Source: a virus
Strand: one strand, 5' to 3'
DNA: 64,000 nt
IMG/VR virus record: IMGVR_UViG_3300001683_000028
Coordinates: 1-64,000 of that record
This document shows positions 1 to 64,000 of this stretch, piece by piece. The position numbers were made by a program, and so were the translations under genes. The number at the start of each line of letters is the position of its first letter. Positions within the stretch are counted from its first letter, which is position 1. Under the pieces are notes generated by a model. The model made no database searches. It had not been told where the DNA came from and saw only the letters and a list, made by a program, of their open reading frames with translations.

Positions 1-2
1 CC

Positions 3-92
3 TCTACTAATTTGTATCTAGAGGGTCTACTCAATAAAAGTCCCTCTGTGAAAGATATAAATAAAGTTTTTAAGCTAAATGGTTTAAAATAA
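3..92 (+). CDS. Possible C-terminal end of an upstream gene (partial)
   Basis: The reading frame beginning at base 3 is open from the window edge to TAA at 90-92 and would give about 29 residues rich in Lys, Asn and Leu. There is no convincing start inside the window, so at most this is the tail of a gene that begins before base 1. The other two forward frames are closed by base 21, and every confident gene nearby is on the same strand. No function can be read from so short a piece. Confidence 0.35.
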   Translation, partial: STNLYLEGLLNKSPSVKDINKVFKLNGLK

Positions 93-128
93 TTTATATA
101 AATCTTTATAATAAATAAAATATTTGTG

Positions 129-150
129 TTATTAATCGTTAACCTATAAC
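129..150 (+). promoter_or_regulatory. Candidate promoter, TTATTAAT-N8-TATAAC
   Basis: TTATTAAT at 129-136 is followed 8 bases later by TATAAC at 145-150, matching the two-box pattern found at about nine other intergenic sites in the window. A start about 7 bases downstream would give a short leader of roughly 14 bases before the ATG at 171. The match is weaker than at 22107 or 37748, and the assignment is inference only. Confidence 0.35.
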
Positions 151-170
151 CGCAATCTTCCGAGCGCATA

Positions 171-842
171 ATGATTAAGATATTTGATTCTAGCGGAAAA
201 GTTCGTCCAATATCATCTATTAAAAACTCACTAAAAGATAGCAGAAAAAATCCTGCGCAGTCCAAGAAAAATAAAAGAAAAAAGAATAATAGTGACGAAG
301 TTGGCAGAGAAAGATTAAATCTTTTAAACCCAATGGTTGTCCCAATTCTAACGCTAAAATCCCAAAATAATTCAAATAATGATTTCATTAATAAGTCTAT
401 TGATGTAATTGTAAACAATCCACATAGGCTAACTGAAAAGTGGATTGCATCACTCAATAAGTGGGTTGATTCTGTTATCAAGTCTATGTCCTTAGATCCT
501 CCCGATATGGCTGTAGACGAACGACATTTTATTGGCCCTTTGGTTATTATGAAAATTTCTGAAGCAAATATTAATGATGCTTATGGAACACCCTCTATAA
601 TCGCTGTAGACGACAGGGGCTGGAAATTTTACTTTAAAACCTCAAAAGCATTTTCTTTTAAAAAGGGCGACACCATTAGCCTTAAAGCAAAAATATCTGC
701 ACACAAAGAGGGCATTACTTTTCTGAGTAGGCCGAGTAATATAAAGTTATGCGATAGTGATGGGGCCGAGGTCTTGGGCGACTCGCATAAGACGGAGAGT
801 AATAAGGTTAATGTAATTAGTATTTTTGGAGACAATCAATGA
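171..842 (+). CDS. Unknown protein with OB-fold-like C-terminal domain
   Basis: 223 residues. The N-terminal 45 or so residues are very Lys/Asn rich and probably disordered. The C-terminal half (about residues 120-195) alternates beta-strand-like segments with a Gly-Asp turn and a late Arg-Pro, in the style of OB-fold nucleic-acid-binding modules found in phage replication proteins. No catalytic motif is visible. The start at 171 is the first ATG, with only a weak GAG upstream. The stop overlaps the start of the PurA-like gene (ATGA at 839-842), so the two are probably translationally coupled. The OB-fold reading comes from sequence texture, not from a match to a named family. Confidence 0.55.
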   Translation: MIKIFDSSGKVRPISSIKNSLKDSRKNPAQSKKNKRKKNNSDEVGRERLNLLNPMVVPILTLKSQNNSNNDFINKSIDVIVNNPHRLTEKWIASLNKWVDSVIKSMSLDPPDMAVDERHFIGPLVIMKISEANINDAYGTPSIIAVDDRGWKFYFKTSKAFSFKKGDTISLKAKISAHKEGITFLSRPSNIKLCDSDGAEVLGDSHKTESNKVNVISIFGDNQ

Positions 843-1855
843 TTGAGTATGCAGATGTTGTAATCGGGTGCTGTTGGGGTGATGAGGGTAAGGGCAAGGT
901 TACTGCAAAACTTGCCTCAAAAAGAAATAATGATGGTAGCCCTTTTTACTCGGCAGTTGCACGTTGGGCTGGAGGGAATAATGCTGGTCACACTGTTTAT
1001 AAAGAGGGAAAGAAGTATAAGACACACCTTATTCCTTCTGGTATATTCTACGGAATAAAATCTATTATTGGACCTGCATGTGTCTTAAATGTAAAATCCT
1101 TCATGGAAGAGATAAGTTATTTGGATGCAAGCGGGTTTGACACTTCGCTTGTTAAAGTTTCTCCCAAGTGCCATATAGTAACCGAAGAACATATTCATTT
1201 TGATAAAAATAACTTAGCTAAAAAGCTTGGAACAACGTCTAAGGGTATTGCTCCAGCCTATGCAGCTAAAGCTGCAAGAAAAGGGATTCTTGCAGAAGAG
1301 GTTCTTCCGGCTCAATACATTTGGGATGAAAAACTTGAAGGGAAGATTTTATGCGAAGGTGCCCAAGGAGTTTGGTTGGATATGGATTATGGCCTTTATC
1401 CTTATGTAACATCAAGCACAACCCTTCCTTATGGATCTTGTAGTCTCGGCTTTCCTCCTCAGAAGATAAATAGAATATGGGGGATTGCAAAAGCTTACGA
1501 TACTAGGTCTGGTGAAGATCCTAGATTTCCCGAATCATTATTTGATGATATAGTGTTGGCTAGAATTGCAGAAGTAGGAGGTGAGTATGGGGTTACAACA
1601 GGAAGGAAAAGAAAGGTAAATTGGCTAAACTTATCCCTTCTTGTTGACTCAATTAATCTGTCCGGTGTTGATACGCTTGTTATCAATAAGTGCGACATAC
1701 TTGATGAGGTAGGTAGTTATGAATTAATTCATAATAACGAAAGAAAAGTTTTTTCTAATTTTTCTCAAATGAAGTTGTTTATGGATAACGAATTACATAA
1801 AAATTGTGGTATGCTAGAGAGGGTTTTGTACTCTTATTCTCCAGAGGATATTTAG
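839..1855 (+). CDS. purA-like: Adenylosuccinate synthetase-like enzyme (PurA family; PurA versus PurZ-type open)
   Basis: 338 residues, close to the short archaeal PurA length (about 340) rather than the roughly 430 of bacterial PurA. Visible motifs in order are the P-loop WGDEGKGK at residues 13-20 with catalytic Asp15, NAGHT with His51, the IMP-loop-like GTTSKG, GAQG, the aspartate-binding loop TTGRKRK, and the G-protein-like NKCDILD. PurA joins IMP and aspartate using GTP. Classical phage PurZ, which acts on dGMP to make 2-aminoadenine, replaces the P-loop Asp with Ser and lacks the NKxD-like motif; both are kept here, which favours a PurA-like GTP-dependent enzyme. A PurZ0-type activity cannot be excluded. 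The C-terminus is shortened and ends in a degenerate version of the STGP loop. It overlaps the preceding gene by 4 bases. Confidence 0.88.
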   Translation: MIEYADVVIGCCWGDEGKGKVTAKLASKRNNDGSPFYSAVARWAGGNNAGHTVYKEGKKYKTHLIPSGIFYGIKSIIGPACVLNVKSFMEEISYLDASGFDTSLVKVSPKCHIVTEEHIHFDKNNLAKKLGTTSKGIAPAYAAKAARKGILAEEVLPAQYIWDEKLEGKILCEGAQGVWLDMDYGLYPYVTSSTTLPYGSCSLGFPPQKINRIWGIAKAYDTRSGEDPRFPESLFDDIVLARIAEVGGEYGVTTGRKRKVNWLNLSLLVDSINLSGVDTLVINKCDILDEVGSYELIHNNERKVFSNFSQMKLFMDNELHKNCGMLERVLYSYSPEDI

Positions 1856-1856
1856 A

Positions 1857-2690
1857 TTGAATAACGTATTAGTATTGTATCATGCCGGTTGCGCAGATGG
1901 CTTTGGTTCAGCCTGGGCTTGCTGGAAAAAGTTTGGCGATAACGCGGATTATATTGCTGTTAAGCATGGCGTTTCTCCGCCAAGTGTTGAGGGTAAAAAT
2001 GTAATTATTGTTGACTTTTCATATTCCGAGCCTATACTGTTGAAGATGAAGCGTGATGCAGCTAGTTTGATTTTAATAGATCATCATAAGACTGCAATGA
2101 GAGAGCTTTCTCATCTTAGTTTTTGTAATTTTGATATAAATTTTTCAGGAGCGTATCTTACTTGGAAGCACTTCTTTGGCGAAGAAAATATGCCATTGAT
2201 GATAAAGTATATTTCAGATAGAGATTTGTGGAAGTGGGAAATGCCACATTCAAAAGCCATCTTAATAGCTCTTGATTCGATTCCAAAGACATTTGCTAAA
2301 TGGGACTCATTTAGTTCTTTGTGCGATAAGATAGATTCTTCTACATGGAAGTCTATAATGTTCGAAGGGTATGCGCTCTTATCTTATAAAAAGACCCTGA
2401 TAGACCGAGTGGCGTCAAGTGGTTTTAAGCTAAAGATAGGAGGCTACATAGTTCCTGTTGTAAACACGCCTCTTTTTCAATCTGAGATTGCATCAGAGCT
2501 AGTGGTTAAGGATAGTTTTTCGGCGGCGTATTATTTTGATGGAGATCAGTATAAGTTTTCGCTAAGATCCTCAGATGAAGGAATAGATGTTTCTGAAATT
2601 GCGGAGATATATGGCGGCGGGGGCCATAGGAATGCCTCTGGATTTAGAGTAAGAAAGCTGGATGATTTGGAGGTAGGTTGCTTTGAATAA
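1857..2690 (+). CDS. DHH/DHHA1 family phosphoesterase (NrnA-like)
   Basis: 277 residues starting at a TTG one base after the purA-like stop. It shows the DHH-family motif set: an N-terminal GCADGFGSAW (first Asp), VDFSY, the signature DHH in IDHHKT near residue 75, SDRDLW, and a C-terminal GGGGHRNASGF typical of the DHHA1 substrate-binding domain. Relatives include nanoRNase/pAp phosphatase NrnA, RecJ and exopolyphosphatases. The compact size and lack of an OB domain argue for NrnA-like cleavage of very short oligonucleotides or pAp rather than RecJ. Its position between two purine enzymes suggests it may supply mononucleotides, which is inference. The 3' end overlaps the next gene by 8 bases. 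Confidence 0.85.
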   Translation: MNNVLVLYHAGCADGFGSAWACWKKFGDNADYIAVKHGVSPPSVEGKNVIIVDFSYSEPILLKMKRDAASLILIDHHKTAMRELSHLSFCNFDINFSGAYLTWKHFFGEENMPLMIKYISDRDLWKWEMPHSKAILIALDSIPKTFAKWDSFSSLCDKIDSSTWKSIMFEGYALLSYKKTLIDRVASSGFKLKIGGYIVPVVNTPLFQSEIASELVVKDSFSAAYYFDGDQYKFSLRSSDEGIDVSEIAEIYGGGGHRNASGFRVRKLDDLEVGCFE

Positions 2691-3357
2691 AGACTTGAAA
2701 GAATTTCTTGATAAAGCTTCTTGCTCTAACTGGAGGAATCTTGGTGAGCTAAGTAGCTTTAGTTTGAGCGATGAAAGCTTGATAGAGCTTCTTACAAATA
2801 AGAGTATTTATGAAGATTTTTCAGAAATAGTGTGCACCATAGGTCATGTAGGGTATCTAAGTATAATACTAAGAAATCAGGTTGCGAGACTTAAGAATAT
2901 TACAGTTGATATAATTGAGACATCGCTGAATGATGAAATGGTTATTTACTTTTTAAAAGCTGGACACTTTCCAGATATTAGCTATATAAACAAGATAGCA
3001 CAATCCAGAAAGGGTTATGCTCAAGTTTATGCCGCACATTACTGCGATATAGATACTCTTGAGAAAATTAGAAAATCTAAAAATTCAAAAGTAAGAGAAA
3101 TTGCTTATCAGAGACTTGGGCCAGTGGGGTATCTTGATGAAATGCTTGCTGATAAAAAGAAGGATATTAGAATCATGGGATTAGAATTTGCCCCTATAAA
3201 TTACCCTTACCTATCAAAAATGGTAGGCGAGCTTTCTAGGGACGCATTTAGGGGTTTAATTACAAAAGTAAACATTAATGATATTCCCTTATTTCTAGGA
3301 AATAGAAATATGAAGTGCACTTATATAAAGAGTATTGTTCAAAACAGAATGCAGTAA
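2683..3357 (+). CDS. Hypothetical protein, alpha-helical, HEAT-like
   Basis: 224 residues from a TTG start that overlaps the DHH gene by 8 bases. The sequence reads as short amphipathic helices, and around residues 125-170 there are two adjacent helical units resembling HEAT repeats. I do not recognise a family, and no catalytic signature, signal peptide or membrane segment is visible. It is followed directly by a second, larger helical protein, and both lie in the operon between the two purine enzymes. The gene is supported by tight packing and codon use like its neighbours; the function is unknown. Confidence 0.6.
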   Translation: MNKDLKEFLDKASCSNWRNLGELSSFSLSDESLIELLTNKSIYEDFSEIVCTIGHVGYLSIILRNQVARLKNITVDIIETSLNDEMVIYFLKAGHFPDISYINKIAQSRKGYAQVYAAHYCDIDTLEKIRKSKNSKVREIAYQRLGPVGYLDEMLADKKKDIRIMGLEFAPINYPYLSKMVGELSRDAFRGLITKVNINDIPLFLGNRNMKCTYIKSIVQNRMQ

Positions 3358-3373
3358 CATGGCGAGGATTATT

Positions 3374-4345
3374 ATGAGTTCAGTTGATACTACTAAAAAT
3401 TCAAGAGATCTTTTGCTTAAAGATATTAGTTTCGAGAGTAATTTTTCTCCAGATGAATCTTTTTATAAATCCTTTTTTCAAGATGCGCTTAAAGTAGTCC
3501 TCGATGATTCGTGGAGAGCCACGACTAGACTTAAGAAGAGATTTGTAAATCAAGAAATGTTTCCATTTATTTGGAACAATAATATTAATGATAGAAGTAA
3601 GTTGGTTGCTGAAATTTGTTGCTCAGGGAGTAGCCTTCCCCCTAACTTTAAGTCTGGGCTGGCAATATTAATATCATCGGAGCTAGAGAAGCTATTTAAA
3701 AGTGGGTCAGAAGAAGAACATGGGCCTGATTATAGGAGCCAATGTGTTTCTTATAGAATTAAGTTGGCTTTACTGATTGATGTTAATTTTGATTATCTTT
3801 ATGAGATAAACCAGCTCGATGAAAACAAGGACGAGAACTTGATAAACGCATGGATTAATGCGGGCAAGAGACACTCAAAAGATAAAGACTTTTATGAGTA
3901 TTTGTGGAAGTCTATAAAAAGAAGGCTGGGAGCTTCGGATGAGAAGTTGAGCGTTCTTGAGAGAATGAGTTCAAATAATGTTTATTCTAGTTTAATCTTA
4001 AAAGAAGTTTCAAAGCGTGGAACGAAGAGAATTAAAAGATCAATTGTTGGGGATATTACAAATAAAATGAATGATCTTAAGTGGAATATAAAGAACTTTA
4101 AGAGACAGATTAAGAAAGATTCATCTGATAAAAAATACGAGCGATTACTCTTGCTTGATGAAGAAAAACTTGCCAAGCTTGAGCCGGAGCTTATGTTGTT
4201 TGCGGATTGTGACGATAGACAGATTATCGCGAGTATGATTGATGCTGTCTCGCAAGAGAATTTGACGTGGTTAATTCCGGCCGCGTCAAAGCATTATCAC
4301 CTATCAAGGCGCATAGAGTCAAAGCTTGCGTCAAAAGATAATTAA
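3374..4345 (+). CDS. Hypothetical helical protein
   Basis: 323 residues if translation begins at the ATG at 3374, which has GGCGAGG at 3361-3367 six bases upstream. Longer in-frame starts at 3335 and 3359 exist but have poorer ribosome sites and would overlap or abut the previous gene. The protein is charged and mostly helical, with a Lys/Glu-rich segment near residues 225-275 that could form a coiled coil. No domain is recognised. It may belong with the preceding HEAT-like protein, but that is only adjacency. Confidence 0.6.
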   Translation: MSSVDTTKNSRDLLLKDISFESNFSPDESFYKSFFQDALKVVLDDSWRATTRLKKRFVNQEMFPFIWNNNINDRSKLVAEICCSGSSLPPNFKSGLAILISSELEKLFKSGSEEEHGPDYRSQCVSYRIKLALLIDVNFDYLYEINQLDENKDENLINAWINAGKRHSKDKDFYEYLWKSIKRRLGASDEKLSVLERMSSNNVYSSLILKEVSKRGTKRIKRSIVGDITNKMNDLKWNIKNFKRQIKKDSSDKKYERLLLLDEEKLAKLEPELMLFADCDDRQIIASMIDAVSQENLTWLIPAASKHYHLSRRIESKLASKDN

Positions 4346-4359
4346 AACGGAGGTCCGTT

Positions 4360-4551
4360 ATGAGTATTGAGGGTCATGGAAATAATAAGTATGCAACGAT
4401 TAAGGTTGTAGACACCAGGGATAACAGAACTTATGAGCATAAGAATGTCCCAATTGATCATGTAGAGATGATTAAGATGAATAAATCCTTAAAGGTTGAG
4501 ATTATAAGTACATCAAATTGGACGCATAGAGATAAGCGTCCGAGAGTATGA
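4360..4551 (+). CDS. Small hypothetical protein
   Basis: 63 residues, with a strong GGAGGT seven bases before the ATG at 4360. It is a charged, soluble small protein without membrane segments or cysteines. It ends in a 4-base overlap (ATGA) with the exported protein gene that follows, consistent with coupling. The strong ribosome site suggests good expression. No family is recognised. Confidence 0.6.
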   Translation: MSIEGHGNNKYATIKVVDTRDNRTYEHKNVPIDHVEMIKMNKSLKVEIISTSNWTHRDKRPRV

Positions 4552-5150
4552 GGTTAATTATAGTAATAATTATACTTTTATTCTCTTCTGCGCCTAATGC
4601 AGAGATTCATATGAATCTCGATGATAAAGTTTTTTATAAAAGTAAGCCGATTAGCGTTAGTCATGACGGCGTAGACTTGAGCATAATGGTTTATTACGAA
4701 AAGAGTATTTCGAATAAAAAAGCTTATTCAAAAGCCTTCGTAGAGAATGTTTCAAAACAAACTATGGAGCATCTATTTCCCTTTATGAATAACAAGGGAT
4801 TAAAGAAAATGAGCTGCGGATTAAACCCTCAGAAGTTGAATATTTACGTAGTAAGTTGGAGAATATTAAATGATAGAAGTAGGTTTTCGATCTTATCGCT
4901 AGAAAACGAGGGCATTGATAATAATTCACGCCTTGTAGGTTATTATGATCCAACGCATTACGATAGCAAAACTGATTCTATCATTCTTACAAATATCTCT
5001 ACGGCTAGAAATAATACTTTATTGGCACATGAGATATCTCATTACTTCTATAATAGGTTCTGTATTAAAACTCAAACTCTTCAAAATACTGAGCCTTTTG
5101 CGGCTGAATTTCAAAAGTATTACTTAAAACTAAGTGGTTTGAGATTATGA
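4548..5150 (+). CDS. Putative exported zinc metallopeptidase-like protein (HEISH motif)
   Basis: 200 residues. Residues 1-18 form a classic signal peptide: a short positive start, a run of Ile/Leu/Val, then a small-residue region ending near Asn-Ala-Glu. The mature part carries an HExxH-type motif, HEISH, in a helix near residue 161, and a downstream Glu (EPFAAEF, near residue 185) that could be the third zinc ligand as in gluzincin-like enzymes. This suggests a periplasmic or secreted zinc peptidase, or a derived non-catalytic fold. Two cysteines in the mature region could form a disulfide. Coupled by 4-base overlaps to genes on both sides. A secreted peptidase inside a purine operon is odd, and substrate and role are unknown. 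Confidence 0.6.
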   Translation: MRLIIVIIILLFSSAPNAEIHMNLDDKVFYKSKPISVSHDGVDLSIMVYYEKSISNKKAYSKAFVENVSKQTMEHLFPFMNNKGLKKMSCGLNPQKLNIYVVSWRILNDRSRFSILSLENEGIDNNSRLVGYYDPTHYDSKTDSIILTNISTARNNTLLAHEISHYFYNRFCIKTQTLQNTEPFAAEFQKYYLKLSGLRL

Positions 5151-6232
5151 ATATAATTGATATATACAAGGGTGGGCTGGCGTTTGATGATGTTCTTTTG
5201 GTTCCAAAGTTTACAAATATAAAGTCTAGGCTAGACCCCGATATATCAACCTCTGTTGCGGGGTATAGGTTAAGTTCTCCGATTATATCAAGTCCAATGG
5301 ATACTATAACGGAATCTGATATGGCGATTTCCATTGGGAAGAGTGGGGGGATGGGAATAATCCATAGATTTATGAGTATTGATGATCATATTTCTCAACT
5401 AAATAGGCTTTTGACCTTTAAGCATCTTAAGGATTATGATCAAGAAATACCAGTAGTTCTAACCGTTGGTGTTGGGGGCGATGCAGTATCCAGGTTTAAA
5501 AAAATCTGGAGAGAGTTTGATACAGAAATTGATTGTGTTCTTATAGACGTTGCTAATGGTTACTCTTCCATTGTGAGAGAGATGATTGACCACATAAAGA
5601 ACTTTACTAATGATGAGGCCAAAGTTATTGCCGGTAATGTAGCAGATGGAGAAGGCTATTCTTATTTGGCAGAAAGCGGAGCAGACGCAGTAAGAGTGGG
5701 GATAGGAGGGGGGTCCATTTGCAAAACAAAGATTATGACCGGCTTTGGCTTACCCACTCTAACATCAGTAGCTTCATGTCAAATTACTAGACTTTCTAAT
5801 TCAAGCTACAAGAATGTCTCTATAATTGCAGATGGAGGTATAAGATATCCAGGCGATTTAGTTAAAAGTATTGCGGCTGGAGCAGATGCAGTTATGGCAG
5901 GCGGAATATTCGCAGGAACAAGCGAAACGCCTGGGGATATAATTAGCATAAATGGTATAAGCAAAAAAGCTTATTATGGAATGGCAAGTAAGGAGCTTCA
6001 GGATAAAAAGAAAGGTGGAGTAAAAAAAGGAACATGCCCTGAGGGTGTGTCAACAATGGTTGTTTTAAAGGGGTTTTCTCAGAATGTAATGGAAGAGTTC
6101 TCTGGAGGCCTTAGATCTGCTATGACATATGCTGGTGCGATGAGCTTAGAGACTCTGCGTGAAAAGGCTGATTTTACAAGAATTACAAATGCGGGCTTAT
6201 CTGAAGCTCATGCTTATGGAACGAGGAAATAA
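5147..6232 (+). CDS. guaB/guaC-like: IMP dehydrogenase/GMP reductase family enzyme without CBS domains
   Basis: 361 residues of TIM barrel with the catalytic loop GGGSICKT (Cys192, followed two residues later by the conserved Thr), phosphate-binding [10 protein letters not shown] and AGGIFAG segments, and a C-terminal [12 protein letters not shown]. The tandem CBS (Bateman) domains of ordinary IMPDH (about 490 residues) are absent. The AGTSETPG loop and the C-terminal AGLSEAH resemble IMPDH. However, the flap after YYGMAS is short and lacks the Arg-Tyr pair IMPDH uses to activate water, so it looks more like GMP reductase. IMPDH makes XMP from IMP; GMP reductase makes IMP from GMP. The direction cannot be decided from sequence. 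Overlaps its neighbours by 4 and 1 bases. Confidence 0.85.
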
Positions 6233-6528
6233 TGAGTGAAAATACCATAGAAGAAGTATTGCAAAGATTGTCCGAGATAGAAAAGAAGATAGATATAATG
6301 GCCGAATCTGTTGGAGAGATATCAAAAATAACAGAGTCATTTGCTTCGGCAGAGGATGTAGTCTCTCTTAAAGAGGCTGAAAAAGCAAGAGAATTTATAG
6401 GAAGCTTTGTTTCTGATGATGCTGGAGGTCTTGAGGGAATGCTGGATTCGTTTAAGAACCTTAGAAGTAGAATGTCAGATTTAAGTGAAAGAATTTCTGA
6501 TGTAGATGACACGGAAAATGAAGATTAA
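6232..6528 (+). CDS. Hypothetical coiled-coil protein
   Basis: 98 residues, acidic, with heptad-like spacing over residues 5-40 and again near 70-90, so probably an oligomerising coiled coil. The ATG overlaps the stop of the IMPDH/GMPR-like gene (TAATG). No family is recognised. It ends the purine operon before a 150-base gap with a promoter-like sequence. Confidence 0.55.
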   Translation: MSENTIEEVLQRLSEIEKKIDIMAESVGEISKITESFASAEDVVSLKEAEKAREFIGSFVSDDAGGLEGMLDSFKNLRSRMSDLSERISDVDDTENED

Positions 6529-6541
6529 TATATAGCATACT

Positions 6542-6570
6542 TTGATGGCGTATTATCTTTGATTTATAAT
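6542..6570 (+). promoter_or_regulatory. Candidate sigma70-type promoter before the MoxR-like gene
   Basis: TTGATG at 6542-6547 and TATAAT at 6565-6570 are separated by 17 bases, the usual spacing of a bacterial housekeeping promoter. It lies in the 6529-6678 gap, leaving a leader of about 100 bases before the ATG at 6679. The leader has several GGG/CCC patches but no fold I can define confidently. The start codon has GAGGG six bases upstream. Confidence 0.45.
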
Positions 6571-6678
6571 AAAAAAAATATTTTTGCTATATGGTAATGC
6601 CACCGTAGGGCGAATAGGTATCGGGCTTATCGCTTTAATAATTGTTCCCGATTTTAATTGAACCCATGAGGGAAAAGA

Positions 6679-7755
6679 ATGAATATTGAGCAAACAAAAA
6701 ATATCCTAAAAAACATGCCATCAGACAAGTCTGTAATGCTCCATGCAAAGCATGGCGTTGGCAAGTCATCAGTTGTAAAGCAAGTTTCTGAGGAGATGGC
6801 AGAAGAGCTTAAGTGCGATGTTGGTTTTTGGGATGTGAGGCTTTCTCAGTGTGAGGTTGGAGATATTAAAGGTATGCCTCATCTTGACGTTGAGAACGGT
6901 GTTACAAGGTTCTTAAAGCAAGAGTGGTGGCCGACAGATGAAAATAGTCATGGCATTTTATTCTTTGATGAATTAAATCGAGCGTCGAAAGACGTTCTTC
7001 AGGCTGTTTTTGAAATTTGTTTAGACAGAAGGCTTGATGGTAAAAAGCTGCCAGATGGCTGGCGAGTTGTTGCGGCGGTTAACTCTGATGATGATTATGA
7101 TGTAGTGGAGCTTGATCCAGCATTACACGACAGGTGGTTTCATGTTGACTTTGACCCCACCCCAATTGAGTGGATGGATTGGGCGAGGAATAATGATGTT
7201 GAGCCCGCCTGTGTTGAATTTATAAATAGAAATCAAAATCTTTTAGATCCTCCAGTTGGAAATCTTGAAGCAGGAAGGACATATCCCTCCAGAAGGAGTT
7301 GGGTTGCATTTTCTGATACCCTGAAGGGAATGTCTCTTATTGACAATCCAGACGATGGAATGTTAACGCAAGTTGCAAAAGGTTGGGTTGGCAGAGAAAT
7401 CGCAGTAATGTTCCAAAAGTTTGTTACTAATGAGTTTTCTCAATTAAGGCCAGAAGATGTCCTTGATAATTTTGAGAAGATGAAGGGGAAAGTTGAATCA
7501 GCCTGCAATGATATTGAGGTTATTGCGGCTCTTGCAAGGTCTGTTGTTGCGGAGGTTAATAGAAGGAGCTTGACCAAGACAAAGGATAAGCAAAGAAATG
7601 CTCTTCGCAACTTTTTTATGATGCTTCCAAATGATGTAGCTTCACAGGCATGGGTATCTCTTTTGGGCGGCCCTAAGTCAAAAAAGATTGTTATGGAATG
7701 GCAGAATGATGAAGATTTTAGAGATCACTTAAAGCAGATTTATCTCTCTAACTAA
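6679..7755 (+). CDS. MoxR-type AAA+ ATPase
   Basis: 358 residues. Walker A is KHGVGKSS at residues 24-31 and Walker B is ILFFDELNRA near residue 96, with the Asn-Arg typical of the MoxR/CbbQ/NirQ branch. A sensor-like AAVNSDDDYDV and an Arg-containing HDRWFHVDF follow. MoxR ATPases usually work with a VWA-domain partner to remodel or activate other proteins, and such a partner is the next gene. GAGGG at a good distance supports the start. A strong hairpin terminator between the two genes implies the ATPase may be made in excess of its partner. The client protein is unknown. Confidence 0.85.
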   Translation: MNIEQTKNILKNMPSDKSVMLHAKHGVGKSSVVKQVSEEMAEELKCDVGFWDVRLSQCEVGDIKGMPHLDVENGVTRFLKQEWWPTDENSHGILFFDELNRASKDVLQAVFEICLDRRLDGKKLPDGWRVVAAVNSDDDYDVVELDPALHDRWFHVDFDPTPIEWMDWARNNDVEPACVEFINRNQNLLDPPVGNLEAGRTYPSRRSWVAFSDTLKGMSLIDNPDDGMLTQVAKGWVGREIAVMFQKFVTNEFSQLRPEDVLDNFEKMKGKVESACNDIEVIAALARSVVAEVNRRSLTKTKDKQRNALRNFFMMLPNDVASQAWVSLLGGPKSKKIVMEWQNDEDFRDHLKQIYLSN

Positions 7756-7774
7756 AGCAACAAACACCCCTATT

Positions 7775-7809
7775 GTCCCAATAGATTAGGAAAATCTATT
7801 GGGACTTTA
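7775..7809 (+). terminator. Intrinsic terminator between the MoxR-like and VWA genes
   Basis: A perfect 13-base-pair inverted repeat (7775-7787 with 7793-7805) closes on a 5-base loop and is followed by only a short T-containing run (TTTAT). The hairpin is strong but the U tract weak, so partial read-through into the VWA gene starting at 7833 is likely. Confidence 0.7.
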
Positions 7810-7832
7810 TAATGAAACATCAGAGGAATTTA

Positions 7833-8975
7833 ATGGCTAATTCAAGAATCAAGCAAAAATTAGAATCAGCTATATCAAAGCTGGTATGCTTTCAGCCACT
7901 TTACGGTGAAGTCTTTTTGCATCTAAACAAGAGAGTTGCAAATAATATGCCGACAATGGCGGTTGGAGTTATTAGGAGGGTTGACCTAGCATTATTTTAT
8001 AATGAAGAATTCATTGATGAGCTTTCATCATCAGAGCTTAGGGCAGTATTGAAGCATGAAGCTTTGCATATTTTGCTGCATCACCTGACTAGATCTAAGC
8101 ACTTTGGATATAATCCTCGCGGCTATAACATCTCTGCTGATCTTGCGATCAATTGTCATATAGAGGGACTGCCTGATGGTGCCTTGTTCCCTAAAGCATT
8201 TGATTTAGATGATAATGAATCTGCTGAATTTTATTATGAAAAATTAAAAAAGGAAGCTGACGATAAGGGCACAGATTATGATGGACTTATTGAGGGTAAG
8301 GGCGATACGGTAGATGACCACTCAAAGTGGGAAGACTTTGATGATGATATTATCGAAGAAAAGGTGAGAGGCATCGCTGAAAAGGCGATTAAAGAGCAGG
8401 AGAAAAAGGGTTGGGGAAATATTCCTGGGAATCTTGCATCACAGATTATTGCAGCAAACAAGCCAAAGGTTAATTGGAAGAAGGAAGTTAGATACTTTAT
8501 AAACAAGCTAGTAATGATGGGGAGAAAAAATACTAGGATGCGTCCAAATCGTAGATATGGAATTACAAATCCAGGTACAAAGAGGAATTATACAAGCAGA
8601 CTTTTGGTGGCATTCGACACGTCTGGGTCGGTATCTGACGAAGAGCTTTCATATTTTGCAACGGAGTTGAATGGCATGATAGAGCATGTTCACGCAGACT
8701 TTGTTCAGTTTGATACGATATTGCAAACTGAGCCAAAGCCTTATAATAAAAAGGCTGGGAAGAAAGTTGATATAGTCGGACGAGGTGGGACAAACTTTTA
8801 TCCGGTTATAGATCTTGCTGAAGAAAAGAAGTATGATGGCTTAGTTATCTTTACTGATGGCGAGGCTTCATTCCCGCCAAAGCCAAAGTATAGAATGCTT
8901 TGGGCAGTATGTGAAAATCAGTCAAGTATTCAGTTTCCATACGGCAAGAAAGTTGTGATTGAGGCGAGAAAATAA
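7833..8975 (+). CDS. VWA-like metallopeptidase-fold protein (DUF2201/COG3864 type), MoxR partner
   Basis: 380 residues from the ATG at 7833, preferred because AGAGG lies six bases upstream; an in-frame ATG at 7812 sits right after the terminator hairpin. The N-terminal domain has a zinc-peptidase-like helix KHEALHILLHH near residue 78. The C-terminal domain is VWA-like, with a metal-dependent adhesion motif DTSGS near residue 265 and a later FTDGEA. This two-domain layout matches predicted metallopeptidases that pair with MoxR ATPases. The middle is acidic and low in complexity. The pair forms a recognisable module, although its function in phages is not established. Confidence 0.82.
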   Translation: MANSRIKQKLESAISKLVCFQPLYGEVFLHLNKRVANNMPTMAVGVIRRVDLALFYNEEFIDELSSSELRAVLKHEALHILLHHLTRSKHFGYNPRGYNISADLAINCHIEGLPDGALFPKAFDLDDNESAEFYYEKLKKEADDKGTDYDGLIEGKGDTVDDHSKWEDFDDDIIEEKVRGIAEKAIKEQEKKGWGNIPGNLASQIIAANKPKVNWKKEVRYFINKLVMMGRKNTRMRPNRRYGITNPGTKRNYTSRLLVAFDTSGSVSDEELSYFATELNGMIEHVHADFVQFDTILQTEPKPYNKKAGKKVDIVGRGGTNFYPVIDLAEEKKYDGLVIFTDGEASFPPKPKYRMLWAVCENQSSIQFPYGKKVVIEARK

Positions 8976-9003
8976 AATACTTTATAATATAAAGTGATGA
9001 TAG

Positions 9004-9041
9004 TATAATAGGGCGATGGGCAAACCCCTTCGCCCTATTTT
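9004..9041 (+). terminator. Intrinsic terminator overlapping a TATAAT box
   Basis: The arms 9007-9016 and 9030-9039 pair perfectly over 10 bases, with a possible inner GGG/CCC pairing in the loop, and a short T run follows. TATAAT at 9004-9009 overlaps the left arm, so a transcript begun about seven bases downstream would lack part of the hairpin and could escape termination. Terminator likely; promoter role inferred. Confidence 0.65.
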
Positions 9042-9054
9042 CGTTAGAGGGTTT

Positions 9055-10263
9055 ATGATATTTACTTATAATAAGACACATAGCAAGCTATCTACAATAG
9101 TTGTCTCATTTCGTGCAGGCTCTAGAGTCGAAGATATTGATGGCTTTAGCCCTGGAATAGCTCACATGCTAGAGCACTGTATATTTAAGGGCACTAAAAG
9201 CAGAGAATCTCTTCAAATACAGAGGGATATAGCATTCTTGGGTGGAGATATTAATGCGTACACTTCCCATGAAATGGTTGCATATCATATAACCGTTCCA
9301 TTTGAAAACTTAGACCAAGCGATGGAAGTTCTATCAGATATAGTCTTTCAATCTATAATCCCAGAGGAAGAGTTTCTTAAGGAGAAAGAGGTCGTAAAGG
9401 AAGAGGAGCTTTCTAGATTAGATTCAGTAGGCTCATTTATATGGAATGAATTTTCAAAAGAGTTTTTTTCTAATTATATAGCGAAGCCTGTAATTGGAAC
9501 TCAGTCTAGTATAGAAAAATTTACAGCAAAAGAAGTAAGAGATTTTTACGAAAAGTATTGTACAAAATCTGATGCAGTTGTTTCTATCTGTACAAATCTT
9601 ACAAAAAAGAATACTAAGGATCTTTTTACGAAGCATTTTGGAAAGAACACAGGGAAGATTAGAAGCTTGGGAAGATTCGGGGACTCTAACTATAAAGACT
9701 CAAGAAAAAGAGTTATTTATAGGCAGGGAATAGAGCAGACTTATGTTTGGGTGGGGACTCCTGGGGTTAACTCCGGTTCAATGTTTGAGCCTTCAATAAA
9801 GGTAATGTCAACAATTCTTGGGTCCGGAATGGATAGCAGGCTTTTTACTGAAGTTAGGGAGAATAGGGGGCTGGCATATAGTGTTTCATCTTCTTCAAAT
9901 GAGTGGGATAATGGCGGTCTAATGCTCATAACATCTTCAACGAGAGATGAGAATGTGCCAGAAATGCTGGAAGTAATTAACTCCGAAGTTGATAAAATAA
10001 AGAGGGAGCTAGTTACTGAAGAAGAGCTTCAGCGAGCTAAGAATAAAATAAGGACATCATTTTACTCTCTAATAGAAAGCTCTTATGGAATTGCAATTCG
10101 CTCATCAAAAGAAAAGCTATTTAATAAAATGCCTCTTGGCAGATACATTGAAGAGTTAAATTCAGTAACAATAGATGATATAAATAGTGCTGCAAATATA
10201 GTATTTGATGATAGCAAGAAGCTCACTATGATTTGTAAAAAGGATTCTGGAAATGAGAATTGA
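9055..10263 (+). CDS. M16 family (pitrilysin/processing-peptidase-like) zinc peptidase
   Basis: 402 residues from the ATG at 9055, just after a TAGAGGG ribosome site; an ATG at 9016 lies inside the terminator hairpin and is unlikely. The inverted zinc motif HMLEH (His37, Glu40, His41) is intact. The distal Glu ligand is plausible in the Glu-rich stretch near residues 115-125. The C-terminal half carries the conserved RLFTEVRENRGLAYSV segment, whose Arg and Tyr complete the active site in M16 enzymes. The size equals one two-domain M16B subunit, as in bacterial YmxG-type proteins. M16 peptidases cleave short peptides or signal sequences. No signal peptide is seen, so it should act in the cytoplasm. 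It overlaps thyX by 11 bases. Confidence 0.87.
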   Translation: MIFTYNKTHSKLSTIVVSFRAGSRVEDIDGFSPGIAHMLEHCIFKGTKSRESLQIQRDIAFLGGDINAYTSHEMVAYHITVPFENLDQAMEVLSDIVFQSIIPEEEFLKEKEVVKEEELSRLDSVGSFIWNEFSKEFFSNYIAKPVIGTQSSIEKFTAKEVRDFYEKYCTKSDAVVSICTNLTKKNTKDLFTKHFGKNTGKIRSLGRFGDSNYKDSRKRVIYRQGIEQTYVWVGTPGVNSGSMFEPSIKVMSTILGSGMDSRLFTEVRENRGLAYSVSSSSNEWDNGGLMLITSSTRDENVPEMLEVINSEVDKIKRELVTEEELQRAKNKIRTSFYSLIESSYGIAIRSSKEKLFNKMPLGRYIEELNSVTIDDINSAANIVFDDSKKLTMICKKDSGNEN

Positions 10264-11233
10264 AATAAATGGTACGGTTAGAGATATTGCAAACTCAGCA
10301 TGGATATCAACAATTGATGACGTAAGCGCAAAAAGCAGAAGTGACGAAGAGGTTGATAGAGTAACGACATTTCTAGCAAAGAATTTTCATACTTCGCCAT
10401 TTGAATGCATTAGCATGACCTACTTCTGGCTTGGTGTAGCTCCAGATGGGATTACAGACCTGCTTAAATCAAAGTATACAAGAAGCTATTTGGCTAGTAA
10501 TGGTAATGAGGAAAGCCATTTAACTATTGATCTTTGGAACTTTATAAAGATAAGTGCAGAGGCAAGAGCTGAGAACTTTTATGAAACAATCGTGTGGAAG
10601 TTGTTTAGAGAATTTGACCCTCGGCTGGCGAGCAAGGCTGGAATGTTCGACTTTTCCCTGCAAAAGTTTTACAAAACTCCCGATGCTAGTGAGTCTCTGG
10701 GTGATACCAATATGAGGGTTGAACTAATATCTGTTCATAACACCGGAGATAGACTTACGAGTAGGGCGACATGGAGAATTAAATGTCCTCTTTCTATTGC
10801 CACCCAAATATTGAGACATAGAACGGGAAGCTTTAATCAGGTTTCTGGCAGATATAGAACTGTAAAAAATGAATTTATTGCTAACTTCAGCGATATATCT
10901 GAAATCTTAAATAAGATTGCTGGCAATAATTATTATTCGGAATATATGAATACAATTCTTTCGAACATAACTAAGTACGAAGAGTTGATGCTTCTTGCGA
11001 AAGATGGTAAGCGAAACGAAGTCATTAGCAACGAAGAGTATAAGCGAATAAGAGAGGTTGCTCGATACATTCTTCCGGAAGGGAGGATGACCGAACTATA
11101 TGTTACGTTTTATCTAAATGATTTTGACAGGTACCTCTTGTTAAGGGACTCTTTGCATGCTCAAGTAGAACATATTTGGGTTGCACAAATGATGAAGAAA
11201 GAGCTTAATAAAGAGCTTGATAATAATAAGTAA
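10253..11233 (+). CDS. thyX: Flavin-dependent thymidylate synthase (ThyX)
   Basis: 326 residues. The ThyX signature RHRTGSFNQVSGRYR is near residue 190, matching the RHRxxSxNxxSxR pattern that binds FAD and dUMP. The enzyme makes dTMP from dUMP using methylene-tetrahydrofolate and reduced flavin. At 326 residues it is longer than many ThyX proteins (about 220-250), with an extra N-terminal portion of about 90 residues and an insertion after the signature, but the C-terminal LLRDSLHAQVEHI helix is typical. It starts inside the M16 gene end (11-base overlap). It fits the window's other nucleotide enzymes in supplying an AT-rich genome. Confidence 0.92.
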   Translation: MRIEINGTVRDIANSAWISTIDDVSAKSRSDEEVDRVTTFLAKNFHTSPFECISMTYFWLGVAPDGITDLLKSKYTRSYLASNGNEESHLTIDLWNFIKISAEARAENFYETIVWKLFREFDPRLASKAGMFDFSLQKFYKTPDASESLGDTNMRVELISVHNTGDRLTSRATWRIKCPLSIATQILRHRTGSFNQVSGRYRTVKNEFIANFSDISEILNKIAGNNYYSEYMNTILSNITKYEELMLLAKDGKRNEVISNEEYKRIREVARYILPEGRMTELYVTFYLNDFDRYLLLRDSLHAQVEHIWVAQMMKKELNKELDNNK

Positions 11234-11302
11234 AATAAAGTTTAATATTTATATTTTTTTGCAGTATTATATTTTCAATAAAGCTATTTGGAGTTGAAAA
11301 TA

Positions 11303-11617
11303 TTGTTTGATTTATTTGTTAGTGTTATGGCTTCAGTTGGATTGACGCTAATAATTACAGAAAGTTTTATACTTGAGTCTTTAAGAGGTTATATTTTAAA
11401 AGCCTCAAAAAAAGCAGGATACCTAGTCGGGTGTCCCATGTGCATGGGCGTATGGGTGGGAGGCTTGGTTGCCATTGCGTATAATTTAGATGTATTTATA
11501 CTGGCAATGCTAACTAGCTTATGCAGTTTTATGTTTATGAGCATTATAAATACCATGAGTTACTTATCAGATTTTTTATTTTCAAAGACAGAAGAGGTGG
11601 ATTCATTAGATGAGTAA
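11303..11617 (+). CDS. DUF1360-like small membrane protein
   Basis: About 104 residues from a TTG at 11303, chosen because GGAG at 11290-11293 sits nine bases upstream; an in-frame TTG at 11288 has no ribosome site. Two to three hydrophobic segments flank a conserved CPMCMGVWVG motif, the CxxCxGxW pattern of DUF1360 proteins, which recur in phages and bacteria. It is expected in the inner membrane. The function of the family is not known to me. Its end overlaps the Hsp20 gene by 8 bases. Confidence 0.7.
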   Translation: MFDLFVSVMASVGLTLIITESFILESLRGYILKASKKAGYLVGCPMCMGVWVGGLVAIAYNLDVFILAMLTSLCSFMFMSIINTMSYLSDFLFSKTEEVDSLDE

Positions 11618-12158
11618 GCTTAATGAGAAGCAAAATGTAGGAAGAGTATCAATATCAGGTAGGATAATTGACTTGCTATGGATGGATGATGAGTTCTATA
11701 GAGAAGTATCTTCTTTAAAAAAGGCATCTTCATCGAATAAGTTTCCAAGAACAGATCAGTGGTGTGATGGTGATGGATTCCACATGGCCTTTGCTCTCGC
11801 CGGATATTCGATTGATGACATAGAGATATGCTTTAGTGGTAATGAGCTTATTATAACTGGGTCTGGAAGTAAAATGTCTAATAATAATTTTGACTCAGAA
11901 GACGAGATTGATAGCAATAAAAATACTTCGGCTGACAACAACAATGATGATGATTATCCGCAAAGAAGCAAGAATAAGCAAATACAGCAGGGCTTTATAC
12001 TTAGGGGGATAGCTAGGAGAAGTTTTCGAGCGAAATATTATATAAGCCCTAATTTTGAATTGAGCATGGCTCACGCAACGATGAAGGATGGATTGTTAGA
12101 GGTTATTATTCCGCAATCTAATAATAATGATTTCTCTAAGATAGAGGTCAATAAATGA
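11610..12158 (+). CDS. hsp20: Small heat-shock protein (Hsp20/alpha-crystallin)
   Basis: 182 residues. An alpha-crystallin domain is visible in two parts: the early strands FALAGYSIDDIEI with NELIITG, and the late strands FRAKYYISPNF followed by the diagnostic A-x4-GLLEVIIP segment (ATMKDGLLEVIIP). Between them lies a roughly 45-residue Asn/Asp/Ser-rich insertion, longer than usual. Hsp20 proteins hold unfolding clients without ATP. The C-terminal IxI-like motif is not obvious. Coupled to the DUF1360 gene upstream. Hsp20 genes occur in several large phages, especially T4-like cyanophages, where they are thought to help virion assembly. Confidence 0.85.
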   Translation: MSKLNEKQNVGRVSISGRIIDLLWMDDEFYREVSSLKKASSSNKFPRTDQWCDGDGFHMAFALAGYSIDDIEICFSGNELIITGSGSKMSNNNFDSEDEIDSNKNTSADNNNDDDYPQRSKNKQIQQGFILRGIARRSFRAKYYISPNFELSMAHATMKDGLLEVIIPQSNNNDFSKIEVNK

Positions 12159-12192
12159 TATATTTAAATTTTGCAAAAGAAAGTAATTTAAA

Positions 12193-12441
12193 ATGGAAAA
12201 GTTAAAAGAGTTAACAACAACGATTGTTAAGAGTATAGTTGACGATGAGAGCGGGGTTACGGTAGAGCTTACCGAGTCGGAGAAAGGTCCTCTTTTAGAA
12301 ATTAGGGTTTCAAAAGATGATGTGGGCAAGGTAATAGGAAAGCAGGGCAGAATAGCTACTGCCATTAGAACGGTTGTGAAAGCTGCGGCTGCTAAGGCTG
12401 GCAAAAAAGTTTTGTTAAATGTGTTTAATAAGCCCGCTTAA
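12193..12441 (+). CDS. khpA-like: KH-domain RNA-binding protein, KhpA-like
   Basis: 82 residues, the typical KhpA (YlqC) length, and a single KH domain throughout. The RNA-gripping loop is present as VIGKQGRIA (GxxG near residues 49-52), followed by the Ala-rich helix and a final beta strand. In bacteria KhpA pairs with KhpB and binds small RNAs and mRNAs, affecting cell elongation and division in Gram-positive species. A phage copy is unusual. The start has only a weak AAGAAAG upstream. No KhpB/Jag partner is visible in the window. Confidence 0.85.
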   Translation: MEKLKELTTTIVKSIVDDESGVTVELTESEKGPLLEIRVSKDDVGKVIGKQGRIATAIRTVVKAAAAKAGKKVLLNVFNKPA

Positions 12442-12455
12442 TTAGGTTCTATAAA

Positions 12456-12665
12456 ATGCTAAAAGATTCAAGTGCTAGTTTAGATGCTATAAAGAAAAAA
12501 ATAGCAAAGCTATATGAAAATTTTGGTATTGAAATTGATATAAATTATGAAGAGAATATAGATAGAATAGTTGATTATTATGTTAAAAATCCAGATGAGC
12601 TAAATAAAGATATTAAGAAGTCGAATAAGAATAGGGAGCTGATAAAGGATGAGGATATTCTTTAA
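12456..12665 (+). CDS. Small hypothetical protein
   Basis: 69 residues, highly charged (Lys, Asp, Glu, Asn) and probably helical, beginning 14 bases after the KhpA-like gene behind a TAGG ribosome site. It carries no recognisable motif. Its place next to the KH protein suggests a shared transcript; the function is unknown. Confidence 0.5.
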   Translation: MLKDSSASLDAIKKKIAKLYENFGIEIDINYEENIDRIVDYYVKNPDELNKDIKKSNKNRELIKDEDIL

Positions 12666-12683
12666 TATCATATAGGTAAAATA

Positions 12684-12722
12684 CTATTAATAATCAATAT
12701 TATTATGCACACGCGTGTACGC
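12684..12722 (+). promoter_or_regulatory. Candidate promoter with palindromic operator before the HU gene
   Basis: CTATTAAT (12684-12691), a 6-base gap and TATTAT (12698-12703) match the shared two-box pattern. Just downstream, around the predicted start of transcription, is a perfect 10-base palindrome ACACGCGTGT (12709-12718) that is conspicuously GC-rich for this genome and placed where a repressor would block initiation. Inference from position and symmetry. Confidence 0.45.
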
Positions 12723-12747
12723 ATAGATGTAGAAATGGATTTTAAGA

Positions 12748-13032
12748 ATGATTAATAAAAAAGGACTTGCAGGGAAAATAGCGGGCAAGACTTGCATAAC
12801 AAAGAAAGAGGCTATACAAGTAGTCGACTTACTATTTGAAGAGATAGTAGAAGAATTAGAGAGCGGCGGGGAGGTTTCGATAGTGGGCTTTGGAAAGTTT
12901 TACCTCTACCAGCATAGCCCCAGGCCCGTTAGAAATCCAAAAACTCAAGAAGAAATGATTCTAAAACCTTATAGGTCGGTAAAATTTAAGGTTAGTGACA
13001 AGCTAAAAAAGCATTTTAAGGGAGTAGGGTAA
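12748..13032 (+). CDS. HU/IHF family histone-like DNA-binding protein
   Basis: 94 residues, the standard length. The N-terminal helices are followed by the signature VSIVGFGKFYL, a beta arm with RPVRNPKTQEE where Pro would intercalate into DNA, and the closing PYRSVKFKVSDKLKKHF. HU proteins bend and compact DNA. It is directly followed by the fibre-like gene with no gap. It sits behind a candidate phage promoter with a palindromic operator, so expression may be controlled separately from the upstream operon. Confidence 0.93.
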   Translation: MINKKGLAGKIAGKTCITKKEAIQVVDLLFEEIVEELESGGEVSIVGFGKFYLYQHSPRPVRNPKTQEEMILKPYRSVKFKVSDKLKKHFKGVG

Positions 13033-16000
13033 ATGTCTGTAGATAGCAGGAAGAAGCTGACCGCCTTTTATGACTCTGGAAAGGTTGTAGTTACAAGCGA
13101 GTTTGTAAACTCAATGTTTGGCGGGCTGCATGGCACGTCTGCTGGGGATATTATCGCATCTGTAGACCCTGATGATCCAAGGATTATTGGGCACTTACAC
13201 GATGGCACGCACGCGGACGGACGCGCGGGTAAGATAGATCTTAGCAATCACGTTCAGGGCAAGCTTGGTCATGTCAACCTTGGAGATGGCACTGTAAGAG
13301 TAAATAATATTCAGTGCTATCCTGAGGCCCTAAAAGAAAATGCAATACCAGAATTTGTTGTAGACCCAGTGACTGGTGAGAAGTGTTATTATCTAAATAT
13401 TGAGCATACTGGAGAGGGTGGCGGAGATCCCACTGACCCTGCTGGAGAAGATACTGAGATTCAGTTTAATGATGTCGGGTCATTTGGCACACAGGGCGGT
13501 TTTGTATTCGAAAAAGAAGATTCTGATGGCCTAAGGAATGGGAAGATGGGCATCAATATTCAGAGGATGAAGCAGAATGAGCCGTTTGCTCTCTCAGTAT
13601 ATGGTGATGAGCAGATTTATTCGGATGCATTACTTGGTAATGAGGTTCCGATAGGCATTACGGGCGACGAGGCATGGCAATTTTATGTGTGGAGATTCAT
13701 GCATGGAGGCTTTTCAGAGGCCGCCAGAGTTGATGAGAAGCTTTTAAAGTATAGTGCGACACATGATGCCGAGGCTCAGTTGGAGCAGCTTGTGTTCTTT
13801 AGGGATGAGAATCAAGCTTTTGCTCTTGAGCATTTTGAATATTGGGACAGCGTTATGGAGGATCGCCGGGACGAATTCATTGCCCATAATGGAGAACTAT
13901 ACCCCGGAAACACAGTTGCGGAGATTGGACCGGGTGGAGACGGGCTTTACCCCAGATATAATATGGGCCCAAATATCGAGCTTGATAGCTATCTTGTGGA
14001 AACAATGCTTTTGACGGATTTAGATCCCGAAGATTTTTGGGGCTCACTGGAAGTATGCTTTGATTCGTGGATTGAATATAATAATGAAGTAGTTAAATTC
14101 TTTCACATAAATGAGGATAATTGGTCCTATGATGATGCTAAAGCCCTTTATAACCCCTTTGGCGGGGGGCTGAGCTTTCTCGAAACCAAGGTTCGGTGGG
14201 CCTGGCTCGTAGAATATCAAAAAGCATATGGTCTTTTATCCAGAGCTATAGCTATAAACAAAAGGTTAGAAGAAAGAATATCTTTTATTGAAAGTAACTC
14301 TATCGCCTATGGAACGGCGTGGATGTGCATGGGGACGAACCACCCGTCCGGGGATCAAAAGCCTTATCCGAGCAGATGGTATAAGTATTCGTATACTATA
14401 TCTGAATCTTCCGGACAGCCAAATGCTTATATTGCACCAGGCATAGATTTTTATCCATGGGGCAAACTCGGCCAGGGAGCGGGAGGCATTATGGGCAACG
14501 GAGTTGCTCCGAATGCGCTCGATGGAGGAACGGCCCTTCACACGGCGACCTACTTTGATGCAAAGTGCCGCCCCTTGAGTGAGGATAATTTTTTGTCGAA
14601 TATAGAGGTTCCATTGGAAACATCTGTAGGGGAGCATTTTGTCTACTTTAGAACAAGAAAGAGTTTTGATTATGTTACTCTAGATGAAGCTCGTTTTGCG
14701 ATTATTGTGGAGCCAACATCAAATAATGATCAACTCTCAATAGAGAGCCATAAACTAGAGGAGCTTTTGGATGGAGACTTGCATGTCTTTGGCCTAATAA
14801 CAGGGGGCGGAGATAAGGGCATAAGAATTCATCAGGAAGATAGTGGAGAGGGAAATCTAAGGATCGGAATAAATTTAGATAAAAACGAAATGCCGGAAGC
14901 AGAACTGCATATAAGGGGGGAGTCTGGGAGGTGCTCTCCCATGCTCGACGGTCACCAATCCACCCCATTAATTATCGAAGATATTCCGAAGTGTGATTGG
15001 GATTTCGGGGATCCGAAGCCTGATCTTAGGGGGGTTCTATTGGTTAATGAGGATGGTCATGTCTTTGTTAATGAAGGGATTCAGTGTCAATCAGTAGATA
15101 ATATTGTTGCCGCTGCCTTAGCCGCTGGAGCGGGCGGTGGGCTGGCCATGGCGGCAGGTTGGAATGAGGGAGAGATAACGTTTGCTGATGCTGCTGGTAA
15201 TCTTGGCAGAAATGAGGCTGTTTCTTGGAATGTAGACGAAAATGATCCAGTCTTTAGACTTATGAATATGCTTGCATCAGATGCTGTGGGATCTAGAGAG
15301 TCTTCTATTGTAATGAGAGGGCTTGCATCAGATTCAGCAGAGCATGATCTTGCGTCTATAAGCGCCTCTGCCGCAACTCCCTTTGCCGTCGCCCCTAATG
15401 GCCGACTTATATTTAGCACTAATGACGGGACGGCATTAGAAGATGTTTTTATAATTGATCATAATGGGTGGGTCCGCATTTCAAATGGAGCAGGAGCATC
15501 TGTATCTATGCCTGCCAGAAGGCTTCATATAGAACATGATAATGCAGCCGAGCCGCCTTTAAGAATTCAAACAGTGCCAGAGGGGCCTGGTGATACTTTG
15601 CTAATTGATAGCTCTGGCGATGTGTGGAAGTCGGCTTCCATGATGCATGATTCATCGGGGTTGGTTGGAATTTTAGGAGGCATTGTAGCTGCTCCTGTAA
15701 GAAGGCTTCATATAGAGCATGATAACGCAACCGAGCCGCCTTTAAGAATCGAAACAGTGCCAACTGGAGTTGGTGATAATTTATTGATTGATAGCGCGGG
15801 TGATGTGTGGAGGTCTTCCAGCGGGGCGCGATTTGTAACCGCTAGGGTTGACGTAACCTTAACGGCAGGAATCGAAGAGGGCTCTCCGGTTGTTATAAAC
15901 TCATATTCTGCAGGATTAATTAATGTTGTTCGATATGGAGAGGGAAGTGTGGCGACTGCGTCTGGAACAGATCCCGTGTTTGGAATAGCAACTACGGATG

Positions 16001-16347
16001 CAAATGCTGGTGATGAAATTATTATACAAACATATGGAGTCTGTACTAATGCTAACGTGAGAACCTTCGGGGTTAATCCGGCTGCTGCGGTTCCGCCCGG
16101 GACTCCTCTAGTTGCTCATTCTGCTACCGATTGGGCAGGCTATACTCCTGCCATTACTGCTGACCCAATTTGGGCAGCGCCTTCCATGTCTGGAAGTGGC
16201 AGTATTATGGTTCCACAAAATGTTTCATTTATTGGATACCTTCTAGAAGAGATAAGTGCTTCAGATAATGATAATAACCTCCCAGGATGGGAAGGCGTAG
16301 GGTTTACTGATACCTCAAGTAAGGCCATCTTTATACAGCCGGGATGA
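13033..16347 (+). CDS. Large fibre- or virion-associated structural protein
   Basis: 1104 residues starting behind a strong AGGGAG site. The N-terminal 120 residues contain an HLHDGTHADG motif and a glycine-rich hinge, like attachment segments of phage fibres. The middle is mixed. Residues 827-930 contain two adjacent 61-residue modules that begin with RRLHIEHDNA and end at DVW[KR]S, a pattern common in large phage fibre proteins; a more diverged copy lies near residues 620-690. The last 170 residues are beta-rich, with glycine and small residues, and resemble the decoration-like protein at 63045. It probably forms an elongated trimeric appendage. It sits far from the other virion genes, between HU and DNA-processing genes. 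Confidence 0.65.
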   Translation: MSVDSRKKLTAFYDSGKVVVTSEFVNSMFGGLHGTSAGDIIASVDPDDPRIIGHLHDGTHADGRAGKIDLSNHVQGKLGHVNLGDGTVRVNNIQCYPEALKENAIPEFVVDPVTGEKCYYLNIEHTGEGGGDPTDPAGEDTEIQFNDVGSFGTQGGFVFEKEDSDGLRNGKMGINIQRMKQNEPFALSVYGDEQIYSDALLGNEVPIGITGDEAWQFYVWRFMHGGFSEAARVDEKLLKYSATHDAEAQLEQLVFFRDENQAFALEHFEYWDSVMEDRRDEFIAHNGELYPGNTVAEIGPGGDGLYPRYNMGPNIELDSYLVETMLLTDLDPEDFWGSLEVCFDSWIEYNNEVVKFFHINEDNWSYDDAKALYNPFGGGLSFLETKVRWAWLVEYQKAYGLLSRAIAINKRLEERISFIESNSIAYGTAWMCMGTNHPSGDQKPYPSRWYKYSYTISESSGQPNAYIAPGIDFYPWGKLGQGAGGIMGNGVAPNALDGGTALHTATYFDAKCRPLSEDNFLSNIEVPLETSVGEHFVYFRTRKSFDYVTLDEARFAIIVEPTSNNDQLSIESHKLEELLDGDLHVFGLITGGGDKGIRIHQEDSGEGNLRIGINLDKNEMPEAELHIRGESGRCSPMLDGHQSTPLIIEDIPKCDWDFGDPKPDLRGVLLVNEDGHVFVNEGIQCQSVDNIVAAALAAGAGGGLAMAAGWNEGEITFADAAGNLGRNEAVSWNVDENDPVFRLMNMLASDAVGSRESSIVMRGLASDSAEHDLASISASAATPFAVAPNGRLIFSTNDGTALEDVFIIDHNGWVRISNGAGASVSMPARRLHIEHDNAAEPPLRIQTVPEGPGDTLLIDSSGDVWKSASMMHDSSGLVGILGGIVAAPVRRLHIEHDNATEPPLRIETVPTGVGDNLLIDSAGDVWRSSSGARFVTARVDVTLTAGIEEGSPVVINSYSAGLINVVRYGEGSVATASGTDPVFGIATTDANAGDEIIIQTYGVCTNANVRTFGVNPAAAVPPGTPLVAHSATDWAGYTPAITADPIWAAPSMSGSGSIMVPQNVSFIGYLLEEISASDNDNNLPGWEGVGFTDTSSKAIFIQPG
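15511..15822 (+). repeat. Two tandem 61-residue coding modules
   Basis: Two in-frame copies start at 15511 and 15694, offset by 183 bases. They share long runs of identical codons, including AGAAGGCTTCATATAGA, and differ mainly at third positions. This indicates a duplication followed by purifying drift within the fibre-like gene. Confidence 0.8.
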
Positions 16348-16353
16348 TAAGGT

Positions 16354-16674
16354 TTGAATATAAATGTTAATCTCGGTTGCAATGGGAATGTTGGGCAAGA
16401 TAGGTTTTGCTATTGCAATTCTGTTGAAAATGTAATTTTAGATGTTTCAAGTGTTTTGCCAAAAGAACAGGAAAAGTTATTGGACTTTCTAGATGATACT
16501 TGTGCTCTTTTTAATGAGCCTTGCTATGATTACTCTAAGATTGTAAATATAATTAAAATATTATACAAAACGTTTGAGCTAATAGATCCTAATATGCTTG
16601 AATCAATTCAAGGCTTTATAAGAATGCATAGAAGCTGCGGACTTATACTTAGACTTAAAGAGGATAAAGAATGA
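16354..16674 (+). CDS. Hypothetical protein with several cysteines
   Basis: 106 residues from a TTG at 16354, shortly after GATAAGG and 7 bases after the fibre-like stop. The N-terminus has a CNGNVG...FCYCN pattern and further single cysteines; the rest is helical. I do not recognise it. It overlaps the next gene by 4 bases (ATGA) and begins a chain of three small coupled genes leading to the FtsK-like motor. Confidence 0.5.
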   Translation: MNINVNLGCNGNVGQDRFCYCNSVENVILDVSSVLPKEQEKLLDFLDDTCALFNEPCYDYSKIVNIIKILYKTFELIDPNMLESIQGFIRMHRSCGLILRLKEDKE

Positions 16675-17021
16675 ATGATAAAATAAATGTGCCAAAAAAT
16701 AATCGTTATGTTGACTCGAAAAAGAGAGATGCGCAAAGAAAAGTTGAGAATGCTTTTTCGGAATATAAAAAGATACTTGAAGATAAAACTCATCCAGATA
16801 ATCAGACCGAAGGATATAAGAATAATGTAATTTCTATATTAAATAGGCTGCTGGTTGCTGCGGACGAGATGGACTCAGAAAATCCAGGTGAAGGAATATT
16901 TGGCTTAATAGTCTTGTCTCTTAGATCTAATTTAAAATTAAGAGATGAGATAATAAAGTCTAATGTAGAAATAAGAGATCTTAGGGTAGAGATAAATAGA
17001 CTAAAGAAGATGAAGCAGTGA
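16671..17021 (+). CDS. Hypothetical coiled-coil protein
   Basis: 116 residues, Lys/Glu/Asn rich, with a C-terminal heptad pattern (residues about 85-114) that should form a coiled coil. Overlaps both neighbours by 4 bases. No motif identifies its role; it could be a small adaptor for the downstream DNA-processing genes. Confidence 0.5.
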   Translation: MNDKINVPKNNRYVDSKKRDAQRKVENAFSEYKKILEDKTHPDNQTEGYKNNVISILNRLLVAADEMDSENPGEGIFGLIVLSLRSNLKLRDEIIKSNVEIRDLRVEINRLKKMKQ

Positions 17022-17260
17022 AGAGTAAAGAAGAAATCATAAGTCATTTAATCAAAAAGATTAGGGATGTCTCCGAAGAAAGAAGGGGGCTTGGAGTATG
17101 GTGCAAGAAAGTTTTAATTGACCCAGAGCAAGATCGTGCCTATATTGCGATTGTGGCGTATAGGCTAGCTTTAGTTGAATTATTAGATGAAATAAAGGGC
17201 GGTAAAAATGAGCGGTTATTCGGAGAAAATAAGTCTTTTTCAGCCAAGAGGAGGAGCTAA
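17018..17260 (+). CDS. Small hypothetical protein
   Basis: 80 residues from a GTG start that overlaps the previous stop. It is helical and basic, with an RRGLGVWCKK segment near residue 22. Its last 53 bases overlap the start of the FtsK-like gene in a different frame, which is a larger overlap than elsewhere. No family is recognised. Confidence 0.45.
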   Translation: MKSKEEIISHLIKKIRDVSEERRGLGVWCKKVLIDPEQDRAYIAIVAYRLALVELLDEIKGGKNERLFGENKSFSAKRRS

Positions 17261-18308
17261 GTTATTTGCTCTATTAAAGTCATTCGGAATTAATTGCGAT
17301 TCCATTGATATGGAGAGTAAGAAATTTTTCGATGTTTATGATCTAAAGTTATCAAGAGGAGTTAGATCCTCAAAAATAGAACGAGTTTTGGTAGATATTG
17401 GGATCTCAATGTCAGCATTATCAAAGCCTATTGGTTATCCGGTATTAAAGGATGGGATCTACAGAATAGAGATTCAAACAAGAGAGTTTGAGTCCCCATC
17501 TTTAATGAGCGTGTGTGATAGCTTCCCAAGTAATTATTACGCCCCAATTGCAATTGGAATGGATGATTCTGGAGAATATTTTCATGCTGATTTAAACTCG
17601 ATACCAAACCTACTTATAGGCGGGGTTCCAGGGGCTGGGAAGAGCATGCTTCTTCATAGCATGATTATATCATTAATTAAGTCTGGAGTTGAACTTTATC
17701 TAATAGACCCAAAGATGGTTGAGTTTGTGTCATATGAGGGCGCTAGAAACGTTCGTGGAATTTATAATTCTGTAGAAGAAACAGAGGCTGCAATTGAATG
17801 TCTTAGGCAGGAAATGGAGTCAAGATTTAAATTGCTTAGAAAAAGCTCTACTAGAAATGTTATAGAGTATAATAAAAAGAAGAAATCGAAGCTTAGACCA
17901 ATAGTGCTCGTTATTGATGAGTGGGCAGATATCGTTCTTCAGTCGAGCGGAATACATAAGTTATTATGCTCCGTGGCGCAAAAGGGAAGGGCTGCAGGAA
18001 TTTCAATTATTTTAGCAACACAACGGCCATCAGCGAAGGTTATTTCTGGACTGGTAAAGGCAAACTTTCCAGGCAGAATTGCCCTGCAAGTAGCGTCGGC
18101 TACAGATAGTCGTATTATTTTAGATTGCAAAGGTGCGGAAGATTTGGTAGAAGTTGGAACGGGACTATATCTTGATGGAAGATCAGCAAAGCCAAAGATG
18201 TTTAGAGCACCATTTCTGAGAGATATAGACGAGGAGCTAGAAGCTTTTTCTATTGAAACAAATAAGAAAGACTCTTTTTGGAGAAGGATTCTTTTTAATG
18301 GGTTATAG
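17208..18308 (+). CDS. FtsK/SpoIIIE-type DNA translocase motor
   Basis: 366 residues. Walker A GGVPGAGKS near residue 140, Walker B IVLVIDEWAD near residue 232, and the diagnostic ILATQRPSAKVISGLVKANF followed by IALQVASATDSRIIL are all as in FtsK/SpoIIIE motor domains. The membrane anchor and long linker of bacterial FtsK are missing, as is a clear gamma DNA-reading domain, so this is a soluble motor. It is followed by primase and SbcCD genes, so a role in DNA handling during replication or recombination is likely. It is separate from the terminase motor at 51083. Confidence 0.88.
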   Translation: MSGYSEKISLFQPRGGAKLFALLKSFGINCDSIDMESKKFFDVYDLKLSRGVRSSKIERVLVDIGISMSALSKPIGYPVLKDGIYRIEIQTREFESPSLMSVCDSFPSNYYAPIAIGMDDSGEYFHADLNSIPNLLIGGVPGAGKSMLLHSMIISLIKSGVELYLIDPKMVEFVSYEGARNVRGIYNSVEETEAAIECLRQEMESRFKLLRKSSTRNVIEYNKKKKSKLRPIVLVIDEWADIVLQSSGIHKLLCSVAQKGRAAGISIILATQRPSAKVISGLVKANFPGRIALQVASATDSRIILDCKGAEDLVEVGTGLYLDGRSAKPKMFRAPFLRDIDEELEAFSIETNKKDSFWRRILFNGL

Positions 18309-18831
18309 AAAGTCTGACATAATTAGTGGAGTCTCCATAGAAAGTGTTGCTGAACTGCTAAGGATAAAGCTTGAGTCAGTGTCTACTGGAAATTTTACAG
18401 CAAGATGCAAGTGTCCTGGCCTAGACCATAAGAATGGTTCGGAAAGAACTGGTTCACTATACATTGATACTATTAGAAATAATTATTTTTGCTATGGGTG
18501 TAACTCTAGTCATAATCAGATAGACTTCTATATATTGGCTACTGGGTGTGATTTTCTAGGAGCATTAGAGGCTCTTGGCCCATTGATTGACCCAGATAAA
18601 GTTGGTGCACCGACAGAATCTAAAAAAACAAATTTTAGCATACTTATGGAAATCTCTAAATATATAAGGATGATAATACTAAAGAATAAAAATGATATTA
18701 AATGGATTATGAAGCTACAGAAAAATGTCGATACCTCGATAAACAGTATTGACAGGTTTGACGTTAAAAAAACTAGCTTATTATTAGAGAAAATTAAGAG
18801 AGTGTGCAGAGAAAGGTATCGTAATAAATGA
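18298..18831 (+). CDS. Stand-alone primase zinc-binding domain (DnaG N-terminal type)
   Basis: 177 residues from the ATG at 18298, preferred over an in-frame ATG at 18253 because GAGAAGGA lies nine bases upstream. The first 100 residues match the DnaG zinc-binding domain: CKCPGLDHK, a Ser-containing strand, then YFCYGC about 30 residues on and the GDxIxFYxxxxGxxFxxAxExL-like helix (here QIDFYILATGCDFLGALEAL). The Toprim RNA-polymerising part is absent; a matching catalytic half lies at 41507. The C-terminal 75 residues are Lys/Ile-rich helix. The zinc domain recognises the template initiation site in known primases. Confidence 0.8.
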   Translation: MGYRKSDIISGVSIESVAELLRIKLESVSTGNFTARCKCPGLDHKNGSERTGSLYIDTIRNNYFCYGCNSSHNQIDFYILATGCDFLGALEALGPLIDPDKVGAPTESKKTNFSILMEISKYIRMIILKNKNDIKWIMKLQKNVDTSINSIDRFDVKKTSLLLEKIKRVCRERYRNK

Positions 18832-20000
18832 GAGCGATAATATGTGGAGATGCTCATATCGGAGCAGTCTTTGGTCTCGGCGGACCAAATGGATCGGGAG
18901 GCAACACTAGAGTTGACGACTATTCTGAGAGCCTTAATTATATTATAGATTACGCCATAAGTTCTGGCGCGGAAATTTTTATACAGACAGGTGATTTGTT
19001 TGAAAGCAGAAATCCTGCTCCCGAATATATATCTGTTGCGAATAAGGCCCTCCGAAGACTTTCGGATGCAAATATTGCAACATTTGTAATAATGGGCAAT
19101 CATGATTACATTAGGGGCGATGGAGGTTTCACTAGTGCAATATCTGGAATGGCAGCTAGTGAGTATCCTAATGTTAGAATGATATTGGATCCAGAAGTTG
19201 TTACTTTTAAAAACTCTAAAAATGAGGCTGCAAATATTATATTATTGCCCTTTAGAGATAGAAAGATGTATACGGATTTTGGGAAAACATGTAGAGACCA
19301 ATCGCATGCATATAACTCTGAAATAAAGAATATAATAACTTTAATAAATAATGATCATCCAACGCTTTCAATCGGCCATAATTTCTTTTATGAAGGAAGC
19401 TATAATGATTATGGCGGGTCGGAACTTATGGTTGACCCAGACGCATTTGTTGGTACAGATCTGGCGATAATGGGGCACGTACATTCCTTTTCTGTATTAA
19501 GAAAAAAGTCTCCAGTATGTGTTTACTCTGGAAGTATGGAGAGAACAAACTTTGGTGATGCAAACATAGATAAATATTTTATCGATTATGATATATCAGA
19601 TAAGAAAATAAAGTTTAAGAAGACCCCAGTAAGAGATTTGGTGGATGGGCTGATCGATTTAACTGATGAGGATTTTTCAACCTGCAAAGATTCACTAAAG
19701 ACTCAGATAGAGTCATTAGAGGTTAGGGGCAAGATAGTAAGGGTTAAGATATCTGTGAAAGAAGCTGTTATGCCGGCTGTTGATAAAGCGTTCGTGCAAA
19801 AGTATTTGTATGATAATGGTGCGCATTTTGTTTCAAAGATTATAATAGAGCCTATTATAAATAGGGTCATTAGAGATAGCGAGATATTGAATCACAATAA
19901 TGATTACGAAATGTTTGAAGCGTTTATAGAATCTCAAACTTTTGATAAAAATGTTTTAAAAAGCATATTAAAAGAGGGAAGAAGGATAATAGAGGATTAA
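18828..20000 (+). CDS. sbcD-like: SbcD/Mre11-type nuclease subunit (T4 gp47-like)
   Basis: 390 residues. All metallophosphoesterase motifs are visible in order: GDAHIG at 7-12, TGDLFE near 55, GNHDY near 89, SIGHNF near 180 and GHVHS near 217. A capping domain follows. Mre11/SbcD uses two metals to nick and resect DNA and works with a Rad50/SbcC ATPase, encoded next with a TAATG overlap. An insertion after the first motif (GGPNGSGGN) is slightly longer than usual. Starts 4 bases inside the primase zinc-domain gene. Confidence 0.92.
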   Translation: MRAIICGDAHIGAVFGLGGPNGSGGNTRVDDYSESLNYIIDYAISSGAEIFIQTGDLFESRNPAPEYISVANKALRRLSDANIATFVIMGNHDYIRGDGGFTSAISGMAASEYPNVRMILDPEVVTFKNSKNEAANIILLPFRDRKMYTDFGKTCRDQSHAYNSEIKNIITLINNDHPTLSIGHNFFYEGSYNDYGGSELMVDPDAFVGTDLAIMGHVHSFSVLRKKSPVCVYSGSMERTNFGDANIDKYFIDYDISDKKIKFKKTPVRDLVDGLIDLTDEDFSTCKDSLKTQIESLEVRGKIVRVKISVKEAVMPAVDKAFVQKYLYDNGAHFVSKIIIEPIINRVIRDSEILNHNNDYEMFEAFIESQTFDKNVLKSILKEGRRIIED

Positions 20001-22105
20001 TGATTCCATTTAATATAAAAATAAAAAACTTTTATTCTCACAAGGATAGTGAAATAGATTTTTCACAATTTAATTCGGTACTCCTAATAGGCAATACTGA
20101 GGGGGATTATGGGAAAAGCAATGGAAGTGGTAAAAGCGCCATATTAGAGTCTATTTTATGGTGCCTGTTCAATAAGTCTAGAACACCTATGATGAACGAC
20201 ATAATAAGGTGGGGAGAGACAAGTTGTTCTGTTGAATTGGAGTTTGATCATGATGATACAAGATATAAGATCCTTAGAACAAGAAATAGAAAAAACTCAA
20301 CATCTACAGTTGAATTTTCATACTTAAATAAGCTCAGTGATTGGAGTGATTTATCTGGCTCAACATCTGGTATAACAAACGATACAATAGAGAAGATAAT
20401 AAAATTAGATTATAAGACATTTATAAATTCAATTTATTTTAGACAAAATGACATATCTGAGTTTGCTGAGGCAGACCCCGCCAAGAAGAAGGAGATATTA
20501 AAATCTATAATAGATATATCTAGATGGGACGAGTATGAAAAAGCAGCAAAAAAGATGGGCAAGGATATATCTACAGAGTGCAAAATATTGGAAGCGTCAA
20601 TTAGCAGCTATGATGAAACAGAATCTAGTCTTATAGAGAGCGAAAAATCTTTAAAAAATAAGACTATTAATCTAAATAAGCTAAAGTCAGATAGAGCGAT
20701 AATAATCGAGAAGTTAGACAAGATCTCTATGGAGTATGAGGCGAGAAAGAAATCACTTGATACGGACAATTATGATAATACAGTTGAGGAAATTGAGCAT
20801 CTGAGATTAGAGGCGGAGAAGATATCAACATTATTAAGCGAGATTGATATAAAAATATCTGATGAAAAGAGTACTCTAGATGTCTTTTGGAGTGATCTCA
20901 ATATAAAGATTGAGTCAATATCAAAGATTGAAGTCTCTGAAGGTATTGATGAAAAGATGAAAAGCATTCAAGATGGAATAACCGAAGCGTCTTCAACTTC
21001 CGCGTCCGCAAGAAGCCTGCTGGCTTTACTGTCGGATATACATATAATTCATGGCGAATGTTATATTTGCAGCCAAGATATTGACAACAATCTTTATACC
21101 AGACTAAAGGATGGCCATGGCAAAAAGATTGAAATGCACAAAGCAGAGCTTGATCGTTCAGAATTTGTCCTAAAGAAGCTAAAAAAAGATTTAAAAAATG
21201 CAAAGATACTAAGAGAAAATACAATTAAAGTTTCGAGTGTTGAGTTCGAAATCGAATCTTTGAGAGCAAAAATTGAAGCACGATCTGATGTGCTGGAGTC
21301 GCGCAATGTGATGCGAGAGGGTATTTCAAAGAAATTTTTTTCAAAAAAGACAAAGCTTGCAGCGTCAGAGGAAATTCTTGAGTCTCTTAAGGATCCTAGC
21401 TTTAAAAGTTTGCAAAAGAAAATACATTCTTTAAAGATAGAGAGAGATAGGGTGTCAGCAAGTGTTATATCGGAGGCAAAAGAAATAGGATCCCTAACAG
21501 AAAGAACATCTGCTTTTAGAGGGACTCTTTCTGAGATGAAGTCCAAGAAGAAGGAGCTAACTAAAAAGAGGAAAAGAGCTGTAGTTCTTGAAAAGCTAAC
21601 CAGAATGCTTGGAAAGAGTGGAATCCAAACCATTCTTTTGGATGGGATTATAGACGACCTTGAATCAACAGCAAATAGGATTCTTGGATCAATCGCAAAT
21701 GAGCCAATTTTGATTACACTAGAGACGCAGAGGCTTGGATCAGACGGAGTCTCTGTTCTAGAGACGTTAGATCTGAAAATAAGAAAAGATGGAAACCTTC
21801 AGGATTTTAAGTCACTAAGTGGAGGTGAGAAGTTTAGGATATCTCTTGCTCTTAGGGTTGCTTTGAGCGATTTATCTTCAAGATATGGAGGGGCCTCTTT
21901 GGAGTTTTTGCTGCTAGATGAAGTTAACTCTCCGCTAGATAGGTATGGGGTTGAGACATTATTCGTTAATGTAATTAAATCGCTTGAGGCATCGTATAAA
22001 ATTATGGTAATAACACATGATGAAACTCTTAAGGAGAAATTTGATAATGTAATTGATGTTACAAAAGTAAATGGAGAGAGTCAGATAGAGTTTGTTGCTA
22101 GATAG
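20000..22105 (+). CDS. sbcC-like: SbcC/Rad50-type ATPase subunit (T4 gp46-like)
   Basis: 701 residues. Walker A SNGSGKS lies near residue 44, a long coiled coil is broken by a zinc hook CYIC near residue 355, the ABC signature LSGGEK near residue 611 and Walker B LEFLLLDEV near residue 635. The last Asp-containing strand ends with VITHDE. The length, much shorter than E. coli SbcC (about 1050), resembles phage gp46. It should tether and remodel DNA ends with its SbcD partner for recombination-dependent replication. Coupled to the sbcD-like gene. Confidence 0.93.
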   Translation: MIPFNIKIKNFYSHKDSEIDFSQFNSVLLIGNTEGDYGKSNGSGKSAILESILWCLFNKSRTPMMNDIIRWGETSCSVELEFDHDDTRYKILRTRNRKNSTSTVEFSYLNKLSDWSDLSGSTSGITNDTIEKIIKLDYKTFINSIYFRQNDISEFAEADPAKKKEILKSIIDISRWDEYEKAAKKMGKDISTECKILEASISSYDETESSLIESEKSLKNKTINLNKLKSDRAIIIEKLDKISMEYEARKKSLDTDNYDNTVEEIEHLRLEAEKISTLLSEIDIKISDEKSTLDVFWSDLNIKIESISKIEVSEGIDEKMKSIQDGITEASSTSASARSLLALLSDIHIIHGECYICSQDIDNNLYTRLKDGHGKKIEMHKAELDRSEFVLKKLKKDLKNAKILRENTIKVSSVEFEIESLRAKIEARSDVLESRNVMREGISKKFFSKKTKLAASEEILESLKDPSFKSLQKKIHSLKIERDRVSASVISEAKEIGSLTERTSAFRGTLSEMKSKKKELTKKRKRAVVLEKLTRMLGKSGIQTILLDGIIDDLESTANRILGSIANEPILITLETQRLGSDGVSVLETLDLKIRKDGNLQDFKSLSGGEKFRISLALRVALSDLSSRYGGASLEFLLLDEVNSPLDRYGVETLFVNVIKSLEASYKIMVITHDETLKEKFDNVIDVTKVNGESQIEFVAR

Positions 22106-22106
22106 T

Positions 22107-22125
22107 CTATTAATTTTAATATAAT
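22107..22125 (+). promoter_or_regulatory. Candidate promoter, CTATTAAT-N5-TATAAT, leaderless spacing
   Basis: CTATTAAT (22107-22114) precedes TATAAT (22120-22125). The ATG at 22130 is only 4 bases beyond the -10-like box and no ribosome site exists, so the transcript would begin at or next to the start codon. Confidence 0.5.
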
Positions 22126-22129
22126 ATTT

Positions 22130-23038
22130 ATGTCCATTAGTATAGAAATATTAGAATCCGAAAATCAGATTATATCTGGAGTTCCAGAGACGGTATCAAT
22201 AGTGCCAATTGATAATCTCGTGCTCTATTACTCTTTAGATGGCGAGGACCCAGGCTCAGAATCGTTACTAGTCGATGGGCCGATCAATATGCCTACAGAT
22301 GGCGTTTCTGTTGAATTAAGAGTTGTTGGGCTTAAGCTAGACCCTGAGTCGGGGGAGCTGGTTGTGGCGACAGATATTTTCGGAAAAAAATATTCTCCAG
22401 ACCCTTACTCGAATAGCAAGTCTAGGCACTCATATGATGGAGTTATTGTTATTCCGTATGGAGAAGACTTAGTTGACAGCTTGTCACTATTAACGGACGG
22501 AGAAGCGGCGCAGGGCAGTGCTGTGGAGTTAAAGGAGCTTGAGATAAAAGCGTCTACTAGTTCAAGAACTGGGGGCAAAATACCTAATGATTCTACGATT
22601 GAGTTTATTAGAAAGCCTATTGCGGCAGGCTCAATATCAGATGATAGGAAGACTTCTTTTGTAAATAGCGCTGACTTTAACCCCAAGGCTAGTGTGATAG
22701 AGATTGATGGAAGAACCCAACAAGATCGGGATTCGCAGGTTGTAAGAATAGTTAATAGAAGTTATAATAGTATTGATCCAACTTCTAATTTTTATAGTGA
22801 AAACTGGAAGAGAAATGAGCAAGTAATTACGGGGAACTTGGTTAGAAGTATTTATAATAATAATACTGGAGTGATTGTTTTCTACTATTGGGAGAGCAAA
22901 GAGTCTAAGTGGCTTACGTCAATACAGAATATTGGAGCAAGAGACCCGTATAATATATCTGGATCTGGCCCATCTGGTCGGGGCAATAGGTTTGTTTATA
23001 GGTGGATACAGGAGAGGGCATTCACAAGAATTTTTTAG
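22130..23038 (+). CDS. Putative virion protein with chitobiase-like Ig domain
   Basis: 302 residues. Residues about 30-65 carry YYSLDGEDPGSES and a following GPI, the pattern of the chitobiase/hexosaminidase C-terminal-type Ig fold often found in surface or virion proteins. The remainder is beta-rich with Ser/Thr/Asp and a Trp/Tyr/Arg-rich end. No signal peptide. It has no Shine-Dalgarno sequence and sits right behind a promoter-like pair of boxes. A role on the phage particle is likely but not shown. Confidence 0.55.
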   Translation: MSISIEILESENQIISGVPETVSIVPIDNLVLYYSLDGEDPGSESLLVDGPINMPTDGVSVELRVVGLKLDPESGELVVATDIFGKKYSPDPYSNSKSRHSYDGVIVIPYGEDLVDSLSLLTDGEAAQGSAVELKELEIKASTSSRTGGKIPNDSTIEFIRKPIAAGSISDDRKTSFVNSADFNPKASVIEIDGRTQQDRDSQVVRIVNRSYNSIDPTSNFYSENWKRNEQVITGNLVRSIYNNNTGVIVFYYWESKESKWLTSIQNIGARDPYNISGSGPSGRGNRFVYRWIQERAFTRIF

Positions 23039-23063
23039 TTTAAGTTTGATTTAAGGGAAGTTT

Positions 23064-23834
23064 ATGTTAAAGTTATCTGTATCCTCAATAGGCACGTTTG
23101 AAAAGTGTCCGAAGAAATATCATTACAATTATATTGAAAAGCCCAATATAATTAGGCAGAAGTATGATTTTACTGAATTTGGGTCATGCGCTCATCAGAT
23201 TTTAGAAAATTTTCATAATTATATTCTAGAGAACCCAAGTGTCAAGAAAGAGGATTGGTCTTCGATAATGAAGAGCAGCTTTGTTGATGGTGTGAAGAAA
23301 TTTGATATAAATCTATTAAGTGGTGACACCTGGGCTCCAGGCGGAAGTATGCCTGGAATAAAATTACTTAAAAAAATAATGCAAGATTACTTAAATAAAC
23401 TAAGGTTGGATGGAATGCCTAACGTAGTTGGGATAGAAACTCCTTATAAATTTAAGATAAAAGATGGAGCATTTATAAGAGGCTATATAGACAGGATCGA
23501 CAAAATTGATGATGAAACATATCATGTTGTTGATTATAAAACCTCTAAGTCCACTAAATATTTGACAAACTTCCAACTACTTGTATATGCAGAGGCAGTA
23601 AAAAGAATTTTTCCGGACGCCAAGGTAGTTCATGGGTCTTATAATATGTTAAAGCATGGATGCAAGCTGGTTAGCTGGAAGTTTACAGATATGGACCACA
23701 AAGACTGCAATAAGACTCTGGGAAAAAGGAGTTTTCAAATTGAAAAAGAGAAAGTATGGGTAAAAAAGCCTTCTATGCTTTGTCAGTGGTGTGATTTTAA
23801 GAGCATATGTCAAGATTCATGGTCGGAGGATTAA
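23064..23834 (+). CDS. PD-(D/E)XK nuclease with four-cysteine Fe-S pattern (Cas4/AddB-RecB-like)
   Basis: 256 residues. Nuclease motifs are GSCAHQILE (His near 51), IRGYIDRID (Asp near 143), HVVDYKTSK (Asp and Lys near 158-160) and QLLVYAEA. One early cysteine in KCPKKY (Cys15) and three late ones in CQWCDFKSIC give the four-cysteine pattern that binds a 4Fe-4S cluster in AddB, Cas4 and related exonucleases. There is no helicase domain. It probably processes DNA ends together with the neighbouring SbcCD and recombination proteins. AGGGAAG precedes the start. Confidence 0.88.
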   Translation: MLKLSVSSIGTFEKCPKKYHYNYIEKPNIIRQKYDFTEFGSCAHQILENFHNYILENPSVKKEDWSSIMKSSFVDGVKKFDINLLSGDTWAPGGSMPGIKLLKKIMQDYLNKLRLDGMPNVVGIETPYKFKIKDGAFIRGYIDRIDKIDDETYHVVDYKTSKSTKYLTNFQLLVYAEAVKRIFPDAKVVHGSYNMLKHGCKLVSWKFTDMDHKDCNKTLGKRSFQIEKEKVWVKKPSMLCQWCDFKSICQDSWSED

Positions 23835-23837
23835 ACG

Positions 23838-24602
23838 TTGAGTAATTATAAGGGCGAAGTTCGCATGTATGACGAAGTTATATTTGTAGACACGAAAACA
23901 GGCAGAGGTGTTGATCGGGTGATAAAAAAGATTACGCCTCTTATAGATGGGATGGCATCCAGATCTCATATCGCTGGGTATTCTTTTGAGGATATAAAGC
24001 AGGAGATATGCTTGCTCGTGGTGGACGGGGTTAAGAAATATGATCCAAGTCGCGAAGTCAAGTTGAGTACATTCTTGCATTGGCACTTGAAAAATAAGTT
24101 CATAACTAAACTAAAAAGCTTAAATACAATGGCGAATGATGCAACTTCAATGAAGGATGAAAAGATAGAGAGCTGCCCTTGCGGAGGGGACATAGAGAGG
24201 AACTCAAAGAGGGAGACTTTTGTATGCTCTTCGTGTAAAAAAATACATAAAGCTGTTTACAGATCTTCAAGAAGAGAGCTTATATTTTCAGAGATGAAAT
24301 CAAGCTCTCAAGGTGAAGATGATAGTGGTGATTATATTAATTATGTATCTACTGATGATGCAATATTCCCATCCAGATTTGGAAATATTGCAGGGCTTGA
24401 GACCAAGATATTTTTTGAAAAGTTGGAGGCAGTTCTTGATGAAAAGACGGCAAAGATTTTGAGAAAATTTTGCATAGAAGGGACAACAATGCAAGAGGCG
24501 GCAAGGGCTGTTGGTATGACTGGATGGGCTGCAAGCGTTAGGCTTAAGCGAATAAAAAAGAATCCGCTCGCTAGAAAGATAATTTCATCAACATTCGGAT
24601 AG
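23838..24602 (+). CDS. Sigma-factor-like protein with inserted zinc ribbon
   Basis: 254 residues from a TTG with GGAGG ten bases upstream. Residues 40-95 resemble sigma region 2: a GYSFEDIKQEI helix, then VKKYDPSREVKLSTFLHWHLKNKF, which aligns with the region 2.2-2.4 core. Next is a zinc ribbon (CPCG at about 114 and CSSC about 16 residues later), which ordinary sigma factors lack at this site. The C-terminal 55 residues form a region-4-like helix-turn-helix (EGTTMQEAARAVGMTGWAAS). This suggests a phage sigma for late genes, functionally like T4 gp55. The candidate two-box promoter is a possible target, which is inference. Confidence 0.72.
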   Translation: MSNYKGEVRMYDEVIFVDTKTGRGVDRVIKKITPLIDGMASRSHIAGYSFEDIKQEICLLVVDGVKKYDPSREVKLSTFLHWHLKNKFITKLKSLNTMANDATSMKDEKIESCPCGGDIERNSKRETFVCSSCKKIHKAVYRSSRRELIFSEMKSSSQGEDDSGDYINYVSTDDAIFPSRFGNIAGLETKIFFEKLEAVLDEKTAKILRKFCIEGTTMQEAARAVGMTGWAASVRLKRIKKNPLARKIISSTFG

Positions 24603-24604
24603 GC

Positions 24605-25561
24605 ATGAGCGCTAAAGAATTTATAGAAAATGAGAAAGATATTTCTAGATTTAAGCTAAAAGGCTTAGGAAGGGAGCCTCGGCCCTACAAGGTTCGATTG
24701 GCAGAGATAGAGAAAGAATTTCTTTGCATAGACTTTGATAGTCTGAATTTAAGTGAGGAAGAGTCCAGAGAGGCTGTAAGGTTATTTAGAGTTTCTAGGC
24801 CATCATTTTATATAAAATATAAAGATACATTATTGTGCGATAACACTTTCGATGAGCGGAGGGAGGGCACTCTCGATAGAAAAAGATATGTGTTTGAGCA
24901 GATTAAAATGTTAGGCTCAAATAATTTTTCTAATTATGATGACCACATAGAGGGTCTATTTTCTTATTCGAGATTAGTAGGGAAAAGACAGATTGCAAGA
25001 TTTAGGTGCGGAGCGATGTCGGCGGCGATGTATCTAGAGTGTGGGATGGAAAAGATTTACTCTAAAGTTAGCAGCCTAAGTCCAACAAATTTATTTTATG
25101 CAAGATCAATGATGGATATGCTCATTGATAATTTACATAAAAATTGGTATGCAAATTATAATTATTTTTTAGATAAAATGGATTTTGGGAAAATTAAACC
25201 ATTGAAAACACTAATAGATAAGGAGCCTTGTGAGGATGATCTTGCCGCTGATGGTTACTCCTTTGTTACCAAAGTTAAGGGCAGGGGCAATGAGCATATC
25301 AAAATTGTTCACTTAGATCTGCTTGGCAATGATGGTGAAGATTTGGCTTGTTATTTTTCTACAAAATTACGCGGAGGCGAACCCAGCGACTATAAAGCGC
25401 TTGATTTAAGATATTCGAGTGATATTAGAGTTAGGCCACAGTTGTGCAAAGTAAGGTTGCTTGTTCCGAGCACGAGGTCTGAGTCTATATCTATTAGTTC
25501 GCTAAACGCGGTAATTACATCTTTTTATGGTCAAATTTATAAAGAATATCATTCTTTTTAA
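24605..25561 (+). CDS. Hypothetical protein
   Basis: 318 residues starting 2 bases after the sigma-like gene. The first third is charged and helical; the middle (residues about 130-190) is helical with several Tyr/Asn; the last third looks beta-rich. Cysteines are scattered without a zinc pattern. I do not recognise a family. It is the last gene before a candidate promoter and the giant 2115-residue gene. Confidence 0.55.
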   Translation: MSAKEFIENEKDISRFKLKGLGREPRPYKVRLAEIEKEFLCIDFDSLNLSEEESREAVRLFRVSRPSFYIKYKDTLLCDNTFDERREGTLDRKRYVFEQIKMLGSNNFSNYDDHIEGLFSYSRLVGKRQIARFRCGAMSAAMYLECGMEKIYSKVSSLSPTNLFYARSMMDMLIDNLHKNWYANYNYFLDKMDFGKIKPLKTLIDKEPCEDDLAADGYSFVTKVKGRGNEHIKIVHLDLLGNDGEDLACYFSTKLRGGEPSDYKALDLRYSSDIRVRPQLCKVRLLVPSTRSESISISSLNAVITSFYGQIYKEYHSF

Positions 25562-25562
25562 T

Positions 25563-25582
25563 CTATTAATTTATCTTATATT
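25563..25582 (+). promoter_or_regulatory. Candidate promoter, CTATTAAT-N6-TATATT
   Basis: CTATTAAT (25563-25570) and TATATT (25577-25582) lie 6 bases apart in the short gap before the 2115-residue gene. A start near 25590 would leave a leader of about 40 bases ending in an AAGGG ribosome site. Confidence 0.45.
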
Positions 25583-25630
25583 TAGTAGTGAAAGTATTGG
25601 TTATCGTATTATCATTAAGGGTAGTAATAT

Positions 25631-28600
25631 ATGATATTTGCAGATAAAGAGCGTCAAGTTAAAAGATTCTTAAGAAAAATGGATTCGGAACAGTTTGGCG
25701 GTTTATTAGAAGATATAAGATTATTATACTCAAGCCCCGGTGATGCAGATGACATCCTTGATATGGGCGATAAATATTTAAGCTCAGTAAACTTAGCTTC
25801 ATTACTTCTTTACGCAGATGGCGTTAACAACCTTTTTTCAAGCGGTCTAGATGTTTTGCTGCGCGATCTATCCGAGCTACATGAGGATCCGGACGATACT
25901 AGTAGTGGCTTGGTGACATCTGAGGGGCATATTGATAGCAGTGAAAGTTCAAAAATAGGGAGCCTTTCGACGCCAGAGGCCGTAATTGATGTATGGGCAC
26001 CGCTACTGGTCGATATTCACGAGATAATAGATAATGATGAAGATGTTGATGAAAGTCCTAGCGCCCCCAGCGGTGGCATTTCCGATAATTATGGCGCTGA
26101 GCTAAAGAAAGATGATGAGGAGCTCGATGGTGACGATAGGGATGGCCTGAGTGAGCTTAGTATTAGCGATGAGGAGCGTGACGATAGTGGTGGCGAAGTC
26201 GTATACAGAACTGTTTATGAGCTAGATAGGATTGGCCTAAATAGAGATGAAGTAATTAGAATTATAAAGTATCAGTTTGGGATGAGTTTAGACGAGAGCG
26301 AAGAGTTAGGCGAGGTTATCCCCGAAATATCTTATATGCTTGAAGTGTTGCAAGATAAAATAATCGCACATTATAACCAACTAAATGAGGACAGCTCTGC
26401 CTATCCAGATGAGGATCTTTTGGTGGCAGATGAGTCATTGAGAGGATTACTCAGGGGCTTTTTAAAGGATGACCCGAGGGCAGAAGAAGTAGCGACACTT
26501 GATGAGAAAGAAGACGGCGAAGAAGGTTTAAGTTTACCACCGAAGAAGAGAAGAAGAGTAGTCACGCCGGGAGGCCTATTGGTTGACCATGCTGACAAAG
26601 AGAGTATAAAGATTGAATCTTCAACTGATGTATGGGCAGATGCCGTAGGCAATACTCTAATAGACCTTGAGCTTTCTGCTGACCAGCTTGCAGAACTTTC
26701 GCGTACAAGCTCTGGCGAATATACTTCCGACCTCTTCGCACCGACACAAGACCGGGTGGCAAGCGAAAAGGCGCAGATGCAATTTCTAAGGAGAGCTCGC
26801 AAGAAGTTTAAGGATGGTGAGTTTTCTCAATTTTCTTTGTTAAAAAAAATAGAGACCAGTGATATTGCCGAAGGCTTTAGTGACTCGAATAAAAGCATTA
26901 TTCATCCAATATTTAAAGAGACTATTGAAAGATTTTCGGGAGAATCAATTTTTCAAATTGATGATAGCGGAGAGGGCAAGCTTAGAGATGATGCAATTGA
27001 TATTATTGACTTTATAGATGATAAAGTTGTAAATCTACTAAGAAGTCTTAGGGAGGGGATTGGATATAGAATAAGAAGTTCTCCGCGTGGATCTAAAATG
27101 CTTGAGATTAGAATCGAAAAAGCAAATATTGCAGCTGGGAATGCGATAGAGGCTATAAAAATATGGGATGCTTTTAATGATATTCAGTCCAATAGGTTGG
27201 GCGCTAGAATTACGGACAACCTTAGGGTTATAAAAAGAATTGGAGAGGGAACCCAGGCATTTGAGCATTTGGTAGAAATTATTATTATGGGGTCTTTAGT
27301 TTATTACCAGGGTAATAAGTTCGGGAAAGTAATAGCAAAAAGGGCAACTATTATAGGCGCGGATGAGTCGAATCTAAGCGAAGCTTTTTATAATAATTTA
27401 AGATCCCAGATATCTGGGAAGATTAGAGATGCACTAAATATTAGAAATCATGACGGATGGACATCTCCATTTATAACGCTTTATGCCGCAACAAATGTTA
27501 ATGTCAAATATATTTTAGATGGAGCAGTTCGTGATGTAAACAAAGATTCGACAGGGTCCTCTTACATAAGTTGTCCGCTTTGCAATAAGAATATAAGATA
27601 TAAAAATTTTGGGAAAAAAGGTGGAAAAAGCGAGCGTGTTAGCCATGATTATAAAATTAGAGAGCACTCCCTGGTAAGAAAGGACCGCCAGGAGTCTGCT
27701 GGAGGAGTTACTACTCAATATCCGGGAGGCATAATACCAAGGGATGATCTTTTTGGTCACCCAGGAGTTAGGGTTGACGGAGAGATTGAGTTAATAAGTT
27801 GGAGTAGAGCAAAAGAAATGCTGGCGTCAACAAGCAGTGTTGAGCAGGAGAGTGGTAATAGGGCTAGAAATAAAATACTAAAAGATCTAGGCGGAGAGCC
27901 GCTATATCATGGGGATAGGTATGTTTCTAGTACAAAGTTTGCTTGCCCAATGAAGGACTACGATATTCCCGAGGGGTCAGTTACGGCAAGGGAATGCGGA
28001 TATTCGTTAGACATTAGCAGTGTGGACGATAGTTTTGATATCAACCCGACAAACTTTAAAACCAAATTTAGCGCGAATATTCCTGGGACTCAAGAGCCTG
28101 AAGATTTCTTCGAAAGAATAAATGAATCTAATATTTCAGAAGAAGGCAAGAGCGTGATATCAGATTATGTAACTAGGAAAAGATCTGGCGGGTGGAATTT
28201 TTCAAGAACTAAATTTGCATGTCCATGCCATATAGAGCCGGAATCATTTTCCAAAGATGATATGAAAATGTTTCGAGAAAGATTTGGTTCTGCGCTACTT
28301 TTGATCCCTCATATTGGTTTTGCAAAAAGAGATACTCTCGAATCATTAGGCGTGCTTGAGAAGGCCTTGAGCCCCAATAACTTGGAATGGGCATATCATC
28401 CACCAACAGATTCTAGCGGGCAGAGTAGGCTTTTTGAAGAAGGCTCTTCGGGGTACGTTGTTTGCGGAGCATCGACCTCAATATCATCTTTTCTAAGAGG
28501 TAGCGGACAATTTTCTTTAAAGTCTCTCGTGGAAAGAGCTAGAGATACAAAAGGAGAGCCTGAGGTAGAAAAGATTATTAGCCAACTTCTAAAGTTAGGG

Positions 28601-31600
28601 GTAGATGTATATGATATAGTAGAGATGGATCTATTTTTTGAGAGCACGCTGGATAAGAGCAGCAGACATTCGTTAGTTAACAATTTATTAAAATCTGCTA
28701 TGGCCACGAGGGTTAGCTCCAATACTGGCGATGAGAGTATTCTTGATATTATTGGCGACCTTGGGCTGAGGTGTGGTGAGGGTCATATTTTTACGATAGG
28801 GCAGTCTGTTAGGGTCGGAACCACTCATGCCGGAGTGTCACCAGGGCCTGAGATGACAAACCCAGATGGCGTCTTAAGCAGGTCTGGCCTTGATAGCTTT
28901 AAGTATATCGGTGAGAAATATTTTAGGCCAGTTACTTTAGAGTCTGATCTAGAGAGGCTTCGGAGCACCATTGACGGAGGCAGTTCTTATTCTGGTTTCG
29001 CTCTTAGCGGTGTTAAATTCCCCAGTCCAATTGGCGATGGAAGTATGGTTTCATTTTCTAAATCAAACGAGTCGAAAATGAGAAGCAGAGCGTTTGTATC
29101 CGGGAACCTTCCCGATAAGTCTTCGGTGTATAGTTATGATTCTCCAGAGCGTGTTGATAGCGCATCTACCAAGTGGAGTGGAGAATATTCATCTGGCGAT
29201 GCTGGGGATGTCGCTGCGGAAGATTCTAATCAGGCCGAAGATAGAGTTATGATCAACAAGGAGAGTCTGGCAGATATTGTTGGCCATATCTTTGAACTAT
29301 TAAGCGGAGTATTAAATACGGCAATTTCGCTAAGAAGAACTTCTCAATCTCTAAATATAGAATCTGTATTATTAAGCGATGAAGAAGAGTGCTGCAGCGA
29401 TGAAGATGTTAAAAAGATAAAAGATGTATTTTCTTTGCTCTTCAAGGCCCTGGGTGCGACTGATGGGAATATAGAGAGCCTTCTCTTAGATCTGGATAAT
29501 GAGCTAATAAATCGACTTAAGGGTCAAAAAATATCTGCGATAAGAGGGTATGGTAGAGTTGGAATTGAATCAATTTTTACAAGAATTGTGGTTGAAAATT
29601 TAGAATTACAGTTTAAAGACGTTATCGATGCAGAGACTATGAATAAAGCAAAAGAAGCAGTATCAAAGTCTGTAGAAATATTGGTGCCAAGAGGCTACGA
29701 ATATAATGATTTATTTCCAGAAGACTCTGGTTCAAAGTCTCGAAAACAAGGAATAATATTAAGGCGAAGAGCTGAGCATGTTGGCAGACAAATAATGGGC
29801 GGATCTGCAAAATATTTTGCAGACGTAGTTGCCAGTATTTTTAAAAATAGATTTAGCGAAAAATTATCATCATCCATGTTTTCTGGGCTCAATATAGACA
29901 TTGACATTTCTGATGGGGATTCAGTTATTAATTTAGACTTTTCTGATATTGCTATATTAAAAAGCGAGGATTATCTGGAGGAGTGCGTTGATAATTTTAA
30001 GAGCAGCGGGGGAGACATCGAGACTCTCTACGAGAGCTATATTGATTCGAGAACCAGAATTAAAAAGGAGCTAATTAGATTTCGTGGAATAGTAACTACC
30101 CAAAAGTATATGAGTGAAGGAGCCGATATTGCCTCACGAGGGATAGATGAGGCCTTATCAGTAGAAAGTGATGTAGTTAAGAGAAATATAAAAAGATATA
30201 TATTTGGCGAAGATAAGATTATTAATGTATCACTGAGCCCGGGAAGTAAGCATATTTCTGGTGCTGGCCAAGGGGAGCTCGTAGGAGGGTATACCTCGCC
30301 CGTTCTGGTTCCAAATTATAAGTTTGGTGATCCAGGCATAATTCATGTATTATCTGACGGAAGTACACTTTATGATACTGCTAAAATTTTAACTCAAGAT
30401 GAGCATAAATTTTTTAGTTTCAGCGAGTATTCGGCAGGCTATATTTTAGCCCTAGTAAGGGGCGCGATGCCTTATGGGTGTGATGAGATACCCGCTGACG
30501 TTCTCGGATCGCTAAAGGATAGGCTGGAAGACAGCCCGTGGGCTCCCTGTTTTGTAAATAGAGTTATTGACGGGAAAGCTCCGTATATATTAAAAGAGTC
30601 TTATAAATTAAGCATATTAAATCATCCAAAAACTAATAGAGTAAGGGATGATGATAATGAGTTATATTATGAAAATAATGACATCGGACTCAATACTATA
30701 GGAGGAATACAGCTTGGGCAACAAACCTCTTCAACTGCAAAAAATGGTGTAAGCAAGCTGTATCCTCCAAGCCCTTATGCCTCTACTAGTGTGGGGATTC
30801 CGTTACCGCTTGACTATTCTGGCTCTTATTCTAAGTCAAGCGGTACATTTAATATTCCTCATTTATATACAGTTCGTGAGGATTCAGATGAGTATAGCGA
30901 ACCTAAGTTTAAAGTTCCTATCCAGGAGTGTAATTCTCCAATTGATATTGGACTGGAGGATGGCCCAATTAATGCGGCAGATTTTATGAAGAGGTCTCCA
31001 AAATATGCAATTCCTATTTTTAACGAAATAGATGAGACGTATGAGGGCGCGATTAGAGACGCCGCAGATAATAAAGATAGAGCAAGAGCTATTGTTGATA
31101 ACGCAAAGATCAAAATAAAACAATTGCATAATAAATATAGGAATTTGCCCTTTGAGGTTGAGGCAGCAAAGAATAGAACGGGCACAAGTCCAAAGGGAGG
31201 CTTTAGAAATATTGGAGGATTATATATATCCATGTGGGATTACCAGACGATGTACAAGCTAGCTACATGGCCAGCATATTCCGTCGAGTGGGGAGGTCCA
31301 GGGAGATATTCTGATCCAAGTCATTACGAAAAGATAGTAATGTTCATATCAAATCTTTATAATCTAGAGTCAATAGCGAGCTCCATTAGCGACAAGACAA
31401 AGAGTGAATACACCGTAGAGGATGTATTAAATGGAGTAAGAAAGGGGATGAAGAAGGACCATATTGCAGGCAACTTCGGGCGTGGTTTGGGCGGCTTTTA
31501 TTCAGTAGGCGCAGAGCTTGGCGAGTCTGATGCAAATATAAGCATTTATACTGATTGGGATTATCCAGGAGCTGGAAGTGGTGAAGAGGCTGACCTTAAT

Positions 31601-31978
31601 TTTTCATCATATTCAGATAGGCTGGATAGGCTTGGGCGAATTCAAAGTCAAGATGATCCAGACAGACTTTCTCCGGCAGATATCGCTACGATGAGAGGGC
31701 TATATGGGCAGACTGGTGGGGTTGGAAGCAAAGTTCAGCTAGGCCCTTATGGTGAAACAAAGGCATCTGATCCAACGCTTAGTGTTTATGCGTTCACTGC
31801 CAAGTTGCGTGATTTTATAACAAATTTTGCCCTAAAGTCTTCGGTTGGTAATAAAGAGTCTAGCAGCAAATATAATTCGAAATTTTTATCTAAAATTTCG
31901 GAGAGAAAAGGCGATCTAAGGCGTATAATATTTATGTCAGAGGTCGAGTCACTTCTGAACGAATTTAATAAACAATAA
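25631..31978 (+). CDS. Giant 2115-residue protein with Cys-rich zinc-like segments, role unknown
   Basis: The longest gene in the window. The first 350 residues are very acidic (Asp/Glu/Ser) and end with a basic KKRRR patch, suggesting disorder. Cys groups follow: CPLC near residue 647, a TKFACPM segment near 771 with CG about 15 on, a second TKFACPC segment near 861, and LRCGEGHIF near 1046. The repeated TKFACP followed by acidic loops suggests repeated zinc modules. Later regions are mixed, with several Gly-Pro-rich loops and a conserved-looking Trp/Tyr stretch near residues 1865-1895. I find no polymerase, lysozyme or fibre motif. It may be a large internal head or tail protein, or a virion-associated nucleic-acid-binding protein. 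Its own promoter supports a late role. Confidence 0.55.
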   Translation: MIFADKERQVKRFLRKMDSEQFGGLLEDIRLLYSSPGDADDILDMGDKYLSSVNLASLLLYADGVNNLFSSGLDVLLRDLSELHEDPDDTSSGLVTSEGHIDSSESSKIGSLSTPEAVIDVWAPLLVDIHEIIDNDEDVDESPSAPSGGISDNYGAELKKDDEELDGDDRDGLSELSISDEERDDSGGEVVYRTVYELDRIGLNRDEVIRIIKYQFGMSLDESEELGEVIPEISYMLEVLQDKIIAHYNQLNEDSSAYPDEDLLVADESLRGLLRGFLKDDPRAEEVATLDEKEDGEEGLSLPPKKRRRVVTPGGLLVDHADKESIKIESSTDVWADAVGNTLIDLELSADQLAELSRTSSGEYTSDLFAPTQDRVASEKAQMQFLRRARKKFKDGEFSQFSLLKKIETSDIAEGFSDSNKSIIHPIFKETIERFSGESIFQIDDSGEGKLRDDAIDIIDFIDDKVVNLLRSLREGIGYRIRSSPRGSKMLEIRIEKANIAAGNAIEAIKIWDAFNDIQSNRLGARITDNLRVIKRIGEGTQAFEHLVEIIIMGSLVYYQGNKFGKVIAKRATIIGADESNLSEAFYNNLRSQISGKIRDALNIRNHDGWTSPFITLYAATNVNVKYILDGAVRDVNKDSTGSSYISCPLCNKNIRYKNFGKKGGKSERVSHDYKIREHSLVRKDRQESAGGVTTQYPGGIIPRDDLFGHPGVRVDGEIELISWSRAKEMLASTSSVEQESGNRARNKILKDLGGEPLYHGDRYVSSTKFACPMKDYDIPEGSVTARECGYSLDISSVDDSFDINPTNFKTKFSANIPGTQEPEDFFERINESNISEEGKSVISDYVTRKRSGGWNFSRTKFACPCHIEPESFSKDDMKMFRERFGSALLLIPHIGFAKRDTLESLGVLEKALSPNNLEWAYHPPTDSSGQSRLFEEGSSGYVVCGASTSISSFLRGSGQFSLKSLVERARDTKGEPEVEKIISQLLKLGVDVYDIVEMDLFFESTLDKSSRHSLVNNLLKSAMATRVSSNTGDESILDIIGDLGLRCGEGHIFTIGQSVRVGTTHAGVSPGPEMTNPDGVLSRSGLDSFKYIGEKYFRPVTLESDLERLRSTIDGGSSYSGFALSGVKFPSPIGDGSMVSFSKSNESKMRSRAFVSGNLPDKSSVYSYDSPERVDSASTKWSGEYSSGDAGDVAAEDSNQAEDRVMINKESLADIVGHIFELLSGVLNTAISLRRTSQSLNIESVLLSDEEECCSDEDVKKIKDVFSLLFKALGATDGNIESLLLDLDNELINRLKGQKISAIRGYGRVGIESIFTRIVVENLELQFKDVIDAETMNKAKEAVSKSVEILVPRGYEYNDLFPEDSGSKSRKQGIILRRRAEHVGRQIMGGSAKYFADVVASIFKNRFSEKLSSSMFSGLNIDIDISDGDSVINLDFSDIAILKSEDYLEECVDNFKSSGGDIETLYESYIDSRTRIKKELIRFRGIVTTQKYMSEGADIASRGIDEALSVESDVVKRNIKRYIFGEDKIINVSLSPGSKHISGAGQGELVGGYTSPVLVPNYKFGDPGIIHVLSDGSTLYDTAKILTQDEHKFFSFSEYSAGYILALVRGAMPYGCDEIPADVLGSLKDRLEDSPWAPCFVNRVIDGKAPYILKESYKLSILNHPKTNRVRDDDNELYYENNDIGLNTIGGIQLGQQTSSTAKNGVSKLYPPSPYASTSVGIPLPLDYSGSYSKSSGTFNIPHLYTVREDSDEYSEPKFKVPIQECNSPIDIGLEDGPINAADFMKRSPKYAIPIFNEIDETYEGAIRDAADNKDRARAIVDNAKIKIKQLHNKYRNLPFEVEAAKNRTGTSPKGGFRNIGGLYISMWDYQTMYKLATWPAYSVEWGGPGRYSDPSHYEKIVMFISNLYNLESIASSISDKTKSEYTVEDVLNGVRKGMKKDHIAGNFGRGLGGFYSVGAELGESDANISIYTDWDYPGAGSGEEADLNFSSYSDRLDRLGRIQSQDDPDRLSPADIATMRGLYGQTGGVGSKVQLGPYGETKASDPTLSVYAFTAKLRDFITNFALKSSVGNKESSSKYNSKFLSKISERKGDLRRIIFMSEVESLLNEFNKQ

Positions 31979-31999
31979 AGATAAAAGGAATAATGTAAT

Positions 32000-32287
32000 A
32001 TGATTGAGCGAGCTACTCCTGCGCCTATCAAGATTTTGAGCACAAATGAAAATAGTGACGTAACGTGTTGGGATATGGAAGATGCAAAAGAATATGTCAA
32101 AATTTATATGACGTATGAAATACAAATTAAAGATCTTCAGGACTCCAGAAGAGAGTGGTCAAAAGACTTTCTCGACGAAAAAGGCCTTCCGAAAAAGGAG
32201 CTTTCAACAGCGTTATCAGCAGCCAAAAAAGAGCTGGATATAGAGGTTGTAAGTGAGATATTTAATAATATAGCAGAGATGGTATAA
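32000..32287 (+). CDS. Small helical protein, possibly dsDNA-binding (GapR/T4 DsbA-like)
   Basis: 95 residues behind an AAGGA site. Residues 30-85 have the layout of GapR and T4 DsbA: a helix with IKDLQDSRREW, a short linker (DEKGLPKKEL) and a second helix with a KKELD pattern. Those proteins clamp overtwisted DNA or late promoter DNA. The similarity is by pattern only, so the call is tentative. It stands alone between the giant gene and the polymerase leader. Confidence 0.45.
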   Translation: MIERATPAPIKILSTNENSDVTCWDMEDAKEYVKIYMTYEIQIKDLQDSRREWSKDFLDEKGLPKKELSTALSAAKKELDIEVVSEIFNNIAEMV

Positions 32288-32390
32288 TTTAAAAAAAATT
32301 GAAAAATCCAAAATTGTGATTAAATTATTTTGGCGCACGATGTAGGCGAAAACATCCACCATTCAACCTATTAGGTTTGAGAGAAATATA
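32288..32390 (+). promoter_or_regulatory. Leader and palindromic site before the polymerase gene
   Basis: This 103-base gap is A/T-rich at first, with no clean -35/-10 pair. It contains a 13-base palindrome AACCTATTAGGTT at 32365-32377, about 14 bases before the ATG, overlapping where the ribosome or a repressor would bind. A weak GAGAG serves as ribosome site. Confidence 0.35.
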
Positions 32391-35300
32391 ATGACAAAAA
32401 GACGCGGGGCTGGTTTCATATCACTTCATAACCACACCGAGCTTGGCAGCCCCCTTGATGGAATGAATCGTGTTGATGAAATTTTCAAAAGAGCGAAAGA
32501 AGTTGACCATCCAGGAATAGCCATAACAGACCATGGCACTTTAGCTGCGCATTATGATTCTTTTTTAGAGTCAGAAAAAACAGGCGTGAAATTAATTCCT
32601 GGAATTGAGGCTTATTTTGCAGATAATCTAGAAGAGAAGCGATCATATCATCTAGTTTTGCTACCAAAGTCTGAGGTCGGATATAAAAATATATTAAAAT
32701 TAAACTATCTAGCTTATAAAAATCAAGTTTCGGGCTGGATGAGCAAGAAGACTCCGAGAATAACCTGGGAACATATAGAGAAATATAATAAAGATGTTAT
32801 AGCATTAACTGCATGTCCGTCTGGACTTGTAGCTAGGACGTTAATAACTGAAGACAATGAGGATTTAGCGTGTCAGCATATAAAGAGGTTTAACTCTATA
32901 TTTAGTGATGGCTTTTTTCTTGAGATTCAGCCACATTCACTAGATGTTACGACGGCCAAAGGGAAGCCTATTAGTCAACCAAGGTTAAATGATGCTCTCA
33001 TTAGGCTCTCTAGAGATATGAACATTCCATATGTGATAACATGTGACGCACATTATAGAGACGCTGAGCATGCTAAATACCATGATTTTATGCTTGCAAT
33101 AAAAGATAAAAAGGCATTAGATGATCCAAATAGGTTTAGGTATGGGGTACAAGATATGTACCTTAAAACGAGAGATGAAATAGTAGATTTTTTCGGGGAT
33201 GATATTGCAACAATTGGTATGGAAAATACCATGAAGATTTATGATGCGTGTGATTACCCAGATTATCTTAGAGCGCGCGGACCTCAACTCCCAGTATATC
33301 CAGTAGTTGACTCTGAAGATTATTGCGAGTTTACCAAGTGGGATGAGTTATCTAACTCTGACCTAAGAGAGGACAAGCAATATCTTAGATACAAGTGTAT
33401 TGAAGGCTTTAAGAAGAAATTTGGAGGCCTCCCGCATGACGAGAAGAAAATTTATTGGGATAGAGTAAAGACAGAGTTGGAAGTCTTGGAGGGTAAAGAT
33501 TTTTCATCTTATATGCTTATAGTTTCTGATTATATAAATTGGGCGAAAAAACGAATGCCGGTAGGTACTGCAAGAGGCAGTAGCGCAGGGTCTTTGGTCG
33601 CGTATCTAATCGGGATAACAGGTGTGGACCCTATTAAGTATGATTTGATATTTGAAAGATTTCATAACAATCAAAAAACATCATTTCCTGACATTGATAC
33701 AGACTTTTCTAGGCCGGCGGAGGTAAAGAATTATCTTAAAAATAAATATGGAGAGACTAGAGTTGCCTCGATATCTAATATCGGCAGGCTAACTCCAAAG
33801 GTTGCGATAAAAGATTGTGCAAGAAGCCTGAGAATCGGCGGGGATAAGTCTACTGCGTTTAAGATTTCAAATATAATAACACAGAATATGCCTGACTCAA
33901 ACTCCATTAGTGATGCCATAAAGAATAGTCCTCAATTGGCCGAATATATGAAGAAGTATCCGGAACTACATGAGTATGCCGATAAGCTTCAGAATTTAAC
34001 CAGAAACTGGTCAACACACGCGGCAGGTATTGTAATTGGAAATGAGCCATTGTATAATTTCGTACCTCTAAGGGTAGATGATAAGGGGAATACAGTTACG
34101 CAGTGGGAGAAGAATAGATGTGAAAAGAACGGCTTAATTAAGATGGATCTTCTTGGCTTAAAAACCTTGACTGTAATAGATGAAACTTTTAATCTAATAG
34201 AGAGGAAGACAGGGGAATCCTTATCTGTAGAGGATATAGATATAACCGATCAGAATGTTTATAAGATGCTAGGAAAAGGTGGTACTTCTGGAGTTTTCCA
34301 GTTAGAATCATCTTTAACTCCTTTGTGCATAAAGCTAAAACCAAGGTCAATTCAGGAAATTTCAGACATTAACGCAATTGGGAGACCATCATGCAGCCCT
34401 GAATCTAGGGCTAGCTATATTCGCAGAAAGCTTGGAAGAGAGAAGTATGAAGTTGAGCATAAAAACTTAGAAAGAGCGTTGGGATCTACCTTCGGGATCC
34501 TTGTATATGAAGAGCAGGCAATGTTTATAGCTCAGGATGTCGCTGGGTGGGACTTGAATCAAGCTGATTCGCTCAGAAAACTTAGCAAGCTAAAGGGTAA
34601 GGATCCTGAGCTCGCTCTAAAAGTAGAGGCTGATTTTATAAGAGATTCAATGAAATATTCTAAAATAGGTATTAAGCTCGCGAATAAAATATGGAGTGAT
34701 TATATAGAGGTTTTGCAGGGGTATAGCTTCAATAAGAGCCATTCTATATCTTATTCATTCATATCATATTATACCGCATGGTTGAGGCATTATTACCCAG
34801 TGCAATTTATGTGTGCGCTTATGAACTCAGAAGATCAAAACAGTGATGCCGTCCAAGAGTACCTTGATCGGTGTAAATCTATGAATATAGAGGTCCTTCC
34901 TCCATCAATAAACAGAAGCAAGGGGATATATGAGGTTAGCGAGGATAAGATAGTTACAGGGTTTACCTCAATAAAGGGGATCGGAGAGAAGGCTGTAATT
35001 AGTTTGGCCGAGAATTCTTCAGTGAGAAGTTTTATAGAATTTATTACAAAAAATGATAGCAGAACTGTTGGGAAGACTGTTATACAGTCATTAGCGAAGT
35101 CGGGTGCCTTAGATAGCTTCGGCCTAACTAGAAAGGATATGGCCGAGAATTATCAAAAGTATAGAACAAAAGCAAGGGCGGAGCTAAAAAAGGGAAAATC
35201 TATTGACGAAATTACGATTGAGCCTTATACTTCTGAGGAGTGGAACAGGAAGGAGCTGCTTCTTGGCGAGCGTGAGGTTCTTGGCCGATCAATAAGTGGA

Positions 35301-35636
35301 AGCTTACACGAGGTTTTCTCAAGCTTCTTTTCTGGCGGAGAAAATGTTTTAATATTATCTCGCCTACCAATTCTACAAAAGGGTGACTCGGTTCGGGTAG
35401 AGGCCATAATAAAGACGAAGATTAAAGAGTTTAAAATAAAGAATGGCAGAAATATTGGAAAGAAATTTGCCAAATACTTAATAGAAGATATACATGGAAA
35501 TACGGCAGGTAACAGGTTAAAGCCGCTATTAAATGATGGAATACCAATAAAGGCAATTTGCAGAGTTGGTGAGTATATGGATACGAAAGACTTGTCCCTT
35601 AGCTCAATGGAAAGAATATATGGGAAAAATTTATGA
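32391..35636 (+). CDS. dnaE-like: DNA polymerase III alpha subunit-like replicative polymerase (DnaE family C)
   Basis: 1081 residues, near the usual size. The PHP domain occupies residues about 8-220 with apparently intact metal ligands: LHNHT, ITDHGT, GIEAYF and DAHYRD. The polymerase core has ARGSSAGS, the catalytic PDIDTDF (two Asp) and KMDLLGLKTLT (third Asp). The thumb and fingers, helix-hairpin-helix (ITGFTSIKGIGEKA-like) and a C-terminal OB-like domain follow. E. coli DnaE has lost several PHP ligands and relies on DnaQ; here the set looks complete, consistent with built-in 3'-5' proofreading, and no DnaQ gene is visible in the window. It should be the phage replicase. Its stop overlaps the next gene by 4 bases. 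Confidence 0.94.
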   Translation: MTKRRGAGFISLHNHTELGSPLDGMNRVDEIFKRAKEVDHPGIAITDHGTLAAHYDSFLESEKTGVKLIPGIEAYFADNLEEKRSYHLVLLPKSEVGYKNILKLNYLAYKNQVSGWMSKKTPRITWEHIEKYNKDVIALTACPSGLVARTLITEDNEDLACQHIKRFNSIFSDGFFLEIQPHSLDVTTAKGKPISQPRLNDALIRLSRDMNIPYVITCDAHYRDAEHAKYHDFMLAIKDKKALDDPNRFRYGVQDMYLKTRDEIVDFFGDDIATIGMENTMKIYDACDYPDYLRARGPQLPVYPVVDSEDYCEFTKWDELSNSDLREDKQYLRYKCIEGFKKKFGGLPHDEKKIYWDRVKTELEVLEGKDFSSYMLIVSDYINWAKKRMPVGTARGSSAGSLVAYLIGITGVDPIKYDLIFERFHNNQKTSFPDIDTDFSRPAEVKNYLKNKYGETRVASISNIGRLTPKVAIKDCARSLRIGGDKSTAFKISNIITQNMPDSNSISDAIKNSPQLAEYMKKYPELHEYADKLQNLTRNWSTHAAGIVIGNEPLYNFVPLRVDDKGNTVTQWEKNRCEKNGLIKMDLLGLKTLTVIDETFNLIERKTGESLSVEDIDITDQNVYKMLGKGGTSGVFQLESSLTPLCIKLKPRSIQEISDINAIGRPSCSPESRASYIRRKLGREKYEVEHKNLERALGSTFGILVYEEQAMFIAQDVAGWDLNQADSLRKLSKLKGKDPELALKVEADFIRDSMKYSKIGIKLANKIWSDYIEVLQGYSFNKSHSISYSFISYYTAWLRHYYPVQFMCALMNSEDQNSDAVQEYLDRCKSMNIEVLPPSINRSKGIYEVSEDKIVTGFTSIKGIGEKAVISLAENSSVRSFIEFITKNDSRTVGKTVIQSLAKSGALDSFGLTRKDMAENYQKYRTKARAELKKGKSIDEITIEPYTSEEWNRKELLLGEREVLGRSISGSLHEVFSSFFSGGENVLILSRLPILQKGDSVRVEAIIKTKIKEFKIKNGRNIGKKFAKYLIEDIHGNTAGNRLKPLLNDGIPIKAICRVGEYMDTKDLSLSSMERIYGKNL

Positions 35637-36106
35637 TTTTATGTAAAAAGTGTGGATTTGGAGTTCTTGAGGCTATGCGCCATGCACTAAAGAGTAATGC
35701 TTGTCCAAGTTGTGGAAAAACATTATTTGGAGACAGTCATGTGCAGGAAATGTCTGCGATTTCTGGAAGGATTAGGTCTCAAGAATTTTCTCAATCTTTG
35801 GGCGATGATATAATTTTTGATATATCTTTATTTATATTAGATAATTATTCAGACTTTAATGAGCCAGAAGATACTGCGTCAAGCCCAGAAGATGCTGCGT
35901 CAAGCCCAGATCATACTGGTGAGTCGCCAGAGGAGTCTCTAGAACTAATTAGAGATGAAATTCGCGGAGAAGCTATTTCTAGCATAAGCGAGTCAGAAGA
36001 GGATGATGAGACTGATGACATGAAGCTGTCAAGGCTTAAGCGAATGGCGAAAATGGCGGAAAATTTAGACAGAACAGGCCCCGCTGTAAGGCGAGTGACC
36101 ACATGA
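35633..36106 (+). CDS. Hypothetical zinc-ribbon protein with acidic tail
   Basis: 157 residues. An N-terminal CKKCGFG and CPSCGK about 20 residues later form a four-cysteine zinc ribbon. A linker contains two near-identical SSPED repeats, then a very acidic segment and a short basic end. This resembles adaptor proteins that bind nucleic acid or RNA polymerase, but no family is certain. Coupled to dnaE upstream and to the next gene by 4-base overlaps. Confidence 0.55.
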   Translation: MILCKKCGFGVLEAMRHALKSNACPSCGKTLFGDSHVQEMSAISGRIRSQEFSQSLGDDIIFDISLFILDNYSDFNEPEDTASSPEDAASSPDHTGESPEESLELIRDEIRGEAISSISESEEDDETDDMKLSRLKRMAKMAENLDRTGPAVRRVTT

Positions 36107-36399
36107 TAAGAGCCATAGCCAATAAGCGACTAGATATAAGTAATGATGAGCACTCTTACTTTAAGGCGATAAAAGAAGAGATTGGCATTGATTCATTTAG
36201 AGGGCTATTTGCTACGGATGATAATGGTATTATTACAGCAATAACGCCACCTCCTGATAAATCAACGCCAATGGTTGTATTGTTTTTTGTTTTAAACATA
36301 ATGATGAACCAAAGGCTTAGGGCTCTAGACAGAAAGATTGTTTCAAATAATTTTGAAGATAGATTAAGCGCACTAGAAGACAAAGTAAAGGAACTTTAA
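36103..36399 (+). CDS. Hypothetical protein with hydrophobic segment and C-terminal coiled coil
   Basis: 98 residues. A hydrophobic stretch near residues 57-70 (VVLFFVLNIMM) could be a membrane or buried helix, and the last 25 residues have heptad spacing. It overlaps the previous gene (ATGA) and is followed 1 base later by the UvsY-like candidate. No known family. Confidence 0.5.
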   Translation: MIRAIANKRLDISNDEHSYFKAIKEEIGIDSFRGLFATDDNGIITAITPPPDKSTPMVVLFFVLNIMMNQRLRALDRKIVSNNFEDRLSALEDKVKEL

Positions 36400-36400
36400 A

Positions 36401-36961
36401 ATGTCTTTATTTAAGGATATTGTTAATATAAAGAATTTTTCTATAGAAAGCATAGATATTTCAGATATAGAAGACTTGGTTGGAAAACTCCCAAAAAATG
36501 GAGTTATAGACTTAAATATCTCAGAAAGGGGGCTGATTTATACACTGGAAGGGCAGAATATATGCCAAGAGCATATAGTTAAGATAGATAGGTTTATATC
36601 TATTCTTGATTCAAAGGCGAAGAAGGCCTGGTCAGAAGCAGCGCTCGAAAGGGCCAAGGTGCTTGGCCATAAGACTGGCAAAGATAAAGAGTGGTCGGCA
36701 CAAGCAGATGATGATTATATTAAGGCGACAAACGAACTTGCATTGGCGAAGGCATGCAGAAAGTGGTTTGAGAATAAAATTAGTTACTTTTCAGGGTGGC
36801 ACTATGCGTTTAAGTCTTTTATGAAGAGAGATTATTCTATAGAAAATGCTACAAGCCTAAACTTATCCAGGTATAATGGTGGCTCTGCGAAAGAGCTGGA
36901 GCCATATCCCTCTAAGGCAGAGGATAAAAATGATAACTGGGGAGAGATTGATTGGGAATAA
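36401..36961 (+). CDS. Possible recombination mediator (UvsY-like), low confidence
   Basis: 186 residues with AAGGA upstream of the ATG. Residues 60-150 are helical and Lys-rich and contain KWFENKISYFSGWHYAFKSF, similar in spacing to the C-terminal half of T4 UvsY. UvsY loads the RecA-like UvsX onto SSB-coated DNA. The gene lies directly before SSB and 3 kb before recA. The ending GEIDWE echoes the GEVDWN at the start of SSB. The similarity is weak, so the function is inferred mainly from gene order. Confidence 0.45.
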   Translation: MSLFKDIVNIKNFSIESIDISDIEDLVGKLPKNGVIDLNISERGLIYTLEGQNICQEHIVKIDRFISILDSKAKKAWSEAALERAKVLGHKTGKDKEWSAQADDDYIKATNELALAKACRKWFENKISYFSGWHYAFKSFMKRDYSIENATSLNLSRYNGGSAKELEPYPSKAEDKNDNWGEIDWE

Positions 36962-37061
36962 AGATTTTATCGAGTAAAATATGTTTGCTCGAAAATAATC
37001 GGCAATGGGCCGAAATTACAAAATAGCAGCAAGGAGCTGCAGAAAAGGAAAAGGTAAAAGT
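36962..37061 (+). promoter_or_regulatory. Structured leader of the SSB gene
   Basis: Three small hairpins can be drawn in this 100-base leader: CGAG/CTCG (36971-36974 with 36988-36991, extended by AAA/TTT), TCGG/CCGA (36999-37002 with 37010-37013) and GCAGC/GCTGC (37026-37030 with 37036-37040). The AAGG-type ribosome site follows. A structured leader would suit self-regulation by the SSB, as T4 gp32 does; this is inferred. Confidence 0.4.
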
Positions 37062-37679
37062 ATGTCAGGTATGGTATTTGGAGAAGTAGATTGGAACGCA
37101 GCAGATTCTGGCGGAAAGTCTGATTTTATGCGACTAGAGGAGGGTGAGAATATTGCGAGAGTCATGGGTAACCCAGTGCAATTTTATGTTCACTGGCTAA
37201 CCCTTCCGGACGGTTCTAAGCGGAAGGTAAACAGCCCAATTGACACACCTCAGCTGGTAAGAAGGCTTGAAGACTCTGGCTTCAAGAGGCAGGCAAGATG
37301 GCTGATCAAAGTTTTAAACAGAAACGGTGAGGAGTTTCAGGTCCTTGAGGTTGGCTCTCAGGTTTATAACGGCGTTAAGAGCCTCTATAACAATAGTAGG
37401 TGGGGAAAGGTTACTAATTATGATATAACGATTAATCGTGGCCCAAAGGGGTCTCAGCCGTTGTATAGCGTAACTCCAAATCCGAAGGAGCAAATTCCCT
37501 CGGAATTAAAGTCCGAGTATGTTGAATTTAATGATAGAATTAACGTAGAAAAGTTAATTACTCCAGCCACTGCAACGGAGATTTGTGAGCTAATGAGTTG
37601 GAACGTATCAGAATATGAGGGTGAGTCCTCAGACCCTGAGGTTGGTGACAGTGAAGAATTTGGATTCGATTTTGAGTAA
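37062..37679 (+). CDS. ssb: Single-stranded DNA-binding protein
   Basis: 205 residues from the ATG at 37062, which follows an AAGG-rich site; an upstream in-frame ATG at 37005 lies inside the structured leader. An OB-fold core is suggested by FMRLEEGENIARVMG, aromatic residues in HWLTLPDG and YNNSRWGKV, and the ITINRGPKGSQPLYSV strand. The last 20 residues are strongly acidic and end in Phe-Glu (EEFGFDFE), as in SSBs that recruit partners through their tail. It would coat single strands at the phage fork and work with RecA and the UvsY-like candidate. A strong terminator follows. Confidence 0.8.
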   Translation: MSGMVFGEVDWNAADSGGKSDFMRLEEGENIARVMGNPVQFYVHWLTLPDGSKRKVNSPIDTPQLVRRLEDSGFKRQARWLIKVLNRNGEEFQVLEVGSQVYNGVKSLYNNSRWGKVTNYDITINRGPKGSQPLYSVTPNPKEQIPSELKSEYVEFNDRINVEKLITPATATEICELMSWNVSEYEGESSDPEVGDSEEFGFDFE

Positions 37680-37700
37680 ATAAAATTACACTCTGCCTGT

Positions 37701-37741
37701 AAAGCGCATATAAACATTATAATTTATATGCGCTTTTTTTG
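37701..37741 (+). terminator. Strong intrinsic terminator after SSB
   Basis: A 14-base-pair perfect hairpin (37701-37714 with 37723-37736), an 8-base loop and a T tract to 37740. This is the clearest terminator in the window. It ends the SSB transcript 7 bases before a candidate promoter for the next operon. Confidence 0.9.
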
Positions 37742-37747
37742 TATTTC

Positions 37748-37767
37748 TTACTAATTATTAGTATAAT
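37748..37767 (+). promoter_or_regulatory. Candidate promoter, TTACTAAT-N6-TATAAT, leaderless spacing
   Basis: TTACTAAT (37748-37755) and TATAAT (37762-37767) follow directly after the SSB terminator, so a promoter is needed here. The ATG at 37774 is 7 bases from the end of TATAAT, exactly where transcription would begin, and no ribosome site is present. Confidence 0.6.
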
Positions 37768-37773
37768 TCTTTC

Positions 37774-38328
37774 ATGGAAAAGGTTTTATCACTTGATATC
37801 AGTTCGTCAACAATTGGTTGGGGACTAATTTATTTTCATAATAACTTAATAACGTTCAAGGGAAGTGGCCACATCAAGCCTCCAAGCAAGGCTGCTGCTG
37901 AAAAAAAATCTTTTGGATTAAGCTATAGGCTGAATGAAATTGCGAAATCAGCACAAAAGTTGTTAACAGATGTTGCTCCAGATGTAGTCATCGTGGAAGA
38001 CTATGCTAGGAAATTTTCAAGAGGGAAAAGTTCTGCAAATACAATAATAGTATTAGCAACTGTGAATGAGACTGTATCGCTAGAGGTATTTAAGTTTCTT
38101 GGCAAGGAGGCGGTAAGGCTTCCGGTATCAAGAATAAGAAAAATATTGAGGGACGAATATGAAATGCCCCTGAATGATAAGGATGATATCATTAGTTTTA
38201 TGGCAACCATGTTTGGTGACTTTAAGCCTATAAAAAATAAGGTAGGCAATACAAAAAAAGAATGTTTTGATGAAGCAGATGCTTTAGCGGCCGGTTTGGC
38301 CTATTGTATTAGTGAACTAAAAAGATAA
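37774..38328 (+). CDS. ruvC-like: RuvC-like Holliday junction resolvase
   Basis: 184 residues with an RNase H fold. LSLDISSSTIGW holds the first catalytic Asp near residue 8, VIVEDY the Glu near residue 75, and DEADALAAGLAY the last acidic pair near residue 165. These match the RuvC/phage resolvase pattern. The enzyme would cut four-way junctions left by recombination before packaging. It is the first gene after the terminator and candidate promoter, and has no Shine-Dalgarno sequence. GroEL and RecA follow in the same direction. Confidence 0.87.
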   Translation: MEKVLSLDISSSTIGWGLIYFHNNLITFKGSGHIKPPSKAAAEKKSFGLSYRLNEIAKSAQKLLTDVAPDVVIVEDYARKFSRGKSSANTIIVLATVNETVSLEVFKFLGKEAVRLPVSRIRKILRDEYEMPLNDKDDIISFMATMFGDFKPIKNKVGNTKKECFDEADALAAGLAYCISELKR

Positions 38329-38340
38329 GGATTTACTTAT

Positions 38341-39981
38341 ATGTCTAAAATAATTATAAGCAGTGTAGAGGCGAGAGAGAAGATAGTTAATGGAGTATCT
38401 AAGCTCGCAGGCGCAGTTTCAGCAACCATGGGGCCTCAAGGCAAGAATGTTATAATCGGTAAGTTTGTTGGTGCTCCTGTAATAACGAAAGATGGGGTTT
38501 CTGTTGCAAGGGAGATCGTTCTGGATGATGTTATGGAAGACCTCGCATGTCAATTGGTAAAGGAAGTGGCCGGAAGAACGGCGGATATAGCAGGGGACGG
38601 AACCACAACGGCAACGGTACTTGTTGACGAAATGATGAGAAGGGGCTCTGATCTTATGAGCTCTGGATACAGTCCCTTGAAGTTTAAGGAGGGGCTCAAT
38701 TGGGCGGTCGATAGGGTTGTCGATAGCCTAAATGTTCTTTCGAAGCCAGTTGAAGATTTCGGAACACTTAAGTCTGTTGCGTCAATATCTTCAAATAATG
38801 ATTATGAGATGGGCGGAAGCATAGCTGATGCGTTTGAGCTGGTTGGGTTTGATGGCACTGTTTCTGCAGAGGCATCTCCTGGCCCTGGATATTCGGTTAG
38901 AGAGATAGACGGAATTGAGCTTAAAAGCGGATATATATCCCCATCTTTTCTTGAGGATGGAAAGTCATCTGTAATTATGGAAAAATCTAGCGTTCTTATT
39001 TTAAACGAAGAGCTGACACATTTAAACGAGTGTCTGCCGATGCTTAATGAGTTATCGAATAATAATAAGCCTATTTTAATTATTGCAAAGTCAGTAAAGC
39101 AGGAGGCTCTGAATACGCTTCTTGCAAATAATAAAATTGGAAGACTAAGGGTTGCTGCGATTGAAATTCCAACATTTGGGAAGAACCAAAGAGAGTGGCT
39201 GGATGATTTGTCAATATTGCTGGGAACGAAGATTGTTGGGAATGACGGAGTAAGGCTAAGGGATATTTCAATCGAAGATTTGGGTGCTGCATCCAAGGTT
39301 ATTGTCGGGAAACATTCTACCAGGATTTTAGAAGGTGCTGCTTCACTAGAGAGCAAGGAGGCTAAGTTAGCGCAGTACAAGGAGGATTTTAAAATTTTAA
39401 TATCAGATTCTGACAGAAGAGACATTGAGAGTAGAATGGCCTTTTTAAATGGAAGGGCGGCAGTAATAACTGTCGGATACTCTACAGAGCTTGAACTTAG
39501 AGAGAAGGGGGATAGGATCGATGATGCTCTTTCGGCCACAAGGGCAGCGATTGATGAGGGCTACGTTGCGGGCGGAGGAGTAACTCTTGCAAAAATTGCA
39601 AGCTCAATGGATTTATCAGAATTAAACGAAGATCTTCATCCAGCTGCAGATGTTGTTCTTAAGGCATGCCTTAGGCCTATATCTCAAATATTGTCTAATG
39701 GCTTTTTAGATCATAGTGAGATAATAGCAAAGGTTTTAAAGTCTAAAGATGTTGACTTTGGGTATAATGCTGCAACAAACGAATACGGTAATATGATTGA
39801 GTTTGGAGTTCTTGACCCAAAGAAGGTTACGAGAGTTGCTCTACAAAATGCTGCAAGTATAGCACTTCTTCTTCTAAACACAGATGTAATAATTGCAGAA
39901 AAGCCGGAAGATCCATCGTCATGGCAACCGCCTGCTGGCTGGAGGCCTCCAGCTGATAATAATTTAAACCATAAATATTGA
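38341..39981 (+). CDS. groEL-like: GroEL-like group I chaperonin
   Basis: 546 residues, full length. The ATP site motifs are GPQGKNV near residue 33 and AGDGTTTATVL near residue 85; EGYVAGGG lies near residue 405 and the Asp in RIDDALSATRAA is conserved. The hinge and apical regions are recognisable but diverged. The C-terminal Gly-Met repeat of bacterial GroEL is replaced by a Pro/Trp-rich tail with two PPAGWRP-like copies. No GroES gene is visible in the window. Phage chaperonins of this kind are known from a few large phages, where some work without GroES. It sits between ruvC-like and recA, which is unexpected for a folding factor. Confidence 0.94.
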   Translation: MSKIIISSVEAREKIVNGVSKLAGAVSATMGPQGKNVIIGKFVGAPVITKDGVSVAREIVLDDVMEDLACQLVKEVAGRTADIAGDGTTTATVLVDEMMRRGSDLMSSGYSPLKFKEGLNWAVDRVVDSLNVLSKPVEDFGTLKSVASISSNNDYEMGGSIADAFELVGFDGTVSAEASPGPGYSVREIDGIELKSGYISPSFLEDGKSSVIMEKSSVLILNEELTHLNECLPMLNELSNNNKPILIIAKSVKQEALNTLLANNKIGRLRVAAIEIPTFGKNQREWLDDLSILLGTKIVGNDGVRLRDISIEDLGAASKVIVGKHSTRILEGAASLESKEAKLAQYKEDFKILISDSDRRDIESRMAFLNGRAAVITVGYSTELELREKGDRIDDALSATRAAIDEGYVAGGGVTLAKIASSMDLSELNEDLHPAADVVLKACLRPISQILSNGFLDHSEIIAKVLKSKDVDFGYNAATNEYGNMIEFGVLDPKKVTRVALQNAASIALLLLNTDVIIAEKPEDPSSWQPPAGWRPPADNNLNHKY

Positions 39982-39991
39982 GGTATTATTA

Positions 39992-41143
39992 ATGACCAGA
40001 AAGATTACAGAGAGTGAAGCGGAAAAGGAGATAAGAAAATTCTTTGGGGATGGGGTGGTATTTTTTGACGGAAATATAAATACCGCAGGAACACATGACG
40101 CCATAAGCACTGGAAGCCCTGCGCTCGATGAAGCGATTGGAATAGGGGGAATCCCAAGGGGCAGGATAACTCAGCTGGCAGGACGAGAGAGCTCTGGGAA
40201 GACGATGTTATCCCTATCTTGTATAAAGAGCTATCTAAATCAGAATCCAAATAATACAGCGCTATTCATTGATGCGGAATATACGTATGATCCGGAATGG
40301 GCCAAGAGTCAAGGGGTGGATATCTCTAGAGTCATGGTGATAAAGACTAATGATGCGAAAGAGATATTCGAGGGTCTCCTTGGGATAAATAAAGTTAACT
40401 CTGTAACTAAAAAAGTATCCAAAAGTATGAAGGGAATACTAGATTACGTAATAGAGGGTGAAGATCCGAGGTTTAAAAATCTTGGAATAATAGTTCTTGA
40501 TTCGATAGCCGTTTTGAATACACCGCTTGAGGTTGCTGCTGCGGTTGGCAAGGCAAATATGGCACCTATACCTAGGTTTTTGTCTACAGAGCTAAAAAAA
40601 TTAACACCAGCAGTTGCGCAAGCAAATGTGGCATTAATAGGGATAAACCAGGTGAGGGTTGATCTGGGGAAGATGTTCGGAGACCCATTGTCTTCTCCGG
40701 GCGGCAAGGCGCTTAAGCATGCTTGCAGCCTGATGATAAATATGGCCCCAATGTTTGGGTCAGATAATGTTATAAAAAATTCTTCTGACGAAAGAGTGGG
40801 TCATAAAGTTCGGGCGAAAATAGAAAAAAATAAGGTAGGAGCGCCATTTAAGAAGGCAGAATATTTTGTGGAGTATATGAAGGGAGCTGTAAACGGAGAA
40901 CAGGAGATATTTGATCTTGCTGTAAAATATGGCCTGATAGAGCGTCCATCAGCTCAGAGTTATTTAATCGATGGCGAAAAAGTTCGTGGCAGAGATAATG
41001 CCGTCGTGGCAATGGCAAAGAATGAAGAATTAACTAACGCCCTTGACAAGAGGGTCAGAGAGCTATACACTGGCGGGGCCGACACGGCCGCAGAGAAGGG
41101 TCATGAGATTATTGAGAATACATTAATCTCATCTATAGAATAG
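39992..41143 (+). CDS. recA-like: RecA/UvsX-type recombinase
   Basis: 383 residues behind GAGGT. Walker A is GRESSGKT near residue 67, Walker B IIVLDSIAVL near residue 165, and GINQVRVDLGKMFGDPLSSPGGKALK carries the DNA-binding loop region and the conserved GG-K-ALK. The C-terminal region contains IEKNKVGAPF, like bacterial RecA. It forms filaments on single-stranded DNA for strand exchange. There is a Ser/Lys-rich insertion near residues 130-145 compared with bacterial RecA. It works with the SSB and SbcCD encoded here. Confidence 0.93.
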   Translation: MTRKITESEAEKEIRKFFGDGVVFFDGNINTAGTHDAISTGSPALDEAIGIGGIPRGRITQLAGRESSGKTMLSLSCIKSYLNQNPNNTALFIDAEYTYDPEWAKSQGVDISRVMVIKTNDAKEIFEGLLGINKVNSVTKKVSKSMKGILDYVIEGEDPRFKNLGIIVLDSIAVLNTPLEVAAAVGKANMAPIPRFLSTELKKLTPAVAQANVALIGINQVRVDLGKMFGDPLSSPGGKALKHACSLMINMAPMFGSDNVIKNSSDERVGHKVRAKIEKNKVGAPFKKAEYFVEYMKGAVNGEQEIFDLAVKYGLIERPSAQSYLIDGEKVRGRDNAVVAMAKNEELTNALDKRVRELYTGGADTAAEKGHEIIENTLISSIE

Positions 41144-41151
41144 GGGTAAAT

Positions 41152-41514
41152 ATGCTTGTAAGATGTAACGTTAATTGCCGGCAAAATGGGGGGATGACTG
41201 ACGCATCGTTGGACGTAAAGACAAATTGTGTTGTATGCAATGATTGCGGGGATGAGTTGGTAAATATATCGTCTTATACAAAAGCTTCAATGAAGATAGT
41301 TGGAGATATAATTCGGAGAAAAAATAGAAAAGCGTTTACTTTTTCATGTGAAGAGTGCGGTGAGTCGAAAGAAGTAGACGTTATTGGTGGCAAGGTTGTT
41401 GGCGCTGAGTGTGATTATGAAAATTTTAATTGTAAATTTTCAATTACAAATAATATGGTTGACGCTATAAAGATGATTCACCAAAATAATACTAAGGATT
41501 CTGAGAATGAATAG
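41152..41514 (+). CDS. Hypothetical double zinc-ribbon protein
   Basis: 120 residues behind GGGG. Cysteine groups are C5/C9, CVVCNDCG near 27-34, CEECG near 65-69 and two more near 84-92, giving enough ligands for two zinc sites. It overlaps the primase catalytic gene by 8 bases. Because the downstream primase lacks its own zinc domain, this protein could be a partner, but the spacing does not match the DnaG zinc domain, which is at 18298. No family assigned. Confidence 0.55.
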   Translation: MLVRCNVNCRQNGGMTDASLDVKTNCVVCNDCGDELVNISSYTKASMKIVGDIIRRKNRKAFTFSCEECGESKEVDVIGGKVVGAECDYENFNCKFSITNNMVDAIKMIHQNNTKDSENE

Positions 41515-42268
41515 CTCAAATGAAGTGATTGCGCTAAATATACTTGCCGAAATTTGTCATTCAAATCTAAAGAACTCCAAAAAACTAACAAGTTATTTGA
41601 TAGATAATAGGGGTATCTCCAGGGAAATGATAGATAAGTATAAGCTTGGTTTTTTCCCACAAAATCTAAAGAAGCTAACTAGTTTTGTATCAGAATCGCT
41701 TTTGCTAAAACTTAATATCGCTGAGACTCCTTACCGTAGTCAATTCTCAGATTATTTTTCTTTAGTTTTCCCAATATATTCAGAATATGGAGATGCAAGG
41801 GGAATAAGCGGCAGAACTCTTCTTTCAGATATCGAAAGAAGAAGCATTGGAATTCCGAAGTATAAAAATAGCTCATATAAAAAGGCCGATATTCTCTACG
41901 GACTCAGAGAGTCTGTGAATTCAATAATTGAAACACAAAACGTCTATGTCGTTGAGGGCTATTTTGATAAAATAGCAATGGATTCTGCCGGTATAAAAAA
42001 TGCAGTTGCAATTTGTGGCACTGCATTTTCTCAAAAGCATTTTTTAAAATTAACAAGATATACTGATAAAATAACTTTTATATTAGACTCCGATGATGCG
42101 GGGACAAAGTCCATGCAGAGAATATATGATAAGTATATAAACAAAGGCATTAAGTTGAGATTTCTAAGTGTTCCAGGGCCATTTAAAGATGTAGATGAAT
42201 TTTTTAGAGAAAATTCAATTACTGAATTTGAAAAAAGATTTATGCAAATAATTCCAGGGGCATGGTAA
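41507..42268 (+). CDS. dnaG-like: DnaG-type primase catalytic (Toprim) protein lacking a zinc domain
   Basis: 253 residues. It begins with the NRGISREMIDKYKLGFFP segment that normally follows the zinc domain in DnaG, then the RNA-polymerase basic region (GISGRTL) and the Toprim core: VYVVEGYFDK with the catalytic Glu near residue 147, AICGTA, and ILDSDDAG with two Asp near residue 192. The N-terminal zinc-binding domain and C-terminal helicase-binding domain are both absent. It should make RNA primers together with the separate zinc protein from 18298. It overlaps the next gene by 1 base. Confidence 0.87.
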   Translation: MNSSNEVIALNILAEICHSNLKNSKKLTSYLIDNRGISREMIDKYKLGFFPQNLKKLTSFVSESLLLKLNIAETPYRSQFSDYFSLVFPIYSEYGDARGISGRTLLSDIERRSIGIPKYKNSSYKKADILYGLRESVNSIIETQNVYVVEGYFDKIAMDSAGIKNAVAICGTAFSQKHFLKLTRYTDKITFILDSDDAGTKSMQRIYDKYINKGIKLRFLSVPGPFKDVDEFFRENSITEFEKRFMQIIPGAW

Positions 42269-42711
42269 TGTCAAAAAAAAAGAGCAAATCTTATCAGCAT
42301 AAGATAGTTGAGATATCATTTGATCAAATGAAATTAAATAATTTTTCAAACTCAAATGGTATAAGCAATATGCTTACCGATAGCTCCATAGATGATAGAA
42401 TTTCCGACTTAAAATCAGAGTTATTAGAAGAGATTTATGAAATAATTCATGGAGATTATTTAACTGAGCATCAAAAGAAGATTTTATTTATGCGTCTTAT
42501 GGGTAAAACTCAAAATGATATTGCAAAACATCTTGGAATAACTCAGTCAGCAGTGCACAAGGCCATGCATGGCAATATAGATTATAAGAATAATAAAAAG
42601 CGATATGGAGGAATAGTCAAGAAGTTACAAAAAATATGTGCCACGCATACGCGTGTGCACGAAATTCTTGTATCAATAGAGGAGATAAAATCAGAGTCTG
42701 ATGAATCTTGA
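42268..42711 (+). CDS. Sigma region-4-like helix-turn-helix protein
   Basis: 147 residues from the ATG at 42268, which has AGGGG about seven bases upstream and shares an A with the previous stop; an ATG at 42262 is less well placed. The core LTEHQKKILFMRLMGKTQNDIAKHLGITQSAV has the spacing of sigma70 region 4 or LuxR-type HTH. The N-terminal 60 residues have no region 2 match. It could be a partial sigma, an anti-sigma target or a transcription switch, complementing the region-2-bearing factor at 23838. Confidence 0.6.
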   Translation: MSKKKSKSYQHKIVEISFDQMKLNNFSNSNGISNMLTDSSIDDRISDLKSELLEEIYEIIHGDYLTEHQKKILFMRLMGKTQNDIAKHLGITQSAVHKAMHGNIDYKNNKKRYGGIVKKLQKICATHTRVHEILVSIEEIKSESDES

Positions 42712-42851
42712 ATTCTATTAATAACATTGGAAACGGGTAGTAAACTATTATTTGTTATTTTTATTTTTCTGCTAATTGATTGATATAAATCAAAGAATAA
42801 TATAAGTTTAAAAGATTATATTATTATAAGCAATATGGAGCACTATATAGT
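42712..42851 (+). promoter_or_regulatory. 140-base regulatory gap before the virion genes
   Basis: A very A/T-rich gap between the HTH gene and the virion block. It holds CTATTAAT at 42715-42722, not followed by a good TATAAT, and several TATA-like runs, including a dyad-like GATATAAATC around 42780-42789. It ends with a GGAG 11 bases before the ATG at 42852. A promoter here is likely from position, but I cannot fix which box is used. Confidence 0.35.
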
Positions 42852-43331
42852 ATGTCATTTTTAGATAAAGCCTTGATAGAATTTTCTAATAATTCAAAGC
42901 CAGGAATTTCTGGAAAAAATAGAATAAAAATTACAGATGACCTGAGAATTAAGAAGGTTGCCTTTGATATGGTCAAGGTATATGGAGATGAGTACAATGA
43001 TCTTTGGAGGATTGAAAATACAGATGATGGCGACTTTCTAGTTAGAGCTTCTAACCCAGAGTTTCAAGTAAAAGAGAGTAGTAATTGGAAGGCAGTTAGT
43101 GATTTTGGCTGTGAAAATATTACTCTTTCATACTGTGGAGTTCCAATAGCAAGATTTGCTTCAAGTGAATATTCGTTTTCCCCAGAGGATATTGGGATGT
43201 TTAAGGCAGCATTGCTTGAGAGAGCTGTAGATGACAGTGAGTTTGTAAAGCAAGTTTTTGCTAGTCAGTCTGATGCGAAGAGGGCTGCAATTAGTGGCGC
43301 TTTCCCAGAGTTAAAAGATATCATAAAGTAG
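42852..43331 (+). CDS. Hypothetical protein at start of virion block
   Basis: 159 residues, mixed alpha/beta. The middle reads as strands (DLWRIENTDDGDFLVRA) and the last 40 residues as helices. No family is recognised. It is the first gene after the regulatory gap and precedes the terminases by a few genes, so a virion or packaging role is plausible. Confidence 0.5.
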   Translation: MSFLDKALIEFSNNSKPGISGKNRIKITDDLRIKKVAFDMVKVYGDEYNDLWRIENTDDGDFLVRASNPEFQVKESSNWKAVSDFGCENITLSYCGVPIARFASSEYSFSPEDIGMFKAALLERAVDDSEFVKQVFASQSDAKRAAISGAFPELKDIIK

Positions 43332-43344
43332 GAAATAAATAGTT

Positions 43345-44895
43345 ATGAAAGATATTTCAAGATTAAAGCTAGAGGCAGAAAAAGCAATTGAAAAGCTTGT
43401 AAGTGGCAAGACATATACCTCAAAATACGCTCTTAGTAGGATCAACGCGGCCTTAGATAAGAGTCCGAACGACGTTTTAATCGGAACGATGAGGGACGTG
43501 GTCGAAAAGTATGCTCAAAAAAACCCATTTATAACTCAAACAAAAATAGGCTCACTATACGACCATCTTTGCGGCTTTTCACATAACAAGGGGACTTTCA
43601 GAGATAGTCTTGAGGACTTACTTCCTTCTAAGAATAATATAACTCCAGACATAACCAAGGGGGCCGCTGGGTCTAGAGTAGACCACCGTGGTCAATTGCC
43701 TCCGTTGGTTGAAGACTCAGATCTGTCTAGAGAGCTTTCGGGAGTATTTTCATTAGATTCTGGGCCGACAATTCCTAATTATAACAACAATACTTTGCGT
43801 AGAGCTGAAAAATTTGCAAAAGTTCAGCTAAATTCAATTGGGCACCCTCCGGTTAGCGTGTCTGCAGTTAGATCTAATAATCACTTTGTATTATGCAGCG
43901 CAACATATAAGATGGCAAACCATGATACGGTAAGTGTCGCAATTCCAGTTGGAATACATAATGGAGCACCATCGCTACCAAGCAAATTTATAAAAAGCGG
44001 AAGTTTGACAGACCTGAGTGGGGATAGTTTATTCTTACATTTGAAGGAGGCTCAGCATGAACTTTCGGAATCGAGATCTCAGGCTGAGTTTAGAAGGGGC
44101 GATTCAATAAAGGCAGATCCTGTTAGCGTCCCAAGTGCTTTAGAGGGTATCGTAAAAATTGATGACGCATTAGTTGTTGCCGCTTCTAATTTTTCAGTAG
44201 ATCAAGTAATGATGGCATCAAACATTGTTGCATCTGAGCTTTCTGGGTACGGAGTTGTAAACCCGCAGGTGTCGGTTAGTTCGGCAACTGATTCATCAAT
44301 AATTCTTTCTGCAGATATTCCAACTAAGAAGGGCAGGCTGGCTGTTTCGGTTCCAGTAGAAATGGTAAATGGACAGCCAATTCTTCCGAGTTCTTTTGAG
44401 TTTGAAAAAATATCATATGACTTTAGCAATATAGGGTTTAATAAATTCTCAAATGATATTTCTGTAAGAGATGCTAGCGTTGTTAGCAGGCAGATGAAAG
44501 AGATGAGCAGGCAATCATATCATAGCCTAATTGACTCCATGATAGATGGTGTGTCTTCCGGCGACCTTAGAAGAGCCGAAGATGCGCTGGCAACAATTGG
44601 GGGGAAGTTTGATTCCGGACAGTATAAAGCGGCCTTTAATAAGTTTGGCAAGCTGCTAAAGCACTCATCCAAGGGTAGCGAAAGAGATAGGCTAATAAAG
44701 TCAGCCTTAAAGTCTGGTGAATTAATCGTAGTTCCAACTTCCGTTGAGCCATATTGCCCAAAGCTTGGCTTGCCAGCAAGCAAAATAGCATTTGACGATA
44801 AGGGCAGAATAATTCCTGCAAGGAAATCATCTAAGGCGGATAATCTTGATGAGTCAGGAGCTATGATGTCTTCTTACAATATTTCAATATCTTAG
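43345..44895 (+). CDS. Hypothetical virion-region protein with internal duplication
   Basis: 516 residues. After a helical N-terminus, two related domains are visible (residues about 155-235 and 280-365). Each contains a PxVSVS-like strand, a VSVP or VAIPV strand, then NGxPxLPSxF. This looks like an ancient tandem duplication of a beta-rich domain. The C-terminus is helical with basic patches. No named family. Its position before the small-terminase candidate supports a structural or packaging role. Confidence 0.5.
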   Translation: MKDISRLKLEAEKAIEKLVSGKTYTSKYALSRINAALDKSPNDVLIGTMRDVVEKYAQKNPFITQTKIGSLYDHLCGFSHNKGTFRDSLEDLLPSKNNITPDITKGAAGSRVDHRGQLPPLVEDSDLSRELSGVFSLDSGPTIPNYNNNTLRRAEKFAKVQLNSIGHPPVSVSAVRSNNHFVLCSATYKMANHDTVSVAIPVGIHNGAPSLPSKFIKSGSLTDLSGDSLFLHLKEAQHELSESRSQAEFRRGDSIKADPVSVPSALEGIVKIDDALVVAASNFSVDQVMMASNIVASELSGYGVVNPQVSVSSATDSSIILSADIPTKKGRLAVSVPVEMVNGQPILPSSFEFEKISYDFSNIGFNKFSNDISVRDASVVSRQMKEMSRQSYHSLIDSMIDGVSSGDLRRAEDALATIGGKFDSGQYKAAFNKFGKLLKHSSKGSERDRLIKSALKSGELIVVPTSVEPYCPKLGLPASKIAFDDKGRIIPARKSSKADNLDESGAMMSSYNISIS

Positions 44896-44904
44896 TGGTA
44901 AATT

Positions 44905-45465
44905 ATGAATAAATTAGATAAATTATTAAGTGGGATTAAGAGCTCAAACAGAAGAGAGCGCATAATTAAGTTGGCCAGAATTGGGGCGCTTAAAGGTGTT
45001 AAGGTGGCATCCGGTGACCAGCATGGAATTTTTCAGCATTTTCAATCTGATGTTGTAAATTATTCTACCAGAGAAAAGTTATTAGAAATGCGAGGCGGAG
45101 ATAAAGGACCATCAAGTGATGGTCTTTATGGTGTAGGGCCCGAGCATGATGAGTCATTTAAGCCATCAGAATCTATTCCGCATAGTTTATCCACAAGGTA
45201 TTCCCCAGATAGGGTCGGTGTTCAGGCAAGAAGAGTCGGTGATGGAATATACCAAGATCCATATACAAAAAAAATATATGATTATAATGACGGATTCAAG
45301 ACAGAGGATGGAAGAGACTTTTCCGGCGGCGGAGTATCTTTGCAGTCAAACATAATGAGATTGGGCAAGGCAGATGTGAGTGCTATTAGAAAGATTTCTT
45401 CAGGCCTAAGGAATAGTGGTAATTATTTGCTAGCGAAAAAAATTGAAGAAAAATTTGGACTATAA
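44905..45465 (+). CDS. Hypothetical protein
   Basis: 186 residues starting 9 bases after the previous gene. A basic helical N-terminus (KSSNRRERIIKLARIG) is followed by a Gly/Pro/Tyr-rich middle that is probably extended, and a last helix (SSGLRNSGNYLLAKKI) resembling a short helical motif seen in several neighbouring proteins. No family recognised. Confidence 0.5.
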   Translation: MNKLDKLLSGIKSSNRRERIIKLARIGALKGVKVASGDQHGIFQHFQSDVVNYSTREKLLEMRGGDKGPSSDGLYGVGPEHDESFKPSESIPHSLSTRYSPDRVGVQARRVGDGIYQDPYTKKIYDYNDGFKTEDGRDFSGGGVSLQSNIMRLGKADVSAIRKISSGLRNSGNYLLAKKIEEKFGL

Positions 45466-45507
45466 AGTATAGTTAATTAATTTATCGCAAGGCTGATAGG
45501 ATATATA

Positions 45508-46182
45508 ATGAGCAAGGTTTTGCGCCATCCAGATAAAGAAGATATAATTGCTAGACTTATTTCTGGAGATTCGGTCAAAGAAGTAGATAGCTGGCTAAAG
45601 TCTAAGTATCCAAGAAAAAAAAGATTACACATTTCATACATGACCCTGCAGAAGTTTAGATCTGAGCATTTAAATTTGCGGGGCGAAGTTCTTGAGGATA
45701 TAAAGAATAAAAGGTCTGAAGTTGACAAGGCTTCAGTCGCAGCTGAAGCTAAGATGATAATCGAAAATTCTTCAGCCTATCAAGATAAGATTAATGAGAT
45801 TGCATCTAACGAGATGGACGTAACCAGAAGGCTGCTGGAAATAGAGTCTCTTGTTAATTCTAGAATAAAATATTATTATGATCTTCTGAATAATGGAGGA
45901 AATCTTCGGGAGGATAAGATATTCTTAGAATATATTTCTGCCCTAAAGGGCATTATGCAAGATTGGAAAAAATATATAGAGGGAGTTGCTGACCAAAAAA
46001 TTGAGCATAATATAAGCGTGAGCGTTGTCCACGATCACGCGGAAGTATTAAAGTCGGCAGTTTTAGATGTTTTAAATGAAATGAGCCCTGAGTTAGTTGG
46101 CGTATTCATAGACAGAGTTAGCAGCAGAATGCGTGGCCTATCCTTGGACGATAGCAGGCAGATAGGAGTAATAGATGTCTGA
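45508..46182 (+). CDS. terS-like: Putative terminase small subunit
   Basis: 224 residues behind AGGAT. The N-terminal 60 residues look like a DNA-binding helical domain (DIIARLISGDSVKEVDSWLK, then a basic KYPRKKR patch), followed by long coiled-coil-like helices and an acidic C-terminal end. This three-part layout is typical of small terminase subunits, which recognise phage DNA and assemble as rings for packaging. The large subunit is five genes downstream at 51083. No direct family signature is visible, so confidence is moderate. Confidence 0.5.
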   Translation: MSKVLRHPDKEDIIARLISGDSVKEVDSWLKSKYPRKKRLHISYMTLQKFRSEHLNLRGEVLEDIKNKRSEVDKASVAAEAKMIIENSSAYQDKINEIASNEMDVTRRLLEIESLVNSRIKYYYDLLNNGGNLREDKIFLEYISALKGIMQDWKKYIEGVADQKIEHNISVSVVHDHAEVLKSAVLDVLNEMSPELVGVFIDRVSSRMRGLSLDDSRQIGVIDV

Positions 46183-46423
46183 TAACAAAGAAGATAAATT
46201 AGCGCTATTGTATATAGAAGATATAAATAGCATTATTTCATTCAAAGATTGGATAAAAAAGAATCTTCCATCTTTTGCAGAAAGAGACCCTACGGAAAAT
46301 GAGATAGAAAGATTTCTAGACTTTGTAGAGAATAAGAAGAGGGAGCAAATAAAGCCGGAGAAAGCTGCGGATTGGCGAGATAGAATAAAGGTTCTAAGAG
46401 AGAGGGTTAGAAAGCAGCCTTAA
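46175..46423 (+). CDS. Small hypothetical protein
   Basis: 82 residues, highly charged and helical, overlapping the small-terminase candidate by 8 bases. It contains FAERDPTENEIERFLDFVEN in the middle, and ends basic. No motif; possibly a packaging accessory by position only. Confidence 0.5.
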   Translation: MSDNKEDKLALLYIEDINSIISFKDWIKKNLPSFAERDPTENEIERFLDFVENKKREQIKPEKAADWRDRIKVLRERVRKQP

Positions 46424-46424
46424 T

Positions 46425-47846
46425 ATGAATCTTTTTTTTAAAAATAAGTTGCAAAAAATGAGCTTAAGAACGAGTATAGGTGGGTCAAGATTAGTTGGTC
46501 GAGCCTTAGATATGTCTAATCTTGGAATAGACTCAGAGAATAAATTAAGAAATTTTCTTAAAACAAATGAACAAATAAGACTAATGAGTGGAAGTGTTGA
46601 TAATAAGATTGCTGCAAAAATAGCGAACAAAAATACTAATTTATTAAGTACAAATGATATTTGTTATGAGATTATAAAAGAAAAGTTAAGCATGAGTAAG
46701 ATAAAAAAAATTGCTTATCCTAGTGGGCCAACATATTACTCTGAGGATATTTATCAAGAGTATAATATAGAGAAATGGGCCGCATTAGTTCATAAAATAT
46801 ATTCTGCAGTTGAATCTGGAGATATGGTTCTTTCTAATGCGATAGATTATTACGGAGATACTCTTAATAATAACCCGGGAGAGAGTGATAATTTTAAAAA
46901 GTGGATGAAATACTATGGTGATGGAAACCACGTAAAATATAGCGAAGAGAGTCATGTTATGGAAAAGAATGCAGTATATGGAATCAGTTTATTGGGGGCT
47001 GGAGAATACGACAGGCCGTCAACTTACGATGCAAATGTTGCATCTGGCAAGAATGATGGTAGGCGAAGTGAGGAGTTTTCGGTTTGGAGGAGGCAACTTC
47101 ATTCTGCAATCAGACGTATAGATAAGTTAATGAGATCTTCAAAGATGGAGAGTGGCTCATATCGTGAGATGGCGGAAATGTTATTAAATTTAAGCGATAA
47201 GGTGGTTGGGCTGTCGCCGGTTACAGCCGCTGATCTAACTTATCGTGCTGCAAATATTTTAAATAAATTTGGAAGAAAAAATGATGCAAAATCTTTAATA
47301 AAAATAGCCCAAGAGGCTCCTGTGGATATCGACAGCACCACTGTTGCTCAGCCAAAAACTCCGGACGAAGCGGGGATAGCGCCACCCACTCCTGCTGTAA
47401 ATGTTGAGGAAAAGTCACCCGCAGAGGAAAGGGCTGGAGAGATGGGGCTGGAAAGCTCAGACTTATCTGAGCCAGTTCCTCTTGAGAAAATAAAAATACC
47501 TGAGCCAAGGCCAGGTGAGTACGATAAGATTTTGGGGGATATAAATCTAGATGATGCAAGTAATAAGCTTGACGAAGTTGCGGGGATGCTCGCTGACAGA
47601 AGAATAATAAGACTTTTGGCAGAGTTTGATATAATGTTAGATAAGCTTGGTATTGCATCTATGTTTCCAGAACTGGCAGAATCACAGAGTAAATTAATCG
47701 ACGGCTATTCATATGCGTTAACGCGTGTTACAAAAATGATGGGACAACTTTCTAATGCAAAATCATTTGTTGATAATGATCGGGGTTCTGTGCCAGGGGT
47801 TGAGGATGAGGCTGCAGCAAAGGGCTTAGAGAATCCGGAGGAATAA
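46425..47846 (+). CDS. Hypothetical virion-region protein
   Basis: 473 residues from the ATG at 46425, one base after the previous stop; the ribosome site is poor, suggesting coupling. The first 270 residues are mostly helical; residues 300-345 are Pro/Glu-rich and probably flexible; the final 120 residues are again helical. Near residues 270-290 is an AANILNKFGRKNDAKSLIKIA helix that recurs in other proteins of this block. The function is unknown, but a virion role is likely. Confidence 0.5.
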   Translation: MNLFFKNKLQKMSLRTSIGGSRLVGRALDMSNLGIDSENKLRNFLKTNEQIRLMSGSVDNKIAAKIANKNTNLLSTNDICYEIIKEKLSMSKIKKIAYPSGPTYYSEDIYQEYNIEKWAALVHKIYSAVESGDMVLSNAIDYYGDTLNNNPGESDNFKKWMKYYGDGNHVKYSEESHVMEKNAVYGISLLGAGEYDRPSTYDANVASGKNDGRRSEEFSVWRRQLHSAIRRIDKLMRSSKMESGSYREMAEMLLNLSDKVVGLSPVTAADLTYRAANILNKFGRKNDAKSLIKIAQEAPVDIDSTTVAQPKTPDEAGIAPPTPAVNVEEKSPAEERAGEMGLESSDLSEPVPLEKIKIPEPRPGEYDKILGDINLDDASNKLDEVAGMLADRRIIRLLAEFDIMLDKLGIASMFPELAESQSKLIDGYSYALTRVTKMMGQLSNAKSFVDNDRGSVPGVEDEAAAKGLENPEE

Positions 47847-48647
47847 ATGATACCGGAACTAAAAATAATCAGCGATGTTGCTGAGAAATATTTGCTTTCA
47901 GAGCCAAGAATAGTTGGAGGAATCCCCAGGGATTACCTCTTTGATGGAAGCAAGTTTAGGTTCCACGATATTGATATAACAACAAATTCAGAGGATATAC
48001 TTAGGCTTGCAGTTTTAGCGTCAAAAGAGCTAAACAGTGGGTTTAAGATTTTTTCTGATGGTCATGCAACTATATTCCATAAAGAGTTTTCATTCGATTT
48101 TTCATCTAGATTCATATCTGAGTCAGCAAAGAAATTTTTAAGAAGAGAAATGCCCCATCTTAATGAAGATGTCCTTGAGGCATATAGCAGAGATTTTACA
48201 ATAAATACTCTTGAGGCAGATTTTTCATTAAATAATATTTATGATCCCACAGGTATGGCCGCAAAAGATATAGAGAAAAGAATTATTCGACCAGTTACTA
48301 CCGCAGAAATATGCCTTACGGATGATCCAAGGAGAGTTTATCGGGCGATAAAAATGGCTTCAAAATATGATTTGGAAATAGATGATAGCATTTTTGAGTT
48401 TTCGCAAAATAACAATAAATTATTTAGCCCAGTTCACAGCCAAGAAGTAAAGAATCAATATATTACTACAGCCATTAATACGGCCATGGAATTTGATGGA
48501 AAGAAGACATTTGAAAACTTATCTAAATTAAGGTTATTATCTGCGGTTCCCCTTTCAGGAGCGTTTAAAGATTGGATTATTAAAAATAGAATGCTTAATC
48601 GTTATTTTGAAAGTATAGATCTAGAGTATGTTGAAAATAATGATTAA
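47847..48647 (+). CDS. CCA-adding/poly(A) polymerase-type nucleotidyltransferase
   Basis: 266 residues, directly after the previous stop behind GAGGA. The class II nucleotidyltransferase head is clear: VGGIPRD near residue 23, HDIDITT with the two catalytic Asp near residue 41, SRDFTINTL near residue 114, YDPTGMAAKDI, and DDPRRVYRAIKMASK near residue 152, which reads the incoming nucleotide. The C-terminal tRNA-binding body is shorter than in cellular enzymes (about 400 residues). It could add CCA to tRNAs, tail RNA or act on another substrate. No tRNA gene was noticed in the window, and the location among virion genes is odd. Confidence 0.85.
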   Translation: MIPELKIISDVAEKYLLSEPRIVGGIPRDYLFDGSKFRFHDIDITTNSEDILRLAVLASKELNSGFKIFSDGHATIFHKEFSFDFSSRFISESAKKFLRREMPHLNEDVLEAYSRDFTINTLEADFSLNNIYDPTGMAAKDIEKRIIRPVTTAEICLTDDPRRVYRAIKMASKYDLEIDDSIFEFSQNNNKLFSPVHSQEVKNQYITTAINTAMEFDGKKTFENLSKLRLLSAVPLSGAFKDWIIKNRMLNRYFESIDLEYVENND

Positions 48648-48662
48648 ATCAAATAAAAGTCT

Positions 48663-48683
48663 CTACTAATAGGATATTATAAT
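48663..48683 (+). promoter_or_regulatory. Candidate promoter, CTACTAAT then TATTATAAT
   Basis: CTACTAAT (48663-48670) precedes overlapping TATTAT (48675-48680) and TATAAT (48678-48683) boxes. The ATG at 48686 is so close that only a leaderless transcript using the first box would include it. A weak AGGA lies 11 bases before the ATG. Confidence 0.45.
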
Positions 48684-48685
48684 AT

Positions 48686-49093
48686 ATGATTAGAGGAAGA
48701 ACAAAAAAATGTCCATTCGGGCTAGATATTCCAGAAGGCTGTAGGTGTGCGGGAAGCTCTGTGAATATTATGACCCAAGTAGATGGATCTGGCGAAGATA
48801 ATGCTCTTAAGGTTATAGATAGTAACTATGATATTATGTTTTCTACCGATGATATTTCGAACTGTATATTTGCAGATGCAATAATTGATGACAAAAATAT
48901 CGTTGAGTGCAAATTTGACTCAAATCATGAGCGAAAGCCTGCTGGAAATATCGGCTTAAATGGATCGCCGCATTACCCGCATATTTTTTCTGGGAATGCA
49001 CCAAAGATAGATAGCGCGTTTCCAGTTAGAAACTATGTTGATGATAATTATAATAATAATGCTTATTATGGTCTTTTTTCTATAATTAGCTAA
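48686..49093 (+). CDS. Hypothetical protein with CPFG...CRCAG motif
   Basis: 135 residues. The N-terminus has KKCPFGLDIPEGCRCAG, with three close cysteines that might bind metal or form disulfides. The remainder is Asp/Asn/Tyr-rich, with an Asn-rich end. No clear ribosome site; it sits behind a candidate promoter with leaderless spacing. I recall similar short cysteine motifs in other phage proteins but cannot name a family. Confidence 0.5.
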   Translation: MIRGRTKKCPFGLDIPEGCRCAGSSVNIMTQVDGSGEDNALKVIDSNYDIMFSTDDISNCIFADAIIDDKNIVECKFDSNHERKPAGNIGLNGSPHYPHIFSGNAPKIDSAFPVRNYVDDNYNNNAYYGLFSIIS

Positions 49094-49103
49094 GGAAATA
49101 AAA

Positions 49104-50099
49104 ATGATAACTAAAATAGCAAATACATTCTCTGAAGATGAGAGTGTGGCGAAATCTGATGAGAAAGAAACGAGCAGAGTCATCGGAGATATTCATCAAA
49201 TATTAGATGATGAGATATTTTATACAGAAAATTTGGTAGAAATCCTTGGCGAAGAGGAAGATCAAACTGTGGGCGAGTTTATCGAAAGCGTCGAAGAAGA
49301 TATTGAAGAAATGAAAGAGACGCTTGATGATACTTCTGAAATAGCATCTGATATAGATAGTGAGTTTGGTGACGAAAAGCTTTCAACTTTATTGCCTGGC
49401 TCAGAATCGTTGGCAGATAGCGAGGATGAGGATGAAGATGAGGCAAAAGATACAGATTATGCAAATGATGGTGATCTATCGAAGTTTATGCAATATATAA
49501 GTGAGTGTTACCCCTCAAAAATCCCTCAGCATGATGGGAAGTCAATGCTTGGATGCGAGCGGGCTACTACCTTTTTAGAAAGGATAAATAATGAGATTTC
49601 AAGAGCAATAAGGGACGATGTTGACGGCAAGCTTTCAGATGATATCGAGACTCTTGAGGACATTAGAATTAATATTATGAAAGATATTTTAGTTTTAAAA
49701 GATCATTTATCCGGATTAAAGAAGAAATTCAAAGATAAGCATGAAAAGAAGGCTGCGCCATTATGGGTGAACGGCGCAGGTGAAAATGTAACGATTGATG
49801 GGGAAATAAGCAAGAATGCTTCTACTCCAAGCAATATAGTGATAGCAATATCAGCATTTGAAAGAGCGGTCTCAGGAATGCTAATTAACGCCACAGTATC
49901 TGCAGGCTATGATATGGAAGAGGTATATGAGTTTTTAAAAGACAAATATAAGCTTACAGATAGAGAAGAGCTTGCCATAATGCAGATAGTTGCTGATAGC
50001 GGATACCACATATTTAAGGATCGAGGGGCATTTTCTGGCGGCAAAGAAGATAAAGATAGTAATCGTGGTGTAGATTTTATGAAAAATTATTTTGCCTAG
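49104..50099 (+). CDS. Hypothetical acidic virion-region protein
   Basis: 331 residues behind AAGGA. The first 115 residues are strongly acidic and mostly helical (IESVEEDIEEMKETLDD), the middle has a cluster near CYPSKIPQHDGKSMLGC, and the last 90 residues form a helical domain. It could be a scaffold-like or internal head protein, judging only from composition and context. Confidence 0.5.
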   Translation: MITKIANTFSEDESVAKSDEKETSRVIGDIHQILDDEIFYTENLVEILGEEEDQTVGEFIESVEEDIEEMKETLDDTSEIASDIDSEFGDEKLSTLLPGSESLADSEDEDEDEAKDTDYANDGDLSKFMQYISECYPSKIPQHDGKSMLGCERATTFLERINNEISRAIRDDVDGKLSDDIETLEDIRINIMKDILVLKDHLSGLKKKFKDKHEKKAAPLWVNGAGENVTIDGEISKNASTPSNIVIAISAFERAVSGMLINATVSAGYDMEEVYEFLKDKYKLTDREELAIMQIVADSGYHIFKDRGAFSGGKEDKDSNRGVDFMKNYFA

Positions 50100-50107
50100 G
50101 AGATAAA

Positions 50108-50440
50108 ATGAAAAATAAATTAATAAAATTAGCGAATCATCTGGATAGTAAAGGCCTAATGAAAGAGGCTGATTATTTAGATGCGATAATAAGACGCGCC
50201 CATGGTTGGGACGATTCGGACGGCGGAGAAGATGAAAGTCCGGAGGAGAAAGTCGCTGAATTAGAGGCGAGAGTTAATCAGCTTGAAAAAGAGCTTGAAG
50301 GAATGAAGAGCGAGAATTACCAAGGGTGGTATGACGAGCAGGATGTGCATACTCAGGATGAGCATGATAGACATATGCATCAGCAAGATAAAATGAATAT
50401 TATGTCAGATTTTCATAGCAATGAGATGGATATAGATTAA
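50108..50440 (+). CDS. Small protein with EAD helix motif and coiled coil
   Basis: 110 residues behind AGGAG. The N-terminus LIKLANHLDSKGLMKEADYL is a short helix-turn-helix unit of a kind repeated in several proteins of this block. A coiled coil follows at residues 55-75, then a His/Asp/Gln-rich tail with DEQD/HTQDEHDRH that could bind metal. Probably virion-associated; the function is unknown. Confidence 0.55.
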   Translation: MKNKLIKLANHLDSKGLMKEADYLDAIIRRAHGWDDSDGGEDESPEEKVAELEARVNQLEKELEGMKSENYQGWYDEQDVHTQDEHDRHMHQQDKMNIMSDFHSNEMDID

Positions 50441-50463
50441 TATTTTGCCACGGAGAGCGAATA

Positions 50464-51063
50464 ATGAAGGTTAGTAGACAAAAGATAAGCGAAAGTTATA
50501 GCATAACATCTGAATGGATAAGTGATTTTGCTAATAATATAGAAAAAAATGCTGATTTCCTATCAAACGTAAAAGATGTTTTTAAGAAAAGACATGCTCC
50601 CAAAACAATTGATGAGAAGATGGCGGACATTAAGGCGCGGGTTGGGTATGGAATTGTAAAGTCTGATAACAATATTCCCCGGGCCAATATTAAGGAGGCT
50701 AATAATAGTGACTGCTCATGTTGTAGCAGCTGCTCTTCTGGTCTGCCATGTGAGTCAGAGGGTGGTGACAAGGCTGAGTTAATAAGGTTAATAACTCAGT
50801 TAATAGCTTATATAAAAGACTTTTTAGCTGATAGGCCTGAAATAAGTTCTGGCGCTGTGTTAGACCATTGCAGAAATCATCCGGAGCTATCATGGAATTT
50901 GTTATCTCCAAGAATGAATCATGAGAAGTTGAAAGATTTTATAAATTCACAAATAAAGATTAGATCTTATAATAATGAGCCGGTAAAATATATATCACAT
51001 GACCATACAGGTGCGGAGCCGGAGGATACAACTCCAGAGTTTATGCGCGGCCCCTCCCTGTAA
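50464..51063 (+). CDS. Hypothetical protein with cysteine cluster
   Basis: 199 residues behind GGAG. The middle holds CSCCSSCSSGLPC (six Cys in 13 residues), which suggests a metal site. A helical domain follows, with a DHCRNHPELSWN segment and later a SHDHTG. It lies directly before the large terminase. No family assigned. Confidence 0.5.
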   Translation: MKVSRQKISESYSITSEWISDFANNIEKNADFLSNVKDVFKKRHAPKTIDEKMADIKARVGYGIVKSDNNIPRANIKEANNSDCSCCSSCSSGLPCESEGGDKAELIRLITQLIAYIKDFLADRPEISSGAVLDHCRNHPELSWNLLSPRMNHEKLKDFINSQIKIRSYNNEPVKYISHDHTGAEPEDTTPEFMRGPSL

Positions 51064-51082
51064 TGTGAGGGGCACAAATTGA

Positions 51083-52858
51083 ATGGCCTTAAAAAACAAG
51101 AATGAAAACAAGCTATTTGAGCAGCTAAGATCAAGCTTTCTGGATTTAGATCCAGCACACTTTGTAAGGAATAACTTAACGATAGATGGCATGGAATTTA
51201 ATGTGTCGGGCAATGGATGGAAGTTCATGCTCGACATATATAGGTATATTGCGCTTCAAGCCACTCAAAAGTCTGGAAAGCCCGTTATAATAAAAAAAGG
51301 AAGACAGGTCGGAGCTACGATGATGGCTGGGGCGTTAGATCTTTATTTTACAAATAGCGGCTTATTTTCTAACCCTCCAATAAGAGTTATCCACCTATTT
51401 CCATCACTTGGGCAGGTTAAAAAATTTACACAAGACAAGCTAGAAACTCTAATAAGAACAGCTAAAGATGATTTTGTAAATAATAATAAGTTATCTGGGA
51501 CAAATGCAGTTGATAATCTTACAATGAAGCAGTTTAATACTGGGACATTGTGGGTTGATAGCCTTGGTCTCGACGGCGACAGAATACGTGGCATGACTGC
51601 TGATGTAGCATTTTTTGATGAATTTCAAGACTGTGTTGGATTGGCGGTTGGTAACGCTACAAAAATTTTAACAGCAGCAAAATATGGTCCGACAGCTCAG
51701 GGTGTGCAGGTTTACTTTGGGACTCCAAAGGCTAGAAATAGTAATTTTGCTGCGACATGGGAGTTGTCAGATCAAAGGTATTATCATCTCGGATGTATAA
51801 GTTGTAAGGAAACTTATCCATTTTATTTGCCGGAAGATAATAGGTGGCAAGAGATCTGGGTTAGTGGAAATACAATTAAGTGTCCAATGTGTGCCTTCAC
51901 GCAAAAAAAGATTGAAGCTATTGATGCTGGAAGGTGGGTAGCTACTAAGTCAGAGTCAGAATCTAAATATGTTGGCTTTCACATAAATCAGCTCTATATA
52001 CCTTATTTTACAAAAGAGGCGATAGAAAACCTTATGCCTGAAAATAATCCAACTCAATCAGAAAGAATCTGGAATAATGAGGTAATTGGAGAGTTTTATT
52101 CGGGGGCTGGGATGCCTATAACTAGGGCAGAAATATATGAAAAGTGTAGAGATCAAGATAGGTCTTTCTCGAAAAGAATAGATGAGCAGGATCAGTCAGT
52201 ATATCTTGGCGTTGACTGGGGAGGGAAAGGAGATGATAAAAATAGTATAGGCGGCCAATCATATTCTTGCGTTGTGATTTTATCTGCTCAGCCGGATGGT
52301 ACGCTGTTGGTTGAGCACGCACACAAGTTGAGAAAAACCAATTTTGACTATAAAAAAGATACAATACATGAAATGTATAGGAGATTTGGAGTAAAAAGAG
52401 GTGTGTCGGACTGGTTCTTTGGGCAGGATGTTGTTCAAGATCTTCAAATGCGATATGGTGAAAAGTTTCTTGGAGCACAGGGAAGTGGGAATTTATCAAA
52501 ACCAATAAAATATCGTCAGGATGAACTAATAGTATCATATAATAAAGATCTTTTAATTGAAGAAGTTTTTGATCTGTTTAGGAAGGGTAAGATTAGGTTT
52601 CCGTGGAAAAGTTTTGAGTATATTGAGTGGTTAATTGATCACTGCACCTCTATGGAGTCAAAAATAAGAACAACAGGGGGTCAACCAATTAAAACTTTTC
52701 AAAAGGGGCCTGGCCCTAACGATGGCCTTATGGCGCTAATGTATGCATATATGGCTTATAAATTTGATATAACAAGCGGCTTTACTGTTAAGCCGGGACT
52801 AAAAAGAAGTGTTGAATCATTATCTCCAGTAATAGCAAGAGTTGGCAGAAGAATATAG
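51083..52858 (+). CDS. terL: Terminase large subunit
   Basis: 591 residues. The ATPase has a Walker A-like KKGRQVGAT near residue 70, motif III-like strands and Walker B VAFFDEFQD near residue 176. A zinc ribbon (CISC near 238 and CPMC about 36 residues on) lies between the ATPase and nuclease domains, as in lambda gpA-type terminases. The nuclease begins with YLGVDWGG (first Asp near residue 377) and ends with GPNDGLMALMYAYMA (last Asp). The protein powers DNA entry into the prohead and cuts the concatemer. The portal follows 14 bases later. Confidence 0.94.
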   Translation: MALKNKNENKLFEQLRSSFLDLDPAHFVRNNLTIDGMEFNVSGNGWKFMLDIYRYIALQATQKSGKPVIIKKGRQVGATMMAGALDLYFTNSGLFSNPPIRVIHLFPSLGQVKKFTQDKLETLIRTAKDDFVNNNKLSGTNAVDNLTMKQFNTGTLWVDSLGLDGDRIRGMTADVAFFDEFQDCVGLAVGNATKILTAAKYGPTAQGVQVYFGTPKARNSNFAATWELSDQRYYHLGCISCKETYPFYLPEDNRWQEIWVSGNTIKCPMCAFTQKKIEAIDAGRWVATKSESESKYVGFHINQLYIPYFTKEAIENLMPENNPTQSERIWNNEVIGEFYSGAGMPITRAEIYEKCRDQDRSFSKRIDEQDQSVYLGVDWGGKGDDKNSIGGQSYSCVVILSAQPDGTLLVEHAHKLRKTNFDYKKDTIHEMYRRFGVKRGVSDWFFGQDVVQDLQMRYGEKFLGAQGSGNLSKPIKYRQDELIVSYNKDLLIEEVFDLFRKGKIRFPWKSFEYIEWLIDHCTSMESKIRTTGGQPIKTFQKGPGPNDGLMALMYAYMAYKFDITSGFTVKPGLKRSVESLSPVIARVGRRI

Positions 52859-52872
52859 AATAGAGGAATATT

Positions 52873-55677
52873 ATGAAAAGACAGGCTATAAAAAATAGTA
52901 AAATAACAAAGGCTGGGGCAGAATCTCTTTCTGACATTAGGCGTGCTGAAATTTCTAGTGCTATAAATGGCGGGCATCCAGAGGGGATGGTTACGGATAA
53001 TACGCATAGTGCAATAGCTCATAGTCCAAGGTTTAGAAAGACTGCGTCTATAGCATCTCCAATGCCTGGGCCATCAGCGATGCATACTTCGGACAGGATG
53101 TCTCCAGAGATATACTCGCCACTATTTCAGCTAGCAAACCTAAACCTTCCACGGGATAGGGTTACGATGAATGCTTGGAATAGAGTTTTTTACGATACTC
53201 ATCCTATAGTTAGAAATGCAATAAATCTTCATGCATCTTATCCGATAAGCAAAATCAATATAACATGTAAGAATAAGAAGGTTCAGCAGTTCTTTATGGA
53301 GATGGCGGAAAGGATCGATTTATACTCTGTTGTTTATGGTGCTGCGCTAGAATTTTGGAAGCAGGGAGAGGTCTTCCCATATGCTGAGCTTGATGAAAGG
53401 TCTGGTAACTGGAATAGAGTCACTATCTTAAACCCAGATTATGTTCACGTAAAAAAATCTGTAATTGGAAATAGCTCAATGATATCACTAAGGCCTGATG
53501 CTGGATTGCAAAGGGTTGTAAACTCATCATCGCCAGGTGATTCAGCGCTAAAGAAGCATATACCGAAACATATAGTTGATTACGTAAAGCGTGGACAAAA
53601 TATTCCATTAGATGAGTTTAATATATCTCACCTAAAGCTTCTCAGCTCTCCCTATGATGTTAGGGGCACATCAATAATTGTATCCGTTTATAAAGATCTG
53701 ATGATGTACGACAAGTTGAGAGAGTCAAAGTTTGCACAGGCAGATGGAATGATAAATCCATTAACGCTAGTGACGCTTGGCGGGGAGAACGATTATAGAC
53801 CAACACAGGCGGACATTGAGGCGTTTAAAAATGTCCTAGAGGAAGCACAGTATGATAAGGACTTTAAGATAGTTACTCACTCTGGAGTAAAAATAGAAAG
53901 AGCCGGCTTTTCTGGCGGCGTTCTTGACATCTCAACTGATATATCATTAATATCGGATAATTTATATGCGGGGCTTATGGCTCCCAAGGCGCTTTTTGAT
54001 CAAGAAAGTGCATGCCTCAAGGTATCAGATAATGAAATTCTTACTGAGCTCAGCGGATGGAAGTTCTTTGATGATTTATCCGAAGATGATAAAATCGCAA
54101 CTGTAAATCCGAAAACTAAAGCTTTGGAATTTCACAAGCCAACCTTTTATAAGGATTATGAATTTACAGGTATGATGTATCATTTTAAAAATCAAGAAGT
54201 AGATGTTGAGGTGACTGACTTTCATGAAATGTTCATCTCTAGAGATGGTGGCGGCAGCTACAGCAAGGAGCGCGCCCTTGGCATTTTTGATATTGAAGAG
54301 ATAAGTTCGGATATTCCATTTTCGAGTCGCCATAAGAAAAATGTTAGATTTATGACGGCAGTTAATTCTTGGCGTGGGACTCCTGGTTCGGAACATGTTT
54401 CTGTCCCATTTAGAGCTCGATATTCCAATGTGGATTCCGAGATAGAAATTCCGCTAGATGATTGGTTGGAGTTTGTCGGGTATTATTTGTCGGAAGGCCA
54501 TCTAAGGCGTAGAAATGATAAAAGTGCTGGCAATAAATATATGACGCCAATGGGAGTCGACGTTACACAGCAAGTAGACGGAAAAGGCTTCGTCAAGATG
54601 GCGAAGCTGTTTGAAAGAATGCCCTACAGTGTCAATATAACTGGAGCAAATAGTCGTCGCAGAACCTGGAACATTATGAATGGGATGTTGGCAGAGTATG
54701 TGGTTGGTAATTATGGAGAGAAGAGCTCTGGAAAATATATTCCCAATTGGATAAAAAATCTCCCCAAGGATAAGTTGGAGATACTTTTAGACGCTATGAT
54801 ACTTGGCGACGGGCACATTTTGAAGAATAGTGGCTCTGGATCATCCGTATATGCCACGATATCAAAACGCCTTGCTGATGATGTTCAGGAAATTGCATTT
54901 AAGTGCGGATACGCTACGAAGGCTAGATGGGAAGCTAAGAAAGCTAATGGAAAAGAGTATGCTCCATTGTGTAAAATTTCAATTCTCAAGAATGAAAACG
55001 CTAAGCGTGGGCCAATTCGGAAGATTAAGCCAATAGTTAAGCCAACAGATGTGTCTATAAATTGGGTGGAGAAAGAGCGAGTCTTTTGCGTAGAAGTTCC
55101 CAATCATGTATTTGTGACCAGAAGTAATGGGAAGATCGCTATTCACGGAAATTCATATGCAAGCTCATCTGTTGGGCTTGAAGTGTTGCGCCAGAGGTAT
55201 GATATATTCAGAAATATGATGAAGAAATGGTTAGAAAGAAAGATATTTGCACCAATATGTGAAATACAAGATTTTTTTGAATATGTTGATGGAGAAAAGA
55301 GGTTGCAAATACCATCAATTGACTTTAACCATATGAATCTGTATGATATGGGGGATTATATAACAAATATTGGACAGTTCGTAGGGAACAAGCAAGTATC
55401 GTTACAAACGTTGCATAGAAGCTTGGGCCTCTCATATGAAGAAGAAAGGAGGAGGCTCAAGGAAGAAGTTATTGACGATGCAATATTTACGAAGGAGCAG
55501 CAGATACTTGGAGAAATGAGGTTGGCAGAATTGATGGCAATTGATCCGGAAAAGGCGATACCAGAACCAGCCGAAGGCGCGACAGGCGGTGAAATCCCTG
55601 GAGTCGATGCCGGTGGTGGCGGTGACATGGGCGGTGGTGACATGGGCGGTGGTGACATGGGCGGTTCGCCAATGTAA
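52873..55677 (+). CDS. Portal protein interrupted by an intein
   Basis: 934 residues in one frame; removal of the intein (residues 381-760) leaves 554 residues, a normal portal size. The extein parts resemble portal proteins: an N-terminal arm, the wing with VRNAINLHASYPI, a long mixed stem/clip region, and after the junction the SYASSSVGLEVLRQRY helix typical of portals. Its position right after terL supports this. The C-terminus ends in three GGGDMGG repeats. Before splicing the protein would be non-functional, since the intein breaks a conserved region. Starts behind GAGGA. Confidence 0.87.
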   Translation: MKRQAIKNSKITKAGAESLSDIRRAEISSAINGGHPEGMVTDNTHSAIAHSPRFRKTASIASPMPGPSAMHTSDRMSPEIYSPLFQLANLNLPRDRVTMNAWNRVFYDTHPIVRNAINLHASYPISKINITCKNKKVQQFFMEMAERIDLYSVVYGAALEFWKQGEVFPYAELDERSGNWNRVTILNPDYVHVKKSVIGNSSMISLRPDAGLQRVVNSSSPGDSALKKHIPKHIVDYVKRGQNIPLDEFNISHLKLLSSPYDVRGTSIIVSVYKDLMMYDKLRESKFAQADGMINPLTLVTLGGENDYRPTQADIEAFKNVLEEAQYDKDFKIVTHSGVKIERAGFSGGVLDISTDISLISDNLYAGLMAPKALFDQESACLKVSDNEILTELSGWKFFDDLSEDDKIATVNPKTKALEFHKPTFYKDYEFTGMMYHFKNQEVDVEVTDFHEMFISRDGGGSYSKERALGIFDIEEISSDIPFSSRHKKNVRFMTAVNSWRGTPGSEHVSVPFRARYSNVDSEIEIPLDDWLEFVGYYLSEGHLRRRNDKSAGNKYMTPMGVDVTQQVDGKGFVKMAKLFERMPYSVNITGANSRRRTWNIMNGMLAEYVVGNYGEKSSGKYIPNWIKNLPKDKLEILLDAMILGDGHILKNSGSGSSVYATISKRLADDVQEIAFKCGYATKARWEAKKANGKEYAPLCKISILKNENAKRGPIRKIKPIVKPTDVSINWVEKERVFCVEVPNHVFVTRSNGKIAIHGNSYASSSVGLEVLRQRYDIFRNMMKKWLERKIFAPICEIQDFFEYVDGEKRLQIPSIDFNHMNLYDMGDYITNIGQFVGNKQVSLQTLHRSLGLSYEEERRRLKEEVIDDAIFTKEQQILGEMRLAELMAIDPEKAIPEPAEGATGGEIPGVDAGGGGDMGGGDMGGGDMGGSPM
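54013..55152 (+). mobile_element. Intein with LAGLIDADG homing endonuclease inside the portal gene
   Basis: 380 residues, from Cys (codon 54013-54015, residue 381) to Asn (55150-55152, residue 760), followed by Ser as the +1 extein residue. The N-terminal splicing block starts CLKVSDNEILTE. The endonuclease has two LAGLIDADG-like helices: EFVGYYLSEGH and ILLDAMILGDGH. The C-terminal block is VPNHVFVTRSNGKIAIHGN. The penultimate residue is Gly rather than the usual His, which can still splice in some inteins. As a homing element it could spread between portal genes of related phages. Confidence 0.92.
55615..55671 (+). repeat. GGGDMGG tandem repeat at portal C-terminus
   Basis: Three near-identical 18-base units encode GGGDMG. 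Their third-position identity suggests recent slippage. The function is unclear; the segment is likely a flexible tail. Confidence 0.8.
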
Positions 55678-55681
55678 ATTC

Positions 55682-55701
55682 CTATTAATTATTAATATTC
55701 A
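55682..55701 (+). promoter_or_regulatory. Candidate promoter, CTATTAAT-N6-TATTCA
   Basis: CTATTAAT (55682-55689) is clear. The second box is weak: TATTCA at a 6-base gap, or TAATAT at a 3-base gap. The leader would contain the AAGGA site of the next gene. Confidence 0.35.
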
Positions 55702-55735
55702 TTTGATAACTTTATATTTTTAAGGATTTATTAGA

Positions 55736-55969
55736 ATGAGCAGGAAGATTATTGATAGGCTTAATAAAATAGCAAGTTCAGCGGGTACTACTCCAGTTTA
55801 CGAAACTATTGACCCAGATGGTAATAGTGTCACCTTTACTCCAGCATCATTAGTCGCTTCAGGCGGCAAGGCGAAATCAAAGTCTGGAAAACCATTTCGT
55901 GTAAAAAAATGGAAAGGAAAATCCCTGGCGGGCAAGGTCTTGGATAAAAATTTTGGGAAAGTAAAGTAG
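55736..55969 (+). CDS. Small hypothetical basic protein
   Basis: 77 residues behind AAGGA. After a short helix, the middle has DPDGNSVTFTPASLV and the C-terminal 35 residues are very basic (Lys-rich), which may bind DNA or acidic partners inside the capsid. No family recognised. Confidence 0.5.
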   Translation: MSRKIIDRLNKIASSAGTTPVYETIDPDGNSVTFTPASLVASGGKAKSKSGKPFRVKKWKGKSLAGKVLDKNFGKVK

Positions 55970-55985
55970 TAGTAATTAGGTTATT

Positions 55986-56807
55986 ATGAATAAAGAATCA
56001 TATACTTCTGGGCCGACAGTTATGCGCCTGCCTACGTTAGATCGCTCAAAGACAATTTCTACGCCTGATTCATATAGCTCTACATCTGAAGATGGTATGC
56101 CAGAAGGATCGAGAGGGCTATCTATGCCCTTGGAGTCATCACAAGTTCCTCTATATAGAGATAACGAAGATAGAGAGAGTGATGAGTCATCAAGTGGCGG
56201 GGGAAACCACGAAATAACAAATTTTGATAACCTATCCAAGCTGCTGGTGGAGCTTTCTGATGATTTAGACAAGTCTAACAAGCATAAACTGGCAGATTTT
56301 GCAGATTTTTTATTGATTAAGATTGCGGAGGGCAGCACAAAAGATTATGAAAGATTATTTAGATTAGCAATAATAAATATTGCAAATTCAGATATTGTTA
56401 ATTCGGGGAAGCTTGTTTCCGCTGCTGTTGAAAAATATAGTAATATGATTTTATCTGGGCTTAAAGATGAGAAGGCGTATAACGCTTCTCTGGAGGGGTT
56501 ATTCCTATCTCAAGATATGCTTAGCAAGCATGCTCAAATATTGGAGATGAATCCAAGTTATGTTGCAGATCAATTACATAAAATAATAAAAATAATGTTA
56601 GCAAAAATTAGTCCAGAAAAAAGAAGTGGGTCATTTAAAAATGTTGCAAATAAATTATCTGACTTTAATGTGCTTGAGATATCAAATAAGAAAGCGCCTG
56701 GTGGCGCAGCGATTGGGGCAAGCTTGGGCCTTGTAAAGAATGTTTTAAATAGCAAGGATTCTTATTTTGTTAATGTAGTTTTAAAAGAATTAATTAAAAG
56801 ACTTTAG
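55986..56807 (+). CDS. Hypothetical virion-region protein
   Basis: 273 residues behind TAGG. Residues 1-75 are Ser/Pro/Glu-rich and probably disordered. Residues 80-115 contain an LSDDLDKSNKHKLADFADFL helix motif shared with neighbours. The rest is helical. It lies between the portal region and a DUF192-bearing protein; the function is unknown. Confidence 0.5.
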   Translation: MNKESYTSGPTVMRLPTLDRSKTISTPDSYSSTSEDGMPEGSRGLSMPLESSQVPLYRDNEDRESDESSSGGGNHEITNFDNLSKLLVELSDDLDKSNKHKLADFADFLLIKIAEGSTKDYERLFRLAIINIANSDIVNSGKLVSAAVEKYSNMILSGLKDEKAYNASLEGLFLSQDMLSKHAQILEMNPSYVADQLHKIIKIMLAKISPEKRSGSFKNVANKLSDFNVLEISNKKAPGGAAIGASLGLVKNVLNSKDSYFVNVVLKELIKRL

Positions 56808-56815
56808 GTGAAAAT

Positions 56816-58852
56816 ATGAGAAAGGTAGCTTACCCATGGATTGATGGTCATGATCAATCTTCAGAATTATCCAATAATCCAATAGATGACACAACATCTC
56901 CATGGTATGATACTTTTAGTCCAAGCGGTGGTAGGTCTGACATTATTCGCGATACTGATAATCATTCTTTGGTTGAATATTCTGAAGGAATAATTAGCCC
57001 AGTTGACGAGCTTGAGGAGCTGTTAATATCTTTGGACAAAGATAAGAGCAATTCTGGAGTGCTAGTTGTCGAGGCAAGCCGACTTGCAAAGACGCTAAGG
57101 AGTGCTGGATATAATATTGTCAGCTTCACTAGGGATTCTTATGAGATAGATGATGAATATATCCGAAAAATATCCGGAGACATAAGGTTTTATAATTTCG
57201 ATAAAAAATTTGATGTCATTTTATTTGATGGAAATGTGATAAGCTCGAAAATAGCATATAAAAATATATCAAATCATTTATGTGCACACGCTTATTTGGT
57301 CGACCTTGCCGGCAAAGCATATATTAAAGATAGCAGAGAAGGCACAACTATAGCTAGGGTTGAATTGAGAAACGGTGATTTGTTCTCTTTTAAGTGTGAT
57401 GTTGCGTCTGATAATAGAACAAAGACCATAGGCCTTCAGTCATATTCATCCCTGCCTAATGATTCTGGATTATTATTTAAATATGGATCACCAATAGATG
57501 TTACGTTTCATATGGGGACGGTTGGGTTCCCAATTGATATAATATTTGCAGATGAAAATGGAATAATATTAAAAATATCAAGCAGCATAAAGCCAGGAAG
57601 CTTAGGGTTGTACTCTTGCACGAATGTTAAGAGCGTATTGGAGATTGCAGGCGGCTCCGCTCGCGAGCTTGGAATCGCTGTAGGTGATGTTATTTATGAC
57701 GGCGGGCCCGATGGCCTTGAAGAGGCGCTGATAAGCGGACGTAACCTTGGCGGCCTAATATCTAAAAAGTCTACCGTAGGGCTAACAAAGCTTGGTGTTT
57801 ATAGGGAGTATTTCAAGAAGGAAAGACTGCAAGAGCAGGGAGTTAGCGTATTCTCACTAGATGAACAGGTTTTCTCAGATAACTCATTTTTAAAAGTTTA
57901 TTCCGCGAGACCTGTATCTAAAGAGGACTTAAAAATATATAGAGATGTAAATAATTGTACGTTTGCCTCAGACCTGCCTCCGGTTTCTATTTCGTTAAGT
58001 AATTTTGAAAATTCAAGTATATTAAAATCTTCGAGAAATAGGATATCAGTTGGGCCGAACCAAAGTATGGACGGACTAGTAATTGACAAGGTTTCGCTGG
58101 AAAGTATTAATTCAGAATTGAAAAATGGCAAGAGGGTTGTAGTCGCAACAAAAAGTAATTTAGATAATAAATGTTTTGAATTTATTTTGCACTCCAAGCT
58201 TGCTTCTGTATTCCCAGGAGTAAGTTACGAAAACAAATTATTAATAATGAATATTCCGGATAATTTTGATGATTATGATATAATTTGTGCTGCGAAAGAT
58301 AAGTATTTGACGAATAACGCAAAGTTTTTTGATGGACGGATAGTGAAAACAGCTGGCGTTCCAGTCCCGGACGGAGTAAAAGCTAAGGCGAAACATGCAA
58401 GAAGATTTTTCGTAAGAGCAGAGGAAAATATAGAAAAGATATCAAATGATCTCAATCATAACGTAGCCGAATATGAAAAGTTTGCGTCAGATTTAGATGC
58501 AGTTAAAAGTTCGAAGGGTGAATTCAATAGATCCTCAAAGAGAGTTTCGAAAAAAGTAAAAAGCATACTTGTTGAAGTTAGAGATGGAATAAGAATTTTA
58601 AATTCAATAAAAGATGTATCATCTACAATTGAAATGATAGATAGGCTCACCGTTGGTGCCAAGGAGTATTCTCGTCATATTAATGATATTTTCGCGCTAA
58701 TTAATATAATTAGCTCGCCAGATTTCGTTACAAAGCATTCTGAGAATGTTAGTAAGGCGGTTGCTCTGGGGGGAGATCTTTCTAGTTCGCTAATAAGGGC
58801 TAAGAATTATATTGATTCAAATATTCTTGGCATAACAATTTTATCAGAATAG
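56816..58852 (+). CDS. Virion-region protein containing a DUF192 domain
   Basis: 678 residues behind AGGTGA. Residues about 60-180 resemble a degenerate Rossmann fold (VLVVEASRLAKTLRSAGYNI, later FDVILFDGN), as in methyltransferases. Residues about 225-305 match DUF192: FHMGTVGFPIDIIFADENG, then IKPGSLGLYSC and VLEIAGGSARELGIAVGD. The C-terminal 200 residues are helical, with coiled-coil-like stretches. DUF192 proteins are small and usually secreted; a fusion inside a large phage protein near the portal is unusual. No catalytic role is known to me for DUF192. Confidence 0.65.
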   Translation: MRKVAYPWIDGHDQSSELSNNPIDDTTSPWYDTFSPSGGRSDIIRDTDNHSLVEYSEGIISPVDELEELLISLDKDKSNSGVLVVEASRLAKTLRSAGYNIVSFTRDSYEIDDEYIRKISGDIRFYNFDKKFDVILFDGNVISSKIAYKNISNHLCAHAYLVDLAGKAYIKDSREGTTIARVELRNGDLFSFKCDVASDNRTKTIGLQSYSSLPNDSGLLFKYGSPIDVTFHMGTVGFPIDIIFADENGIILKISSSIKPGSLGLYSCTNVKSVLEIAGGSARELGIAVGDVIYDGGPDGLEEALISGRNLGGLISKKSTVGLTKLGVYREYFKKERLQEQGVSVFSLDEQVFSDNSFLKVYSARPVSKEDLKIYRDVNNCTFASDLPPVSISLSNFENSSILKSSRNRISVGPNQSMDGLVIDKVSLESINSELKNGKRVVVATKSNLDNKCFEFILHSKLASVFPGVSYENKLLIMNIPDNFDDYDIICAAKDKYLTNNAKFFDGRIVKTAGVPVPDGVKAKAKHARRFFVRAEENIEKISNDLNHNVAEYEKFASDLDAVKSSKGEFNRSSKRVSKKVKSILVEVRDGIRILNSIKDVSSTIEMIDRLTVGAKEYSRHINDIFALINIISSPDFVTKHSENVSKAVALGGDLSSSLIRAKNYIDSNILGITILSE

Positions 58853-58859
58853 AGGAATA

Positions 58860-59027
58860 ATGTTTATTAAATTCGGAGACAAAACTAAAAAGCTTACAGT
58901 TAAAAGTGGCAAAAAAAAGAATTCCAAAGAAGAGGTGGATGTAATATATCTTGACTCTGAGGATCGTAAGGCAAAAATTTTAAAAGAGTCAGTTGATGAA
59001 GACGAAAAGAAATGCATTGACGAATAG
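58860..59027 (+). CDS. Small basic/acidic hypothetical protein
   Basis: 55 residues from the ATG at 58860, which has a clear AGAGGA upstream. The N-terminal half is Lys-rich and the C-terminal half alternates acidic and basic residues, ending near Cys-Ile-Asp-Glu. The ribosome site and the close fit after the DUF192 gene support a real gene. No function visible. Confidence 0.55.
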   Translation: MFIKFGDKTKKLTVKSGKKKNSKEEVDVIYLDSEDRKAKILKESVDEDEKKCIDE

Positions 59028-59042
59028 TCGAATGCAAAAGTT

Positions 59043-59063
59043 ACATTAATTCCCATTTATAAT
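59043..59063 (+). promoter_or_regulatory. Candidate promoter, ACATTAAT-N7-TATAAT
   Basis: ACATTAAT (59043-59050) and TATAAT (59058-59063) in the 104-base gap before the protease gene. A start near 59071 leaves a 60-base leader. A TTGACA lies further on (from about 59102) but has no good -10 partner. The ribosome site TAAGG is about 14 bases before the ATG. Confidence 0.45.
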
Positions 59064-59131
59064 AATAATCATAAATAAACTGAATATATAGTATTTTAAT
59101 ATTGACAAAACTTTATAAGGCTAATAGATAA

Positions 59132-62100
59132 ATGATAAAGAAAATATCAGCCTCACCAGAGGGTAAGATATCAGAAATAAGTAGTGATAACATATTGGCA
59201 TCACCAGAGCTTGTAGAGAGAATGAGCAAGGTGGCAGGCGATATTCGCAATATTGCTCCAAGATCTGATGACTTTACTTACTTTTCAATTATTTTTTTAA
59301 AGTCAGCAGAAGCTGCACTTCTTGACGATTATGGTAAAATTAAAAAGACTGCTAGCGGAGAAGATGCTTGGGGATTTTTTGATGAAAACTGGAAGTGGCA
59401 CGGAAATGTTCAGCCATTAAAAAATAACAATGGAGACATATTTCCTGAATCGGAGCTTAAGAAGGCGGCAAAAGATTGGGTTGGGAAGCCCCTCTGTAGA
59501 GATCATGAATCTAGTTCTGTAGATGGAATTAGAGGGATAATCTTAGACACCCACTATGACGATAAGTTTAGGCAGGTCGTAGGGCTTTGCGCTTTAGATA
59601 AGGTTAATTATCCAGACTTATCAAGTAAGGTTAAGTCGGGGCTAGTCAGGTATGGCTCAATGGGGACCGCAGTTGAAGAGGCGATATGTACAGAGTGCCA
59701 AAAAAGAGCGAAGGTAGAATCTGATTATTGTAACTGCATAAAGACTGGCTCTAATTATGGAGAAATAAACGTTGGCCTTAAGCCAATCGAATATAGCTTG
59801 GTAGTTCAGCCTGCAGAGCGTGGAGCCGTTCTTTTGAAGGTTTTCGCATCATTAAAAAAATATCAAAATGAATTTATAAATAATGGAGTTTCAAACGTAG
59901 ATGAGATGCTCGGGAAGTTATCACTTGAGCGGGCGCAACATTTGGACGGGATAATGAAAACTGCATGTGGCGATGATGGCTGCTCTATAGATAAGCGAGG
60001 GAAGATAGTTAGAAGCTTTTTGGAAAATAATAATCTCATAGAGCAATCAGTAGGTGAGCAGGTTGGATCAGGAGTCGATATAAGTGCAGCAGTAGATGTA
60101 ACTACTATTGCCGAAAGAATTGAGAATCTTGATACATCAAATAATCCAGCCGTTCAAGAGTTACTGGAAAAGGCTCGTATTTTGGCCGGAGTAAGCGCCT
60201 CTAGTCCATCGTTATCATCTGGCACGCTAGTTAGTGGCGAGCCATCTGGCCTTCAAACTGGTGATGCTTCAAATCAAATTTTATTATCTGGTGATTCTGG
60301 TGATTCTCCAGATTTTCAAGATGAAAATGTAGCAGGTGTTTCGGTTCCTGCTCCCGGCGTAGCGGAAAATAGCACTGCATTCGCAGGTTCTAAAAAAACT
60401 GAAAATATAAGAAAACTTTCAATAAATAACATTATGGAGGATATAATGAATGAATCTAAGTTAAGAAGTCGTGCGGAGCTACGCCGTAGAGTAGCCTATC
60501 ACCAGGGTGGATCAGAAGGCGTTGAGCCTAACACTTTCAAGGCAGAAAGCTTTGGATTTGATTCCGACAAGCAAATGCATCAAGATGCCAGCATGGGTGG
60601 AGCAGATGGTATGCACCCAGGTGATGCTGATCGCAAAGAGAAGCTCAGCAGAGCAGAACTTAATGCTCGAAGAATTCGCAGAAATGCTTATCATCAGGGT
60701 GGGTCAGAAGGCGTCGAGCCTAACACTTTCAAGGCAGAAAGCTTTGGATTTGATTCCGACAAGCAAATGCATCAAGATGGCAGCATGGGCGGAGCAGATG
60801 GTCTGCACCCAGGTGATGCTGATCGCAAAGAGAAGCTCAGCAGAGCCAGTGATGGTCGGGGTCTTAGCAAGAGGTCTGGATTCTCCGGCCCTGCACTAAG
60901 AACTAGAATGGCCATAAAGAGAGATGGAAGAGGGACTCTAAATAAGAGCGCATCTATATTCGAGGTTATTTCTGGAGATAAGACTCTGATAAGAGCAACT
61001 GCTGGTGAGATTTTTGGCAGCGAGCTTAATGATAATTGGGATTGGGTTACAAGCTCAGAATATGGAAGAGAAGTTTGCAAGCAAGTTCGTGCGAATGGAG
61101 TTTCGCACGTAAGAGGCCTGCTAAAGGGTGCTCAAGATGCTGCCGTAGAAGATCTTTTGGGCGACCTTGGTGGTGCGCCAGAAGCTGCCGGGGAAGATCT
61201 TTTGGGCGACCTTGGTGGTGCGCCTGCAGAGGGCGCTGGAGAAGATCTTTTGGGCGACCTTGGTGGTGCGCCAGAAGAAGGTGCAGAACTTGACCTTGGT
61301 GGTGCTCCAGAAGAAGGAGCAGAAGAGGCCGAGGGATCACCTAGCGAAGAAATAGATTCAAGGCTTGCCGACATGGAAGCCTTAATTGATGAAATTAGAG
61401 ACCTAACGGATAAGCTTGAAGACGAAAAGGTTGCAGATATTGATGTTAACATTAACTCTGGCGCAGGCGCTGGAGAGCAGGTTTCATCAGAAACAGTGGC
61501 ACTCGCCAAGGAAGTCGGCAGCCAGCTAAAGATTGCCCGCGCCAAGCTTGATGAGTCAGCTGATGAGATATCAATGGTTGCAGAGACTTATGATAATATA
61601 TCTAAGCTCTCTGGAAGTCAGAGGTCACATTTTGCCAAACTAGCATCTGCGGCCATTAAGGATTCGGACGAGACGGCGGGGGAGGCGCGAGCGCTTATTA
61701 GAGTTGCTCAGGCAGTATTGGCAGAAGGATCTGATTTGCTTGATGATGGTGGTGCTAGCTTCGCAGAGGACGATGATGCTGGAGACGATTGCAGTGAGGA
61801 TGGAGACTGCTCTGATGATTCTCATGATCATGCGCTAGTATCTGAGGCTATGGAATTGCGAAGGGGTCGCAGAGAGGCAATCTTGAAGCAGGCCGAAGAT
61901 AGAGTTCTTGGCGAACGTCGTGCTGCAAGAGAAGCTCTTTTAGAAAAGTCTTCCATGGAGATGGTCAAAGAGGACGAGGCATCTGATCATGACGAGGCAT
62001 CTGATCATGACGAGGCATCTGATCATGACGAGGCATCTGATCATGACGAGGCATCTGATCACATAGAGGCTGTTGCATCAAATGGCCCTGCGAATATCTT

Positions 62101-62446
62101 GAAGGAAAAGCTTCGAGTAACAATGGAAGAGAAGAGGGCGGAAGAAGGCAGAGAGTCATACAAGATTATGCTAAGAAGAGCATATGATGTTGGTTTGGAA
62201 ATGCAGAGAAAGGGTTTGCTGCCAACTACAAAGACCTCCTTGGACAGGCAGGTTGATGAAATTATGTCTTTTGATAACAACGCTTTTGAGGCATTTAAGA
62301 GAAGCATTGAAGCAGCTAGATCAGTCGGCAATGTAAAGATTGCATCAGATTTGGGCGGGATTAATGTTGGCGTCTCAAGTGACGCGACAGAAAGGCCTGC
62401 AGCAACTGTTTCGAATGCTTCTTCCCTTTCCTCAATGTGGGAGTAA
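59132..62446 (+). CDS. Prohead protease with C-terminal scaffold-like region
   Basis: 1104 residues. Residues 75-245 resemble phage prohead serine proteases: the WHGNVQPLKNNNGDIFP strand, DHESS with His125, YGSMG with Ser176, and a cysteine group (CTECQKRA, then CNC) that recurs in this protease type. After about residue 280 the protein becomes acidic, repetitive and coil-like, as in scaffolds. Two 53-residue repeats lie at residues 456-508 and 520-572, followed by Leu-Gly-Asp acidic repeats and a five-fold DEASDH run. The protease would mature the head after assembly, then be lost. A strong internal ribosome site suggests the scaffold is also made alone. Confidence 0.75.
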   Translation: MIKKISASPEGKISEISSDNILASPELVERMSKVAGDIRNIAPRSDDFTYFSIIFLKSAEAALLDDYGKIKKTASGEDAWGFFDENWKWHGNVQPLKNNNGDIFPESELKKAAKDWVGKPLCRDHESSSVDGIRGIILDTHYDDKFRQVVGLCALDKVNYPDLSSKVKSGLVRYGSMGTAVEEAICTECQKRAKVESDYCNCIKTGSNYGEINVGLKPIEYSLVVQPAERGAVLLKVFASLKKYQNEFINNGVSNVDEMLGKLSLERAQHLDGIMKTACGDDGCSIDKRGKIVRSFLENNNLIEQSVGEQVGSGVDISAAVDVTTIAERIENLDTSNNPAVQELLEKARILAGVSASSPSLSSGTLVSGEPSGLQTGDASNQILLSGDSGDSPDFQDENVAGVSVPAPGVAENSTAFAGSKKTENIRKLSINNIMEDIMNESKLRSRAELRRRVAYHQGGSEGVEPNTFKAESFGFDSDKQMHQDASMGGADGMHPGDADRKEKLSRAELNARRIRRNAYHQGGSEGVEPNTFKAESFGFDSDKQMHQDGSMGGADGLHPGDADRKEKLSRASDGRGLSKRSGFSGPALRTRMAIKRDGRGTLNKSASIFEVISGDKTLIRATAGEIFGSELNDNWDWVTSSEYGREVCKQVRANGVSHVRGLLKGAQDAAVEDLLGDLGGAPEAAGEDLLGDLGGAPAEGAGEDLLGDLGGAPEEGAELDLGGAPEEGAEEAEGSPSEEIDSRLADMEALIDEIRDLTDKLEDEKVADIDVNINSGAGAGEQVSSETVALAKEVGSQLKIARAKLDESADEISMVAETYDNISKLSGSQRSHFAKLASAAIKDSDETAGEARALIRVAQAVLAEGSDLLDDGGASFAEDDDAGDDCSEDGDCSDDSHDHALVSEAMELRRGRREAILKQAEDRVLGERRAAREALLEKSSMEMVKEDEASDHDEASDHDEASDHDEASDHDEASDHIEAVASNGPANILKEKLRVTMEEKRAEEGRESYKIMLRRAYDVGLEMQRKGLLPTTKTSLDRQVDEIMSFDNNAFEAFKRSIEAARSVGNVKIASDLGGINVGVSSDATERPAATVSNASSLSSMWE
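60446..62446 (+). CDS. Candidate nested scaffold protein from an internal in-frame start
   Basis: An ATG at 60446 (codon 439 of the protease gene) has an ideal GGAGG at 60436-60440, five bases upstream and stronger than most real starts here. It is in the same frame and would yield a 666-residue scaffold sharing the protease C-terminus, as lambda Nu3 does within gpC. The product would begin MNESKLRSRAELRRRV, then the repeats. Known for lambda-like phages; here inferred from sequence. Confidence 0.6.
   Translation: MNESKLRSRAELRRRVAYHQGGSEGVEPNTFKAESFGFDSDKQMHQDASMGGADGMHPGDADRKEKLSRAELNARRIRRNAYHQGGSEGVEPNTFKAESFGFDSDKQMHQDGSMGGADGLHPGDADRKEKLSRASDGRGLSKRSGFSGPALRTRMAIKRDGRGTLNKSASIFEVISGDKTLIRATAGEIFGSELNDNWDWVTSSEYGREVCKQVRANGVSHVRGLLKGAQDAAVEDLLGDLGGAPEAAGEDLLGDLGGAPAEGAGEDLLGDLGGAPEEGAELDLGGAPEEGAEEAEGSPSEEIDSRLADMEALIDEIRDLTDKLEDEKVADIDVNINSGAGAGEQVSSETVALAKEVGSQLKIARAKLDESADEISMVAETYDNISKLSGSQRSHFAKLASAAIKDSDETAGEARALIRVAQAVLAEGSDLLDDGGASFAEDDDAGDDCSEDGDCSDDSHDHALVSEAMELRRGRREAILKQAEDRVLGERRAAREALLEKSSMEMVKEDEASDHDEASDHDEASDHDEASDHDEASDHIEAVASNGPANILKEKLRVTMEEKRAEEGRESYKIMLRRAYDVGLEMQRKGLLPTTKTSLDRQVDEIMSFDNNAFEAFKRSIEAARSVGNVKIASDLGGINVGVSSDATERPAATVSNASSLSSMWE
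60497..60846 (+). repeat. 158-base direct repeat in protease/scaffold gene
   Basis: Copies at 60497-60654 and 60689-60846, offset by 192 bases (64 codons). They are nearly identical at the DNA level, including synonymous positions, indicating a recent duplication or gene conversion. Each encodes a 53-residue block starting YHQGGSEG and ending KLSRA. Confidence 0.9.
61148..61330 (+). repeat. Imperfect LLGDLGGAP repeats
   Basis: Three units of about 45-48 bases encode DLLGDLGGAP followed by Glu/Ala/Gly, then a shorter DLGGAP unit. The repeats are acidic and probably flexible. Confidence 0.85.
61973..62062 (+). repeat. Five perfect 18-base tandem repeats (DEASDH)
   Basis: Units GACGAGGCATCTGATCAT repeat five times (61973-62062) and differ only in the final base of the last copy. 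Each contains a TGATCA palindrome. Copy number probably varies between isolates. Confidence 0.92.
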
Positions 62447-62452
62447 TGCATA

Positions 62453-62968
62453 ATGTTTAGCTTAAAAAATTCAGGAGATAGTCTTGCTAGCGAATTTTCA
62501 AGGCTTTTGAGCAAGCAGTTTCAGCCGCTTAAAAAAGAAGCCATGGGAATCCAAGAGGAAGAACCTGTGCTATGTGATAATTGCGAGAATCCAGAATGCC
62601 CGGGTTGTGAACCGGCAAACGATGAATCTCCAGAAAGCTTTTTATTATCACCAGATGAAAGTGATGATGGAGATTCTGTAGACAAAGCACTCGATTCGGC
62701 CATAGATTCATTTGCAAGTAGTGGTCACAAATTGATGGCTGGCCTTGGCAAAATCTCCTCAGACCTAAGAGGTAGGGGCGAAGCATTTGCTGCAGATATG
62801 GTTGAGGCAACTGCGTTAAGCATATCAAAGGATTTGGGCAAAGAAGCTGAAGAAAAGAGTCAAGTTATTGGAAATCTTAATAAGATTGCCAAGGAATTTG
62901 ATAACAATGGCGATACATTTGCTGGTGATATGGTAAGGGTAACTATCGAAAATATAATTCGTAGTTAA
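62453..62968 (+). CDS. Hypothetical protein with CxxC cluster and two EAF-type helix repeats
   Basis: 171 residues. Near residue 40 is CDNCENPECPGCEP (four Cys), a likely zinc site. Residues 80-170 hold two copies of a helical unit: KISSDLRGRGEAFAADMV and KIAKEFDNNGDTFAGDMV, each followed by a helix. This duplicated unit belongs to the same short motif family as in other neighbouring proteins. It ends before a terminator. Confidence 0.55.
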   Translation: MFSLKNSGDSLASEFSRLLSKQFQPLKKEAMGIQEEEPVLCDNCENPECPGCEPANDESPESFLLSPDESDDGDSVDKALDSAIDSFASSGHKLMAGLGKISSDLRGRGEAFAADMVEATALSISKDLGKEAEEKSQVIGNLNKIAKEFDNNGDTFAGDMVRVTIENIIRS

Positions 62969-62970
62969 AA

Positions 62971-62988
62971 TTACTAATTAAGTATAAT
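62971..62988 (+). promoter_or_regulatory. Candidate promoter, TTACTAAT-N4-TATAAT, overlapping a terminator
   Basis: TTACTAAT (62971-62978) and TATAAT (62983-62988) abut the terminator hairpin. Initiation near 62995 falls inside the left arm, so the new RNA could not form the full hairpin. Confidence 0.45.
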
Positions 62989-63020
62989 AAGGGGAAGAGC
63001 TATGTCTCTTCCCCTTTTTT
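62989..63020 (+). terminator. Strong intrinsic terminator after 62453 gene
   Basis: An 11-base-pair perfect hairpin (62989-62999 with 63006-63016), a 6-base loop and six T. It ends upstream transcription before the decoration-like gene. Confidence 0.88.
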
Positions 63021-63044
63021 GTATCAAAATCATGGAGAATAAAT

Positions 63045-63737
63045 TTGTTAAAAATTATTCACACTGGAAACGCAATGCCGATGAGCATCGCAGTTGATCC
63101 AACGGCAGAATTTGAGCCAGGAATGTTTACTCAACTTGGATTAATAGGCAATGATACCGTTGCAAGTGTTAGTGATGGAACGGCTCCATTAGGAATAATA
63201 GATGATGTTAGAACTACTGCTTTCACAAAAACTCAAGTTGATGAAGTTATTCTAATAAATGTTGCAGCGTCTGATTTGGACGAAAATGGAGATAGAGTTA
63301 ATCTGGAGGATGTTACTGGAGTTTTGGAATTTCCAAACGTAATCGAGAGCAGCTTTACATCTACCCTGGGCGTTATATTAAATACAGTAAATGGCATAGT
63401 TACAGTTCCTGCAGGAACAGAGCTTAATCATGATTCTGATGGAGATGGAACTAATGATAGCTTTAGTGTAATCGTTAATTATATATATAGAGTCGCAGGT
63501 AGACCTGGCGATGATACAACCATAGGATCTGGAAGAATAACAATCCATTATCAAAGAGGAATATACGCAACAGACCAGTTTGATACTACACAAATATATC
63601 CCCTCAATGCGACTTTATATGTGGGACTTGATGGAAAATTAACATCAAAGCAGCCCACAGAAAACCATCCTGGCGTAGCGATTTGTACAGGCCCACCATC
63701 CGCAGCAATGGGCACTGTAGAATTTATGTTGCTATAA
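63045..63737 (+). CDS. Putative head decoration or capsid-stabilising protein
   Basis: 230 residues from a TTG at 63045 behind GGAG. It is beta-rich and rich in Gly/Thr/Asp, with LGIIDDVRT and a DSDGDGTNDS loop that could bind calcium. The end (HPGVAICTGPPSAAMGTVEF) resembles the C-terminal part of the fibre-like protein at 13033. Its place between the protease/scaffold block and the probable capsid gene fits a head-decoration role. Not matched to a named family with certainty. Confidence 0.55.
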   Translation: MLKIIHTGNAMPMSIAVDPTAEFEPGMFTQLGLIGNDTVASVSDGTAPLGIIDDVRTTAFTKTQVDEVILINVAASDLDENGDRVNLEDVTGVLEFPNVIESSFTSTLGVILNTVNGIVTVPAGTELNHDSDGDGTNDSFSVIVNYIYRVAGRPGDDTTIGSGRITIHYQRGIYATDQFDTTQIYPLNATLYVGLDGKLTSKQPTENHPGVAICTGPPSAAMGTVEFMLL

Positions 63738-63749
63738 TATTTATAGCAA

Positions 63750-63770
63750 CTACTAATTAAATGAAATAAT
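63750..63770 (+). promoter_or_regulatory. Candidate promoter, CTACTAAT-N7-AATAAT
   Basis: CTACTAAT (63750-63757) and AATAAT (63765-63770) would start transcription near 63778, leaving a 25-base leader with GGGGA before the ATG at 63803. This suits a highly expressed capsid gene. Confidence 0.5.
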
Positions 63771-63802
63771 GTTGATAATTAAACCATCTTTTGGGGACAA
63801 AA

Positions 63803-64000
63803 ATGTCAAATTCATGGAGCAAAGAGGATAGAGTTCACTTCGAAAGCAGCGAAGTAATGAAACAGCTTGAAAAGAATCTTATTGATAATTATAAAAAGCT
63901 GGAGGCAATTCAAAATAAAATTGCAGCAGATGTTTCCACTCAGAAGTCTATAAATCAACTGAAGGCAATGACCGATGCGGCGACAGCAGCGACGTCGGCC
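63803..64000 (+). CDS. Probable major capsid protein, N-terminus only (partial)
   Basis: The first 66 residues of a gene that continues past the window. The ATG at 63803 has GGGGA upstream. The N-terminus MSNSWSKEDRVHFES is followed by a helical, Lys/Gln-rich segment and an Ala/Thr-rich stretch, in keeping with the delta domain of many phage capsid proteins that is cleaved by a prohead protease. Position after protease, scaffold and decoration genes supports this. It cannot be confirmed without the rest. Confidence 0.5.
   Translation, partial: MSNSWSKEDRVHFESSEVMKQLEKNLIDNYKKLEAIQNKIAADVSTQKSINQLKAMTDAATAATSA

What the first reader, a model, noticed from the sequence alone, without database searches (positions are those of the whole stretch)
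18298..42268. Split DnaG primase: zinc domain and Toprim domain encoded 23 kb apart
The protein at 18298 has only the DnaG zinc-binding domain, and the one at 41507 begins exactly where the zinc domain would end and holds the RNA-polymerising Toprim part. In bacteria these are one polypeptide. The split would require assembly in trans and could allow regulation of primer synthesis. An extra double zinc-ribbon protein overlaps the catalytic gene.
Basis: partly seen in the sequence, partly recalled or inferred. Interest (0 to 1): 0.72.

Follow-up and report, generated by a model that had tools for sequence, protein, structure and literature searches.

The report
Phage DnaG primase split in two
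A clade of large, uncultured phages from aquatic samples encodes the DNA-reading zinc half and the RNA-making half of its replication primase as two separate proteins about 25 kb apart, an arrangement already noted in a few giant phages, so nature offers a ready-made test of how primase halves work together.

Summary
Gene 18298-18831 encodes a DnaG-type CHC2 zinc domain. Gene 41507-42268 encodes the rest of a minimal DnaG primase (DNAG_N plus Toprim, catalytic acids intact). On one curated DnaG model they cover positions 41-91 and 116-357; only the linker is missing. At least 34 related IMG/VR contigs (up to 395 kb) carry both genes, always as separate ORFs, same strand, zinc gene upstream by 16.6-30.3 kb, in fixed neighbourhoods. 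In the contigs searched by profile, none has a second copy of either half. It is therefore an old, selected arrangement, not a frameshift, assembly error or decay. The zinc protein is not only a zinc domain: it carries a conserved C-terminal three-helix bundle. The double zinc-ribbon gene is a near-constant neighbour of the Toprim gene (75 of 76 loci); its overlap is not conserved. Best reading: a two-subunit primase acting in trans. This is inferred; no interaction or activity was tested. The kind is known: Iyer et al. 2021 report standalone primase zinc ribbons beside DnaG in PolB-type jumbo phages, and Bacillus phage G has the same split (gp229/gp419, about 154 kb apart). New here: a DnaE-polymerase phage clade, the helical bundle and the ZnR2 neighbour.

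The parts
18298..18831 (+). Zinc half of the primase: 177 aa, CHC2 zinc ribbon (residues about 1-100; ligands C39, H44, C65, C68 invariant) plus C-terminal three-helix bundle (about 113-174)
   Evidence: (33-sequence alignment)
41507..42268 (+). Catalytic half: 253 aa, DNAG_N basic subdomain plus Toprim (E150, D194, D196 invariant); no helicase-binding domain; conserved C-terminal tail, usually IPxxW
41152..41514 (+). ZnR2, 120 aa double zinc ribbon (C5, C9, C29, C32 and C66, C69, C87, C94), constant neighbour upstream of the Toprim gene; role unknown
   Evidence: no significant Pfam, NCBIfam, phage or PDB match
17208..18308 (+). FtsK/SpoIIIE-like ATPase, upstream neighbour of the zinc gene in most relatives
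18828..22105 (+). SbcD-like and SbcC-like nuclease genes, downstream neighbours of the zinc gene in all relatives seen
39992..41143 (+). RecA-like recombinase, upstream in the Toprim cluster
42262..42711 (+). Helix-turn-helix protein like sigma-70 region 4, downstream of the Toprim gene in all relatives whose flank was held
32391..35636 (+). DnaE-type DNA polymerase III alpha, the phage replicase
37005..37679 (+). Probable single-stranded-DNA-binding protein (PHROG match)

Best explanation
The two genes encode the two subunits of one DnaG-type primase that works in trans. The zinc protein scans single-stranded template for the priming site and probably holds the 5' end of the nascent primer. 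The DNAG_N-Toprim protein binds NTPs and metal and makes the RNA. With no covalent linker, the halves must meet through direct contact, through the DNA, or by sitting side by side on the phage DnaB-type helicase. The conserved three-helix bundle of the zinc protein and the conserved C-terminal tail of the Toprim protein are the best candidate docking parts, since neither protein has the usual bacterial DnaG helicase-binding domain. Shown by sequence: homology, intact zinc ligands and catalytic acids, one copy of each half, conserved separation. Inferred: binding, trans activity, docking sites. Not addressed: whether the split serves regulation.
For: Complementary coverage of one DnaG model. 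Zinc ligands invariant in 33 aligned proteins; catalytic motifs intact in 80 of 80 Toprim proteins. 34 related contigs carry both halves, always as separate ORFs on one strand, 16.6-30.3 kb apart, in fixed neighbourhoods. Among 17 clade contigs searched that hold the zinc gene there is exactly one PF01807 match each, and one DNAG_N match in each contig that reaches far enough. Purifying selection: dN 0.13 against dS 1.6 for the Toprim gene; dN 0.15 with dS saturated for the zinc gene. A DnaB-type helicase of 452-464 aa is encoded elsewhere in the 395, 332, 317 and 222 kb contigs. Literature: review PMC6163395 cites Corn et al. 2005, primase subunits acting in trans; in the T4 primosome zinc domain and polymerase domain dock separately on the helicase (PMC10359460).
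Against: No binding, complex prediction or activity was tested. The zinc gene lies between FtsK-like and SbcD genes, not with replication genes, so another partner is conceivable. The zinc domain is divergent (Pfam E only 2.3e-6; C-x4-H instead of C-x2-H). The window record is a fragment, and no helicase was found in it.
Confidence: 0.75

Rival explanations
1. The Toprim protein is a self-sufficient minimal primase with loose template specificity, and the zinc protein has been reassigned to another DNA job, for example with the neighbouring FtsK-like or SbcCD proteins.
For: The zinc gene always neighbours SbcD and usually an FtsK-like gene; it has an extra helical domain absent from DnaG; its zinc domain is divergent.
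Against: Every clade genome searched keeps exactly one DnaG zinc domain and one zinc-less DnaG core where the contig reaches far enough. PMC6163395 reports that T7 primase without its zinc domain makes only random, template-independent dinucleotides.
Confidence: 0.15
2. The catalytic half gets its template-recognition function from ZnR2, the double zinc ribbon next door, and the DnaG-like zinc protein is secondary.
For: ZnR2 adjoins the Toprim gene in 75 of 76 loci and has eight conserved cysteines.
Against: ZnR2 is all-cysteine and shows no DnaG zinc-domain similarity by sequence or structure (model confidence only 75), and the genome already has a true DnaG zinc domain.
Confidence: 0.06
3. 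The split is an artefact or decay: frameshift, misassembly, or two remnants of an inactive primase.
For: The sequence comes from a metagenome-derived contig in IMG/VR.
Against: Same layout in 34 other contigs, invariant active-site residues, purifying selection; the same kind of split in the isolate phage G.
Confidence: 0.01

Closest known systems
Standalone primase-type zinc ribbon accompanying DnaG in group 2 jumbo phages (Iyer et al. 2021, PMC7824862)
   Same: Zinc ribbon of DnaG encoded apart from the Toprim primase in large phages
   Different: Those phages use family B polymerase; this clade uses DnaE-type polymerase. Their zinc proteins could not be found here with PF01807 or two PHROG models, so homology was not checked
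Bacillus phage G gp229 (zinc only, 210 aa) and gp419 (Toprim only, 235 aa)
   Same: Same split in an isolated jumbo phage placed by Iyer et al. in the polymerase III group; both annotated as primase
   Different: About 154 kb apart and on opposite strands; gp419 does not join the window clade in the tree, though its branch is too long to place
Bacterial DnaG (E. coli, A. aeolicus, B. stearothermophilus)
   Same: Zinc ribbon fold, DNAG_N and Toprim domains, catalytic residues
   Different: One polypeptide with a C-terminal helicase-binding domain in bacteria; here two proteins without it
T4 gp61 primase
   Same: Minimal primase with zinc domain and Toprim domain, each docking separately on the helicase (PMC10359460)
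   Different: gp61 is one chain with an 18-residue linker proposed to limit primer length; here there is no linker
Mycobacteriophage primase with programmed frameshift (PMC5824014)
   Same: Primase coding sequence interrupted
   Different: Reported as a programmed frameshift within the gene; here the halves lie about 23 kb apart, so a frameshift cannot join them

Membership tests
DnaG-type primase (TIGR01391) | CHC2 zinc ribbon with C, H, C, C ligands | tested here: met
   PF01807 match, ligands invariant in 33 proteins, Z above 10 to DnaG zinc domains; spacing C-x4-H instead of C-x2-H
DnaG-type primase (TIGR01391) | DNAG_N subdomain plus Toprim with catalytic E and DxD | tested here: met
DnaG-type primase (TIGR01391) | Zinc and Toprim domains in one polypeptide | tested here: not met
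   separate ORFs in the window and 34 other contigs
DnaG-type primase (TIGR01391) | C-terminal helicase-binding domain (bacterial form) | tested here: not met
   the 253-aa protein ends shortly after the Toprim domain; T4 gp61 also lacks a separate domain of this kind (PMC10359460)
DnaG-type primase (TIGR01391) | Template-directed RNA primer synthesis | not testable with these tools
   needs purified proteins
Split phage primase (standalone zinc ribbon plus Toprim primase) | Each half encoded once, in separate genes of the same genome | tested here: met
Split phage primase (standalone zinc ribbon plus Toprim primase) | Occurs in a family-B-polymerase (group 2) jumbo phage as in Iyer et al. (a descriptive, not a defining, trait: phage G has the split too) | tested here: not met
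   polymerase III alpha (DnaE) instead
Split phage primase (standalone zinc ribbon plus Toprim primase) | Zinc protein and Toprim protein act together | not testable with these tools
   needs pull-down and primase assay

The most novel reading that the evidence does not exclude
A constitutively two-subunit replicative primase in which the zinc subunit is docked on the helicase by its own helical bundle and acts as a site-selecting factor separable from the catalytic subunit, so that primer site choice and primer length are set by subunit contacts and not by a linker; possibly with ZnR2 as a third subunit.
Probability: 0.3. Interest if true: 0.65.

Novelty: new variant of a known kind. Interest (0 to 1): 0.45.

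Why it matters
Whether the primase zinc domain works in trans, and what limits primer length, have been studied with engineered fragments and mutants. In T4 the 18-residue linker is proposed as a measuring tape (PMC10359460). A primase that is naturally split, with both halves kept under selection in a whole phage clade, lets these ideas be tested directly: there is no linker to measure with, and the zinc subunit can be titrated, swapped or left out.

Tried and rejected
Split intein or trans-splicing: the zinc protein's C-terminal part is modelled as a helical bundle and the Toprim protein starts at the DnaG core, so there is no sign of intein halves; I ran no dedicated intein search. Programmed frameshift: excluded by about 23 kb distance. 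A second, full-length primase in the genome: none found by PF01807 or DNAG_N in the clade contigs searched. Verifying the Iyer et al. split in Atu_ph07, RaK2 and PTm1: PF01807, phrog_11992 and phrog_18097 detect nothing there, and also miss the known T4 zinc domain, so inconclusive. Phylogeny of split versus fused primases: the window clade is one group (100/99), but phage G and several fused primases sit on long branches, so one origin or two cannot be decided. ZnR2 structure search: no match better than E 0.4. The zinc protein's helical bundle: matches only in the range of common helical arrangements. Literature phrases for a split primase: no paper. Mycobacteriophage L5 record: not in the collection. 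A relative in cellular genomes: one match, a fused DnaG.

Full report
What is there. The window is 64,000 bases of a 67,890-base IMG/VR phage record, one of those classed by their ends and often fragments. Gene 18298-18831 (177 aa) matches the DnaG zinc ribbon (PF01807, E=2.3e-6) and nothing else of weight; gene 41507-42268 (253 aa) matches DNAG_N (2.4e-13) and Toprim (9.5e-19). On the curated NCBIfam model of DnaG, the first covers positions 41-91 and the second 116-357 of 414. The gap of 24 positions corresponds to the linker region.

Structure. An AlphaFold model of the zinc protein from a 33-sequence alignment has pLDDT 86. Residues 1-100 superpose on the DnaG zinc domains of A. aeolicus (Z 10.4) and B. 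stearothermophilus (Z 10.2), and more weakly on T4 gp61 (Z 4.5 to 4.6). Residues 113-174 form a three-helix bundle whose other matches are in the range expected for common helical arrangements, so no function can be read from it. The Toprim protein aligns to crystallised DnaG cores without their zinc domain (E down to 2.9e-29). Its acidic residues E150, D194 and D196 are invariant, and the matching motifs are present in all 80 proteins checked later. Most relatives end in a tail of the form IPxxW.

Conservation. Pattern-and-tblastn scans of IMG/VR gave 40 zinc-protein loci at 36-77% identity and 47 close Toprim loci at 49-79%; a wider Toprim scan kept 80 loci of 139 found. Twenty-five contigs hold both genes by the first scans and nine more by the wider scan: 34 in all, not all independent (18 groups at 95% identity among the first 25 plus the window). 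In every one the halves are separate ORFs (zinc 177-201 codons, Toprim 248-278, stop to stop), on the same strand, with the zinc gene upstream by 16.6 to 30.3 kb. No fused form was seen in the clade. Four contigs carry the zinc gene without a DNAG_N match; three end within 8 kb downstream of the zinc gene and one within 23.3 kb, near the usual spacing, so their lack is not informative.

Neighbourhoods. The zinc gene is always followed by SbcD-like and SbcC-like genes and usually preceded by an FtsK-like gene; the Toprim gene follows RecA and a double zinc-ribbon gene (ZnR2) and precedes a helix-turn-helix gene. ZnR2 adjoins the Toprim gene in 75 of 76 loci with enough flank. ZnR2 has eight conserved cysteines and no recognisable relative.

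Replication setting. The polymerase is a DnaE-type polymerase III alpha. A DnaB-type helicase of 452-464 aa occurs in four of the largest contigs (395, 332, 317 and 222 kb) and in none of the other contigs searched; a missing helicase in a fragment is not evidence of absence.

How it probably works. Review PMC6163395 cites Corn et al. 2005 for primase subunits acting in trans, and states that T7 primase without its zinc domain makes random dinucleotides independent of DNA. In the T4 primosome the zinc and polymerase domains dock on different helicase dimers, template DNA passes between them, and the linker may limit primer length (PMC10359460). A two-protein primase assembled on the helicase fits this geometry. 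Binding, activity and docking are inferred here; only the genetic arrangement, homology and selection are shown.

What is known. Iyer et al. 2021 (PMC7824862) write that DnaG-like primases of group 2 jumbo phages tend to be accompanied by a standalone primase-type zinc ribbon. I could not confirm this in three such phages because the models used also miss T4's own zinc domain. I did find the same split in Bacillus phage G: gp229 (zinc, DnaG profile positions 7-115) and gp419 (Toprim, best stretch 193-362), about 154 kb apart on opposite strands, both annotated as primase. Streptomyces phage Jay2Jay, which also has a DnaE-type polymerase, has one 354-aa primase, so the polymerase type does not by itself go with the split. 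The tree groups the window clade with full support but cannot place phage G.

Verdict. A true, old and selected split of a DnaG-type primase in a clade of large phages; a further and distinct case of a kind already described. It is a good experimental system but not a categorical novelty.

Noticed in passing
window 38341-39981: Full-length GroEL-type chaperonin gene conserved beside RecA and the Toprim gene in relatives; an Hsp20-like gene lies at 11610-12158.
   Followed up: partly
window 42262-42711 and 23838-24602: Two sigma-like genes: a region-4-only helix-turn-helix protein directly after the Toprim gene (58-96% identity in relatives) and a separate sigma-factor-like protein.
   Followed up: no
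window 839-1855: Adenylosuccinate synthetase. PHROGs names its family after PurZ, but NCBIfam scores PurA models far higher and the WGDEGKG motif keeps the PurA-type Asp (own knowledge), so it looks like PurA.
   Followed up: partly
window 6679-8975: AAA ATPase gene followed by a DUF2201/VWA-like gene, a pair resembling MoxR-VWA systems.
   Followed up: no
window 25631-31978: ORF of 2115 aa with no Pfam match.
   Followed up: no
L110-L140: Distant primases (about 350 aa) with a fused N-terminal domain in which no zinc-ligand motif was found (for example YWQTNAIFRNGDNKTAIQIYKNTGVWKDH): possibly a zinc domain that lost its zinc.
   Followed up: no
L255 (335 kb contig): The only clade Toprim locus of 76 without a ZnR2-like gene seen directly upstream; its zinc gene was not looked for.
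   Followed up: no
L059, L060: About 0.8 kb of extra DNA between the zinc gene and SbcD compared with other relatives.
   Followed up: no
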